NCBI GenBank assembly: GCA_015146655.1
Contig: VKHL01000033.1
Location: forward strand, 124,001 to 188,000
DNA: 64,000 bases
Direction: 5' to 3'
From: Ochromonas danica
Taxonomy: Eukaryota; Sar; Chrysophyceae; Chromulinales; Chromulinaceae
The translations under genes were made by a program, and so were the position numbers. The notes under the pieces are model-generated. The model ran no database searches. It had not been told where the DNA came from and saw nothing but the letters and a program-made list of their open reading frames with translations. How positions within the stretch are numbered: position 1 is the stretch's first letter; the number at the start of each line of letters is the position of its first letter. Shown here piece after piece: positions 1 to 64,000 of this stretch.

Positions 1-53
1 TAACCGCAAATTAACACCAGAAGGAATCAGCATAGCATTATCATATGGCTTAC

Positions 54-929
54 CGTCTTCAGGTCATGGGCCACATTCGCGATCATGTGTCTCATTTCCT
101 GTGCATTCGCTTCATCCGCTGCTTTCTCTCGTACGCGAAGGGTTTCTTGAAGCTTTAGATGAGAGAAGAACAGGAAATAGTTCTCTTTCTTTGACTCGAT
201 CAGAACAAACAAACTAAACACAGCGTAGGTTATCAAACCCAAGATGGACTCCATCGCGTTGCTGTAAACGATGCTGAATATCAATGTAGCCATTCCGATC
301 ACCCACAAGAGCATTGTGAATGAGAACCCCGACCCTCTTACACCAACACAGTAAATCAATGGACAAAACATCACCAAGATGGACATCTCGAAGGGGATGG
401 CATTGGCAGTGGCTAGCGGATTGCAATTCCAGTTTTTATACAGTTTGTCACTATTACATTCACCATTGACCGTCTTGCTAATCATATAATAACAGCACAA
501 GCACTCCAAGATCATTGAAGCCACCATAAGTATTCTGCGTATATGTCTCCTGCAGGAGTCAGAGAGGCTTTTGGCTTGGCCGTTGCTGTTCACCTGACGC
601 TGCAAGCGATAGTAGAAGAACCATAAAAATACATTTGTGACAACAACAATCACACCCGACACTATGTGGCTAACATGGTTGGTGCTATAAGCCAACGACA
701 TGCCCAGCACAGCCATAAAGGCAATGCTGATCAAGCTCAAAGCAGTGATTAACAACAACAAAGAAGACATGGTCTGACTACTGCTACTGAAATATTCATA
801 GGAATGCATCAGTCTCTTGTCTCTTAACCGGAGGAAATAATCCACATTTTCACTGACTTGGTTATCTATTTCTGTGGAAGAGGCAAAGTCCACCAGGTCG
901 GTGACTGAAGCAGAACTTGGGAGAATCAT
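54..929 (-). CDS. Hybrid histidine kinase, 5' exon only (HK1)
   Basis: Partial gene: 292 codons of the first exon, ending at a GT donor (base 53), with the rest beyond the window edge. The protein has about six hydrophobic segments (residues ~55-245), a short linker, then the start of a HisKA domain with the H-box NVAHDLKT (His ~288), the autophosphorylated histidine of two-component sensors. It is a paralogue of the kinases at 49.4 and 53.3 kb: the intron falls after the same DLKT triplet and a loop carries the same Cys...W-[ND]-C pair. The ATG at 929 is the first in frame; the frame is open a little further upstream without an ATG, so an upstream exon is possible. Unlike the other two kinases, codons around the H-box are not identical to the paralogues. 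An integral-membrane sensor is expected; the ligand is unknown. Confidence 0.8.
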
Positions 930-953
930 TGAAAGAAAAAATGCTAAGCACAA

Positions 954-2713
954 ATTCTATCCTCCTGCCCACAATACAATATTAATTCAGATAGAACTGT
1001 ACTATTTTATTCTTTCTGTTCTTTTTTTCTTGGTTGTAATTCCTTTTTGCTTTGATGTGTTGGCAGGCACCACTTCCTTTTCGCTGGTGGTATAAAATTC
1101 CGCTGGTGGGTTGTGGAATGAGTTTACCAGCAGATTAATGTGAGTTATAAACCAGTAATATCAGGTTTTCGATTAAGTTTACCTGAGAACGTTTTTCCGT
1201 TTCAAGTTCCCCGTTTGGTTTCAAACCCAACGGGATCGACCGATTGTCAATGAGCTAATAGCCAGGCCATCCCCAAAGAATGGCAACCTTCGTATAAGAA
1301 GATAAGTCTAGCGCTTATTCTGTTCACGGTATGAATGATTATGCTCTAATATTAGCAACCGGAAGATTAAACAGTTTGCACTTGCAGAATATAGCTCATC
1401 GTTGACAGCAGTGCATTCGAGGGACAGCATGTATACATAAATAGAGTTGAGTCGAGTCGAGTCGAGTTGAGTTGAGTTGAGTGGATCCTCGTGAGTATAA
1501 ATGGCCTTTGCAATTATTCTCAGCGTCTTGCATTCATCCATGGGCTTGATTCCACTCCCTCATTGGCGCGATGCTCTGAACTATTCTTTCCTGAACGATC
1601 CTGTTGGATTCAATCTGATGTGCTATCAGTGCGTGGAATAAAACAATGGTTACCTTAACCGTTATTCCAATGTTACAGTGTTTCGATGGGAAAGGTGCAA
1701 AGGTCGCAGGATTGTTGCCGTAGGATAGTGGAATGGTGCTCCATGTTCGAATGTCGGTGCCGGAAAGCAGAAGATTACCAGCATTTCTGTTCTTGTAATC
1801 CGTCCCCTACAATTAAACTGCGAAATACTTCAAGACACGTACCGTGCTTAAACCCTGTATTGTTGTTATATTCTTTATTGTTTAATACTCCACACGCAAG
1901 CACGATGCGCAGGGATTTTGCGGGTGCTCCATGGAGGACTAGTTCACACAAGCATCGATCTGAACAAATAACTTCACTGCAAGTAGTGCCAGCTCTGGCA
2001 AGACTTAGCTTTTCTTTATGGGTATCAATGACAGTTCAACCACGACCTCGACAACCTTGACATAGACGGGCATTTTTCAGCAAAAGAGACAATAATTGGA
2101 CCAATGCAGAAGACTACTGATAGTAATTATCTGGTGAGCTGGTGGGTGGGAGCATGTGGTGCTCTTAGCATCTAAGGACGCCTCAACAACTTAGTGGATT
2201 AGACTAGGAGATGTTGGAAAGCTCTTTAATTGTGCATGTTCTGAGAACGACATGTTCATAATGAGTGATAATCCTTTATTTATGACTTATTAGAAATCTA
2301 TCAACATGAAAGTACTTTTTTATCTTGCACCAACCTATCGTTAACAGCATAAAGTATTCCTTTCTAAGGCATTGTGCCAAAAATGCATTACAAGTTAAAA
2401 AGTAAGGTATTTGCTCAATAAACAAAATGAGGACAAAGTAAAGGTTGATCATGGGGTGCTTTGCTGAATTTTCATGATGCATCATTTGTGGTTCAAGTGC
2501 AAGTTGAAAGGCAAACCACCCCTTGCCAACAAGCGCGACTCTCTCCCGCCTCTACACCAACTACGCCACCTCCGAGGCAATTTGCAGTTCGTCTCATTTT
2601 CCATTTCGGCAACATCAATCACACCATCCATCATCCTTTATCGACCTGGACCTCCTCCATCACTACAGAACAAATCTCCTTTTCCTTTTTGGCCTTAACT
2701 GTTATTATAGAAG
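954..2713. other. Intergenic stretch without a supported gene
   Basis: No reading frame here looks like a protein; the longest open frame (1686-2060, plus) has no recognisable features. It contains an imperfect GAGTC/GAGTT pentamer run at about 1445-1483. The last ~250 bases before the SDR gene are its probable 5' leader and promoter. Confidence 0.5.
1445..1483. repeat. Imperfect GAGTY pentanucleotide microsatellite
   Basis: About eight units of GAGTC or GAGTT in a row, with the C-form and T-form units grouped together. A simple-sequence repeat with no visible coding role. Confidence 0.75.
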
Positions 2714-3481
2714 ATGAGTCGTAAGATCGCCAATGCTGTCGTTGTGATTACTGGCGCTGGTTCAGGATTAGGAAGAGCTACTGCGCTTCGTCTGGCATCT
2801 CTTGGAGCAAAAGTATCTCTTCTTGATGTGAAAGGTTTGGAAGAAACTCAGCAACAGATTGAGAAGATGAGCAAGTATTTTAGCGCCAATGTTCATATTG
2901 CCAATACTGATGTCTCAAGTGAAAGACAAGTTCAAGATGCTCTTCAAAGTGCTTTAAAAGCCTTTGGTAAAATTAATACTGTTGTAAATTGTGCTGGTAT
3001 TTTTGGTGCACAGAATGTTGTTTCTGAGCAAGGTGATTATATGAGTCATTTAAGAAAGATCTTGGAAGTCAATACATTTGGCACTTTTAACGTAACTCGT
3101 CAATGTGTGGATGTGATGATGAAGAATAATGTTGATCAAGATAAAGAACGTGGTGTAATTATCAATTGTGCTAGTATTGCTGCTTTTGACGGCCAAGCTG
3201 GATATAGTGCATATTCTGCTAGTAAAGGAGCTGTTGTTAGTGCGACTTTGCCTCTTGCCAGAGAACTCATTCCTCATGCCATTCGTGTTAATGCAATTGC
3301 TCCTGGAGGCTTTAGAACTGGTATGTCTGATGAAGTCGAAGATGCTGCTTTCGAAAATATTCAACAATTTCCAAAACGCTTAGGCAATCCGGATGAATAT
3401 GCTCAATTAGTACAACAGATCATTGAGAACCCAATGATGAATGGTACCGTTGTGCGTATCGATGCTGCCATGCGTTGGTAA
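2714..3481 (+). CDS. SDR family, 3-hydroxyacyl-CoA dehydrogenase type-2 (HSD17B10-like)
   Basis: Intronless, 255 residues, the usual length for HSD17B10/SCHAD-type enzymes. Visible motifs: the NAD-binding TGAGSGLGRA near residues 14-23, an NCAG strand motif, a catalytic Ser in NCASIAAFDGQ, and the YxxxK pair (Tyr167, Lys171, in YSAYSASKG). The stretch INCASIAAFDGQAGYSAYSA and the ending NGTVVRIDAAMRW match the HSD17B10 pattern closely. Family members oxidise 3-hydroxyacyl-CoAs (isoleucine and branched fatty-acid degradation) with NAD+ and in animals are mitochondrial and part of RNase P. No clear mitochondrial presequence precedes the first ATG, so the cellular location is open. The start is the only ATG that gives the canonical SDR N-terminus. 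Confidence 0.9.
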   Translation: MSRKIANAVVVITGAGSGLGRATALRLASLGAKVSLLDVKGLEETQQQIEKMSKYFSANVHIANTDVSSERQVQDALQSALKAFGKINTVVNCAGIFGAQNVVSEQGDYMSHLRKILEVNTFGTFNVTRQCVDVMMKNNVDQDKERGVIINCASIAAFDGQAGYSAYSASKGAVVSATLPLARELIPHAIRVNAIAPGGFRTGMSDEVEDAAFENIQQFPKRLGNPDEYAQLVQQIIENPMMNGTVVRIDAAMRW

Positions 3482-3749
3482 AATATATCCGAGAGAAAAT
3501 AAGAATAGATGATAGATTGTAAAGCTTAATAATAATATTACGCTTTCTGATAATAGAGCGAAGTATTAAATTGTTGGATATTGACAGTTAAACTATCAAG
3601 ACCATACAATCGAATTTACAACATACATTACTGTAAGTCTATTGCGGTGGTTATATGCATCCTAAAAATATTCTATCACCATGGTTACTAACGACGGGTA
3701 ACAATGAGTACAATCATAGATAATATCAGATCATTTAGATTGATCGAGA

Positions 3750-4351
3750 TTAAGTGGCTTTAGCAGCTTCAGCTTCCAAATCCTTCAAACTCTTGAAGAA
3801 CTGCATCACATTCTTGCTCTTGTAAACCAACTAGCGTAGCATACAAACAATGATTAGTAACAAATACTAACTCACATACATAGAAGAACAAAAGATCGTC
3901 ACTTACAGTGAAGAAGCAGATGGTGATCATGCAAGGAATCTCGTCAATAGGAGGGACGGAGAGACGATAGTCCAAGCAGAAGCACTGGGTGGCAGACTAA
4001 AAGCAGACATTAAAAACAAACAAATATTAACAGTCAGAAGATTTCAAATCCAAACCCAAATCCAAATCATATTCTACTCACCGAGCAAATGTTCTTGATT
4101 TCACCCAAATAAGCATTACCACGAGAGCACAAGAACCAAATATCCTTGTCATCAGGATCCTCAGGGTTAGGGAACTTGCAAGCCTTAGAGACGGAGTGGT
4201 AACAGAGACAATTGCAGTTGCCAGCACATCCAAAGCATTGAGGCCAGGAAGTATAGCAAGCAGAGAAGCAACAAACGCATCCACAGAATGGAATAGCATC
4301 TTCACCATCAGCACCATTGTGCTTATTAACCAGGTTCGCGGTGTCAGCCAT
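3750..4351 (-). CDS. Small cysteine-rich protein, copy 1 (three exons)
   Basis: Exons 4082-4351, 3907-3996 and 3750-3830 (minus strand) encode 146 residues; introns of 85 and 76 bases have GT-AG ends and sit in phase 0. The protein is unusually rich in cysteine (CGCVCCFSACYTSW, CFGCAGNCNCLCYH, CFCLDY, then a PPIDEIPCM stretch) and ends in a charged helix. I do not recognise a named family. The hydrophobic Cys clusters suggest metal binding, palmitoylation or membrane association, which is inference. An inverted second copy lies at 11887-12487 with the same exon structure; apart from the first ~13 codons the two proteins look identical. No signal peptide is seen. Confidence 0.8.
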
Positions 4352-4809
4352 TTTCCTTTAGATACACTTATTAATCAAGGCGCAAAACAGCGTTGACGGT
4401 TGAAAGATCCATCGTCCCGCTTCCGGGAGAACGTTGTTTTGGTGGAAGGGGATGTGACAACTTAACAAGGATAAGTGTGTTTTGTTGGCATGAAAAAGAA
4501 ATTGATGGCTTTTTGCTTGGATATCAAAAGTTGATAAATACAGTTGATAACAAAGTAGACCATTAGTCTACTTAATCACATCACTCAATCAATATAAATC
4601 TGTCTTTTGGATAGAAAAACCAACCACTCTTCTCGGCCAGCCAACTATTCCACACAAAGAAAAAATCCTGTAGATACTGAGACGATTGGGCATACGAGAA
4701 AATAAGTTGTTTATCCAATTTTACTTCCTTCAGATTTCAATCCAAAATAAATAAAGTATATTCATTACCTCACAAGAAGAAGTTAAAGAAGGAGAATTAG
4801 AACAAGAAA
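4352..4809. other. Divergent intergenic region (cysteine-rich gene / membrane-PH gene)
   Basis: 458 bases between two divergently transcribed genes, presumably holding both promoters. It is AT-rich toward the plus-strand gene, and no element beyond generic A/T tracts could be identified. Confidence 0.4.
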
Positions 4810-6126
4810 ATGAATCAAGCCAATCAAAAAGCTGTTATTCAAGAAGCCAATATGAATCTGGTAGGGATTCGTAGTATAGAATTAGATTATTTCTCTACTT
4901 TCTATTCTAATTTTGGTACTCAAGCTGCTTTAATGATTGGTTTTATTGTTGGTTCTTTATCCCAAGTCCCTGGTATTGATAATCCATCTGGTTCACCTTA
5001 TATCTTTATTGTCTTATATTGGATTACCTCTGCTACTACTTTAGCTTCGGCTATACATTCTTTAGTCTGTTCTGTCTTTGTACAAGTCTTTGGACAAGGT
5101 TTAGGATTACGTGGTCCATTAGGATCAATGATTGTTGCTGTAGAAGGAATGGTTATTGAACAACGACAAATTCTATGGTCATTTGTTATTACGGTTCTCT
5201 CATTTGGATTACAATGTATTGGTATGTATTGGATTATGATGGATCAAACCAATGCAATTATCTGTACAGTAATTACCTTTATTGCCATGTTTTATTGGTA
5301 TCATTATTCGTTACGACTTTACAATCGATTTAGTTGGAATAGCTTGAAAATTGATTGGAAAGAAGAAGAAAATCCAGAAGAAGAATTAGAAGATCTTGAT
5401 CCTTCTGTCATTAATGCTTTGCATCGTGAGAAAGGGAAAAGTGGTGAGAGTAGTCCAGAGAAGACCAAGAAGAAGAAGAAGCTCAAGGGTGATGTTTCAG
5501 GAGGAAATGATGATAAAGCTCCGTCAAATAAGTCACTTCGATTTGACGCTCTTGAACGTGACCAATCAGGTGAAATTGATCTATCTACTATTATAGGTGA
5601 TGATGAAGAAGGACAACAGAATGATGATAGTAAAAGTAATGGAGGTGATGGAAGTCGTAAGAAAGCACTTTCTGTTCAATTCTCTCCTCAAGAAATTGAG
5701 AAAAATGTAACGTTAGGTGGTTATCTTACATTAAAAGTATCTAATGTTCTCTTTGGTGATCCATGGAAACGTCGATATTTCGTGCTACGTGGAACTAGCA
5801 TCTATTATTACAAGGACAAGCGATCTTTCCAATTGGAACCAAACAAGCCCTTGAATAAACGTCCAATTGATATGGAAGGATATTCTTTACTTGGTGATCC
5901 CTCTTCTCCTCCTTATCAACTCTCTCTTATTCCAATTGATGAAGAAGACATACGAAAGTCATGGAAGTTCCGTACGGATACCTTGGCAGAATATAATCAA
6001 TGGGTTGATCTCTTTGGTGCTGCACTTCGCCAGACTGATAGTGGTCGCAAATTAGGCAATCAAGTGGTTGTTCAACAAAGTCATGTACGAGTTGGAGGAG
6101 CAGAAGTTGACAATGAGGATCTTTGA
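4810..6126 (+). CDS. Four-TM membrane protein with C-terminal PH domain (paralogue 1)
   Basis: 438 residues, no intron. About four hydrophobic segments lie between residues 35 and 170, including a conserved motif around GLGLRGPLGSMIVAVEGM. A charged low-complexity linker (residues ~195-300, rich in E, K, D, S) follows, then a PH domain (~303-408: GGYLTLKV, WKRRYFVL, YYYKDKRSF, WKFRTDTLAEYNQWVDLF). PH domains bind phosphoinositides or proteins, so a membrane channel-like or scaffold role at a phosphoinositide-marked membrane is plausible. The TM core faintly recalls the GxGLALRGP motif of protist Orai-like proteins, but that is a weak memory match. Two closer paralogues follow on the opposite strand, the nearer one tail to tail. 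Confidence 0.85.
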   Translation: MNQANQKAVIQEANMNLVGIRSIELDYFSTFYSNFGTQAALMIGFIVGSLSQVPGIDNPSGSPYIFIVLYWITSATTLASAIHSLVCSVFVQVFGQGLGLRGPLGSMIVAVEGMVIEQRQILWSFVITVLSFGLQCIGMYWIMMDQTNAIICTVITFIAMFYWYHYSLRLYNRFSWNSLKIDWKEEENPEEELEDLDPSVINALHREKGKSGESSPEKTKKKKKLKGDVSGGNDDKAPSNKSLRFDALERDQSGEIDLSTIIGDDEEGQQNDDSKSNGGDGSRKKALSVQFSPQEIEKNVTLGGYLTLKVSNVLFGDPWKRRYFVLRGTSIYYYKDKRSFQLEPNKPLNKRPIDMEGYSLLGDPSSPPYQLSLIPIDEEDIRKSWKFRTDTLAEYNQWVDLFGAALRQTDSGRKLGNQVVVQQSHVRVGGAEVDNEDL

Positions 6127-6333
6127 GAGGATCTTCACAACCAATCCACCCTTCTCGTTCTAGAGCTTGTACTGTAAATAAGATAATGAAATGTGATAGA
6201 AGATGATGCTTTCATATCTAGTTATTATCTTACTTGGAGTGAAGGTTTTGTAGCACTTCTTTCTCCGTGGATTGCAAACACAAACACCAATATGTAACAT
6301 TGCATTGTGTGCACAACATGAGATATTCTCATA

Positions 6334-7743
6334 TTATTTGTCGTTTTCTATTTTCTTTGAGGAGGTAGCGCCCTGAGAACGATTGGCAGCTTCTATTGCT
6401 TTCGTGAAGATATCCTTCCATGAACGAAATTCTGCTAATGTATCAGTACGAAAAGACCAGATCTTTCGAATATCATCTTCACTTGTAGGAACAAGAGATA
6501 AGAGATAAGGTGGTTCCTCTGCTCCAACTTCCAACCCATATCCTTCCAAATCAATAGGCCTTTGATTTAAAGGTCGAGAAGGGTTTAACTCAAAGGAACG
6601 CTTGTCCTTATAATAATACACCAATGTTTTCTTGATAATGAAATACCTGCGCTCCCATGGGTCACCCCGAAGAAAGCCTGTGGCTGCTTTGGTTTTCATT
6701 GTTAAGTATCCGCCAGCCCGTAAGTCTGCTAAGTTGGCTTTAGTGGTTGTAGTATTGTTTTTATTGGAATCACTGATTTCCGTCATCAGGCTATCATTCA
6801 ATGCTGTTATCTCCATGTAGGGAGCGTCAGATATAACAGTTGCAGTGTCATAATAAGGATCAAATAATTCTTCTCCATGTTGCTGACTGCCAGCCGACGC
6901 TTTGTTGTTTTCATTCTTCGATTTTTGCTTTTTTGTTGTGGGAGATGGTGATGAAGAAGGATTCATCTCGGCGGAAGTTGATTTCCTACTCAATGTTGAT
7001 TTCTTCTTATACCATATCTTTAATAAGTTGGTCAACACAGAGCGCTTCTTTAACTCTGAATCACGGCCATTTAATAATCCACGATGTAAAGAAATGCGAT
7101 AAGCTTGATCGACACGATCTGCACCGTATTCATCATACAGCTCACCTACTGTAGGATTCAAGTCATTCAACTCCGTTACTTGATCAACCTCATCTTTCCA
7201 ATCTGTTCTTGTCTTATCCCACCAAAATCGATTGAAAATACGCGTGGCAACGCGATAAGTATAAATCATACCACCTAATAAGATCACAGTGGAAGCTATG
7301 GCATTAGCTTGATCCATCATGAGCCAACACATTCCTACTTGTTGTAAAACAAAAGTTATCATGGATCCAACAAACAAAATAACCGCATTTTGTTGTTCTT
7401 GGATCATGCCATCAATGGCTTTCACAACTGAACCAGGTGGACCACGAATAGCCAACCCTTCGCCATATACGTTGATATAGAAGGATCCAAGTAAAGCTAA
7501 GGTCGTAATGCCAACACAAGCACTTGCCATGGAGTTGTATAAGATGACAAAGAAGTAGGGGCATGGGACATCATCTAATTGGGGTGTTTGAGAGATACTA
7601 CCACAGAGAAATCCTGTTAAGACAATACATTGGTTACCAAAATGAGCAAAGAAATCAGTAAAGTAATTGATTTCAATATTGCGTATATTGAGTAAGTTGA
7701 TATTGGTTTCTTGGACAACTGCTTTTTGTTGAGCTTGAAACAT
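6334..7743 (-). CDS. Four-TM membrane protein with C-terminal PH domain (paralogue 2)
   Basis: 469 residues. The first ATG (7743, MFQAQQKAVV) matches the N-terminus of paralogue 3; the frame upstream is open but lacks an ATG. Same order of parts as paralogue 1: N-terminal helix, about four TM segments with the motif GEGLAIRGPPGSV, a long Ser/Lys/Asn-rich linker, and a PH domain (~342-450: GGYLTMKT, WERRYFII, YYYKDKRSFEL). With the gene at 8608-10074 it shares a ~430-base block over the TM core (7129-7560) in which I saw no difference and another nearly identical block over the PH end, while the first ~60 codons and the linker differ at many sites. The 3' end lies 207 bases from the convergent paralogue 1. 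Confidence 0.85.
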   Translation of the reverse strand: MFQAQQKAVVQETNINLLNIRNIEINYFTDFFAHFGNQCIVLTGFLCGSISQTPQLDDVPCPYFFVILYNSMASACVGITTLALLGSFYINVYGEGLAIRGPPGSVVKAIDGMIQEQQNAVILFVGSMITFVLQQVGMCWLMMDQANAIASTVILLGGMIYTYRVATRIFNRFWWDKTRTDWKDEVDQVTELNDLNPTVGELYDEYGADRVDQAYRISLHRGLLNGRDSELKKRSVLTNLLKIWYKKKSTLSRKSTSAEMNPSSSPSPTTKKQKSKNENNKASAGSQQHGEELFDPYYDTATVISDAPYMEITALNDSLMTEISDSNKNNTTTTKANLADLRAGGYLTMKTKAATGFLRGDPWERRYFIIKKTLVYYYKDKRSFELNPSRPLNQRPIDLEGYGLEVGAEEPPYLLSLVPTSEDDIRKIWSFRTDTLAEFRSWKDIFTKAIEAANRSQGATSSKKIENDK

Positions 7744-8607
7744 TTCGAATTTAAAAAGCAACGCAAAACTTTCTTTTGCTTTGTATTAGATGGATTGGTT
7801 TTTTTATCTTCTTAACAGTTCACTAGATTTTGTTTTCACTGAACTGAGAATGATCGCAAAGCAAACAGACTATTTAGGGAATTACATAAAGCAGCAAGGG
7901 GGTGGACCTAAAGACTAGGGGAGGCATTACGATGAATTATTGAATTGAAGGAAAGGGATTGAACCCTACCCACCCGTAAGGACAAAGGGTGCTCAGAATA
8001 CGCCTAAAACGGGCCCCAAAACAGTATCAACAACGATGAACGATGAAAGAAAGGCACCTGATTTGTTCGCTTCCCAACAGTATTTCCGGGAATTAGCGGC
8101 GGCGGTGCTTGTTTTCCGCATCAAAACCACCACACCAGCCCACAACCCTCTCTCACTCACTTGCACTGTTGTCGAAACTCGTAGTGCAATTTATCATAAA
8201 ACGCACGAGGCGCCTGCTGCTTCATACCAGCCACCAGTGATATTGCAATAAAACCTGCGTTAGAACTTTTTCCGCTTCAGGGAGGCAAGAGACTAGTTTG
8301 TAGACCATAGAAACACATTCGAACTCGTTGAGGCAAGTAATTGACGATGTTATAGAAAACTGCAAAATTTGGTCCAGTCTTGAGGCAGATACAGATGAGA
8401 GCTTTCGTCAACTACTCTTGTGGAAGATATGGTCCAACCAGGGATCCCTGAGACATGACTCCATCCACAAAAACAGGAGAAGGCAAACCAAGTGGCCCCC
8501 GGGGAGAAAAATCTTTAGCTACAGCACAATAGACCTTAATGCAACACAACCCAGCGCAGCCCAGCGAGCAAATTTTGATTTCATGCATCTATTTGCTACA
8601 CTTCTCT
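7744..8607. other. Intergenic spacer between membrane/PH paralogues
   Basis: 864 bases between the start of paralogue 2 and the end of paralogue 3. No coding signal was found. It probably holds the paralogue 2 promoter and the paralogue 3 terminator. It has no visible similarity to the region upstream of paralogue 3. Confidence 0.4.
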
Positions 8608-10074
8608 TTATAAATCACGTCGTCGCGAAGACGAAGACGCACCAAAAGTAAATTGAGAACGATTGGCAGCTTCTATTGCTTTCGTGAAGATATCCTTCCA
8701 TGAACGAAATTCTGCTAATGTATCAGTACGAAAAGACCAGATCTTTCGAATATCATCTTCACTTGTAGGAACAAGAGATAAGAGATAAGGTGGTTCCTCT
8801 GCTCCAACTTCCAACCCATATCCTTCCAAATCAATAGGCCTTCGATTTAAAGGTCGAGAATGGTCCAATTCAAAGGAACGCTTGTCCTTATAATAATACA
8901 CCAATGTTTTCTTGATAATGAAATACCTGCGCTCCCATGGATCGCCACTAAGAAAGCCTGTGGCTGCTTTGGTTTTCATTGTTAAGTAACCGCCCGCCCG
9001 TAAGTCTGCTAAGTTGGCTTTAATGGTTTTAGTATTGTTTTTATTGGAATCACTGATTTCCGTCATCAGGCTATCATTCAACGCTGTGATCTGCATATAG
9101 GGAGCATCCGATATAACAGTTGCAGTGTCATAATAAGGATCAAATAATTGTTCTCCATGTTGCTGACTTTCGGTCGACGGTTTAACAAGATCATTTTTAA
9201 TCAAAGGTGACAAACTCTTTGAGTTTCGCTTTCTTGACTTCGGAAAGACTGAGAGCCTTTTTGTTGTTGGGGATGATGAAATTGATGAAGGATTCATCTC
9301 GGCGGAAGTTGATTTCGTACTCAATGGTGATTTCTTCTTATACCAAACATTCAATAAATTTGTCAACACAGACCTCTTCTTTAACTCTGAATCACGGCCA
9401 TTTAATAATCCACGATGTAATGAAATACGATAAGCTTGATCGACGCGGCTTGCACCATATTCATCATACAGCTCACCTACTGTAGGATTCAAGTCATTCA
9501 ACTCCGTTACTTGATCAACCTCATCTTTCCAATCTGTTCTTGTCTTATCCCACCAAAATCGATTGAAAATACGCGTGGCAACGCGATAAGTATAAATCAT
9601 ACCACCTAATAAGATCACAGTGGAAGCTATGGCATTAGCTTGATCCATCATGAGCCAACACATTCCTACTTGTTGTAAAACAAAAGTTATCATGGATCCA
9701 ACAAACAAAATAACCGCATTTTGTTGTTCTTGGATCATGCCATCAATGGCTTTCACAACTGAACCAGGTGGACCACGAATAGCCAACCCTTCGCCATATA
9801 CGTTGATATAGAAGGATCCAAGTAAAGCTAAGGTCGTAATGCCAACACAAGCACTTGCCATGGAGTTGTATAAGATGACAAAGAAGTAGGGACACTGCAC
9901 ATCATCAAATTGGGGTGTTTGAGAGATACTACCACAAATGAATCCAGTTAAGACAATGCACTGATTACCAAAATTTGCGAAAAACTCATTAAAATATGTG
10001 ATTTCAATATTGCGTATATTGATTAAGTTGATATTGGTTTCTTGGACAACTGCTTTTTGCTGGGCTTGAAACAT
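8608..10074 (-). CDS. Four-TM membrane protein with C-terminal PH domain (paralogue 3)
   Basis: 488 residues from the ATG at 10074. Architecture as in paralogue 2, but with about 20 extra residues in the linker (basic, around KSRKRNSKSLS) and a different C-terminal tail ending SSSSRRRDL. The block 9460-9891 appears identical in DNA to 7129-7560 of paralogue 2, and 8654-8839 to 6374-6559. Between these blocks and at the N-terminus the two genes differ by substitutions and indels. That pattern suggests gene conversion after an older duplication. PH domain ~360-465. Confidence 0.85.
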   Translation of the reverse strand: MFQAQQKAVVQETNINLINIRNIEITYFNEFFANFGNQCIVLTGFICGSISQTPQFDDVQCPYFFVILYNSMASACVGITTLALLGSFYINVYGEGLAIRGPPGSVVKAIDGMIQEQQNAVILFVGSMITFVLQQVGMCWLMMDQANAIASTVILLGGMIYTYRVATRIFNRFWWDKTRTDWKDEVDQVTELNDLNPTVGELYDEYGASRVDQAYRISLHRGLLNGRDSELKKRSVLTNLLNVWYKKKSPLSTKSTSAEMNPSSISSSPTTKRLSVFPKSRKRNSKSLSPLIKNDLVKPSTESQQHGEQLFDPYYDTATVISDAPYMQITALNDSLMTEISDSNKNNTKTIKANLADLRAGGYLTMKTKAATGFLSGDPWERRYFIIKKTLVYYYKDKRSFELDHSRPLNRRPIDLEGYGLEVGAEEPPYLLSLVPTSEDDIRKIWSFRTDTLAEFRSWKDIFTKAIEAANRSQFTFGASSSSRRRDL

Positions 10075-11058
10075 TGCGGATTAAAAAGAAAACGAAATCT
10101 TACTTTAGTCTTGTATTATCGCCAGGGTGGAAATCTTTCTTTGGCCTTGTGTTGGGGAAGTCTGGCCTTGTATTGTTGCCAGAGTTATTTTTGTTCACTA
10201 TCAGTGAATAGCCACTAAGTGATCAATCACTGAGTGATTGAATAGAATATAACCCATCCAATGCCATCCGATCCATTCCAATCGAATCAAACGCCCACTT
10301 TCATATAGGAATTTCATAACAGATTTTGATGAACAACACACAAACACGCAGCAGAAACAACATAATCTGTTGTCTGTGCTGTACATTCAAGAGTTGTCTT
10401 TCTCCATTTTCTTTAAACTCTTCCATATTGTTTGAATGTATCTGAAAAGCATAGTTAAACAGTGAAAAAATTACTGGATCATTCACATTTCTCACCTAAT
10501 AGATTAGAATTGTTGGACATGATGTCATCCTTGTCCGTTGTTTTGTTCATTTGAAAAACGCGTCCCGAGGGAGAAAAAGTCGTTTATCTATGTATGTGTC
10601 AGAGAGAATGAAACGTGCCGTTGCCCATCCCAAGAGCGATCAAGAAAGAGAAGCAATAAGATTAACCTGATAAAAATATAATCACTTGAAAGAGAGAGAG
10701 AAGCTATTAATTCTGAATAATTCATCTCTTGATCAATTAAAGCTTCTCTTCTATCAATTATTTCATTCAATAATAAAAGATAATAGAAATAAGATAAGTT
10801 GGATCATTTCTTTTTCTACAATAAGTGCTTTGTCGTCGCCGTCTTCATCAACGTAGTCTGCGATTAATCTGTGGAAGTGTTGATTGATCTTTATCAAAGG
10901 CTTGACTAGAGAGAGAGAGAAGCAAGTTTTGATAGTGATCTGATTCGTCAATTGACTTTCACCTCCACACTCTATTCTCAACATTCCGTTTTATTGATTG
11001 CATACCACCATTCAAGCTGCCAGCTGAGGTGGCTCCCGTGTCTACCACGGTAGTGGAA
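10075..11058. other. Intergenic region
   Basis: No supported gene. It includes short CACT/AGTG palindromic motifs near 10196-10245 and GAGA runs near 10690 and 10910. The last bases form the leader of the small spliced frame at 11059. Confidence 0.4.
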
Positions 11059-11573
11059 ATGCAGGCAGGAAATTCTCCAGTGAAAATACTGAAAGGGGAT
11101 AGTACCTTTGCTAAGCATGCTAATGTTGACTACAACAAGTAAGTGGTGCCCTTTCTACCTGTCTATTGCTTCAGTGTGATCAATCAAACGCATCTTTTGT
11201 TTTAGTGGAAAGAAGCTTATTTTTGCCGATGAAAACGGTTCGCAACTGGTGGAGGTAAGACTTTGTGCGACCTATTTGTATGCGGGTAGTATGAATGACG
11301 TGTAATATACATATGATATGTGTAGTCAGGCTTTGTTTTTCTGATTTAGCCAGTTGCATCTAATTCTATCTTATTTTGAGTGATTTGATTTTCTTCTCAC
11401 CTTCATGTTACTGTGTGTCGTATAGAATATATTTGTCACTCAACTTCATTATTCCAATAACGCGGACAGCCCAGAAGGCACAGAAGTACGGAAAGGCTGC
11501 TGTGTTATTTCATAGTTGTAATGGTTTCTATGTTGTGTACAGATTAATGTATAATGTGTTCGGCTTATTATAG
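11059..11573 (+). CDS. Possible small spliced gene of unknown function
   Basis: A tentative model. The ATG at 11059 opens MQAGNSPVKILKGDSTFAKH and runs to a good GTAAGT donor at 11139. A TTTTGTTTTAG acceptor at 11205 continues in frame (GKKLIFADENGSQLVE) to a GTAAGA donor at 11255. A third exon from about 11475 (KAQKYGKAAVLFHS, stop at 11573) keeps the frame; total 75 residues. Exons 1-2 look protein-like with consensus splice sites; exon 3 is uncertain, since an acceptor six bases upstream gives another frame. The frame is also open upstream of the ATG. Not recognised. Confidence 0.35.
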
Positions 11574-11886
11574 CTTGTTATGGGCTTTTCCTTTCCTCTC
11601 TTATAAATGTATCGAGGTGGTCAATATTGAAATGAATTACGTTCATGAAAGAGAAAATGTAGTGTTTATCACTTCACACTATGCTTATAATCCATTTTGC
11701 CATAAACCTCTCTCTCTGACTCAAGCCACATCATGTTGAGGTTTCCCGGAACCGGGTGGTTGATGTTCGTTTTGGTGGCTGAGCGCGCGCGTCCACAGGC
11801 GTCAGGCAGCAGCAGCCCACATCGCCAACTCGAACTGCCTGCCTTCAAACTCCAAGAAGATCTTTCAGGTTGTTCAAGAGAAAAAA
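11574..11886. other. Leader region of cysteine-rich gene copy 2
   Basis: About 310 bases with a locally GC-rich patch (~11745-11850) just before the cysteine-rich gene. It is not similar to the upstream region of copy 1, so the inverted duplication (or conversion tract) ends within the first codons of the gene. Probably promoter and 5' UTR. Confidence 0.4.
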
Positions 11887-12487
11887 ATGGCAGACGCTGC
11901 AAACGTTGTTCTTCAGGCTAAAGGTGCTGATGGTGAAGATGCTATTCCATTCTGTGGATGCGTTTGTTGCTTCTCTGCTTGCTATACTTCCTGGCCTCAA
12001 TGCTTTGGATGTGCTGGCAACTGCAATTGTCTCTGTTACCACTCCGTCTCTAAGGCTTGCAAGTTCCCTAACCCTGAGGATCCTGATGACAAGGATATTT
12101 GGTTCTTGTGCTCTCGTGGTAATGCTTATTTGGGTGAAATCAAGAACATTTGCTCGGTGAGTAGAATATGATTTGGATTTGGGTTTGGATTTGAAATCTT
12201 CTGACTGTTAATATTTGTTTGTTTTTAATGTCTGCTTTTAGTCTGCCACCCAGTGCTTCTGCTTGGACTATCGTCTCTCCGTCCCTCCTATTGACGAGAT
12301 TCCTTGCATGATCACGATCTGCTTCTTCACTGTAAGAAATGACTTCTGTTCTTTTAAGTATGTGAGTTAGAATGTGTTTCTAACCATTGTTTGTATGCTA
12401 CGCTAGTTGGTTTACAAGAGCAAGAACGTGATGCAGTTCTTCAAGAGTTTGAAGGATTTGGAAGCTGAAGCTGCTAAGGCCACTTAA
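11887..12487 (+). CDS. Small cysteine-rich protein, copy 2 (three exons)
   Basis: Exons 11887-12156, 12242-12331 and 12407-12487; 146 residues; introns of 85 and 75 bases. The mature sequence matches copy 1 (3750-4351, opposite strand) from about codon 14 (GADGEDAIPFCGC) to the stop. The first intron appears nearly identical between copies and the second is clearly related, which validates the splice model in both. N-termini differ (MADAANVVLQAK versus MADTANLVNKHN). Function unknown; the repeated Cys pairs suggest a metal-binding or lipidated protein, by inference only. The two copies face outward around the three membrane/PH genes as a ~7.5 kb-spaced inverted repeat. Confidence 0.85.
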
Positions 12488-13652
12488 ATGCTTGCTTTCC
12501 TATTTGTCCTTTATCGGTAACATCCCTCTATTCGATCATGTTGTCCGCAATTATTACTTCTTTTGAAGGTTTTGTCCTTATATTTGATACTTGAGTCACA
12601 TGAGTAGGATTTAAGAAAAGTGTTTAACAACCATAATAGAATATTATGATCCTGGATCAGTAGATTTGCTTTTATTAGCAAGTAGTTTGTTTTTCATTTG
12701 TGTAGGCTTGGCGGGATTTGTTCTATTTATGAATATTTGAAGGTGTTACATGCGACTTTCAGCAAACAAACAACAAAGAAGTTTATGCTTTTAAACACTG
12801 GTCGCCCGTTTCCGCACAAGACAACAATTTTCCCAATAAATGAGGAATAGCAGAAAAATTAGGTTGATAACATTGACATGCATGCACCACATAGATTGTC
12901 TGACAAGAATTTAAAAGAATCTGGGGATATATGGAAAGACCTTGACAGTGAGGCTAGAATGTCATTGTTGCTTATTTTTATCCAGTAACATTAATCGCTA
13001 GTGGATACTTATTATTAAGTCTAAACCAGTCATTGACCCAGTCATTGATACTAGCAAATTGAAAGATCATTAGTCAACAAGCGAGCTGTTATTAGATATA
13101 AGAGTTTTTTTCTATTCTATTGGAATGGAGAGTTGTAAGAGATGCTGCTATTAAGTCATCTCCACCCCCAACTATTCAACATCACTATTAATGCAATGCT
13201 ATTATTGTTGGTATTGTTATGATGGTGAAAACATGGAAAAGTGTCTTTAGCCAAACTTAATGCAATAATGCGTAGAAGAACAATTGAGTTGTACAAATGC
13301 TCCATTCTGCATAACAAACAAACCTTAACCTTTACTCCAACCCTGATTAGCTAACCCCAACTGACTTCAGCCCACACTCTAAACCCAACTAATCAACTAA
13401 CCTTTACACTGACCCTCACTCTATCTATGACCCCACACCACACCCTCACCCTGATCTTAACCCTAAAGTAAACATAATTCATTCTTATTTAAATATGCTG
13501 AAATCGAAAACAGGACATGGACATGGTAAACAGGAACGGGTTTTTAATAAGACTATCATCACTCGAAGCGTCATGTTGTACTTTAGTACACCCTTGAAGG
13601 TTAACTATTATTGTATTGCGTTGGCCTAGCTCTGTTTTGATGATTTGATTGT
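12488..13652. other. Intergenic region with degenerate telomere-like tract
   Basis: 1.2 kb without a supported gene. The main visible structure is the C-rich tract at 13320-13470. The stretch immediately upstream of 13653 should hold the promoter of the proteasome-like gene. Confidence 0.45.
13320..13470. repeat. Degenerate C-rich tract resembling decayed CCCTAA repeats
   Basis: The plus strand is a string of units such as AACCTT, AACCCC, AAACCC, ACCCTC and CTTAACCCTAAA with almost no G. This looks like a heavily decayed telomeric (CCCTAA)n array or a C-rich satellite. A short perfect TTAGGG run also occurs at 56913. Confidence 0.4.
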
Positions 13653-14549
13653 ATGACCAGAAACAAAGAGGAAAAAATGATTTTCTATCAGATAAAATTC
13701 ATCCTATCTATTATACTCATCTTTCTTCCTAGTCTAACTAGGGGAAGATATAATAATGATAATCATGGAGTAGGCAGTTTATTATTCAATGATGAAGGAC
13801 GTATTCTTCAATTAGAATATGCCCAACAAGCAGCACAAAATTATGGTCATCCTTTCCTTGCTGCTGTTTGTCAAGATGGTGTTGTACTATTTAGTCATTC
13901 TCGTCAACCTATCGATCGTCATCATCAGAGAGGTTTGAGGTTAATTAAGACATCTCAACGGTGGTCTATTGCACCAAAAGTATTACATCGTCTTCATCAT
14001 GATCTAGCATGTACTTTAAGTGGATTTCCTGCTGATAGTGATTACGTCTTACAACATCTTCATATGATTGTTAGTGAACATTATCAACTTTTTGGTGAGA
14101 ATGTACCTATTAAGAAAGTTGCTAACAAAGTAGCAGAATGGATTTATGAACATGGTCTACCTAAGCAAGATAGTCGTCCATTAGCTATCAATCTTTTGCT
14201 TTGTCAAGCAAAGCCATTACCTATGATATGTAGTGTTACTAATAGTGGTAGTGTGGAAGGATTGGGAAGAGGTGCTATCTTAGCTTCATGGGAACTGGGA
14301 AGTGATGCAAACAGGAAACGCTCAAGAGCTTTCGAAGACGTTGAAGATGATGAAGAGAAGTTGAAGAAGAATGATAAGCAAGTGGATGCAAATGATGATG
14401 AGGAAAGAGGTAGTCTGAAGAGTATCTATAGTCAACTTTGTAAGTTGGATCTTGCTTCATTGAACTGTGCGAAAGTGAAGAGTGAGATAGTGATGGGAGA
14501 AGATGTGGAAGTGAGTTACATAACAATTGAAGGCTTACAAAGTCTATGA
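13653..14549 (+). CDS. Proteasome alpha-type subunit-like protein with N-terminal signal peptide
   Basis: 298 residues, no intron. After a hydrophobic leader (MIFYQIKFILSIILIFLPSL from the second Met at 13677, preceded by a short basic stretch) comes the alpha-subunit signature DEGRILQLEYAQQAAQNYG, equivalent to the FSPEGRLxQVEYAxEA motif of 20S alpha subunits. A recognisable Ntn-hydrolase-fold body follows: QDGVVLFSHSR, TLSGFPADSDYVLQHL, a YELFGENVPIKKVAN-like segment, then RPLAINLLLC and GSVEGLGRGA. An acidic insert (EDVEDDEEKLKKND) lies near residue 230. Canonical alpha subunits are cytosolic or nuclear and never carry a signal peptide, so this paralogue should enter the ER or, in a complex-plastid alga, the periplastid space. 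Whether it assembles into a 20S ring is unknown. Confidence 0.75.
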   Translation: MTRNKEEKMIFYQIKFILSIILIFLPSLTRGRYNNDNHGVGSLLFNDEGRILQLEYAQQAAQNYGHPFLAAVCQDGVVLFSHSRQPIDRHHQRGLRLIKTSQRWSIAPKVLHRLHHDLACTLSGFPADSDYVLQHLHMIVSEHYQLFGENVPIKKVANKVAEWIYEHGLPKQDSRPLAINLLLCQAKPLPMICSVTNSGSVEGLGRGAILASWELGSDANRKRSRAFEDVEDDEEKLKKNDKQVDANDDEERGSLKSIYSQLCKLDLASLNCAKVKSEIVMGEDVEVSYITIEGLQSL

Positions 14550-15076
14550 CGTTGGTGAGATAATGGTAGATTATATACTGTGTCAAAACTATGAGTAACC
14601 ATTAGTCACAGTAATCCAAGCAACAATCCATAAATTTCTTCTTGCTAATGCCATACATACAACAACACATTTGAAAATATTACACACTAGATGCTAACGA
14701 TAGCACCATAATAAAAGAGGATCTCTCTTAATCGCGAGAGTATTAGGAGGGAGGCAGTGAAAGTGTGTGTCGGGCACCGAACAAGTTGTTTCTCTCTTAC
14801 TCTTTCCCCAACTTGTCCTGCCTGAGAATAGATTAAGTAGATTTTGTATTTATTGGGAGTGCCATTACATTTGCTGGGATTTTACCACTTTTCCCCTCCA
14901 CTTTTCCCCACTTTGAGATCAACAAGTCAAAATAATCGAAAATGGGATGAGATGATGAAGAGAGGAAAGGATGATGAATGAGGAAAGAAGGATTGACCTA
15001 GTCATCTTAGGTACTCTCTTAGTTGGGAGTATTGGCATCCTTCTTCATCACAATCAAATTCTCTCTGGTTTTGGTC
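14550..15076. other. Spacer upstream of glycosyltransferase copy A
   Basis: 527 bases with no supported gene; pyrimidine-rich stretches near 14785-14815 and 14890-14915. The reading frame of copy A is open upstream of its first ATG (15077). Confidence 0.4.
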
Positions 15077-18000
15077 ATGCCGTCTTCTCCTCTTCCAATA
15101 ATGCAATGCTCACGTCATTATTATGCTTCATTCTTACTTACTTTCGTCTGTTACCTTCTCTTCGGTTTTATTATCAGTGCTTCTAGCACACCAGATCCAT
15201 CTATGGTAGGGAACCACTCTCGTGGCGCCTGGTCATCTTTCTATCAACGCCAGTTAGGAGTCTTACTCACTAGATTTCAAGGGGAAATTCTCTATTCGTC
15301 AGAACATACTGTGTTCTATGATTTAAATGGGCAGACAGATGGTCCCCATAATCTCTATCAAATTGCTAGTACTGAAATTAAGAAAGAGTTAGTGAATGTT
15401 CATGTGAAGAAGATCACAGTCGATCCCAGCATGAATTGCTCTCTGACTCTTGGTCAAGAATCTATGAAAGGAATGAAAGTTTTCAAGCTTTCACAAAATC
15501 CTCCTCTTCTCTATGAGAAGGAGAAGATGCCTTTCATATTCCCGAGGAAGAACACGACGAGCTTTGAAGTGGAATTATCACCTTTACGATCTCATCATAT
15601 TCCATTGAGCGATCCAACCAAGAAGATGTTGATCGTCTATACGACTTGTAATCATCTACCTATGACAATCTTATCCTTGCAATATATGAGATTGCCAAGT
15701 TCCATCGTCGATCTTCTGATTGTTGATGATCATTCCACGGATGGAACTGTGGAGTATTTGAGGAAGAAAGGGTTCGCAGTAATTAGTAAACCTCGTGCAA
15801 CTGGGTTGACAGATAGTTGGAATATTGGTTATCGATTCGCTGTCATGATGGGATATCCGTCTATCTTATTCACGAATAATGATGTCTTGCTGACAGCTGG
15901 TTCGCTTGGATTGATTCATTCTTCTATGGTTCACCACACGATGGTTGTTCCCTTGACGACAGAGAAAGGAGCTGGTCATAACCCTGCACAGGTAGAACTT
16001 GTATATTTGTATCTCTCTCTTTCTCTCTCTTCTCTTCTCTGGTGGATTGGTTACTAAATCAAGTCGTGTGTGATGTTGGTTTGTTAGTCTATTAGTAGAG
16101 CTCTTCAATTGCATGATAACATGGCTCCTTATTTAGAAGATATCACACAAGCAGACAGTATCCAAGCAACGTTGGCAAGAAAATTCTCTCATGCTAACAA
16201 AAGTGAGTCTCTGACTCTGCTGCAATTGTCATATGACTTGTTTCCTAATCATTTTTGTCATAATCTAGATGGGAGTGTTGTTTGCAAGGCCGTTCCCTCC
16301 AGATATCATAGCAAACCAAAGTTTAATGGCTTTAGCTTTGCTGTGAACACGGAACGTATAGCACCTGCAGCCTATAAAAAAGATAAATACCTGTTTGATC
16401 CTGGAGATGTTATTGTTGGCCAAGAGGATCATCTCATGAGCAGAATGAAGAAAGCTAATTTGCAGCCAATGATATTGTATTGCGTCTTCCTTTACCATTT
16501 CAAGTCAGTCACTGTATCTGCCGCCTCATCTGAAGCAGTAGTGCAGAAGTTGAAGGATAAGAAAGTTCGAATAGATTCTTCCAGAACAAGCCCGATCATT
16601 AAGCTGCAGTATCAAGATAGTAAGAATCACATGGTCTCTAAAACAATCGATATTCGTGAGGATTTGAGTTGGTATCACCCAGAAGCGCAACAGAAGCAAG
16701 GATTGAAATTGCAGAGAGTGGGAGAGAACAACACAAGCCAACAACTTGCCGTATGCTCTGGAGAAATGCCTTTTCCTCAAGTTCCTCTCTGGACACCTTC
16801 CTCCTTACCACCTTCTAATCTCTTATGGGGTGATGTTATTACTGATTCTTATTGTATCTATCCAACACATTGGTCTTCTCGATGTTCCAATCTTTCGCCA
16901 CTCTTCTCCAAGTCCTTCTCTGAGGACGACGTGGGTGCTCCCAAGTCAAAAGATGGAGGCAGTGTCATTTCTCCTGTTGTTATCGCCATCGCAACGTCAG
17001 GTGAGAGCTCTTATTTGTTTCTTTGCTTGTTTATCTTTGCATCGAATTGAGTAACTAATAGATTTGATAATATTATTTTCACAGATCCCATCAAGTATCC
17101 ATCGGCTGGTGATATCTTCACGGCCTATGAACTGGGCCAAGCATTACAGGCTCGTTTTAGTAATGTTCAAATTCGTTATCTTCGCCGTGGCCCACAATGG
17201 TATGCAGTGGAACATCTTTACGATGTTGATGTGCTCCTCACCCTGCTGGATGAATACGATCTATCCAAGATTCAGCCTCTTTACCAAACCATTCCGAAGG
17301 CTCGATCAGGTTCTCCTGGACCTTCCGTTTTAACCTGCAACGACAGTATCGTTAATGGCACTCTTGGAGATCCTTCTTGGTTTCACTTAAAGCTGCATTT
17401 GAAGCCCAGCTTGATTACCATTGCATGGATGCGGAACTGGTTTCAGCGATGGCTTATGAGGCCTTGGTTTGGACAATATGATCTTCTCCTGACCAGTTCT
17501 GTACTTTCCAAGTCATTCTTTGATCAGATTTCTTCCACGGTGGGGTTTTCTTCTCATTGCTCAATAAATTGTCCTAGTATGCGAGATCGGCAAGGTGTCT
17601 TCAATCGGCGAGCCGTTGTGGAGACTTTGGTCTTTCCAATAGCCACGAGTGTTCATGAAGAGTCAAAAGCGAATAGGAAACGAAGAGAGAGGAGCAGTGT
17701 ACAATGGTTTCGTAGCATGTTCACTGTTCGTAATCAAGGTCGGCCTATCTCGACGTCAAATACCTTTGTTCTTTACAAAGCGTTTATGAACATGGCAGGC
17801 ATGCAGCACATCAGCAACAAGCGTGAAGTGAATCTGTCTTCCTGGACTGCTCAAATCTTTTCGGGGATTGACTACATGTTCACTGGTTCTTATCACTTTT
17901 CTTGGCGTGATATAATGTCCTTTGATCCATCTACTATTCCAATGTGGAAAGGTCGAATACTTGGTAATGGATGGTCAAATGCACCAAATATGAGTGCTTG

Positions 18001-19579
18001 GGCGGAAATCAGCATAGGCCTTTTGCCTTACGAAATGGTGAAAGAGGTGAGGCGAAGTAAATACACTGCCATCTAATCCATTCTGTTTGTATTGATTGCA
18101 AGCATTGCATGTCTTAACTCATTCAACAGGCGTACAAAGTAGTCAAGATTGTGGTGGACGATGCTAACCATGTGACTGGTCCCTGGGGAAGTGTGAACTC
18201 ACGTGTGTTCGACGCCTTAGCTGCGGGAGCATTGGTTGTTTCGAACGGAGCATTTGGGATATACGAGCTGTTTGGAGAAGCTCTCGAAGAAGCCGATCTG
18301 CCTATGCCCATCTATACGTCTGGACAAGAGTTGGCTGCGACCATTGACTTCTTCCTTCGAAATGAGAATATCCGCTTGCGCGTGGTGGAGGTGATGAAGA
18401 AGGTTGTGGTGGAGAAGCACTCCTATTCGATACGAGCTGAGCAGTTGGCGGGTATCATCAAGCGATCATTCCATCTTGATCTTGTTCCAAGAGTTGAAAG
18501 TCATTGGGCCACCACAGCAGATCAATCACTCCATGGAATGAGTTCGACATGGTTGGATGAATCGGACACCTTCTCAAGCATTCCAGAATCTACTTCAGGT
18601 GATTATCCATGACGCTGTTTCCATCTGCATGGCCCATGGAGATAGTTCTCACTCTTTGCATGTTTGAAACACAGGATCCAAAGACCATGACATTGTTCAC
18701 GGTCCTGACGATTCCGCTCTGTTTGGCAATGCTTCTTTGCAAGCCTTGAATGGACCCAACTCCACTTATTCGGAAAGTGAAGAGACTCGCAGTAGTCTTT
18801 GTGTGGGAGTTCGAACCATGCCAAGTCAAATGGACTGGCTTTACATCTTTGTCAAATCTCTGCTTGTACAATATCAGAAATCTGTTTGGAGGTCGAGAAT
18901 CGACTTGAATATCCTATTGGTAGACACTGAGGCCAATAGCACTTTCATCGAACCTCTCTTTCAGCTCGTGGATCGACTTAACCGGGAAGGCGGAGGCGAA
19001 AAGCCATTGGTGGAAGCTCTCGCCTCTTCTCAGACGAGCAAGTACCAAAATCCTTTCTATGGATATGACTTCACTGATCGATTGTTGAAGTTCATGTTGA
19101 TGCGTTATCAACTCCATGAGGCTGTTTATCCCAATCCCAGCACCAATGATGGCAATATGCCGAAGAAGTCGCGACGCTCGAAAAGTGCTTCCCTTCGAGT
19201 GCCGCCATGTAGTTGGATCATGTTCACAAATGGAGATAATATGTACCATACAACATGGTTCGATAAGGTGGCGCCTGCTATGCTAGATAAGCAACTGGAA
19301 ATCATAGGATGGGACTTTATTACACATCATCCTCGTGGTCCTCAGAATGATATTCCAAGCCACCACATTAGTATGGAATTGAAGCGTGGTTTTGTTGACC
19401 TGGCCAGTGTGATGGTTCGCGCTGACCAGTATCTTAAACGAAGCACAGTATTCTTACCAGATGCCATGATAACGGATGATCTCCATGCCCGTGACTACTT
19501 TGTGGTTAAGCAGCTCGCAGCTTGTCTACCACCACATAGTGTTAAGATCATTCATCAATGCCTTTTATTTCATCAGTAA
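15077..19579 (+). CDS. Three-module glycosyltransferase, tandem copy A (six exons)
   Basis: Exons 15077-15991, 16088-16202, 16269-17000, 17085-18046, 18130-18598, 18675-19579; 1,365 residues; all five introns are GT-AG and the frame closes. An N-terminal hydrophobic segment (~13-36) acts as signal anchor or signal peptide. Module 1 (~180-430) is GT2-like: KKMLIVYTTCNH, LIVDDHSTDGT (~215), FTNNDVLL (~265) and an ED pair in VGQEDHLMSRM (~394). Module 2 (~585-1015) resembles CgeB-type Glyco_trans_1_2 (GT4 fold): ATSDPIKYPSAGDIF, then SRVFDALAAGALVVSNGAFG (~930-950). Module 3 (exon 6) looks GT-A-like with WIMFTNGDNMYHTTWF (~1245). Probably a Golgi enzyme building complex glycans; substrates unknown. 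Intron 2 (66 bases) is in frame without a stop. Relative to B-D it lacks six residues (ISFLYKKM region) and has unique segments in exons 3-5. Confidence 0.85.
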
Positions 19580-20798
19580 CGATATTACCGAGGATGGTGA
19601 AGATTTTGCATTTGTGCAATAGAATTTGGTGAGGTTTGTAGTGGTGTGTGCAATTTAACGGAAATAAAATAAACTGTCGATCAAAGTTGCCAAGGTTTGT
19701 GATTAGCTCGTTCAAGGGGTGGTAAAACGGTTCTACGTGGCCGGTTACGAGTGTATAAAGTGCTGATCATCGCGTTTAATTTTGTTGATTGCAGGGGTTC
19801 TACTTCTGTTCTTGTGGCTTCGGTGTCTTTGTAGGTTTGTCGGGATTGTTTAAGCGCCACACTTTGTAGGCAGCAGCAGGTAACTTTCGATCTACATAGA
19901 AAGAAGCAGTTCATAAAGATAAGAAAGCTGATCTTCATCAAGTAATAACCCTACCACTTGCACTATTCAGGCCAAATACTAGAAAAGAAGTAAAAGTCAT
20001 TGTAAGAACAATAAGCAGTGGTAATTTGTTCTGTGGATTCTTCTTATTCATGTCTCACTCACTGTTGATTTCTTTCCCCAATACGAGCTGTGTATTTTGA
20101 CTGGAATGGAGTGGAATTTGATTATGAGATGGTGAGAAATTGGATGACTCGGTGGATGGCAGAAAGAAACTGAAAAACAATCGAGGGACAAGAGAAGATG
20201 TGTGTGGGTCTGAAGCGCGTTTCTGACGAAAAGTTTCATATCAAATCTAACCTCAAGTGCTGCGGATCATATCGATCTTTTGGGTTCTATTAACATTGCA
20301 TGTACTGTAGTCTCTAACTTACGTTAGATGGCCGTGTAGCGCATTATTAGCATGTACTAGCTAGCTAACTGTTGCGGAGCACCAAAGCTATTCAGCCACT
20401 TCAACAGCATCAACAAGGCCACTCCTGAGTTTAGATAAACTTCGCTTAGTTTGTTGCTAAACAGCAAGTAAGCTGGAGTTTGGTAATACTAACATATGAT
20501 TCAATAGGACCAACCAGATGAAATATGGTCATCATGAAGCAAGGCACGAGATATGATGGCAGTTTCAGCTTCCACTGGAAATTCTTGAAGTTCTCCATTC
20601 TTGAAGTCCTATTACCATGAAAGGCTTGCAATAATCACAGCATGGTTAGCCAAGTGTATCCGTTATAATCTAATTGTATGGATCGCTATGTTATCGTTAG
20701 CTGACAACACAAATAGAACTGACAACTGAAAGTAAAGTCGACGTTGAAATGGGTAGGAATTAAAACACTGCTGCGGAAGATTAAGAGATTTCCTCTTT

Positions 20799-20933
20799 AC
20801 TTGCTATCCTCGAAGATGATGGCAAGCTTGCACATACTCTGCGTCTGAGCCTTCTTGGGGAACGAGATGGACAGCACGCCTTGCTTGAGCTTTGTCTCGG
20901 CAGTGGCATTCCCAGGCAGGCGAATCTTACGCT
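20799..20933 (-). pseudogene. Small heat-shock protein (Hsp20) C-terminal fragment
   Basis: The minus strand reads RKIRLPGNATAETKLKQG then VLSISFPKK and ends at a stop about 15 residues later. This matches the alpha-crystallin domain end (RxFRLPxNxD...LKxGVLxIxxPK). An AG directly precedes the CGT codon, so it could have been a last exon, but nothing upstream on this strand encodes the rest of the domain and the direct repeat starting at 20952 abuts it. Base composition is more GC-rich than the surroundings. Most likely a broken 3' remnant. Confidence 0.6.
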
Positions 20934-20951
20934 AGACCTTACCAAAGAATA

Positions 20952-21180
20952 GATTACTTCGTACCTACTCTCCTTTTATACCAAGGTTAAAACAGGCCAT
21001 CACAAGGATTAAGATGGATATATGTCGCACGGTAGCTTGCCAAGGATTGGATTGTCCTGGTTCTCTTATATTCGTTTTTGGCTGATTCTAACTGCTTTTT
21101 ACATGTTATAAGTTCCACTGTAGAGCTAATGATAAACCAAGTTAGAGATTAGCCAGGGGTCAAACCTCCCATGACGCGCG
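20952..21180. repeat. Intergenic direct repeat, unit 1 (A-B spacer)
   Basis: About 225 bases strongly similar to 27121-27342 in the B-C spacer, beginning GATTACTTCGTACCTACT and ending near AACCTCCCATGA, with scattered substitutions and small indels. No open frame is conserved. It is either part of the ancestral duplicated gene unit or a dispersed element. Confidence 0.75.
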
Positions 21181-21319
21181 GTGGTGTGACTTTTAAAAGC
21201 TTTCAAGGACCTTTTCGTTCCAGAGTTGGAGGTCTTTTATCGGCGATATCCATAGTCTTTTATCGACGGGAAAATCATCCTACTGGATATGGAAGATAAG
21301 AGAGAGCAAAAGAAAACAC

Positions 21320-21620
21320 AGAAAAAGATGATCCCATAGCCCTTTGTTTCTCAACAATGCCGCCCTTCTTCACATCGTCCACTATCATGTGACATTTGAA
21401 GTACGGGTCCAAAACATAAGCCAGCCAAATGTTGTCAGGCAAATACAAAACCCCATTCGTGGTGAATAAGCTCTTATAATATTAGATCATAGTCAGCGGA
21501 GTGGTGAATTATCATGTGCTTCGTGAGCCCTGACGTGCTTCCATCTGTTCGTGGGACCTTAAAGCTCACCTTCTTGCACTCTTCGTTGTTGCAATAGGCA
21601 TACCCCTAACTAGTGCTGAA
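21320..21620 (-). mobile_element. hAT-type DNA transposon remnant (BED zinc finger plus transposase fragment)
   Basis: On the minus strand a BED-like zinc finger is readable: CNNEEC, then GSTSGLTKHMIIHH (Cys-x4-Cys ... His-x4-5-His spacing). A stop follows, and then in another frame LYLPDNIWLAYVLDPYFK, which resembles the LDPRFK region near the C-terminus of hAT transposases. The middle of the transposase is missing and the pieces are out of frame, so this is an inactivated internal-deletion relic. No terminal inverted repeats or target duplications were found by eye. Confidence 0.45.
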
Positions 21621-22147
21621 ATACCGGCTCCAGACTGACATTATTTTAAGTAGGTATCTTATTTGGATACAAAGTCAAGCTCTTCGCGACTGAAGATGAA
21701 CGGTGATGGCGTCTTTCGATACCGTATCAAAAAAGATCCGAACGACACCGACTGTACTGTAACTAGATAGAGGTCTTGAAAATCGTTTGGTTTTGGCTAG
21801 GGCCTTTTGTATCGGTCGGAAAAAGCCGAACCTCGATGCAATTACGGGTTACTTAATTGAAGTCTAATTTACGATGCGATTTTAAAGTCTAACTTCGTGA
21901 TTTTAATGTAATTTATTACTTTCCTAAAAAGTTTGGAAGAGCAAAACAGTCCATATCGGCGGTATCGTGTCGGGTCAAAAGCGATACGATACAGCACCAA
22001 GACGCTCTTCTTCTTTCTACAGTACGGTGTCGCCTTCCAACGGCAGGAAACGTTCGGGCACTCAACTTCACCAACAAAGTAAAACAACACCGAAATCAAC
22101 AGTCACTGGTACCCATTCAAACTAACTGATTCTCCTCTTCTAAGACA

Positions 22148-25100
22148 ATGTTGTTATTACTGCATTGTTATTATGTTTCGTTACTCCTTCTTTCAATCTA
22201 TCGCCTTTTTCTCAACACTCCTGTTAGTGCTTCTAGTACACCAGAGCCATGTATCCCTGGACACCATTATCGGGACGCTTGGTTGACTCCCTATCAACGG
22301 CAGTTAAGAGTCTTACTCACAAGATTTCAAGGCGAAATCCTCTATTCAATGGAGAATTCAGTGCTATATGATTCAGATCAACAGTCTGATTATCCCCATA
22401 ATCTCTATCAAATTGCAAGTAAAGAAAGAGATAATAGTAAGGCAAACGTCTATTTGAAGAAGATCACAGTCGATCCCAGCATGAATTGCTCTCTGACTCT
22501 TGGTCAAGAATCTATGAAAGGAATGAAAGTTTTCAAGCTTTCACAAAATCCTCCTCTTCTCTATGAGAAGGAGAAGATGCCTTTCATATTCCCGAGGAAG
22601 AACACGACGAGCTTTGAAGTGGAATTATCACCTTTACGATCTCATCATATTCCATTGAGCGATCCAACCAAGAAGATGTTGATCGTCTATACGACTTGTA
22701 ATCATCTACCTATGACAATCTTATCCTTGCAATATATGAGATTGCCAAGTTCCATCGTCGATCTTCTGATTGTTGATGATCATTCCACGGATGGAACTGT
22801 GGAGTATTTGAGGAAGAAAGGGTTCGCAGTAATTAGTAAACCTCGTGCAACTGGGTTGACAGATAGTTGGAATATTGGTTATCGATTCGCTGTCATGATG
22901 GGATATCCGTCTATCTTATTCACGAATAATGATGTCTTGCTGACAGCTGGTTCGCTTGGATTGATTCATTCTTCTATGGTTCACCACACGATGGTTGTTC
23001 CCTTGACGACAGAGAAAGGAGCTGGTCATAACCCTGCACAGGTAGAACTTGTATATTTGTATCTCTCTCTTTCTCTCTCTTCTCTTCTCTGGTGGATTGG
23101 TTACTAAATCAAGTCGTGTGTGATGTTGGTTTGTTAGTCTATTAGTAGAGCTCTTCAATTGCATGAGAACATGACTCCTTATTTAGAAGATTTCACGCAA
23201 GCAGATAGTATCCAAGCAGGGTTGGCAAGATACTTTGCTCGTACGAACAAAAGTTAGTTTGTGTTTTTCTTGTCATTGTTATGTGGCTTGCTTGCTGATG
23301 ATTGTGTCATAATCTAGATGGCCGTATTAAGTGCAAGGCAGTTCCTTCGAGCTTTGACGGCATAGCAAAGTTTAATGGCTTTAGCTTTGCTGTGAACACG
23401 GAACGTATAGCACCTGCAGCCTATAAAAAAGATAAATACCTGTTTGATCCTGGAGATGTTATTGTTGGCCAAGAGGATCATCTCATGAGCAGAATGAAGA
23501 AAGCTAATTTGCAGCCAATGATATTGTATTGCGTCTTCCTTTACCATTTCAAGTCAGTCACTGTATCTGCCGCCTCATCTGAAGCAGTAGTGCAGAAGTT
23601 GAAGGATAAGAATGTTCGAATAGAGTCTTCTAAGACAAGCCCGATCATTAAGCTGCAGTATCAAGATAGTAAGAATCACACGGTCTCTAAAACAATCGAT
23701 ATTCGTGAAGATTTGAGTTGGTACCACCCTGAAGCGCAACAGAAGCAAGCATCGGAATTGCAGAGAGTGGGAGAGAACAACACAAGCCAACAACTTGCCG
23801 TGTGCTCTGGAGAAATGCCTTTTCCCCAAGCTCCTCTCTGGACACCTTCCTCCTTACCACCTTCTAATATCTCCTTCCTCTACAAGAAGATGTCGGGTGA
23901 TGTTATTACTGATTCTTATTGTATCTATCCAACACATTGGTCTTCTCGATGTTCCAATCTTTCGCCACTCTTCTCCAAGTCCTTCTCTGAGGACGACGTG
24001 GGTACTCTCAAGTCAAAAGATGGAGACAGTGTCATTTCTCCTGTTGTTATCGCCATCGCAACGTCAGGTGAGAGCTGTTTTTACTTGGTTGATGTTTGTT
24101 TGGTTGCTTGTTTGCATGTTTGCTTACTTGTTTGTTTGCTTACATTATTATAAACTATTTTACTCACAGATCCGATCCAGTATCCATCGGCTGGTGATAT
24201 CTTCACGGCCTATGAACTGGGCCAAGCATTACAGGCTCGCTTTAGTAATGTTCAAATTCGTTATCTTCGCCATGGCCCACAATGGTATGCAGTGGAACAT
24301 CTTTACGATGTTGATGTGCTCCTCACCCTGCTGGATGAATACGATCTATCCAAGATTCAGCCTCTTTACCAAACCATTCCGAAGGCTCGATCAGGTTCTC
24401 CTGGACCTTCCGTTTTAACCTGCAACAACAGTGCCGACGCTATAACTCTTGGAGATCCTTCTTGGTTTCACTTAAAGCTGCATTTGAAGCCCAGCTTGAT
24501 CACTATTGCATGGATGCGGAACTGGTTTCAGCAATGGCTTATGAGGCCTTGGCTTGGACAATATGATCTTCTATTGACCAGTTCGGCACTTTCCAAGTCA
24601 TTCTTTGATCAGATTTCTTCCACGGTGGGGTTTTCTTCTCATTGCTCAATAAATTGTCCTAGTATGCGAGATCGGCAAGGTGTCTTCAATCGGCGAGCCG
24701 TTGTGGAGACTTTGGTCTTTCCAATAGCCACGAGTGTTCATGAAGAGTCAAAAGCGAATAGGAAACGAAGAGAGAGGAGCAGTGTACAATGGTTTCGTAG
24801 CATGTTCACTGTCCGAAACCAAGGTAGGCCTACCTCGACCACATTGGTTTACAAGGCTATTATGCGCATGGGAGATATGGAACATGTTCTTAACAAACGT
24901 GAACTGAATATGTCTTCCTGGACTGCTCAACTCTTTTCCGGGGTTGACTATATCTTCACTGGTTCCTATCACTTTTCTTGGCGTGATATAATGTCCTTTG
25001 ATCCATCTACTATTCCAATGTGGAAAGGTCGAATACTTGGTAATGGATGGTCAAATGCACCAAATATGAGTGCTTGGGCGGAAATCAGCATAGGCCTTTT

Positions 25101-26634
25101 GCCTTACGAAATGGTGAAAGAGGTGAGGCGAAGTAAATACACTGCCATCTAATCCATTCTGTTTGTATTGATTGCAAGCATTGCATGTCTTAACTCATTC
25201 AACAGGCGTACAAAGTAGTCAAGATTGTGGTGGACGATGCTAACCATGTGACTGGTCCCTGGGGAAGTGTGAACTCACGTGTGTTCGACGCCTTAGCTGC
25301 GGGAGCATTGGTTGTTTCGAACGGAGCATTTGGGATATACGAGCTGTTTGGAGAAGCTCTCGAAGAAGCCGATCTGCCTATGCCCATCTATACGTCTGGA
25401 CAAGAGTTGGCTGCGACCATTGACTTCTTCCTTCGAAATGAGAATATCCGCTTGCGCGTGGTGGAGGTGATGAAGAAGGTTGTGGTGGAGAAGCACTCCT
25501 ATTCGATACGAGCTGAGCAGTTGGCGGGAATTCTCAAGCGATCATTCCATCTTGATCTTGTTCCAAGAGTTGAAAGTCATCGAGCCACCACAACAGATCA
25601 TTCACTCCATGGAGAATCAGACACCTTCTCAAGCATTCCAGAATCTACTTCAGGTGATTATCCATGACGCTGTTTCCATCTGCATGGCCCATGGAGATAG
25701 TTCTCACTCTTTGCATGTTTGAAACACAGGATCCAAAGACCATGACATTGTTCACGGTCCTGACGATTCCGCTCTGTTTGGCAATGCTTCTTTGCAAGCC
25801 TTGAATGGACCCAACTCCACTTATTCGGAAAGTGAAGAGACTCGCAGTAGTCTTTGTGTGGGAGTTCGAACCATGCCAAGTCAAATGGACTGGCTTTACA
25901 TCTTTGTCAAATCTCTGCTTGTACAATATCAGAAATCTGTTTGGAGGTCGAGAATCGACTTGAATATCCTATTGGTAGACACTGAGGCCAATAGCACTTT
26001 CATCGAACCTCTCTTTCAGCTCGTGGATCGACTTAACCGGGAAGGCGGAGGCGAAAAGCCATTGGTGGAAGCTCTCGCCTCTTCTCAGACGAGCAAGTAC
26101 CAAAATCCTTTCTATGGATATGACTTCACTGATCGATTGTTGAAGTTCATGTTGATGCGTTATCAACTCCATGAGGCTGTTTATCCCAATCCCAGCACCA
26201 ATGATGGCAATATGCCGAAGAAGTCGCGACGCTCGAAAAGTGCTTCCCTTCGAGTGCCGCCATGTAGTTGGATCATGTTCACAAATGGAGATAATATGTA
26301 CCATACAACATGGTTCGATAAGGTGGCGCCTGCTATGCTAGATAAGCAACTGGAAATCATAGGATGGGACTTTATTACACATCATCCTCGTGGTCCTCAG
26401 AATGATATTCCAAGCCACCACATTAGTATGGAATTGAAGCGTGGTTTTGTTGACCTGGCCAGTGTGATGGTTCGCGCTGACCAGTATCTTAAACGAAGCA
26501 CAGTATTCTTACCAGATGCCATGATAACGGATGATCTCCATGCCCGTGACTACTTTGTGGTTAAGCAGCTCGCAGCTTGTCTACCACCACATAGTGTTAA
26601 GATCATTCATCAATGCCTTTTATTTCATCATTAA
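22148..26634 (+). CDS. Three-module glycosyltransferase, tandem copy B (six exons)
   Basis: Exons 22148-23041, 23138-23252, 23318-24067, 24170-25122, 25206-25653, 25730-26634; 1,354 residues. Architecture as in copy A: N-terminal hydrophobic segment, GT2-like module (LIVDDHSTDGT, FTNNDVLL, QEDHLM), CgeB-type GT4-like module, and GT-A-like C-terminal module with TNGDNMYH. Introns 1, 4 and 5 (96, 83, 76 bases) appear identical to those in the other copies; intron 2 is 65 bases and intron 3 is 102, both shared only with copy C. From about 20 bases upstream of the ATG to within exon 5 I saw no difference from copy C, while the 3' flank instead matches copy A. The N-terminal ~100 residues differ from A and D. 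Confidence 0.85.
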
Positions 26635-27996
26635 TGATATTACCAAGAATAGTTTAAATTTTGCATTTGTGCAATAGAATTCGGTGTGGCTTGTGGAGTT
26701 GGTGCAATTTTCGATTTTTTGGTCGTCTTATACACGTTATGCGAAAATTATAATTTTTGTGTTACCGAACAAATGTCACGTTTTTGGGCCCCATTCATAT
26801 CATGCTTAATCGACTTGTGGGAAGTTAAAGCCAAAGTGTTTGGAAACTGGGAGATATGTTTGAACCATCCCCTCTTCAAAAGTTGATGCGAGAAATTGTT
26901 TACTTTAAGAGGAACGACTTCCCGCTTCCAGCGTAATTGGTCAGACTTGAATTTTAATCTCCCATGCAACCACCTGTTAACTTAACTAAGCCATCCATCC
27001 ATCTTTTCCAGCGCGATTAAGTTGCAGAGAGCCTAATTGTTACTAGAAATTGTCATCGCACACTGGTTCAACCAAAGCTCTCTTGCTCCAATCGAAGATG
27101 TTCTTACTGTTTTCGGGTTAGATTGCTTCGTACCTACCCTCCTTTTATACCAAGGTTAAAACAGGCCATCACAAGGATTAAGATGGACATATGTCGCACG
27201 GTAGCTTGCCAAGGATTGGGTTGTTCTGGTTCTCTTATATTCGTTTTTGGCTGATTCTAACTGCTTACAAGTACAAGTTCCACTGCTGATGATAAACCAA
27301 GTTAGACAGTAACTAGGGATTAAACCTCCCATGAATGCGCGTGCCTTTGAGTTATAAAATGCTTTGCCGTGCCTTGGCAATGCCTTGAGGTCCGTCGGCC
27401 AGTAGACGAGTCATACCAAGCCCGCTCTGTGCCTCGAGGCTTCATGGTCCATGGCACTATATCTCCTTTCAATAACTTAGTTCGCGTCATTATATTATCT
27501 TTCATTTGCCAGTATTTCAATACAATGATTATTAGCCAGCCTTGATGATCCTCACTGGAAATTATTTCATTTTCAACTTACAATCTAATACGCCGTGATT
27601 AGTCTAATTGACTATATTCGTGTGAAACAGGCAAGATTCTAAATCACTCTTTGCTTTTACGAACACATTAACAGAGCAGCTTTTAATTAATCATTTCACA
27701 TACAGGGCAAGCATTTGAAAATCTCATGTGATTTGAAAAATGATTGGAAAAGCCGAAAATGAACGAGAAAAATGCCAAAAAACCTATAACGAAACGCCTG
27801 AGGGGACATTTTTTCAACCAGAAATGCATTATGCGACTTTCCTGACAATCAAAAGTGATTTTAAAAGCCCTTTTCGCGACTCGATTTTGCGCGATTATTC
27901 ACAATTCCACTACTTGAACAGTTCGAGTTGCAGTCAATAGTCAATGGACACCCTTCAACCCATCAAATCAAAAACTAATTCTCCTCTTCTAAGACA
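26635..27996. other. Spacer between glycosyltransferase copies B and C
   Basis: 1.4 kb. It begins with a 3' flank related to that of copy A and contains the second intergenic repeat unit (27121-27342). Similarity to the region upstream of copy B starts only about 20 bases before the ATG, at the shared TTCTCCTCTTCTAAGACA. No gene was seen. Confidence 0.55.
27121..27342. repeat. Intergenic direct repeat, unit 2 (B-C spacer)
   Basis: Counterpart of 20952-21180 in the same orientation, sharing TTTTATACCAAGGTTAAAAC and TTATATTCGTTTTTGGCTGA. It differs by substitutions and by indels near its 3' end. Confidence 0.75.
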
Positions 27997-30900
27997 ATGT
28001 TATTATTACTGCATTGTTATTATGTTTCGTTACTCCTTCTTTCAATCTATCGCCTTTTTCTCAACACTCCTGTTAGTGCTTCTAGTACACCAGAGCCATG
28101 TATCCCTGGACACCATTATCGGGACGCTTGGTTGACTCCCTATCAACGGCAGTTAAGAGTCTTACTCACAAGATTTCAAGGCGAAATCCTCTATTCAATG
28201 GAGAATTCAGTGCTATATGATTCAGATCAACAGTCTGATTATCCCCATAATCTCTATCAAATTGCAAGTAAAGAAAGAGATAATAGTAAGGCAAACGTCT
28301 ATTTGAAGAAGATCACAGTCGATCCCAGCATGAATTGCTCTCTGACTCTTGGTCAAGAATCTATGAAAGGAATGAAAGTTTTCAAGCTTTCACAAAATCC
28401 TCCTCTTCTCTATGAGAAGGAGAAGATGCCTTTCATATTCCCGAGGAAGAACACGACGAGCTTTGAAGTGGAATTATCACCTTTACGATCTCATCATATT
28501 CCATTGAGCGATCCAACCAAGAAGATGTTGATCGTCTATACGACTTGTAATCATCTACCTATGACAATCTTATCCTTGCAATATATGAGATTGCCAAGTT
28601 CCATCGTCGATCTTCTGATTGTTGATGATCATTCCACGGATGGAACTGTGGAGTATTTGAGGAAGAAAGGGTTCGCAGTAATTAGTAAACCTCGTGCAAC
28701 TGGGTTGACAGATAGTTGGAATATTGGTTATCGATTCGCTGTCATGATGGGATATCCGTCTATCTTATTCACGAATAATGATGTCTTGCTGACAGCTGGT
28801 TCGCTTGGATTGATTCATTCTTCTATGGTTCACCACACGATGGTTGTTCCCTTGACGACAGAGAAAGGAGCTGGTCATAACCCTGCACAGGTAGAACTTG
28901 TATATTTGTATCTCTCTCTTTCTCTCTCTTCTCTTCTCTGGTGGATTGGTTACTAAATCAAGTCGTGTGTGATGTTGGTTTGTTAGTCTATTAGTAGAGC
29001 TCTTCAATTGCATGAGAACATGACTCCTTATTTAGAAGATTTCACGCAAGCAGATAGTATCCAAGCAGGGTTGGCAAGATACTTTGCTCGTACGAACAAA
29101 AGTTAGTTTGTGTTTTTCTTGTCATTGTTATGTGGCTTGCTTGCTGATGATTGTGTCATAATCTAGATGGCCGTATTAAGTGCAAGGCAGTTCCTTCGAG
29201 CTTTGACGGCATAGCAAAGTTTAATGGCTTTAGCTTTGCTGTGAACACGGAACGTATAGCACCTGCAGCCTATAAAAAAGATAAATACCTGTTTGATCCT
29301 GGAGATGTTATTGTTGGCCAAGAGGATCATCTCATGAGCAGAATGAAGAAAGCTAATTTGCAGCCAATGATATTGTATTGCGTCTTCCTTTACCATTTCA
29401 AGTCAGTCACTGTATCTGCCGCCTCATCTGAAGCAGTAGTGCAGAAGTTGAAGGATAAGAATGTTCGAATAGAGTCTTCTAAGACAAGCCCGATCATTAA
29501 GCTGCAGTATCAAGATAGTAAGAATCACACGGTCTCTAAAACAATCGATATTCGTGAAGATTTGAGTTGGTACCACCCTGAAGCGCAACAGAAGCAAGCA
29601 TCGGAATTGCAGAGAGTGGGAGAGAACAACACAAGCCAACAACTTGCCGTGTGCTCTGGAGAAATGCCTTTTCCCCAAGCTCCTCTCTGGACACCTTCCT
29701 CCTTACCACCTTCTAATATCTCCTTCCTCTACAAGAAGATGTCGGGTGATGTTATTACTGATTCTTATTGTATCTATCCAACACATTGGTCTTCTCGATG
29801 TTCCAATCTTTCGCCACTCTTCTCCAAGTCCTTCTCTGAGGACGACGTGGGTACTCTCAAGTCAAAAGATGGAGACAGTGTCATTTCTCCTGTTGTTATC
29901 GCCATCGCAACGTCAGGTGAGAGCTGTTTTTACTTGGTTGATGTTTGTTTGGTTGCTTGTTTGCATGTTTGCTTACTTGTTTGTTTGCTTACATTATTAT
30001 AAACTATTTTACTCACAGATCCGATCCAGTATCCATCGGCTGGTGATATCTTCACGGCCTATGAACTGGGCCAAGCATTACAGGCTCGCTTTAGTAATGT
30101 TCAAATTCGTTATCTTCGCCATGGCCCACAATGGTATGCAGTGGAACATCTTTACGATGTTGATGTGCTCCTCACCCTGCTGGATGAATACGATCTATCC
30201 AAGATTCAGCCTCTTTACCAAACCATTCCGAAGGCTCGATCAGGTTCTCCTGGACCTTCCGTTTTAACCTGCAACAACAGTGCCGACGCTATAACTCTTG
30301 GAGATCCTTCTTGGTTTCACTTAAAGCTGCATTTGAAGCCCAGCTTGATCACTATTGCATGGATGCGGAACTGGTTTCAGCAATGGCTTATGAGGCCTTG
30401 GCTTGGACAATATGATCTTCTATTGACCAGTTCGGCACTTTCCAAGTCATTCTTTGATCAGATTTCTTCCACGGTGGGGTTTTCTTCTCATTGCTCAATA
30501 AATTGTCCTAGTATGCGAGATCGGCAAGGTGTCTTCAATCGGCGAGCCGTTGTGGAGACTTTGGTCTTTCCAATAGCCACGAGTGTTCATGAAGAGTCAA
30601 AAGCGAATAGGAAACGAAGAGAGAGGAGCAGTGTACAATGGTTTCGTAGCATGTTCACTGTCCGAAACCAAGGTAGGCCTACCTCGACCACATTGGTTTA
30701 CAAGGCTATTATGCGCATGGGAGATATGGAACATGTTCTTAACAAACGTGAACTGAATATGTCTTCCTGGACTGCTCAACTCTTTTCCGGGGTTGACTAT
30801 ATCTTCACTGGTTCCTATCACTTTTCTTGGCGTGATATAATGTCCTTTGATCCATCTACTATTCCAATGTGGAAAGGTCGAATACTTGGTAATGGATGGT

Positions 30901-32483
30901 CAAATGCACCAAATATGAGTGCTTGGGCGGAAATCAGCATAGGCCTTTTGCCTTACGAAATGGTGAAAGAGGTGAGGCGAAGTAAATACACTGCCATCTA
31001 ATCCATTCTGTTTGTATTGATTGCAAGCATTGCATGTCTTAACTCATTCAACAGGCGTACAAAGTAGTCAAGATTGTGGTGGACGATGCTAACCATGTGA
31101 CTGGTCCCTGGGGAAGTGTGAACTCACGTGTGTTCGACGCCTTAGCTGCGGGAGCATTGGTTGTTTCGAACGGAGCATTTGGGATATACGAGCTGTTTGG
31201 AGAAGCTCTCGAAGAAGCCGATCTGCCTATGCCCATCTATACGTCTGGACAAGAGTTGGCTGCGACCATTGACTTCTTCCTTCGAAATGAGAATATCCGC
31301 TTGCGCGTGGTGGAGGTGATGAAGAAGGTTGTGGTGGAGAAGCACTCCTATTCGATACGAGCTGAGCAGTTGGCGGGAATTCTCAAGCGATCATTCCGTC
31401 TTGATCTTGTTCCAAGAGTTGAAAGTCATCGAGCCACCACAACAGATCATTCACTCCATGGAGAATCGGAAACCTTCTCAAGCATTCCAGAATCTACTTC
31501 AGGTGATTATCCATGACGCTGTTTCCATCTGCATGGCCCATGGAGATAGTTCTCACTCTTTGCATGTTTGAAACACAGGATCCAAAGACCATGACATTGT
31601 TCACGGTCCTGACGATTCCGCTCTGTTTGGCAATGCTTCTTTGCAAGCCTTGAATGGACCCAACTCCACTTATTCGGAAAGTGAAGAGACTCGCAGTAGT
31701 CTTTGTGTGGGAGTTCGAACCATGCCAAGTCAAATGGACTGGCTTTACATCTTTGTCAAATCTCTGCTTGTACAATATCAGAAATCTGTTTGGAGGTCGA
31801 GAATCGACTTGAATATCCTATTGGTAGACACTGAGGCCAATAGCACTTTCATCGAACCTCTCTTTCAGCTCGTGGATCGACTTAACCGGGAAGGCGGAGG
31901 CGAAAAGCCATTGGTGGAAGCTCTCGCCTCTTCTCAGACGAGCAAGTACCAAAATCCTTTCTATGGATATGACTTCACTGATCGATTGTTGAAGTTCATG
32001 TTGATGCGTTATCAACTCCATGAGGCTGTTTATCCCAATCCCAGCACCAATGATGGCAATATGCCGAAGAAGTCGCGACGCTCGAAAAGTGCTTCCCTTC
32101 GAGTGCCGCCATGTAGTTGGATCATGTTCACAAATGGAGATAATATGTACCATACAACATGGTTCGATAAGGTGGCGCCTGCTATGCTAGATAAGCAACT
32201 GGAAATCATAGGATGGGACTTTATTACACATCATCCTCGTGGTCCTCAGAATGATATTCCAAGCCACCACATTAGTATGGAATTGAAGCGTGGTTTTGTT
32301 GACCTGGCCAGTGTGATGGTTCGCGCTGACCAGTATCTTAAACGAAGCACAGTATTCTTACCAGATGCCATGATAACGGATGATCTCCATGCCCGTGACT
32401 ACTTTGTGGTTAAGCAGCTCGCAGCTTGTCTACCACCACATAGTGTTAAGATCATTCATCAATGCCTGTTATTTCATCATTAA
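27997..32483 (+). CDS. Three-module glycosyltransferase, tandem copy C (six exons)
   Basis: Exons 27997-28890, 28987-29101, 29167-29916, 30019-30971, 31055-31502, 31579-32483; 1,354 residues, a constant 5,849-base offset from copy B. All modules and motifs are as in copy B. The only differences from B that I noticed lie in the last part: His to Arg in KRSFRLDLVPR and the SETFSS segment of exon 5, and the final codons. At those sites C matches copy D instead, as does its 3' flank. The near-identity over more than 3 kb including five introns shows a very recent duplication or conversion event. Confidence 0.85.
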
Positions 32484-32891
32484 TTGATCTCATAGAACAG
32501 TATGAGGTTGTGAGGAATTGGATGGTTGGTCTCTTCTCTCGTCACTCGACCTCCATTCAATTTCTCTCCCCTATATGACAAGAGACCAGTTCTGGTTTAA
32601 TCAGTAAACTGCATTTATGTTTTAACTGTCATGTTGGCTATATTAGATCTTCCAGACTTCTGCGTTGATATATTAGAATAGCTATATACTACTGTAGTAC
32701 TGTATGGCTAGATCTATAAGAACTTGCATGAGTGTCGCATATTTTGCATCCTCACTATTGACCAACAGAATAATCTTAATGAAGGATCCTCATGCATGTC
32801 GCTTTTGTTTTGTTCATAAGCTCCGCAGGAATCACTTGCAAACACTGGGTTATGACACAGACAAGACTAAACCACTACTCTGTCATCATTA

Positions 32892-33021
32892 ACGGGTTCT
32901 GTCGATTTGTATCACTGATACTATTTAAATAGTATAGGGGTCGACCCCTATACTAATTGGACTCCCTATACTATTTGGACTAGACTATTTATACAATACT
33001 ATACAAATCGGCAGAACCCGT
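32892..33021. mobile_element. Palindromic MITE with 21-bp terminal inverted repeats and TA flanks
   Basis: The left end ACGGGTTCTGTCGATTTGTA and the right end TACAAATCGGCAGAACCCGT are inverted repeats with one mismatch over 21 bases, and TA dinucleotides flank both ends, as for Tc1/mariner-type insertions. Inside is a perfect 26-base palindrome (32930-32955, centred on GGGGTCGACCCC) plus further copies of CTATACTATT. Too short (130 bases) to encode a transposase, so a non-autonomous foldback element. Confidence 0.75.
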
Positions 33022-33205
33022 TATTATAGCCAGAAGAACATTACTGGCTCTGAAAATGGGTCTCCGTGTCCATGTCTTAAATAAGTGCCGACCAACAAGA
33101 GCAGTCTACCTCTCCTGGAAGATCGAGAAGAGTAACCTCTTGCTCAGTATAATCACTCACCGTTACAAGCAGTTTAAACGCAATAAATTGAAGTTCTTGA
33201 TCAAT

Positions 33206-33258
33206 CCGAAGTTAAGTCCATCTCAGAAGTTAAGTCCATCATAGAAGTTAAGTCCATT
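33206..33258. repeat. Three 18-base tandem repeats
   Basis: Three consecutive near-copies of AGAAGTTAAGTCCATCTC lie in the spacer between copies C and D. No coding sense is apparent. Confidence 0.7.
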
Positions 33259-34085
33259 CTCTCTCCATCACAGAATATTTGAAAGGTCGACAAGTTCTGC
33301 AGAGTTGAAAACTTGGACGATGAATACTATATTATTGGGAATTTCCAACATGCAGCCTTGGAAGCATGGAAAAGAGTGGACTGTACTGTAATCGTGATCG
33401 CATGAGAGGTGGAAAATAATGATCCCTAATATGTGAAGCCCATTCGCAAAGCCTTGCTGGGGTAGAGACTTGCTGATCGAAGGAATAAATGCGACTTACG
33501 AATTTGATCTTCATCATAACGAGAGCAACGAGTCTCATAATGAGACACGAAAGAAGACCAGCGAAGTCGAAGAGTTGATTTAATTTGCGCCTTATTTGAA
33601 TCAAAGGGAAGAAAAGTTGTATTAACTTGTTAATAATCAAATCATCTAGAGAGGGAAAACATGTCAATCCAGACGACAACCACAGAACCAAAATCCACTC
33701 TCAACTTACAAATCTCCATTTCCCTTTCAACTCTCCCATTTTCCCCGTCTAACGCTTTTTACAATGAATTAAAGTAACTCTTTTACTAGGAATTGGCGAG
33801 AGGGGATGTTGTATGAATGTACAGCGTAGAAATGGTGATGGTGAAGAAGAAAGCAGAACCAGAAACACTAGAGTACCTTAGGTACAAGCGCAGCCATAAA
33901 AACGAGAAGACTAAGCATCGGTATCGTATCAGGGTATCGGCTTTTTCGACCCAAGTATCGATCGGGACCCTGTGGACAAAGAAACCTGCTGTGGTTGGTT
34001 GATTGGTGCATTTGGCGAGTTTAATCTCCATATTTCCGAGTTTGGTGCAACTTTTGAAGAGCAGATTTGCAAAACAAATCCAATA

Positions 34086-37000
34086 ATGTTGAAGATGATA
34101 ACATCTCTTTCTCTCTCAAGATGGTACTCTTGTCGTCGTTATTATGCTTCATTCTTCCTACTTTCCATCCTTTGCCTCCTTCTCAGGAGTTTTGTTGGTG
34201 GTGCTAATATCACAGAACCGTCTATCCCAGGATACCATTCCCAAAACCTGCTGCCTAACCATAATGAACATAAATTCAAACCTGCTTTATGGTCATCTCC
34301 CTATCAACAGCAGTTAAGTATATTATCAACAAGATATCAAGGGGAAGTTCTCTATTCGTCAGAACACACTGTGTTCTATGATTCAGATAAACACTCAGAT
34401 CGTCCCCATAACCTTTACCAAATTAATAGTACTGAAATTCACAATGAGCTAGTGAATGTTCATGTGAAGAAGATCACAGTCGATCCTTGCATGAATTGCT
34501 CTCTGACTCTTGGTCAAGAATCTATGAAAGGAATGGAAGTATTCAAGCTTTCACAAAATCCTCCGCTTCTCTATGAGAAGGAGAAGATGCCTTTCATATT
34601 CCCGAGGAAGAACACGACGAGCTTTGAAGTGGAATTATCACCTTTACGATCTCATCATATTCCATTGAGCGATCCAACCAAGAAGATGTTGATCGTCTAT
34701 ACGACTTGTAATCATCTACCTATGACAATCTTATCCTTGCAATATATGAGATTGCCAAGTTCCATCGTCGATCTTCTGATTGTTGATGATCATTCCACGG
34801 ATGGAACTGTGGAGTATTTGAGGAAGAAAGGGTTCGCAGTAATTAGTAAACCTCGTGCAACTGGGTTGACAGATAGTTGGAATATTGGTTATCGATTCGC
34901 TGTCATGATGGGATATCCGTCTATCTTATTCACGAATAATGATGTCTTGCTGACAGCTGGTTCGCTTGGATTGATTCATTCTTCTATGGTTCACCACACG
35001 ATGGTTGTTCCCTTGACGACAGAGAAAGGAGCTGGTCATAACCCTGCACAGGTAGAACTTGTATATTTGTATCTCTCTCTTTCTCTCTCTTCTCTTCTCT
35101 GGTGGATTGGTTACTAAATCAAGTCGTGTGTGATGTTGGTTTGTTAGTCTATTAGTAGAGCTCTTCGATTGCATGAGAACATGACTCCTTATTTAGAAGA
35201 TTTCACGCAAGCAGACAGTATCCAAGCAGGGTTGGCAAGATACTTTGCTCGTACGAACAAAAGTTAGTCTCTGACTCTGCTGCAATTGTCATATGACTTG
35301 TTTCCTAATCATTTTTGTCATAATCTAGATGGGAGTGTTGTTTGCAAGGCCGTTCCCTCCAGATATCATAGCAAACCAAAGTTTAATGGCTTTAGCTTTG
35401 CTGTGAACACGGAACGTATAGCACCTGCAGCCTATAAAAAAGATAAATACCTGTTTGATCCTGGAGATGTTATTGTTGGCCAAGAGGATCATCTCATGAG
35501 CAGAATGAAGAAAGCTAATTTGCAGCCAATGATATTGTATTGCGTCTTCCTTTACCATTTCAAGTCAGTCACTGTATCTGCCGCCTCATCTGAAGCAGTA
35601 GTGCAGAAGTTGAAGGATAAGAATGTTCGAATAGAGTCTTCTAAGACAAGCCCGATCATTAAGCTGCAGTATCAAGATAGTAAGAATCACACGGTCTCTA
35701 AAACAATCGATATTCGTGAAGATTTGAGTTGGTACCACCCTGAAGCGCAACAGAAGCAAGCATCGGAATTGCAGAGAGTGGGAGAGAACAACACAAGCCA
35801 ACAACTTGCCGTGTGCTCTGGAGAAATGCCTTTTCCCCAAGCTCCTCTCTGGACACCTTCCTCCTTACCACCTTCTAATATCTCCTTCCTCTACAAGAAG
35901 ATGTCGGGTGATGTTATTACTGATTCTTATTGTATCTATCCAACACATTGGTCTTCTCGATGTTCCAATCTTTCGCCACTCTTCTCCAAGTCCTTCTCTG
36001 AGGACGACGTGGGTGCTCCCAAGTCAAAAGATGGAGGCAGTGTCATTTCTCCTGTTGTTATCGCCATCGCAACGTCAGGTGAGAGCTCTTATTTGTTTCT
36101 TTGCTTGTTTATCTTTGCATCGAATTGAGTAACTAATAGATTTGATAATATTATTTTCACAGATCCCATCAAGTATCCATCGGCTGGTGATATCTTCACG
36201 GCCTATGAACTGGGCCAAGCATTACAGGCTCGTTTTAGTAATGTTCAAATTCGTTATCTTCGCCGTGGCCCACAATGGTATGCAGTGGAACATCTTTACG
36301 ATGTTGATGTGCTCCTCACCCTGCTGGATGAATACGATCTATCCAAGATTCAGCCTCTTTACCAAACCATTCCGAAGGCTCGATCAGGTTCTCCTGGACC
36401 TTCCGTTTTAACCTGCAACGACAGTATCGTTAATGGCACTCTTGGAGATCCTTCTTGGTTTCACTTAAAGCTGCATTTGAAGCCCAGCTTGATTACCATT
36501 GCATGGATGCGGAACTGGTTTCAGCGATGGCTTATGAGGCCTTGGTTTGGACAATATGATCTTCTCCTGACCAGTTCTGTACTTTCCAAGTCATTCTTTG
36601 ATCAGATTTCTTCCACGGTGGGGTTTTCTTCTCATTGCTCAATAAATTGTCCTAGTATGCGAGATCGACAAGGTGTCTTCAATCGGCGAGCCGTTGTGGA
36701 GACTTTGGTCTTTCCATTGGCCACGAGTGTTCATGAAGAGTCAAAAGCGAATAGGAACAAAAGAGAGAGGAGCAGTGTACAATGGTTTCGTAGCATGTTC
36801 ACTGTTCGTAATCAAGGGCGATCCACCCCCTGGGTTTTACGCAACGATTTTGCGAATGCGGGAGATATGGAACATGTTCTTAACAAACGTGAACTGAATA
36901 TGTCTTCCTGGACTGCTCAACTCTTTTCCGGGGTTGACTATATCTTCACTGGTTCCTATCACTTTTCTTGGCGTGATATAATGTCCTTTGATCCATCTAC

Positions 37001-38624
37001 TATTCCAATGTGGAAAGGTCGAATACTTGGTAATGGATGGTCAAATGCACCAAATATGAGTGCTTGGGCGGAAATCAGCATAGGCCTTTTGCCTTACGAA
37101 ATGGTGAAAGAGGTGAGGCGAAGTAAATACACTGCCATCTAATCCATTCTGTTTGTATTGATTGCAAGCATTGCATGTCTTAACTCATTCAACAGGCGTA
37201 CAAAGTAGTCAAGATTGTGGTGGACGATGCTAACCATGTGACTGGTCCCTGGGGAAGTGTGAACTCACGTGTGTTCGACGCCTTAGCTGCGGGAGCATTG
37301 GTTGTTTCGAACGGAGCATTTGGGATATACGAGCTGTTTGGAGAAGCTCTCGAAGAAGCCGATCTGCCTATGCCCATCTATACGTCTGGACAAGAGTTGG
37401 CTGCGACCATTGACTTCTTCCTTCGAAATGAGAATATCCGCTTGCGCGTGGTGGAGGTGATGAAGAAGGTTGTGGTGGAGAAGCACTCCTATTCGATACG
37501 AGCTGAGCAGTTGGCGGGAATTCTCAAGCGATCATTCCGTCTTGATCTTGTTCCAAGAGTTGAAAGTCATCGAGCCACCACAACAGATCATTCACTCCAT
37601 GGAGAATCGGAAACCTTCTCAAGCATTCCAGAATCTACTTCAGGTGATTATCCATGACGCTGTTTCCATCTGCATGGCCCATGGAGATAGTTCTCACTCT
37701 TTGCATGTTTGAAACACAGGATCCAAAGACCATGACATTGTTCACGGTCCTGACGATTCCGCTCTGTTTGGCAATGCTTCTTTGCAAGCCTTGAATGGAC
37801 CCAACTCCACTTATTCGGAAAGTGAAGAGACTCGCAGTAGTCTTTGTGTGGGAGTTCGAACCATGCCAAGTCAAATGGACTGGCTTTACATCTTTGTCAA
37901 ATCTCTGCTTGTACAATATCAGAAATCTGTTTGGAGGTCGAGAATCGACTTGAATATCCTATTGGTAGACACTGAGGCCAATAGCACTTTCATCGAACCT
38001 CTCTTTCAGCTCGTGGATCGACTTAACCGGGAAGGCGGAGGCGAAAAGCCATTGGTGGAAGCTCTCGCCTCTTCTCAGACGAGCAAGTACCAAAATCCTT
38101 TCTATGGATATGACTTCACTGATCGATTGTTGAAGTTCATGTTGATGCGTTATCAACTCCATGAGGCTGTTTATCCCAATCCCAGCACCAATGATGGCAA
38201 TATGCCGAAGAAGTCGCGACGCTCGAAAAGTGCTTCCCTTCGAGTGCCGCCATGTAGTTGGATCATGTTCACAAATGGAGATAATATGTACCATACAACA
38301 TGGTTCGATAAGGTGGCGCCTGCTATGCTAGATAAGCAACTGGAAATCATAGGATGGGACTTTATTACACATCATCCTCGTGGTCCTCAGAATGATATTC
38401 CAAGCCACCACATTAGTATGGAATTGAAGCGTGGTTTTGTTGACCTGGCCAGTGTGATGGTTCGCGCTGACCAGTATCTTAAACGAAGCACAGTATTCTT
38501 ACCAGATGCCATGATAACGGATGATCTCCATGCCCGTGACTACTTTGTGGTTAAGCAGCTCGCAGCTTGTCTACCACCACATAGTGTTAAGATCATTCAT
38601 CAATGCCTGTTATTTCAACATTGA
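34086..38624 (+). CDS. Three-module glycosyltransferase, tandem copy D (six exons)
   Basis: Exons 34086-35051, 35148-35262, 35329-36078, 36163-37112, 37196-37643, 37720-38624; 1,377 residues, the longest copy. Motifs are as in copies A-C. The sequence is a patchwork: N-terminal SSEHTVFYD, intron 2/exon 3 start, intron 3 (84 bases) and the NDSIVNGT segment of exon 4 match copy A; the middle of exon 3, KRELNMSSWTAQLFSGVDYI and exon 5 match copies B and C; STPWVLRNDFANAGDM in exon 4 is unique. Intron 2 has the same length as in A (66) but carries an in-frame stop, unlike A. The first ATG (34086) was chosen; the frame extends upstream without an ATG. Confidence 0.85.
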
Positions 38625-39656
38625 TTTGATCTCATAGAAGAGTATGAGTTGTGAGGAATTGGATGACTTATTGAAAAGGAATCCTAGGAGAGAGAAACTG
38701 AATGAAGATCGAGGGACAAGATAAGAGACCTGTGTGGGTCTAAAACATGCTGCATTTATCAGAAAAGATGTTTTTTTAACTGTTTTTGATAATGTAATAG
38801 GTTGCATAATATTGTACTACTAGTATGTAGTTAGTTGCTGTCAGGTGTATTTTTTGCATTATTTTTCCAATAAATTATTGTTATAGTCAATATAAACTGC
38901 TAATTGTTAATGCATTCTGCAATCTCAACTAAAGATTGGGTAGTTAACAGTCTGGTAAAAGATCATGGAACTCTCTCAGGCGACTGGTATATAAAGTAAT
39001 TGAATGTGAAAGATATGAATTGATAATGTGTCTGAGTGAATTAGAGCAACCAACTCTTCACCAACATCACTTAGTCTGCAGCGAATATATTATTATTATG
39101 AGCTTTCATCGCTTTCCAAGCCAGCTATCAATATTTACAGCAGATGCTCTTAGATGTTAAAATAGCAATTATGACGAAGGAAAAGGAGGTAGAAGCAATA
39201 GTATACTTCAGGCACAAACCGTAGCTGCAGCGATAAGAGGCAAATTAAATCAGCAGTGTTAGTAGAGACTATGCAAGGCCCGCTTCAGCTAAAAGCAACC
39301 AAATAATAGCGTAGTCTAGTATGATACTGAGGTTGGTATGGGAGAAGCGGGTGGTCATTTACGGAAGTTCACAAGGGAAAATTAACTTTCAACACTATAT
39401 GATTCTATTGCTAATTGAGATTTTTCCGCGTTATACTATCGGAAATATATCGTTATATTATACTTCTGACCCGAATTTACAATTTACATTGACTCACAAA
39501 TTAGCAGGAAGCAAGTTGTTCTCTCTTGGATAAGAGGATGGAAAAGAGATCAATCCCTTCCATTACTATTCCCTCTCAACAAATAACAGAAGGTAGAGGT
39601 ATGCTTTAGCAACCAGTCTAGAATGATTTGTTTTTGACAAGGGGTTGTCTTTATTG
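38625..39656. other. Spacer after glycosyltransferase copy D
   Basis: 1.0 kb, no supported gene. The first ~130 bases match the 3' flank of copy C and also the distal 3' flank of copy A (about 20128-20235). The rest is AT-rich and unassigned, lying between the ends of two convergent genes. Confidence 0.45.
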
Positions 39657-42600
39657 TTACATTTTCTGACTTCTTATCCTTGTCCAAATTTGATCTGCGG
39701 CTTGCGAGACCACCTTATCTAATTTGATGTCCTCATGAGGAGCATCGCGATGACCTGATTGCACATGAGATACCAGGACAGATCTACCAGCTTCTGAGTT
39801 CACTATTGAAGCAGGCCTGGTAAAAGTAGAAGCTCCCTGATTTCCCTCCTCTGGTCCAGTCTTTCCTTTCTCTTGTCTCTTATGATTATGTTTCTTCCAT
39901 TTCTCACATGTAACATTGTTGTGACTGTTATTATGAGAAGAATGGTAAGATCCAGCATCGGTTGTCTTTGCTGGTGCACTCAATCTTGCAAAAACAGAAG
40001 TTCTTCGTAGAGGAATCTTGTCTTCATTTTGAGATATTACTGGTGATGTATTTCTCTCCTGTGGCTTATCAATCTCTTCTTTATTATCGGTGCAGTTGTT
40101 TTGGAGGCCAACCACACAATCATTGCCATCACCATTGTTGGTGATAATGTCCACGGTAACATTGTCAACGTTTTGGACGGAAGTACTAGTAGTATTTTCA
40201 TCCGCTGCAACAGCAGATATTGTAGGACTCTTGTGGTTCTCTTCGGAATTCAATTCAGAAGAAATTACTACATTCTTAGAATAGGAGACCTCAGTATTCA
40301 CAGGCTCCGCCACATTATCGCAAGGTTGACTATTAGCGGCGGCGGTGTTGCTGCCCGCACCCAGTGTTCGATAAGAAGCGCCATAGATTTCCGACTCATT
40401 CCGATTCATCCCACCAGACCAACAATCCACCACACTATCGTGAGGTTGACTATTAGTGGTAGTGATGTTGCCTTCACAACCAGAATTCTCAGCCATAGTC
40501 TGTTGACTAGGTTGGCTAACATCTTTCAAAGATTCATTGCTTTGGTAATTTGTCGTCTTCTCTTCTTTGTGAATCTCACCCAGTGTTCGATAAGAAGCAC
40601 CATAGATTTCCGACTCATTCAGACGCATCCCACCAGACCATCTCCTTTCATTCTCCATTCTTTTTCCTCTTTTCCAGTCCTGATAGTGACCATCTCGTGA
40701 TCCCATTCTACCATCTACTTTATTGTCATGGTAGCTGCCACCGCCATAACTGTTCCGTCCATTAACTCTGTCCCGACTATTACTACGACTACGACTTCGA
40801 CGCTTACGTGTTGTATTGTTATTGGAATGATTATCTCGAAAATGATCATTATTTATTGACTGACCATAATAGTGTTGGGCCTGGTGAGGAGCATTCGGGT
40901 GATAACGATTGCTTTCCTGTGGGCGATAAATATCAGCTTTTCCCCAACTACCGCCACTATTTCTTCCTTCCCCCATTCCACGACCACCGTATCTACCTCT
41001 TCCTCCCCCTGTTGAGCTGGGAGCATTGTAAACGTTGTCATCATACTTACGGCCACGATCCCTTGAATCACGACTGTCTCCTCTATCTCTACTTCTACCT
41101 CTATCTCCAGTGCCTCTCCCATCGCGACCACCACTTCGACTTCTTCTACTTCTGTTATTCTCAGAAAGGGGAGCGGGGATAGAAAGAGGAGGAGGAGGAG
41201 GAGGAGAGAAAGGGAGAGGAGGGTGAGCATCATTTCCATTATAGGCATTCTGAGCAACAGGAAAGGAGACCATTGATTGTGGTGGAAGAACAGGAATAAA
41301 TGGTGGCCGTGGCTGTGACGGGGGTGGCGGGGGAGGTGGCGGCGGCGGCGGCGGTGGAAGATAAGTAGGAATAGGTGGAGGCAATGGTTGATGGAGAGGG
41401 AAAGAAGGAAAGTCGCGATTAACTGCTGTGAGTATTTCGCCTGGTTCACACTCTTCATCAATTTGTTGCATCTGTTGGGACGGAATGTAAGGAGGCGATG
41501 GTGGTCCAGGTAGAGGAGGAGAAGAGGGTGGTCCAAGGTTAGCAACATTCACCAGCTTTGATGTATCATAAGATAAAGATAAACTGCTTCTTTCTGCCAG
41601 GTTATTGACATCCAGTACAGTTGAAGTAATGACATTACTTTCACCACCAAGAGAAAGCACTGTTTGATGAACAATATTATCAGTCGTTGCTTCAGCAGTG
41701 GATCGATCAGCAGCACGGCCATTGTCATTATTGTTTTCATCTACCACAGATGGGCTAACATCTTCTGCAGTCTCTAAGATTGCCTCTTCTTGTATCCTCT
41801 CTGCCATAGCATTGTCATTATTTCCAATATCATTATTCCCTTCCTCATTACTACCACCACTACCACTACGACTAACTGTAGGCATTATACTGTTATCATC
41901 AGATAGTTGAGCTTGTCGTTCAGCTCGACTAACTGCAAAGATTCGATTTAAGAGAGCTATCAATGTTTGATGGAAAGTATGCAAGTTCTTGTTAGATGTG
42001 CCATTCTTCTTATCCAGATACCCTGCCAAACCTATCCAAACACATCACATCATCAATCAGTCTCACAAAAAACGATTAGGAGTCTATAAGAGTACAGGTA
42101 ATTATTACCTTTTAATCCACGTAATACATCAGCAGATTTGAAAAGAGGTAACCAAAGAAACTTCTTCATACGGGATTCAATTTCTCCCATCTTCTCTTGT
42201 CCTCCTCCTCCCACATCATCGATGCCACCACCACCACCCATACTACTACTATTACTATCACCTGCTTCATCATGAGATGTATTAACTCCCACTATACCTA
42301 TCTCACTATCCTCTAAATATTGAGCTAATAAAATATGATAACAAGTTAATGCTATGTTACCAAAAGCCCATGCTTGACTATCTTGTAATATTGCCAATTG
42401 ACTGAGTAATTCCAATGCTCTATTTAAAACATGTGGTCTTACTCCAGGTACTCTTAATAAAAGCTTAATTGGATTGGTAAGTTGATTAAAGTCAAAGGCA
42501 ATACTCTGTAATAGCTTCATTTCATAAGTAAAGATCTTATCATCACTTGGTAAGGAATCCTTTCCAAATAAATCAAATGCAGCCTTTCGACTTATCGGAA

Positions 42601-43681
42601 TATTACGTATCTTATCCAATTTCAAAAAGCAATATTCTACTTTCCCTGCAAGAAAGATACAAGCCATTGCTAAAGCAAGGAAATCATCTTCTATCTCCAT
42701 TTCATTGCGAATATCATGTAACAGTGCAAAGGCAGTTTGTAAGAGAATCTTATAGATTACGATCTCATTCTTGGATATCTTCAATGAGAGAAAATGTTGG
42801 AAGATACGATAGATATATTGACCTGTAGCAACACAGAGATCTTCTGTTTTTATTGATTGTTGCTGTTGTTCTAGTCGTTCTATCTCATCTAATGTAGGGA
42901 TATAATAGTCCACAGAAGGACTAGTTGCAATTCCAGATGGAAGAGTTGTTGGGCTATGATGGTTTACAAGAGTGAGTTGTGCATAGAGATCATACGGACT
43001 AGGTAAACCCATAGGATGATATGAGGAAGATGGCCGTTGTTTTCGATCAGTATGAGGAGTCGTACCCCGGCTTGTACCCATTGAATGGTTTCCAGTATTA
43101 GGCAGAGAGGGGGGTTGTTGATTCTGCTGCTGTTTCTGTGGCAGTCGCTGTTGCTCATGTTGCTTATGCTGTTCTTTTATCTCAGCAATAGTCTGCTTCC
43201 AGATTTCGAGCGTATCTCGAGGAAAGATTTCACCCTTTTCCCAATTAGAGACAATTTTAGCAGCATGATCAAAATCCTTTCCTGGCGGTAAAATTTTCAA
43301 AAATGCTTGGAAATGGCGTTTTAATAATGGAAACCATGATGTCTTCATCTCATTCTTTAAATTAATGGTCTTGCTAATAAGAAAAATCAAGAAAATTCCC
43401 AAGGAAATGGTATGTGTTGTTGTTGATAATGACGACGAAGATGGTACAGTAGTGGTAGTAGGAGAGAGTCCTGTTCCTGTTGTAGAAGGTGTTGTTGTCA
43501 AAGCAAGGAAGATGTCTTGTATCTTAGCTTGACAATCTTCGAACCAAGTTGACGTTGAAGAGATAATCTGATGCGCATTTTGTTCGACAATAGGTTTACT
43601 AAGCTTTTTTGATTGTTGTGCACAACTTCGTAGAAAATCATCTACTGAGTTACTATCACTATAATTTATATTCTTCATCAT
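39657..43681 (-). CDS. CID-cyclin-proline/RS-rich fusion protein (transcriptional cyclin)
   Basis: Exons 42109-43681 and 39657-42031 (minus strand), one 77-base GT-AG intron, frame maintained; 1,315 residues. N-terminus (~1-175): a CTD-interacting (CID/RPR) domain, seen in KLSKPIVEQNAHQI, HFQAFLKILP and NWEKGEIFPRDTLEIWKQ. A Gln/Pro linker leads to a cyclin box (~275-460: TGQYIYRIFQHFLSLKIS, ACIFLAGKVEYCFLKLDKIR, YEMKLLQSIAFDFN) of the cyclin K/L/T/Ctk2 type. Exon 2 is largely disordered: poly-Pro (12 consecutive P), RGG/RS stretches (RSRRSRSGGRDGRG, KRRSRSRSNSRD), two copies of NESEIYGASYRTLG, and a TSVFARLS motif. A CDK partner acting on RNA polymerase II is likely. The physical CID-cyclin fusion is unusual. 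Confidence 0.8.
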
Positions 43682-44139
43682 TCACTTTCTTTTTTCTCAC
43701 AATCATTAAAATAATAACCTAATCTCTTATTTCTTTTGTATCTTTCTTTTTAATTCCTTCTGTCAAAATCAAATCAAATCAAATCAAATCAATGAATGGA
43801 CAAGACTTGTCATGAGAGTTCCTTTGAGAGGAAGCTTGCTCCTTGTCCTGTTGTGCTGTGCTGTGCTGTGTGGGTGCTGTTGCTTGTTTTCGTGCTGTTT
43901 TCGTGCGTTTGTGCGGGTTGTGGTGGTGGCAGTTGGTGGTGGCATGACGACCAGCAGAAGAAAAAGCGCGTTTTTAATCAGTATTAACTTAATAGGATTT
44001 TGATTCGGGGGGATGAAACGCCGTTTGATTTGTTGTCCTCCTTCTGTCTTGCACTATAAATAGACAATATCATTGATTGGATAAAAATCCCTTGAATTAA
44101 TATCCTTTTAATCTAAAGAAGTACAACGTAGAGAAAAAC
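43682..44139. promoter_or_regulatory. Bidirectional promoter region with TATA box and TCAAA repeat
   Basis: 458 bases between the divergent cyclin-fusion and MYCBP genes. On the MYCBP side TATAAATA lies at 44055-44062, 78 bases before the ATG, followed by ATTGATTGG (an inverted CCAAT). On the cyclin side there is an AAATC pentamer run at about 43762-43791. Regulatory use is inference from position. Confidence 0.4.
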
Positions 44140-44719
44140 ATGTCGAACTATCAAGTCAGTCTTAATCTCATTCTCTCTTCTATAATATCTTTGTCAGTTT
44201 CTCTCACTAATAACAGAATCATCACTTCTCTTCCAAATAGACACCTGAATCCAAGAAACAAGAATTTAGAAAATACTTGGAAAAGAGTGGTGTTATTGAT
44301 GCTCTTACTAAAGGTAAAACAGATCCTATTTATTTGTTTGCTTGAACAACAAAAATGTATCTTCTTCTTCGTATGTTCTATTGAATTTCTTTTTGTTTTC
44401 TTTCTTTATTCACATTTTTATCATATCTGATAACATTTTTCTGACTTTCTTTTATATTAGTATTGGTGGGTCTCTATGAAGAACCTGAACGTCCAGCAAA
44501 TGCTGTAGATTATATCAAGAGATATATGGGTGCTCCTGCAGGCATTGATGTGGAAGCTTTACGAGCAGAAGTGGAGCAATTACGAGCGGACAAAGCCGCC
44601 CTTGAGGCGACGATAAAAGAGATGAATGCTAAAGTAAGATATTTTATTCCATACGCATATCTACTTTATGATCTTAACTAATCTGTTGGGTGTTTGTGTA
44701 TAATTAGGTGAATGGTTAA
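44140..44719 (+). CDS. MYCBP: MYCBP (AMY-1) homologue, four exons
   Basis: Exons 44140-44154, 44241-44313, 44461-44633, 44708-44719; 90 residues. The first exon (MSNYQ) and last exon (VNG) are tiny, so the gene shows only as fragments of open frame. The core KKQEFRKYLEKSGVIDALTK and VLVGLYEEPERPANAVDYIK align directly with human c-Myc-binding protein (REQFRRYLEKSGVLDTLTKV, LYEEPEKPNSALDFLKHHLG). A C-terminal coiled coil (VEALRAEVEQLRADKAALEA) follows, as in the family. MYCBP proteins bind AKAP/PKA scaffolds and occur mainly in lineages with flagella; a ciliary role is plausible here. The gene runs tail to tail with RPB9, 143 bases apart. Confidence 0.92.
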
Positions 44720-44862
44720 ATTTGATAAGAAAGGTCGGCGGATATGTTAATATTTAATGATAGTCCACAGACATGCACTTTCATCCTCTTCCTTCTTCGA
44801 CTATGTATACCACTGTTGTTTCAACTAAACCACGACTGCTAATAGGGCAGAGCTGTGGCAGA

Positions 44863-45509
44863 CTACATTGCCGCTTTTTCTACCACCGGCTCATCCATCC
44901 ATTTATGCCCACATTGACAGCAGATGTATACTAATGTGAGCGCTACACTCTTAGCTGTTTGTTCAGCCTATAGGTAGAACGAGTCATCAGCACCATCAAC
45001 AAGACAATAGTATGGAAACCTTCGGTACACCTACCTGGAAGAAAACGGCTTCATTATGACCACATGTAGAGCAAACAATATTGCGAGCTCGTTGAAGAGT
45101 AGGATCCTAACAGCCATAAATAAACGCTATTAGATCATGAATGGATTCTACAATATTATCATATTGTCAGCCATTCTTTACCTTGTTCAGATCTGAGACA
45201 ACTACTTCAAGGCGTGTACTAAAGATCACAAGAACGAATCATTAGCATCACATATCCACATAATCATCATTGTTGTTGTTGTTATCGTGTTATCACAGTC
45301 TAAAATAATTGTTCGACAAAAGAAAAAGGGGGATGTTGTCTTCATTACCTGGAATCCTTTATTAACTCATTCACAAAAACACAAGAATTTTGAATATTTC
45401 GTTCAACATAATGACAATCTGATTGCTTGCAATAGTATTCCAATCTTTTCTCCATACGATTCTCACGTGGATAAAGCATATTATTACACAGTTGACAAAA
45501 GCGCATCAT
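44863..45509 (-). CDS. RPB9: RNA polymerase II subunit Rpb9, four exons
   Basis: Exons 45349-45509, 45182-45218, 45035-45106, 44863-44967 (minus strand); 124 residues against 125 in human; introns of 130, 75 and 67 bases with GT-AG ends. The N-terminal zinc ribbon MMRFCQLCNNMLYPRENRME is the Rpb9 hallmark, followed by SDLNKDPTLQRARN and the TFIIS-like second ribbon CSTCGHNEAVFFQ ... CCQCGHKW. Rpb9 sits at the jaw of Pol II and acts in start-site selection, fidelity and elongation. The cysteine spacing is odd: the third and fourth Cys of ribbon 1 are C-x4-C (CKQSDC) rather than C-x2-C, and ribbon 2 ends C-x2-C (or C-x-C) where C-x4-C is usual. The start is the first of two adjacent ATGs; the frame is open upstream without an ATG. 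Confidence 0.92.
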
Positions 45510-45995
45510 TTTTTCCTTCTTTTCAATTGGCAAATGACTTCCTCAAGAAAATATCAAAACCTTTAAGTAAAACAAAGGTTCACAATGGCCTTATCAAGTC
45601 AGTAACCTGGCAGACGTTTAATGAAGAAGGGAAGAAAGTTCGATTGTCTTTCCATTCTTCCCCATGAAGGCAAAAACCAGACCACGTGTTTTTATTACAA
45701 AAGTCGTTTTTCAATCGGCTTGTTAGGCAAGACCCAACTCGTCGCCACCGAATCTGAAAGCACAAGTTTATCAAGAGCGGCTTGTATTGAAGCTGATAAA
45801 TAACTCATTAATGAGATTATTAGTCCCAATGATTAGCCACAGCCTCACGATAAGCGCGCAGGCTTAATTTCCAACATTTGAGGAATTACATATTTACAAT
45901 TGCAGCATTGATTTACAATGCTATTAGCTACACTCTATTCAATGAGATCGTATTGGCATGTATAAGCTTTATCAAATTGACATGTATATGCTTTC
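45510..45995. other. Intergenic region between RPB9 and homocysteine S-methyltransferase
   Basis: About 490 bases upstream of RPB9 and downstream of the methyltransferase gene (both minus strand). The plus-strand open frame overlapping RPB9 from 45287 is antisense and not supported. Nothing else was identified. Confidence 0.4.
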
Positions 45996-47009
45996 TTATA
46001 ATAGTTGACAATGCTCACAAATCTTGATGATATGCCCAATATCAGTTCCGCAACAACCTGACAGCACTCGCATCTGTGGGAACTCCTTTGTCAATACACC
46101 ATAACAGCTCGCGAAATCATCAACATCATCTTCATCTAATACTTTACTCGCTTCCAACTCAGCATGGCTTTTGGTGGAGGCATTGCCTTTCAAACCGAGT
46201 AATCGTTCAACCCACTTTGCCTCCCGATCACTTTCTCTCAGAACTTGCAAGAAATGAATGGGATGAACACAGTTCACTAAATATCCAACAGGGTAGCTGT
46301 CAGTTTGTTCGTCAATTGCAGAGATGCATTCGCCTAAACTCTGCCCCGAGGGCAGTTTTCCATCTAATTCCAACGTAAAGGATACAAGCACTGGCATAGC
46401 CAACCATTGGGCAGCTAGTACAATTCCTAAAGCTTCTTCAAAATAGCACAAAGTATTGGCTAAGATCAGATCAGCTCCAGCATCTTGGTACACTTTCATC
46501 TGGTGGGAATGATAGTCCTTGGCCTCAGTAGACGACATCTGTTTCTGAGGTCGATAGCCATCATCTCTCCCGCCTACTGTTCCTGCAATAAGAATATTGG
46601 TAGTTTTTGTTGCTTTTTCATCCCGGATAGTCTTTTGTAAGGTAATAGATTGACGATTAAACTCATCTAATTCCTCTTGTGTAAACTCTAATTTCTCGCC
46701 CCAATCATGATTAGCTCTCCATCCAACACCACCAAAAAGAAATCCACAATGATGATCAATAGCAATTTGGATATGATCTTCATAGTAGGTTTTCAATTTG
46801 TGATAGGTATCATGATGTTGTAAAAGTGGGAAAGTTGCAAAATATGGCAAAGTTATGCCATCTTTGTAGATTAAAGTAGTTTCAAGACCTGAGTCGCCAA
46901 GAAAGATATTTTCTTTCAGACATGTTCTAATTTGATCAGTGTTCATCCTTTTCTTCAACTCTGACATTCTTGGGCTGATTTCTCCATTGAGACAACAAAA
47001 CAAAATCAT
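45996..47009 (-). CDS. Homocysteine S-methyltransferase family protein
   Basis: 337 residues, no intron. Visible family features: an N-terminal LGDSGLETTLIYKDGI (the GG-type start of the TIM barrel, here DSGLET), AGTVGGRDDGYRP, and the zinc-binding cysteines in NCVHP (~246) and GCCGTD (~318). These enzymes transfer a methyl group from S-adenosylmethionine or S-methylmethionine to homocysteine, giving methionine. Length and sequence fit the YbgG/MmuM-like branch rather than the cobalamin enzyme MetH. Transcribed divergently from the FAD monooxygenase, 369 bases away. No targeting peptide is evident. Confidence 0.88.
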   Translation of the reverse strand: MILFCCLNGEISPRMSELKKRMNTDQIRTCLKENIFLGDSGLETTLIYKDGITLPYFATFPLLQHHDTYHKLKTYYEDHIQIAIDHHCGFLFGGVGWRANHDWGEKLEFTQEELDEFNRQSITLQKTIRDEKATKTTNILIAGTVGGRDDGYRPQKQMSSTEAKDYHSHQMKVYQDAGADLILANTLCYFEEALGIVLAAQWLAMPVLVSFTLELDGKLPSGQSLGECISAIDEQTDSYPVGYLVNCVHPIHFLQVLRESDREAKWVERLLGLKGNASTKSHAELEASKVLDEDDVDDFASCYGVLTKEFPQMRVLSGCCGTDIGHIIKICEHCQLL

Positions 47010-47378
47010 ATGTCATCCATGGAACCCGACTTGGGTGATAAAGAAAGTCGACTTTTGCGAGTTAAAACTCACATATAGGGCTCGGCTAAGATTAGAAGTG
47101 GAAAGAAGAATATAGTAGTGGAAGAATTCTAATCAGAGATAAACAATTTCATTCTCTCCTGACAAATGCGAATACATAACAAAGATTAGTTGAACCAGTG
47201 CTTGCTAATTATGTCAATGTAGCAGTATGTGAAGTAGTAAGTCATATTATGTATGACCCCTCATCGTGGTGAATATGAGGTCACACATCATTGAATTACA
47301 CTGAGGTCAAGGTCATCATCCATCATCTGTCCATTTATTATTCGTCTATTTTCCATTACAAACAAGAAATTTGTGGAA
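47010..47378. promoter_or_regulatory. Divergent intergenic region (methyltransferase / monooxygenase)
   Basis: 369 bases that must contain both 5' regions. A short TGAGGTCA-type direct repeat (about 47274-47282 and 47299-47308) is visible; no element can be assigned with confidence. Confidence 0.35.
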
Positions 47379-49019
47379 ATGGCTGATATGAAGATTCGTC
47401 GTGTTGCTATTATTGGAAGTGGTATTGGTGGACTGGCTGTGGCAGCTTGTTTCAAAGCTATCCCAAGTGGTGTAGAAGAAGTTGTTCTATTTGATCCTTT
47501 TGACTCATCTTCTATGAAAGAAAGTGGTGGGGCTATTGGATTAACAGGAGGTGTTACTATTTTGCAAAAAATTGGTTGTGGTGAGCAATTACAACAAGTT
47601 GGTAGTAAACTGGAACAAATTCAATATGTTTCCACCTTTGAAGATCCTATCTTACAAGTTAGTCTGAAAGATGCACATCTTTGGGGTCAACCAAAGGAGG
47701 AAGAGCCTTGTTCTGCTTTAGGGTATACAATTCGTTGGAGTGCGTTGAGAAAGATTCTGTTTGATCGAGCATTTCCTTCTGATTTGCAACCCCATCACCG
47801 ACAACAAGAAGAAGAAACGAAAGAGCCTGTCACTCAATCAACAAGATTTATTTATCGGCCATATCATCGCTTCTTGCATCTTGAAGAAAATCAGACAAGT
47901 GGGAAGGTGACATTACAATTTGGTCAAGGTGTTGGGGCTGAAGGAGAGTTTGATTTGGTGATTGGTGCAGATGGTGTGCAGTCCACGGTTCGAAATTTTA
48001 CAAGCCACCCTAATGAGACTGTCTTAACATATCTACCTTTTGGTAAGTGGCTTCCTGGAGCCTATGGTGTGTTCCCAACAGGCTTGCGTGTGGCTCAATG
48101 CATCCTCCCTCTTGCAGCTCCAACTGGTGGAAGAGAGAAGATTAACTATGACGAGCAAAGCACTAATAAACTCTGTGAGAGCTTTCGTCAACACCTCGGC
48201 GATGGATGCAATTTGATAACTCTCATCATTGGCGAACAAGATCGTGCATACAAGGTGTTAGTTGTGATATATCCCCAGGATAGCAATATTGTCACTTCTT
48301 CACAAGATCGAAGAGATCGATGGCATCCACGTGGAGCTGAGATAATTCCTGAGCTTTCTAAACGCATTCAGAAAGGTGGATTTGGTCGGCAATCTACTTT
48401 ACAATATTTTCTTCAACAATGTAGTAAACAAGACGGTTTAGTGTTTGATCTCTCCATCCGGGATCAACTTCTTCCCCTGCGTAGTTGGTCCTCAGAATCA
48501 GGTCGAATCGTTTTGGTAGGCGATAGTGCCCATACAACTTCTCCATTCTTAGGCCAAGGGGCTAACCAGGCAATTCAGGATGCTTTTTGTCTCGTATCCA
48601 TGATTTTCAAAGTGAATAATGCCACATTATCATGGCCAGATCGCGATTCTCTTGTTAATCAAAGTTTGATGCGCGACTCTACCTCACTGAATCTCTTTAA
48701 TTCGTGTGTGGTCTTCCTGAAGTGGATGTTATATTTGACCACAGCTCCTCTTCGTCCGATATATTCTTTGTGGATGTTCGGGTTGGCCCTTCTTTCCAGG
48801 AAGAATGTGCCGAACAGACTACAAGAAGCAGTGCAGGAATATGAACGCATTCGGAAACAGCATTGTTTTGTCCTCACTTTGGGGGCACGTCTCGTGGGCT
48901 ACTTCGATGTTTTGGGTGGGAAATTGGGATACTTGCTGAAGACGTTGTTTTTTGCAATGCTGCAATGGACAGGACTTGGAAAATGGATCTTTCTTGCTCC
49001 CATTCGTCCGGTTGTCTAA
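47379..49019 (+). CDS. FAD-dependent monooxygenase (UbiH/PHBH fold)
   Basis: 546 residues from the first ATG (MADMKIRRVAIIG); the frame extends two codons further upstream without an ATG. Flavoprotein hydroxylase motifs are all present: GxGxxG in IIGSGIGGLAVAA (~11-23), the DG motif in VIGADGVQSTVR (~194-205), and the GD motif in VLVGDSAHTTSPFLGQGANQ (~378-397). A long hydrophobic stretch at the C-terminus (TLFFAMLQWTGLGKWIFLAP) may anchor it to membrane. Relatives hydroxylate or epoxidise aromatic compounds or isoprenoids (salicylate hydroxylase, zeaxanthin epoxidase, squalene or kynurenine-type enzymes). The substrate cannot be read from sequence, and no plastid transit peptide is seen. Confidence 0.85.
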   Translation: MADMKIRRVAIIGSGIGGLAVAACFKAIPSGVEEVVLFDPFDSSSMKESGGAIGLTGGVTILQKIGCGEQLQQVGSKLEQIQYVSTFEDPILQVSLKDAHLWGQPKEEEPCSALGYTIRWSALRKILFDRAFPSDLQPHHRQQEEETKEPVTQSTRFIYRPYHRFLHLEENQTSGKVTLQFGQGVGAEGEFDLVIGADGVQSTVRNFTSHPNETVLTYLPFGKWLPGAYGVFPTGLRVAQCILPLAAPTGGREKINYDEQSTNKLCESFRQHLGDGCNLITLIIGEQDRAYKVLVVIYPQDSNIVTSSQDRRDRWHPRGAEIIPELSKRIQKGGFGRQSTLQYFLQQCSKQDGLVFDLSIRDQLLPLRSWSSESGRIVLVGDSAHTTSPFLGQGANQAIQDAFCLVSMIFKVNNATLSWPDRDSLVNQSLMRDSTSLNLFNSCVVFLKWMLYLTTAPLRPIYSLWMFGLALLSRKNVPNRLQEAVQEYERIRKQHCFVLTLGARLVGYFDVLGGKLGYLLKTLFFAMLQWTGLGKWIFLAPIRPVV

Positions 49020-49412
49020 GGCTTTGTTTCTCGTTATGTTGGAGGTTATCATTCCTGTTGATATGCTACTGTTGATAGTCTGTTATATATGTGCCATGTA
49101 CTAAATGTTACGATGCATGTCCATCAGAGGCCTTGCGTGAAAATTACTCCACATTCTTTCGTTCCACATCATGGTTTCCATTACCTAAATTTAATTTACC
49201 TTTCGAGTGGAGGACGCAGTCCAGTTCGGAGTTCCGGTGAGGCAAGAGGCAAGGGCCAGGTGATATGGTTTCTAACTCTCAATTTGCTGCTTTGTTTGGT
49301 GTACAACCGCCTCCCCCCTTCCTCTTCCTTTCCGCTTTGCCCACCACCGCCGCACTTTTGACGATTGAATTAACAGATCAACACAGAACAGAAGACTTGA
49401 TCACCTAATATA
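49020..49412. other. Intergenic region upstream of hybrid kinase HK2
   Basis: 393 bases with a pyrimidine-rich stretch near 49308-49355 and no gene. Probable promoter and leader of HK2. Confidence 0.4.
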
Positions 49413-51986
49413 ATGCCTCATGACTACAGGAAAGGCAGTTCTTCTTGGATTTGCACTCCCTTGTCTTCCATATCTCGTTTTTTCTGGGGTGATTCCTATA
49501 GTGCTAATACATGGAATGGTTTATCCAAAGAAGTTGCCCATGAACTCACTACCTTCAATGAAGAGAATAGTTCTTTGGGAACTATGTTAGGAACATCTAT
49601 TACAGTGACTGTTGGTCAAATTCCTTCCTATTTCTTATTGACAAAGTTACATGAAAGGATGGTAATACGTCGTAGTCTGATCATCATTTGTGCTTTGGGT
49701 ATGTTCTTCATCTTATTAGCAGTATGGTTCAACTTTTATTATCACTATATGCTTCGTAGAAGTAATAATACTAATAGTGCATTGAAAGATAAAGGACGTA
49801 GGATGATTCCAGTTTTGCAAACTTATGCTTCCTTGGCGATTATTATCACTTACAGTATTCGTCTGTTTTTACGTGTCACGAGTGCTCCTTGCCACGATGA
49901 TGATGTTTCTGAAAGATCTCAAGTTTCATGGGGTGATAATTGGGATTGTAATCCTTATGATAATCTAGATACCATTCCTGAAGAGACCATGTATGCACTC
50001 ATGCTCTTTCCCATTCTTCTTGCAGTCACATTGAAAGAAGTTAGTCTCAAAGTTATGATGATTTGTTGGTCAGGAGCAGTATGTTCATTAATTGCAGCAA
50101 CTGTTTATAAGCATGCATATCGTTCTTTGAGTTTGGTATTAGTATATATCCTCCCAAGTCTCATAATTATATTCGAAAACAAGAGACATAACTTTGCTCT
50201 CTTTCTATTGGCACGAGAGTTGAAAATGATGCTCAAAGAAAAAGATGAGAATGCTGACCAAGTCCACGCTGCTGAGATGCGGCACATGATCGCTAATGTT
50301 GCTCATGACCTCAAAACAGTAAGCCATCCTACTCTTTCCTGTCTTACACTTTCTCCTCCTGACGATGTCTGTGTATAGCCTTTGACTTCGTTCTTAAGTG
50401 GTATCGAGCTCATCTCAGATATTGCCTTGGAATGTCAGAACCATATTTCTGAGAACTCTATGAGTCCAGTACAACTGCACGATAATGTGATCTCTATATT
50501 GAACTGTCTCGCCAACATTCGCAATACGAACTCCTTCATGTTGATGACGATCAATCGTTGCATTGACTACACGAAGGCATCGAAAGGTCTGAAGCTGGTT
50601 CCGAAATATGAGACGATTGACTTGATGGAGACATTGTCTCTTCCTTTGAACTGCATGAAGGATATCCAGCAACGAGTTTCGATCGTATTGGAGCCTTTGT
50701 CAAGAGACATTTGTTCTCATGTGATCACAGACAAGCAATGGCTGCAAGAGAATGTGTTATGTTTGTTGAGCAATGCAGTGAAATATTCAAGTGAAGGAGA
50801 GGTGAAAGTGATGTTGAGATTGATTAATGGAGATGAAGATAGTGTGAAAATGTCGAGATTCCGCAATGTCTTGGGGAATGTTTCATTCAACAAATGGAAG
50901 CCAAAGTTGTCAATTGTTCCTGTTAATGATGATGAACGTATTTCTGGAGAGGACGACTCGTCTGTCGTCAGCAGGTTTCGTGTGGACACAGGTGAATCGG
51001 ATGGCAAGCATGGTGCTGAATGCTCAGATCACATTCAAAGTTCTCCAATTTCGTCTTTCTTATGTATTGAAATTGAAGACAATGGCATCGGTCTCTCTGA
51101 AGAGGCCATGGGCAATTTGTTCAACCCTTTCAAACAAGCACAACGCCTCGCCGGTGGCACTGGATTGGGTCTATATAGCTTGGCTCGTCGTGTGGAAGCT
51201 CTGAATGGCCAATATGGTGTGAGTAATCGTCGAGATGGAGAACAAGGATGTATGTTTTGGTTTTCGATTCCTTATCGACCAGATAGTGTATCTGCTGAAT
51301 CTACGCATAAATCTATTTTCCCGCGGCGACAAGGCACTATGTCCCGTATAACTGGTTCAACTGATATAACCCCTGCAGTATCACCTTCAAGATCTTCTAT
51401 GGATGGGAGATTTCCGCGAAATAATAAGACTCGAAAGGTGGATCCCGAGAGTGAGGTGTTAGATGAGGTTGTCTTGTTCACTGAGCTGTCAAAGCCTAAT
51501 TCCGCGACGGTTTCCGTTTGTAAACTACATGACGTTGAAGATGATGTATCTATGGATATCCTTCTCGTTGATGATTCTCCTGCTATTGTCAAGATGACTT
51601 CTATGATGTTGAAGAGATTAGGACATCGTATCACTTGTGCTGAGAATGGAGATGTAGCATTGAAGAAGATTTGGGAGAAGTTAGAATCAAGTAAAAGACC
51701 TTTTGATGTGGTATTGATGGATTTACAGATGCCTGTGATGGATGGATTAGAAGCTACTCGTCGTTTAAGAAGTGGTGAAGCTTCAAAGAGGATTTTATCA
51801 AACAGCAATATTGAAGGAATAAATTCTGTACATCAGTTAGTCATCGGAGTTTCAGCCAATTCAGATTATGAGACAATGCAAGATGCTCTTGATGCTGGTG
51901 CGGACGCGTTTATGTCGAAACCTTTTTCTATAGAAACATTCTATGATACTTATGAAAAACTAAAAGATTCTTTGCTTCGAACTTAG
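49413..51986 (+). CDS. Membrane hybrid histidine kinase HK2 (two exons)
   Basis: Exons 49413-50318 and 50379-51986, a 60-base intron directly after the H-box DLKT; 837 residues. An N-terminal sensor with about six TM segments (residues ~65-280) has a loop containing a Cys pair (CHDDD...NWDC). Next come HisKA (NVAHDLKTPLTSFLSG, His298), HATPase with N-box (ENVLCLLSNAVKYSS), G1 (IEDNGIGLSEEAM) and G2 (GGTGLGLYSLARRVEAL), and a C-terminal receiver (ILLVDDSPAIVKM, phospho-acceptor Asp ~750 in LMDLQMPVMDG, Lys in MSKPF). All catalytic residues are present, so phosphotransfer from His298 to the receiver and on to an unlinked HPt protein is expected. HATPase carries a Ser/Asp-rich insert between N- and G-boxes that differs from HK3. 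Confidence 0.9.
50244..50825 (+). repeat. Conversion-like block shared with HK3 (54117-54698)
   Basis: 582 bases covering the end of exon 1, the whole 60-base intron and the dimerisation/N-box region. I saw one difference from the HK3 copy (TTG versus CTG in CLLSN). Further near-identical blocks are 51072-51297 (with 54969-55194) and 51578-51770 (with 55499-55691). The DNA between them is unrelated or strongly diverged. Confidence 0.85.
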
Positions 51987-53237
51987 TTATAGATTAATAT
52001 ACATTTCAGTTCACTCGATATTATTATGAAAAGTTTTATGTTATAATATATGTAAGTTGCTTTGTAGATAGTTTAACATGTGTATTATACTGCTCGTCTT
52101 TGTTGATGTGAAGAGGCAATGCGATCAGGTACTGTATTTTTGCCTTTCTATTAACAGTACTGATGGTGAAGATTGGATGCTACCAATGATCTTGCACAAC
52201 TAAGAGATCAAAATGATACGATTCGAACTTCAATTCTCCTTTCTTCGACAACATGTCCCTTCGATATCATTACACATTAACTAGAATACCATTAGAGGAA
52301 ACCCATTATTGTATAGTTAGATCATTAACGACTCGTTTTGTAAATAATAACCCTTATCACATTGCTTGTATTATGACTTTTTTCTAACTGTTTGCCTGTT
52401 GAATTTCCTGTTGAATTTACTAGAATAATGTAGCTTGTTTTTGGTAACGTGATGAGACAATGTAATCAGATACTGTATTTTCTTCCTTCAATTAGTAGCA
52501 CTGGCGGTGAAGAGAATGATTAAATGTTACAACTGATTTCACAAACAATCGCCTTCCATTAGACATAGTAGTCTCAGCAATATCACACATTCGATGTCAA
52601 AGCAAAGGGGCAGTTCGGAGAAGAGAGCAGCAATGCTGTACCACCCGTGACGATCTCAATTCTGAGACATGGCATTTGAATCGTCACCTCTGTTCGAACC
52701 GACGAGGTAAAATGTCTCTTCAGTGGCAAATTCAACTCTTTCGCGTTGGCTCAGTTGAAGTGTTGAGAAGCATGTGGGAAAACGTTGGTGGTGGGGTTTT
52801 ATAAGTGGTTGATGTTTCTGGCGGCTGTGGAATTGGCTGATCAAAATTAATTTGAGTATTCTCTTATTCAATTTCAATCATTTCATTTTCATCATTGCCG
52901 TTTCTTTTGTGAATTCTCATAAGGTAATTGCATCGATTTCTCTTTTATAGTCTTTCCTGTGGACCTCTAAACCTACCCCAGGAAAAATAAATTCCTCAAA
53001 CCTGCTAATTTAGGAATAGACTGATTAGTCAGTAATTCTGAATTTGATCTCCGCCGTCCGAAATGTGGAAATCCGGAAATCCGGAAATCAATGCTCTCTC
53101 CGGTGGCGGTCAATGCGCGGTTTGAGGGAGTGAGAGGAAGGAGCTGCTGTTGGAAGTTTCGATTGCCTCTGTCATTAGGAGCCTTTTTATTGAGGTTCAT
53201 CTTGTTTTTAACTCTTTGAAGAGAATAATAATATCCT

Positions 53238-53269
<32 letters not shown>

Positions 53270-53297
53270 TCAATGAGAAGAAAAGAATAGAAGGAAG
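51987..53297. other. Intergenic region between HK2 and HK3
   Basis: 1.3 kb, no supported gene. It contains an imperfect direct duplication (about 52100-52185 and 52445-52525, both with GATCAGGTACTGTATTTT-like cores followed by a GGTGAAGA segment) and an ATC trinucleotide run (53236-53269) just before HK3. Confidence 0.5.
53236..53269. repeat. ATC trinucleotide microsatellite
   Basis: About eleven consecutive ATC units lie 29 bases upstream of the HK3 ATG, within its likely 5' leader. Length variation here could affect expression, but that is inference. Confidence 0.8.
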
Positions 53298-56015
53298 ATG
53301 AGCTGTTCTGAGTTAAAACAACATCTATCATCGGCACGTGATATTAGTGGTGGTTCATCATCACGTTCTAAAGAATACTTATCTTTAAATGAATTTATTT
53401 GGGGTAGGCAGTTTGTTCTTTTACGTAAAGAGCATTTTGATATTTCTTTACAAGAAGATTTCTGGTCATTAAATAATGAAAATGAGTCCTTGGGGGCTTT
53501 ACTTCTTGCCTATGTTGTTAATACTGGCATCCAAGCACCAACCTATTATGATGCACATGAGAACTGTCATAACGTCTTGTTTATTATCCCTGCTATTGGT
53601 ATGGCCACGGTATTGATGTCCATGTGGATCTCGCTCTTCTATCAGTGCTTTGGACGTCTTCTACCATCTACTGGTTGGCATCAATTCTGGCGAAGATCAG
53701 TTCCATCCATGAGAATCTATACAGCTATTGGAAGTTCTGTATTTTTCGTCTTTCGATTAATTGTCAAATCGATGATGAATAATTGTCAGAAAAATCTGTT
53801 TGCAAAGAAAGATTGGAATTGTGTGTCAAATCGCTATAATTTTGGTATGCCAGCTGAAACTCAGGTGGGACTATTACTCTTTCCGCTGCTTTTCAGTGGA
53901 CTATATCGAGAGATTGATGTGAGGGTCTTTTTATGTCTCTGGGCTATGACAATAATATCCAATTTCGTTGCAATCAAGCTATCAAATGCAGATATATATT
54001 ACCCTACAATCTCTATTTATATCATCCCAAGCTTATTAATCATATTTGAATCCTATCGATATAATCGTTGCATTGCTATGACTACAATAGCCTTAAAGCA
54101 GGCAATGCGAGAAAAGGATGAGAATGCTGACCAAGTCCACGCTGCTGAGATGCGGCACATGATCGCTAATGTTGCTCATGACCTCAAAACAGTAAGCCAT
54201 CCTACTCTTTCCTGTCTTACACTTTCTCCTCCTGACGATGTCTGTGTATAGCCTTTGACTTCGTTCTTAAGTGGTATCGAGCTCATCTCAGATATTGCCT
54301 TGGAATGTCAGAACCATATTTCTGAGAACTCTATGAGTCCAGTACAACTGCACGATAATGTGATCTCTATATTGAACTGTCTCGCCAACATTCGCAATAC
54401 GAACTCCTTCATGTTGATGACGATCAATCGTTGCATTGACTACACGAAGGCATCGAAAGGTCTGAAGCTGGTTCCGAAATATGAGACGATTGACTTGATG
54501 GAGACATTGTCTCTTCCTTTGAACTGCATGAAGGATATCCAGCAACGAGTTTCGATCGTATTGGAGCCTTTGTCAAGAGACATTTGTTCTCATGTGATCA
54601 CAGACAAGCAATGGCTGCAAGAGAATGTGTTATGTTTGCTGAGCAATGCAGTGAAATATTCAAGTGAAGGAGAGGTGAAAGTGATGTTGAGATTGATTGG
54701 CGAGGAGGAGGCCAATCCTGTGAAGGCAAAGGATAATTTTCTTTCCCTTTCGTTCAAAGAGAAGCCTCCTATTTTCCCTGTCAAGAAGCGAGCTGCGGCT
54801 TATCAAGTATTCCCAGTTGCGGAAAATTCATTGATAGCAGATGATAGTACAGGTGTTTTGGAGAGTAGCAAAGAATCAGGAGATCAGTTTCCCACCTCCA
54901 TCGATCAAATGGACTGTGGCGAGAAAGATCCGAAAAACAAAACTATCAAAACTTTCCTTCTCATTGAGATTGAAGACAATGGCATCGGTCTCTCTGAAGA
55001 GGCCATGAGCAATTTGTTCAACCCTTTCAAACAAGCACAACGCCTCGCCGGTGGCACTGGATTGGGTCTATATAGCTTGGCTCGTCGTGTGGAAGCTCTG
55101 AATGGCCAATATGGTGTGAGTAATCGTCGAGATGGAGAACAAGGATGTATGTTTTGGTTTTCGATTCCTTATCGACCAGATAGTGTATCTGCTGGATCTA
55201 TTCGCAGGAGTATTTTCCCAAGGCGGCAGGATGGGTTGATTTCTTCCATTAGTGCCATAAGTGAAGCTGAGGTTAAAGCTCATGTTGAAAGTGGTGAGCA
55301 TGGTTCAATTCATGGAGAACAGTCTGTTTTGTCGGATGGAAACGCTATTCCTCCCTCCTTAACTCACGATCGAGCTGCAGGCACTCCAACTTCCGCGTCT
55401 CTCAGGATGATAACGAAATCTTCGCAAGCAGATCTTGTAGTAGACACAACTTGTAATAATCCTGATATTCATTTGGAGATACTTGTGGCTGATGATGCTC
55501 CTGCTATTGTCAAGATGACTTCTATGATGTTGAAGAGATTAGGACATCGTATTACTTGTGCTGAGAATGGAGATGTAGCATTGAAGAAGATTTGGGAGAA
55601 GTTAGAATCAAGTAAAAGACCTTTTGATGTGGTATTGATGGATTTACAGATGCCTGTGATGGATGGATTAGAAGCTACTCGTCGTTTAAGAGCTTTTGAA
55701 TTAGCTATTAACTCCTCCTCTTCAGATAACAGTACCGTCTTCCCTAAACGTAATCTTGGTCTAAGGAAGATCTCTATAGAAATGGATCGATCTTCCTTTT
55801 TGACAAGTTCATCTGGAGCTAATCCATCTTCAGTAGGAAACAGCTCACAAAGTCAGGCAGTATTACGTCAATTAGTTATCGGAGTTTCAGCCAATTCAGA
55901 TTATGAGACAATGCAAGATGCTCTTAATGCTGGTGTGGATGCGTTTATGGCGAAACCTTTTTCTATAGAAACATTCTATGATACTTATGAAAAGCTAAAA
56001 GACAATAGAGTGTGA
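53298..56015 (+). CDS. Membrane hybrid histidine kinase HK3 (two exons)
   Basis: Exons 53298-54191 and 54252-56015 with a 60-base intron that appears identical to that of HK2; 885 residues. Same order: six-TM sensor with a Cys pair (CQKNLFAKKDWNC), HisKA (His294 in NVAHDLKT), HATPase (N-, G1- and G2-boxes intact) and receiver (VADDAPAIVKM, Asp ~762 in LMDLQMPVMDG, Lys in MAKPF). The sensor shares little sequence with HK2 except the Cys loop, and linkers differ. The receiver holds a ~45-residue Ser-rich insert after TRRLRAF that HK2 has only in a shorter, different form. Probably senses another stimulus but feeds similar outputs. Confidence 0.9.
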
Positions 56016-57393
56016 TATGGAACAAAGCAATATTTAATCAATTCATAGCCGTTTTAGGCTATACTAATATGGTGAAGATATATCATGTCTAACCATTTAA
56101 ATCTTGTTCATAACTCTTTGTATTATGTATATATCGAATAAAGTGAAGATAGAACAGGAAATGTTGAGATTGGTGGCAATGCTGTTTGTTATGAAAGAAA
56201 GAATATGCTTGTTCATTGTTTGTCTTTCTACCTTATCATCATCATCATCACTAGAGACGCCTCTTTGTTGTCATTGTTACTTTTTCGTCTTAGTCTTAAT
56301 AAGCATTGTGAGTTGATATTGTATTGATATATTTGGGAGTTATTTTGCTCTCTCTTTGTTGCAATTATCGGCGTGAATGCTTCCTTTTCTTTGTTGCTTC
56401 TTTGCTATCACTTATGTTATTGTTGTTGCTGCATGGTTGTTGCCCCCTGCTGCTCTCTCCTTATGCGACGATTAAATGAAATGATCAACACTTCCCTTCG
56501 TACTTAACCACTCCAAATAATCAGTAAAACCAGAATGCCGAATTCTATACTATTCTATTCTATTCCCAGTTCTGTCTACATTCTTCTTCCTTTACCCTCT
56601 GGATCCAGAAGTATACCAAGCCAGGTTTCTTCTACTTCAATTTCTGCTTCTGCTTCCACTTCTTCTACTACTTTTGTAGTATGTTGTGTTATGATCTGTG
56701 ATATGCATGCGATGATCCTAATAGTATGACAATGATAAATGTTCTATTGTTTTGTAAGTCCTAAAAGGCCACCTCATTTCTTTCCTGTTAGATAGATAGC
56801 TATCTGATCGTCTTAGTAAAACATGTCTTATTTTGTGGCTTTATTCAATTTATTAAGAATAGCTATCTTCCTCTCTTAACTTTATGAAATGCACAAGATT
56901 AATAGAAAGCACGGTTAGGGTTAGGGTTAGTTATACTACAAGTAGTAAGACACAATAGTTGGTAACGATATGTTTGATATCAGTGAATTAGTCGAAGAAG
57001 ATGAACACCAGTAGTCTATGTTTCTACTTCCTACTGCTTGGCCCTTTGTTCTGTAGAATCAATGTGGTGGAGGGAATGATCTTTAGACATCATTCAAGTG
57101 AAGTGAAGTGTATGAATACAAAGGAAATCCAACCAATTCGTAAGTAACGTCGAAATTATATTAATCGATTACCTTCTTATTGGATTGAAATAGTCAAATC
57201 CACAACAATTAATCATATATCATTTATCATGTCTATATATCATGTTATCTCACCTAATAACTTAGGATGATGATTAAGGAATACTAACTTATCATAGTAT
57301 CTAAATTAGTGCGTATTGCAAAAGTTATAGTAGAAGGAAAGGAACGAAATGCTCATGCTATGGGGCAGGTTCGTGTCTTCTTATAGTAGTCTG
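56016..57393. other. Intergenic region with interstitial telomeric repeat
   Basis: 1.4 kb without a supported gene. It includes short ATC and CTATT microsatellites (about 56236-56250 and 56551-56568) and a telomere-type repeat at 56913-56930. Short open frames here have no protein-like features. Confidence 0.5.
56913..56930. repeat. Interstitial telomeric repeat (TTAGGG type)
   Basis: The plus strand reads GGTTAGGGTTAGGGTTAG, three uninterrupted units of the TTAGGG telomere motif inside a gene-bearing region. It may be a repair-inserted fragment or an old chromosome end. Confidence 0.75.
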
Positions 57394-58116
57394 TTAGGCA
57401 GTGCTTTGAGCCTTAGGTTCCTTCCTGGAGCGAAGATGAACATGAGAATGAGCACGAGTGGTCTTGGAGGACGTCTGGCTGGTCTTTGCCTTCGTTGCCA
57501 CGGCATTCACCGTATTAGAACCTTCAGCATAATCATCCGTGGCGTTAGGATCATTGTTGTTGTTGGTATTGGTGTTGTCATCATCGCTAGTAGCAGGAGG
57601 GGAAGGGTCATTTTGGTCAGCTGACCCACCAGTTGCCGGAGGATTGTTGGTGGTGTTGTCATCATTGCTAGTAGCAGGAGGGGAAGGGTCATTTTGGTCA
57701 GCTGACCCACCAGTTGCCGGAGGATTGTTGGTGGTGTTGTCATCATTGCTAGTAGCAGGAGGGGAAGGGTCATTTTGGTCAGCTGACCCACCAGTTGCCG
57801 GAGGATTGTTGGTGGTGTTGTCATCATTGCTAGTAGCAGGAGGGGAAGGGTCATTTTGGTCAGCTGACCCACCAGTTGCCGGAGGATTGTTGGTGGTGTT
57901 GTCATCATTGCCGGGATTAGGCACGGGATTAGCTGAGCCACCAGATGGTGGATTGCCATTAATCTCATCGTCACTAGGATTGGCAGCAGAAGGAGGGTCA
58001 TTGGAACCACCAGTAACAAACCCATCATCATCTGACAGTACCACCACCACACCAGAATGGACAACTAGTACATGGAAAAGAAGACAAAGGAAGAAAAGAA
58101 GAAAGAAAGTTTTCAT
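57394..58116 (-). CDS. Secreted low-complexity protein with 26-residue tandem repeats (LRG-cluster member 1)
   Basis: 240 residues from the first ATG (58116). A strong signal peptide (MKTFFLLFFLCLLFHVLVVH) is followed by VVVVLSDDDGFVTGGSNDPP, then four 26-residue repeats with the core NDDNTTNNPPATGGSADQ followed by NDPSPPATS. A variant Asn/Asp tail comes next, then a basic C-terminus with HVHLRSRKEPK. The repeats contain one NxT site per unit (N-D-D-N-T-T), so heavy N-glycosylation or O-glycosylation on Thr/Ser is possible; a cell-surface or extracellular-matrix protein is inferred. No family recognised. It shares the DDD motif after the signal peptide and an LR-type C-terminal motif with the next three genes on this strand. 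Confidence 0.7.
   Translation of the reverse strand: MKTFFLLFFLCLLFHVLVVHSGVVVVLSDDDGFVTGGSNDPPSAANPSDDEINGNPPSGGSANPVPNPGNDDNTTNNPPATGGSADQNDPSPPATSNDDNTTNNPPATGGSADQNDPSPPATSNDDNTTNNPPATGGSADQNDPSPPATSNDDNTTNNPPATGGSADQNDPSPPATSDDDNTNTNNNNDPNATDDYAEGSNTVNAVATKAKTSQTSSKTTRAHSHVHLRSRKEPKAQSTA
57585..57912. repeat. Four tandem 78-base coding repeats
   Basis: Inside the secreted protein gene, a 78-base unit (26 codons) containing TCAGCTGACCCACCAGTTGC is repeated four times with almost no differences. Such perfect repeats tend to change copy number by slippage or unequal exchange, so alleles of different length are expected. Confidence 0.9.
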
Positions 58117-59034
58117 TCTAGGCACTAAATAGAATAAAGTAATAGCGAAGAAGCAATGCGAAACCTTGACTAGACGGCAGATTGAGCTGATACCAGGGAT
58201 AGTGAGGGTCGGAACTCAAAACTGCTGAACGGTCGCTCCTGACCCGACCGTTCGGATTTCAGATTTTCCTCCAAAAACAAAACGAAACCGCTCTGCACTC
58301 TTTCGAAAAATGCGTTTTTGTTGTTGCCGCTCTAAACAGACGATTTGATCCAAAAAAAAATGAAATCCGCTGGGAGATGGATAGAAACGAAAGATGAAAC
58401 TTCTTGGTAATCTATCTGCTTTATGGATATCATCTGAGCTTTATGTTGTAAATGATGGTGAATCATCATCCAATGATGTTGCTAATCACCCTCCCAGTAC
58501 TGTAATAGCAGACGGGCTGCTTGACCAGTGCTAAGAAATCGATCACAGTAAAATGATAAAAACTACTAAAAAATTACATCCCTTGGGGTGAACAAAGGCA
58601 TGTTAATTTCTTGTCAAGAAGCGGAGCTCTTGTTTACAGCACTATTTATGAGTTAGGTACCAATAATTCATTGGTTCTGTGGAAGTTTCAAGACAATTAT
58701 AGTTTTCTTTGCTTACACGAATTGAGAGCAAGTATATTTAACATCAAAAAATTGATCTCACAAGAGCAAGCACATCTAACTCGCTCATACATTTAACTTT
58801 GTCTCGACGGTTGGCCACGCGGAATGTTAACTTTCACATCAAATTGACAAACAATCTCATCAAATTGATCAACATATATAGAATTACGCAACCACAGGCA
58901 TAACAAACACATATAAACTACATTTGAAGACACACGCACACATATATGAATTGCTTGATATGAAAGAAGTATGCTTGTTGTTACTCTCTATAGGTTATCG
59001 TAATTGCTTATAAACCTTAGAATATCGTTGTCCT
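58117..59034. other. Intergenic region, possibly with a 46-codon ORF
   Basis: 918 bases. The only item of note is a small plus-strand frame at 58394-58534 starting MKLLGNLSALWISSELYVVN. It is Ser/Asn/Asp-rich after a mildly hydrophobic start, recalling the neighbouring secreted proteins, but is too short and isolated to support as a gene. Confidence 0.35.
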
Positions 59035-59412
59035 TTATGGTCCACGAAGATACTTAGGGGAATTGTCAGTAGGTCCTGTAATAGTGGAGGACTTCTCCTC
59101 TTTCTCTTCCTCACTGCTCTCACTGAAACGGAGAGAAATCTTGGAAATGCTTTCTCGTTTTTGCTCCTCTCCATACACAATTTCATCATCAGAAGGCGTA
59201 GGGCTAGAATGAGACCAATCGTCATCATCCCCGGCAATATCATAAACTAATCCTCTGTCTGGAGGTAGAGCAGATTTTCCCTGATCATGAGAGGGATCAC
59301 CAAAATCATTATCATCATCTACTATAAATAATACTAAGGAGGAGTTCACTTTGTCAACGAAATGAAGAAGAATCAGACAAGAAAACAACAGAAGAAGGAA
59401 GAACGGCTTCAT
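59035..59412 (-). CDS. Small secreted acidic protein ending in LRG motif (LRG-cluster member 2)
   Basis: 125 residues. Signal peptide MKPFFLLLLFSCLILLHFVD, then SLVLFIVDDDNDFGDP, an acidic Ser-rich middle (GDDDDWSHSSPTPSDDE; SESSEEEKEEKSS) and the C-terminus TDNSPKYLRGP. The order (signal peptide, V-x-x-V-D-D-D-x-x-F, low-complexity acidic region, basic residue then aromatic-L-R-G at the very end) is shared with its neighbours. The function is unknown: a secreted matrix, mineral-binding or glycan-binding protein are all possible, and none is demonstrated. Start: the ATG that begins the signal peptide. Confidence 0.7.
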   Translation of the reverse strand: MKPFFLLLLFSCLILLHFVDKVNSSLVLFIVDDDNDFGDPSHDQGKSALPPDRGLVYDIAGDDDDWSHSSPTPSDDEIVYGEEQKRESISKISLRFSESSEEEKEEKSSTITGPTDNSPKYLRGP

Positions 59413-60227
59413 GATGAATCAATAATGTTTTTGATATAGAAAGTCAAAGTCAAAAGACAAGAAAATGATAAGATTATAAAAAAATGGTCAAAAAATTAGT
59501 CTAGTAGTTATATATTGATTCTTCCTTTTATATAATAGTCTGTCAACTATTTAATAATACTTTGACAATCGACCACAAGAATGTGCTTCTATATGAAAAT
59601 GATCGTTCCATTGAACAACTCTCCCTTCCATGCCACTTCTGTTCTTCTTCTCTGGTTTTCAACCGTTCGACTCCAATCATAACCACCTAAATAGTGACTT
59701 TTAAATCTATATTTCAATCTTTTGGCGGTTGCCGAATTTTGGTTGGTCCCAAACAAATTCTTGCTAACATTATCTCAACATCCCTCACGAACCTTCCTGA
59801 ACTTATTTACATCATGCTTGATTCAATTATTTTCTGTATTCTCCAATGCTTTCGCTTCTTTTTGAACTTCATTGTGAAGTCTTAGGACTACATACACTAT
59901 AGTAAACTATTACGTCAATAAAAAATGCAATCTCCTAAGATTATGGATAGGTTATTTTTTACATCTCTTGATCAGCTTAATGAAAACTACATTTTAACGA
60001 TTAATACGTGACTACAGTTCACAACTATTGAAAAAAAATATTTTAAAAAAAGGATTAACGTTCATCTAACAACCGAGTAGGATCAAATGTAACGTAATTC
60101 ATTGTCAAACAGTAGTGGTATAATGACAATGAGCGATTTATATAGCGCAAACTATTATAGAATGTCCGAATTCCATAAGACACTCTTCCAAATGGAAAAG
60201 AATATTTTGTTCTCTTACTTCGGACCA
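59413..60227. other. Intergenic AT-rich region
   Basis: 815 bases, AT-rich with A-runs near 60030-60050; no gene supported. Confidence 0.4.
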
Positions 60228-60704
60228 TTATTCTGATCCGCGAAGAAAATATCTGGGGGCTCTTCTAACGAATCTATCTTTATTTTTCCAATATTCTTCT
60301 TCTTTATCCTCTTCTAGAGCCTCTTCAATATTTTCCCATATCTTCTCATCATCATCGTCCTTGTCCTCATCCTCCTCAGCATCCTCAAGAAATGTGTAGA
60401 CATCATCATCCTCCTCTTCTAGTGTCTTATCAACATTCTCCCTTATCTTCTTATCGCCTTTGCCCTCATCCTCATCAACATCATCAAGGTAATAGAATGT
60501 GTAGACATCATCATCCACTGTAACTAATGGCATAGGAGGAGTCAAAGAACAAGGTTTTGTTGCAGGTAGACTAGTGGGTTGTTGACTCTTTGCATCACCA
60601 CCACCAAAAAGAATATGTTCACCATAAAGAAGAAATTGCACAGCACGAAGAACTAGAAGAAGAACGAAGAAAGATCTTGTCGACTCAAAAGTAAACACAG
60701 TCAT
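60228..60704 (-). CDS. Secreted acidic protein with internal duplication and LRG end (LRG-cluster member 3)
   Basis: 158 residues from the first ATG (60704); the frame runs further upstream without an ATG. The N-terminus MTVFTFESTRSFFVLLLVLR acts as a signal peptide or anchor. After a Pro-rich linker, PLVTVDDDVYTFYYLDDVDE begins the first of two ~36-residue acidic repeats, each starting DDDVYTF and ending with a KxIxENxxxxLEEx helix. The C-terminus is basic: DRFVRRAPRYFLRGSE. The strongly acidic body could bind cations such as calcium; that is inference. Shares the post-signal VDDD and terminal LRG motifs with its neighbours. Confidence 0.65.
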   Translation of the reverse strand: MTVFTFESTRSFFVLLLVLRAVQFLLYGEHILFGGGDAKSQQPTSLPATKPCSLTPPMPLVTVDDDVYTFYYLDDVDEDEGKGDKKIRENVDKTLEEEDDDVYTFLEDAEEDEDKDDDDEKIWENIEEALEEDKEEEYWKNKDRFVRRAPRYFLRGSE

Positions 60705-62375
60705 TTGTACTGTATTGTCTAAAGGAAAAATAAAAGCTATGCAAATAATAAAAATATGAAATAGAGAGGAGAACAATTGATGCAAATCTTTCCAAGGAGG
60801 TCCTTTTATTTTAATAATAGTTACTTCTGGTGGCAGTTGCAACAAGAAGGATGGGATAACTATTTGACTGTTCTTGGTTACTTCCTTCACTTCACCGAAG
60901 CAACAGCATGTCAGATGTGCCGGCGGATCTGTTTATTAAGTTAACAAGCTGTGGAAGGTTCGGCGAGTACTTCTGTGTGGATTTGAAACTCACACTTTTA
61001 GACTTTGTTGCGAGAATTTAATTCGAATATTATTCGTAAATTCGGGAATTCGTAAATTCGGGAATATTCCTGAGTACTCGAAATCCCAGAACTCGGGACT
61101 TGGGACTCACCACTGGGACTCATCTGGAAGTCGAGTCCCCGGAAGTCGAGTCCGCGAGTCCGGGACTCGACTCATGCGGGGTGTGCCGCCAATGTCGGCG
61201 GAATTCCACTTTGGGGATTTCGTGTTTTCGTGTTTTCGAGTGTTGTCGAAGATAAAAACAGTGAAAAGTCGAGTTTTTTCTCGTCTCTCTTATCTCGCAC
61301 TCGCGAATTGTCAGTTCACGGCAAACTCGCCCCACTCAGAGCTGGAAAGTCACCCCTGGTACAAAATTTTCGTTTTCGGTTTTCGGAGTTGTGATGACTC
61401 GGAGTTGAATGGCTGTTATAACTCGCTTTTTATGACTTTTCTTCAGGATTTTCGTTTTCGGTTTTCGGAGTCTGCTGATGACCATCCCGAAAAGACCGTT
61501 TATGCTGCCAAAAAACAGACTTTTTCCCAACGAAAACGAAAAAAACGTTACAGGGGTGACTTGCCGGGCCAAACTGTCGTGAGTCAATGATAACGACTTT
61601 TGAGAAACGAGTTTGTAACTCTTGTGAAAATCCGAATTCCCGAAAGTGGCGCGATTCCGCGATCGCGCCAGTCCTCTCCACTGGTGATGGTGAAGTTGCT
61701 TGGAGATCTTTGGCAGTGTAGGTCTTTGGTGATCAAGTCTTAAAGTTGAAATTGTAATCGTAAATTATAATTACTATCATTGGAGATCCGATCAGTCTTA
61801 AAGTTGAAATTGTAATCGTAAATTATAATTACTATCATTGGAGATCCAATCAACACTGTGCCTCACACTTTTGTTCTCTCCCCGAAAATATAGGAAAGGA
61901 GTGATGGAATAGATGGAATTTGCGTGGAATTATCTGGAATGATCGACAATGACAAAAAAAGCATGGCTTTGTTATAGTACTTTCTCTCTCTTCGTCGTTG
62001 TTTCTATTTCTCTTCTTTCTCTTATATTAATTATTGTATTTCTTTGGCAACTATCAATGGTAAATAATCTTCTAAGCTCTGTCTTTCCCAGTTGTTAGAA
62101 GCATGCCTTCCAACCACTACATGTACTTCATACTAGAACCTATTAAGCTCTACAAAAGGTGAAAGAAGGCAATGGTGGCGACATTTAACAAACTCTTACA
62201 CAACCATTGTGTGGAGACTCTCATACTATTATTAAACATACAATTCCAGCATTCTCCTTTACGATCTTGGGATTCTTTAATAGCCAATCAAAGCGAATTC
62301 ACAATCTTTATATATCCTATCTTTCTCGTGAAGAGCTATTGAAATCAAAAGCTCATCCATTGGTAAGAAGTTGTC
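60705..62375. other. Intergenic region with short repeats
   Basis: 1.7 kb. It holds GAGTC/CGGGACTC-type short repeats (about 61085-61165), two copies of a TTTTCGTTTTCGGTTTTCGG motif (about 61364 and 61451), and a 58-base tandem duplication (61737-61852). The open frame 61174-61590 is built on these repeats and has no protein-like character. A decayed repetitive element is possible but cannot be assigned to a family. Confidence 0.5.
61737..61852. repeat. Two tandem copies of a 58-base unit
   Basis: The unit starts GTCTTAAAGTTGAAATTGTA and ends at GGAGATCC(G/A)ATCA. The two copies differ at only one position that I saw, so the duplication is recent. Confidence 0.9.
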
Positions 62376-63804
62376 TTACTTGCCTCGAAGATGCCTTTGC
62401 TTACTCCTTGCCACGAAATCAGAAATTCGGTTGATGACCTGATTGAAGAGCTGGTCAACCAATTCAGCACTTCCGAATTGATTAGTGTCAAGATCTTTCT
62501 CGTTAAAAGAAGGTTGTGACATCCATTTTCCATCTGATGTAGCACCAAAGGATTCATCGGAAGACACTCCTTCAGGGGAATGGGCAGGATAAGGAGGTGT
62601 ATCGTTGAATTCACCGTTGTCTGAAGAACTGTTGAATTCAGGAGGTGGGGGAGGAGGGTTACCTCCAAATGGAGGTGGAGGAGGAAGAGGGAAGTTTTCA
62701 TCAAAGCCATCAGAAGACCCATTGAAGTCAGGAGGTGGCGGAGGTGGAGGAGGAGGATTACCTCCAAATGAAGGAGGAGGAGGGAAGTCACCATCAAAGC
62801 CATCAGAAGACCCATTGAAGTCAGGAGGTGGCGGAGGTGGAGGAGGAGGGTTACCTCCAAATGAAGGAGGAGGAGGGAAGTCACCATCAAAGCCATCAGA
62901 AGACCCATTGAAGTCAGGAGGTGGCGGAGGTGGAGGAGGAGGATTACCTCCAGGAGGACCACGAGGACCACCACTTCCTCCTCTGCCCCCAGGTGGTCCA
63001 CCAACTTGGCCTGATGGTCTATTACCATGAGGCTGCTCTAATCGACGAGCAGAAGAGGTCAAGTCCGTTGACTGGCTGTCAGCGGCAGGTGGTGGCGGAG
63101 GAGGTGGAGGGAAACCACTGTTGTTAAAACTACCAACAGAAGCATTGAAATCAGGAGGAGGAGGTGGAGGATTTCCTCCTGGAGGACCACGAGGACCACC
63201 ACTTCCTTCTCCTCCAGGGGGTCCTGAAGAACCTCCATTACGGCCATGATCGCCTTGGCCAACCAGTTGACGAGGAAGAGAAGATAAGTCCATTGGCTTG
63301 TTATCCACGGCAGAATGGGTTGGAGGGCCCGGAGGATGATTGCTGTTGTTAAAACTGCCAGCAGACCCATTGAAATCAGAAGGAGGGGGTGGGGGATGAC
63401 TTCTTCCAGGTGATCCACCTCCCTGACCCTGACCTGGCCCATCATGGCGATCGTTTTGGTCTAATTGACGAGCAGAAGCACCATTCATCTTATTCCCATT
63501 CCTATTGGGAGGACGAGGAGGTTTGCCTCCTCTGCCACTCTCTCCAGGAGTGGCTGTCTTGACATTATGGTGTTGAATACCTGTATCGAATGTGGTAAAA
63601 GGTGAGAGGAGTCGATGAGAGAAGAAAAGAGGACTTTCTACAGTCCCTACCTGGTGGGCCATGTACATTACTTCGCAAGTGATAGTCACGAAGTCTTTTC
63701 TCTCTGTCTACCACACCAGCTGGCACAGCAGCAGACACAGAAGAGATCACAGCGAGACTGACAACAAGTAAAAGGATCAGACAACGCAAAGAAGAGCTTT
63801 TCAT
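62376..63804 (-). CDS. Secreted proline/glycine-rich protein with LRS and LRG motifs (LRG-cluster member 4)
   Basis: Exons 63651-63804 and 62376-63580 (minus strand), a 70-base GT-AG intron, frame maintained; 452 residues. Exon 1 encodes a signal peptide (MKSSSLRCLILLLVVSLAVI) and a short basic segment DREKRLRDYHLRSNVHGPPG. Exon 2 is Pro/Gly-rich: GPPGGxGSGGPRGPPGG blocks and three ~31-residue repeats of the form DFNGSSDGFDGDFPPPPSFG followed by GNPPPPPPPPP. The C-terminal ~60 residues are non-repetitive (SAELVDQLFNQVINRISDFV) and end ARSKQRHLRGK. An extensin- or collagen-like secreted structural protein is likely. The LR motif occurs both just after the signal peptide and at the end. The 70-base intron could also be read through for only part of the frame, so the splice model rests on the signal peptide being in exon 1. 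Confidence 0.7.
62650..62945. repeat. Three tandem ~93-120-base Pro/Gly coding repeats
   Basis: Repeated units around CCATCAGAAGACCCATTGAA followed by GGAGGTGGCGGAGGTGGAGG inside the Pro-rich gene. The purine/pyrimidine strand asymmetry comes from poly-Pro codons. Likely variable between strains. Confidence 0.8.
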
Positions 63805-64000
63805 CCAAGCAGTGTGAGCTTGATCAATAATGAATGAAAAGAGTTTAGGTCAATAGGACTAAGTTATTTCAAGGAAAGCGAATGATTGGCAACAAGAGTT
63901 GTTGATTTGATTCTGTTGAGGATGGGTCATAATGCAAGCTTCTTTCCCAGTCATGACAGCAAGAAGAGGCGAAAGGAGGAGAGGAACGTGAAATGTACCC

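Follow-up and report, generated by a model that had tools for sequence, protein, structure and literature searches.

Four tandem glycosyltransferase genes of Ochromonas danica, probably homogenised block by block through ectopic gene conversion

In a 64,000-nucleotide window of the Ochromonas danica genome (the whole stretch of DNA analysed here), four intact six-exon glycosyltransferase genes lie head to tail on the forward strand at 15077-38624. Long stretches of these genes, introns included, are free of any difference and are separated by islands that diverge by up to ~40%. We consider it very likely that the array has been homogenised by recurrent ectopic (non-allelic) gene conversion, because synonymous divergence drops to zero in whole blocks beside islands with dS of up to 0.85, because one copy is a chimera, the spacers have diverged and no outside donor was found, and because a second family, histidine kinases encoded on both strands, has a like pattern. 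The comparison covers one genome, as assembled. Blocks without a single silent change that continue across introns next to such islands provide an unusually clean read-out of conversion stop points.

Structure of the array

All four genes have GT..AG introns in phases 0, 1, 1, 0 and 1. The first, g1, is a GT2 / Glyco_trans_1_2 glycosyltransferase gene at 15077-19579 (+; exons 15077-15991, 16088-16202, 16269-17000, 17085-18046, 18130-18598 and 18675-19579; open frame of 1365 aa), followed by g2 at 22148-26634 (+; exons 22148-23041, 23138-23252, 23318-24067, 24170-25122, 25206-25653 and 25730-26634; 1354 aa), g3 at 27997-32483 (+; exons 27997-28890, 28987-29101, 29167-29916, 30019-30971, 31055-31502 and 31579-32483; 1354 aa) and g4 at 34086-38624 (+; exons 34086-35051, 35148-35262, 35329-36078, 36163-37112, 37196-37643 and 37720-38624; 1377 aa). 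An alternative start of g4 is possible at 34095. An earlier sequence-only reading had proposed four six-exon genes in head-to-tail order, with which the gene models agree, and its outer coordinates were exact; its term "giant" does not suit these multi-domain proteins of only ~1360 aa. Its claim that the copies differ strongly in parts applies to g1, g2 and g4 but not to g2 and g3, which are 99.8% identical throughout (over 4519 aligned bp, only 6 bases mismatch and there is a single gap). With g2 and g3 counted as one, the array consists of three sequence types.

The spacers are strongly different, as that reading had it, and even beside g2 and g3 only short pieces could be aligned. Spacers 1 and 2 share pieces of 256 bp (87%), 76 bp (83%) and 31 bp (90%), spacers 3 and 4 share 41 bp (95%) and, inverted, 46 bp (85%), and spacers 1 and 4 share 106 bp (72%). 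The 256-bp match (20950-21203 and 27119-27365, without strand) is a remnant of an old unit duplication. Such remnants, the head-to-tail order and the near-identity of g2 and g3 would all fit serial unequal crossing-over, in which whole units are gained and lost until the copies resemble one another. That process would carry the spacers along, yet they differ beside identical genes; it would need several double exchanges to produce the alternation seen in g4 (below), and homogenised kinase copies also occur in opposite orientation. We therefore regard it as improbable as the source of the likeness, although earlier rounds of it may account for the number of copies. The sequence-only reading had required either ectopic conversion or serial unequal exchange; silent sites, g4 and spacers favour the former, and unequal exchange alone is insufficient.

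Identical blocks and variable islands

Alignment of the four genes contained 328 polymorphic sites in 4437 ungapped columns, and the sliding identity profile, a check suggested along with the earlier reading, was not uniform and showed distinct blocks, some at intermediate identity (94-98%). The longest runs invariant in all four genes measured 996, 601, 562 and 247 bp, whereas 5000 random placements gave maxima that averaged 82 bp and never exceeded 180 bp. Introns 1 (96 bp), 4 (83 bp) and 5 (76 bp) lie inside such runs, as do the long exon stretches that had been described as identical, while introns 2 and 3 each occur as two types.

Given as g1 positions on the + strand, homogenised block H1 (15506-16106; 601 bp) covers the second half of exon 1, intron 1 and the start of exon 2, and contains the whole PF00535 match together with the VDDHSTDG and NND motifs. 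H2 (16317-16563; 247 bp) carries the QED motif of the GT2 part. H3 (17891-18452; 562 bp) spans the end of exon 4, intron 4 and most of exon 5, including the whole PF13524 match, and H4 (18568-19563; 996 bp) spans the end of exon 5, intron 5 and almost all of exon 6. Island V1 (15077-15505) encodes a hydrophobic N-terminal segment and the stretch that follows, with 61-64% aa identity among g1, g2 and g4; the N-terminal variability reported earlier is thus real but extends over about the first 110-140 codons rather than ~100. V2 (16107-16316) comprises the remainder of exon 2, intron 2 and the start of exon 3, V3-V4 (16564-17890) the remainder of exon 3, the two-type intron 3 and the first ~800 bp of exon 4, and the small V5 (18453-18567) part of the end of exon 5 with a 21-bp indel. 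GC content was 0.405-0.468 in homogenised blocks vs 0.390-0.446 in V blocks, with no clear rise in the H blocks as a signature of GC-biased conversion.

One close paralog was found outside the array, a single-copy gene (C16) with ~50% aa identity and the same five intron positions and phases. In all blocks its dS relative to the array exceeded 1.2 or had reached saturation. The islands were the least constrained regions relative to C16 and the richest in indels, and variability within the array grew with divergence from C16 (Spearman 0.61, 35 windows). Variable columns made up 47 of 96 where C16 was gapped vs 137 of 1319 where it was aligned; beyond V1, the corresponding counts were 29 of 76 and 64 of 1174. 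The islands are fast-evolving regions.

Evidence for gene conversion

Between g1 and g2, synonymous differences are absent from the H blocks (468 sites) but number about 78 among the 423 sites of the V blocks (Fisher p about 1e-27). Synonymous divergence was also unequal between V1 and V3 (p 2e-6), and the blocks are therefore of more than one age. The idea that purifying selection alone has prevented change in the H blocks of long-separated paralogs is practically untenable: these blocks do mostly encode the better-conserved modules (52-70% aa identity to C16 vs 21-63% for V blocks), but introns 1, 4 and 5 are unchanged along with the 468 silent sites, and synonymous sites of the very same blocks are saturated relative to C16. 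Identity of the introns had earlier been taken to exclude selection on the protein. Silent sites and introns do refute selection as the only cause; intron identity by itself, however, is compatible with recent duplication, which is excluded because the islands and spacers have diverged.

The longest concordant runs of polymorphic sites gave the lowest p that 10000 permutations allow (p<=1e-4) for g1-g4, g2-g3, g2-g4 and g3-g4, and were weaker for g1-g2 (p 0.012) and g1-g3 (p 0.008). Along g4, 165 informative sites beyond V1 showed only 10 type switches, where 10000 permutations gave a mean of 77.5 and a minimum of 55; five runs are major ones. One of these changes, from g2-type to g1-type, falls within intron 2 between g4 positions 35265 and 35269 (island V2). 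Copy g4 is a multi-switch chimera, a mosaic of g1-like and g2-like sequence.

Exact identity of H blocks beside highly diverged islands would also fit bubble collapse, in which a short-read assembler merged similar stretches and pasted one consensus four times. We consider such an artefact unlikely. Blocks of intermediate divergence were retained, single-base differences in V5 that mark copies (g2 vs g3 and g4) survive between long invariant runs, and the same assembly keeps apart the units of another tandem array (period 2407 bp; three complete units plus part of a fourth), which are 99.8-99.9% identical. Neither the window nor the 41 loci examined contain any N, and open frames and splice sites are intact in all four genes. 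All of this counter-evidence is indirect.

Sharp-edged islands within otherwise identical genes might instead mean that one gene was amplified recently and that its copies then took in diverged patches from donors, as in a diversification cassette system. Whole-genome DNA and protein searches of the assembly found no donor copies or archive for the islands, yielding only C16 and a weak local match on C44; moreover, recently amplified units should have near-identical spacers, and these have diverged. This scenario is very improbable.

Under the preferred reading, recurrent ectopic conversion is homogenising glycosyltransferase genes of secretory type and with several modules, whose tandem array is old. 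A break in one copy would be repaired using a neighbour as template, with tracts beginning in still-identical stretches, kept similar by purifying selection on catalytic modules, and ending where the copies have become too different for strands to exchange. Islands past this divergence threshold (the N-terminal stretch, linkers, loops, introns 2 and 3) would persist and drift on. An occasional tract may carry a whole island between copies (g2 and g3, g1 and g4), in a direction that four copies do not polarise.

The process is already known from other organisms, but the contrast here is extreme and a second family is affected too. In the Tigriopus californicus GOT1p1/GOT1p2 genes (PMC3728101), diverged islands and undiverged stretches were attributed to ongoing gene conversion, and occasional transfer of a divergent block was described as yielding new combinations. 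The array is likewise a mosaic of islands and undiverged sequence; however, the copepod genes are paralog pairs tested across populations, and the array has four tandem copies with three fully homogenised introns in one genome. Long-term concerted evolution was described for human BMP8A/B, DDX19A/B and TUBG1/2, with at least one similar intron as the criterion against purifying selection (PMC2720389). Those genes share homogenised segments with the array, but are pairs followed across mammals, unlike four genes in one genome. In the diatom Synedra ulna subsp. danica, the neighbouring silicon transporter genes SuSIT1 and SuSIT2 are identical, for which very recent duplication or conversion was proposed (PMC6114903); the available text describes two fully identical genes and no mosaic, in contrast to the array. 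Surviving conversion tracts tend to 50-200 nt according to a review on Caenorhabditis (PMC3966223), whereas identical runs in the array reach 996 bp and are probably several merged tracts. One consequence is that gene trees, and the dates of duplication read from arrays of this kind, mislead when whole genes are used.

Protein modules and the variable blocks

The array proteins matched PF00535 (glycosyltransferase family 2, GT-A type; 27.7 bits vs a curated cut-off of 23.3) and, at residues 873-1014, PF13524 (Glyco_trans_1_2; 55 bits vs 25), a module that we take to be of GT-B type. The DXD-like and ED-like acidic motifs, presumably the catalytic motifs of the GT2 part, read NND and QED in g1-g4 and NSG and QEI in C16. 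The presumed catalytic motifs lie inside homogenised blocks. In 11 viral contigs, 11 loci matched exon 1 in the GT2 part only (about residues 183-422; 30-31%, E 1e-2). The C-terminal part encoded by exon 6, a candidate third glycosyltransferase module, had no Pfam or NCBIfam match, and no relatives of it were confirmed in bacterial or archaeal genomes or viral contigs. Predicted structures were of poor quality, with a pLDDT of 43.6 for exon 6 (two-sequence alignment) and 30.5 for exon 4 (four sequences), and a search of solved structures for relatives gave a best E of 0.21. A search for PF00201 gave no match. A PF02512 match (E 0.033) fell below the Pfam cut-off and was set aside; exons 1 and 3 had weak NCBIfam matches that likewise fell short of the cut-offs and were discarded.

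The suggestion that the variable blocks serve to vary the choice of acceptor or donor was not supported, given the location of these motifs and the low constraint and indel richness of the islands relative to C16. Wherever computable, dN/dS by block among g1, g2 and g4 was 0.26-0.96 and never above 1; in the small V3 comparison of g2 with g4 there were 3 nonsynonymous and 0 synonymous differences. As far as sequence can tell, the variable blocks might still influence acceptor choice.

Histidine kinases and other genes of the window

Conversion is not special to the glycosyltransferase array, as a histidine-kinase family behaves alike. Two hybrid histidine-kinase genes in the window, A (49401-51986, +; HATPase_c and Response_reg; two large ORFs and one putative intron) and B (53277-56015, +), share 589 bp at 99.66% identity (50237-50825 and 54110-54698), putative intron included, and have poorly alignable N-terminal halves. 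A 282-bp kinase core (50516-50797 in A and 54389-54670 in B, +) is homogenised among copies on the same contig: this core of ~280 bp is 95-100% identical within a contig, on both strands and up to 131 kb apart, between unalignable flanks. Core block edges were similar on three contigs.

The kinase DNA search scored 40 of 74 candidates, and the family is larger than the set compared. A first comparison used 30 loci, chosen as nearly all on multi-copy contigs, and a second added the other 10 core loci (40 in total, none dropped). Under a strict pair test (core at least 95%, both flanks below 55%), 16 of 38 same-contig pairs qualified vs 2 of 742 other-contig pairs, which are counts of non-independent pairs rather than rates. 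Three gene groups on contig C33 account for 12 of these 16, and many of the 38 are plain recent duplicates with similar flanks too. Same-contig pairs without homogenisation also occurred (C50, 39k and 43k vs 119k; C5, 39.9k vs 219k and 222k; pS 0.85-0.94 on both contigs). Between contigs, pS was below 0.2 in 9 of 742 pairs (40 loci) and below 0.15 in 0 of 400 (30 loci). On C20 and C161, two gene pairs had 97% identical cores and unalignable flanks; therefore, either the limit to cis is not absolute or both contigs belong to one chromosome.

These observations raise the serious, if not quite probable, possibility of a strong homogenising regime in this genome that is limited to chromosomal neighbourhoods. 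Paralogs sharing a contig would overwrite each other again and again in sharply bounded coding blocks, whatever their orientation and across distances of 131 kb or more, while copies on other contigs mostly remain saturated. If so, each neighbourhood would evolve a kinase-core dialect peculiar to it. The glycosyltransferase array would be one product of the regime, its catalytic modules frozen and its loops and N-termini running free. The Caenorhabditis review (PMC3966223) puts the same-chromosome bias of conversion at 3.7-fold in C. elegans and about 3-6-fold in yeast, mouse and Drosophila, cites a human study with no proximity effect once family distribution was controlled, and describes interlocus conversion in either orientation that may take in short introns. 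The same-contig bias and either orientation of the kinase family, and the included introns of the array, are alike in kind. With the array and the 40 kinase core loci taken together, one small genome could suffice to measure the thresholds that distance, orientation and divergence set for conversion.

The genome also encodes light-harvesting (PF00504) proteins. The best solved relatives of one of them include, behind LHCI chains of a single entry, chains named fucoxanthin chlorophyll a/c proteins and VCPI (violaxanthin type), which makes a photosynthetic stramenopile likely as the source. Elsewhere in the window, a similar gene pair on the reverse strand (6374-7788, in which a PH domain was found, and 8654-10118) showed runs of 98-100% identity amid stretches mostly at 88-96%.

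Organisation of the glycosyltransferase array

In the genome (31.2 Mb, 337 contigs), four glycosyltransferase genes lie head to tail on the forward strand of the window, which is part of contig C33 (124001–188000): g1 (15077–19579), g2 (22148–26634), g3 (27997–32483) and g4 (34086–38624). Each has six exons and five GT..AG introns (phases 0,1,1,0,1), and all four reading frames are intact (1354–1377 codons). The proteins start with a hydrophobic stretch and contain a family-2 glycosyltransferase module (PF00535) and a Glyco_trans_1_2 module (PF13524); exon 6, the C-terminal part, had no match in Pfam or NCBIfam and could conceivably encode a third transferase module. A proteasome-like ORF (13644–14549) with an acidic insert lies just upstream of the array; in the same frame, a hydrophobic N-terminal stretch comes before it. 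Elsewhere in the window, 3750–4354 and 11884–12487 form an inverted repeat of 605 bp (95.5% identity).

Identical blocks, variable islands and probable gene conversion

When the four genes were aligned, fully identical blocks ended abruptly at strongly diverged stretches. Runs identical in all four copies reached 996, 601, 562 and 247 bp (4437 ungapped columns), whereas random placement of the 328 variable sites, repeated 5000 times, gave a longest run of 180 bp. Introns 1, 4 and 5 lay inside such runs. The claim of the sequence-only reading that exons and introns of a four-gene array are homogenised stands. Its description of four copies with identical blocks and islands also held, except that it had missed the likeness of g2 and g3, which are 99.8% identical across the entire gene. 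Introns 2 and 3 each occur in two versions; intron 3 is shared by g1 and g4 vs g2 and g3, and intron 2 of g4 starts g2-like and becomes g1-like between g4 positions 35265 and 35269. At the 165 informative sites beyond the N-terminal island, g4 showed 10 switches of type; across 10000 permutations the number averaged 77.5 and never fell below 55. In 4 of 6 gene pairs, the length of concordant runs of polymorphic sites far exceeded chance expectation, at the lowest p obtainable from 10000 permutations; the excess was modest in g1–g2 (p 0.012) and g1–g3 (p 0.008). Sequence common to the spacers was limited to short pieces.

Between g1 and g2, synonymous differences numbered 0 at 468 sites in the identical blocks vs ~78 at 423 sites in the islands. 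The islands also differed from each other, with a g1–g2 dS of 0.51 in V1, the N-terminal island, vs 0.08 in the island V3 (p 2e-6), and the blocks are therefore of different ages. Relative to the paralog on contig C16, synonymous sites of the homogenised blocks were saturated; thus codon-level constraint is not the cause of their identity. Together, the silent-site contrast, long concordant runs, g4 switches and dissimilar spacers make ectopic gene conversion, one of the two mechanisms originally proposed, the best supported reading of the array.

Indirect indications favour a sound assembly. There were no N bases in the window or in 41 loci, copy-specific single bases were retained between long identical runs of the array, and a tandem array on contig C224 was resolved into three complete units plus part of a fourth (period 2407 bp, 99.8–99.9% identical). 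The latter is a light-harvesting gene array (L040/L041, about 8.2–17.4 kb of the contig); such genes are numerous in the genome, and among the solved relatives of one light-harvesting protein are chains annotated as fucoxanthin chlorophyll a/c proteins, making a photosynthetic stramenopile the likely source.

Relatives of the array and the nature of the islands

One other close relative was found in the genome, the single-copy C16 paralog (L037, C16:87377–91686; 1319 codons), which matches the array genes in the position and phase of all five introns; C44 gave a weak local match, and a genome search for further copies or fragments able to donate islands found none. The array carries NND and QED, which we take to be GT2 catalytic motifs, where the C16 paralog has NSG and QEI, suggesting that the first module of the latter may be inactive or altered. 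A GT2 relative on a viral contig (L055) has, by eye, NND and NED at these places.

Variability within the array tracked divergence from C16 (Spearman 0.61, 35 windows). Variable columns made up 47 of 96 C16-gapped vs 137 of 1319 C16-aligned columns, or 29 of 76 vs 64 of 1174 without the N-terminal island. The islands are made up of the N-terminal stretch plus parts resembling linkers and loops; fold modelling gave no usable model. The simplest account of the block pattern is ongoing conversion limited by divergence, which would continue where constraint kept the copies alike and would have stopped where they drifted too far apart.

The suggestion that the islands diversify acceptor or donor choice found no support. 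Both Pfam matches and the presumed catalytic motifs fall in homogenised blocks, and dN/dS by island and pair among g1, g2 and g4 was 0.26–0.96 where computable (V3 of g2–g4 had 3 nonsynonymous and 0 synonymous differences). Diversifying selection is neither needed nor supported.

Like the array, the Tigriopus GOT1 paralogs show mosaic divergence, there attributed to conversion (PMC3728101), and three human gene pairs have homogenised segments with intron similarity (PMC2720389).

Contig-limited homogenisation of a kinase family

Two hybrid histidine-kinase genes in the window share 589 bp at 99.66% identity, with a putative intron inside and poorly alignable parts on either side; their 282-bp cores lie at 50516–50797 and 54389–54670. 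A genome search returned 117 matching stretches (40 scored of 74 candidates), and 40 loci with the core were compared. The synonymous-difference measure pS was <0.2 in 34 of 38 same-contig pairs (median 0.036), a count swollen by recent duplicates among pairs that are not independent, and in 9 of 742 different-contig pairs (median 0.68). Under a strict test (core ≥95% identical, both 200-bp flanks <55%), 16 of 38 same-contig pairs qualified (C33 12, C135 3, C29 1), 7 of them in opposite orientation and at distances up to 131.5 kb, as did 2 of 742 other-contig pairs, both C20–C161. Core block edges recurred within ~40 bp in C33, C135 and C29. Homogenisation was not found in C50 pairs 76–80 kb apart or C5 pairs 180 kb apart. 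The core is mostly contig-specific (C33, C53, C135, C29 and others), being near-identical among most copies within a contig, on both strands, and saturated between most contigs.

This homogenisation mainly within contigs resembles the same-chromosome bias in Caenorhabditis, where conversion tract lengths were also described (PMC3966223). A 2018 diatom paper states that non-crossover conversion was, to its authors' knowledge, unreported in diatom genomes (PMC6114903). In searches of open-licence literature on algal, diatom, stramenopile and protist conversion (including PMC3129679), we found no report of this array or the kinase pattern. The array is an unusually clear instance of a known process, and the contig-limited kinase pattern is more unusual. 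Separately, a pair of similar genes in the window (6374–7788, with a PH domain, and 8654–10118; span 6374–10118) shows runs of 98–100% identity amid stretches mostly at 88–96%.
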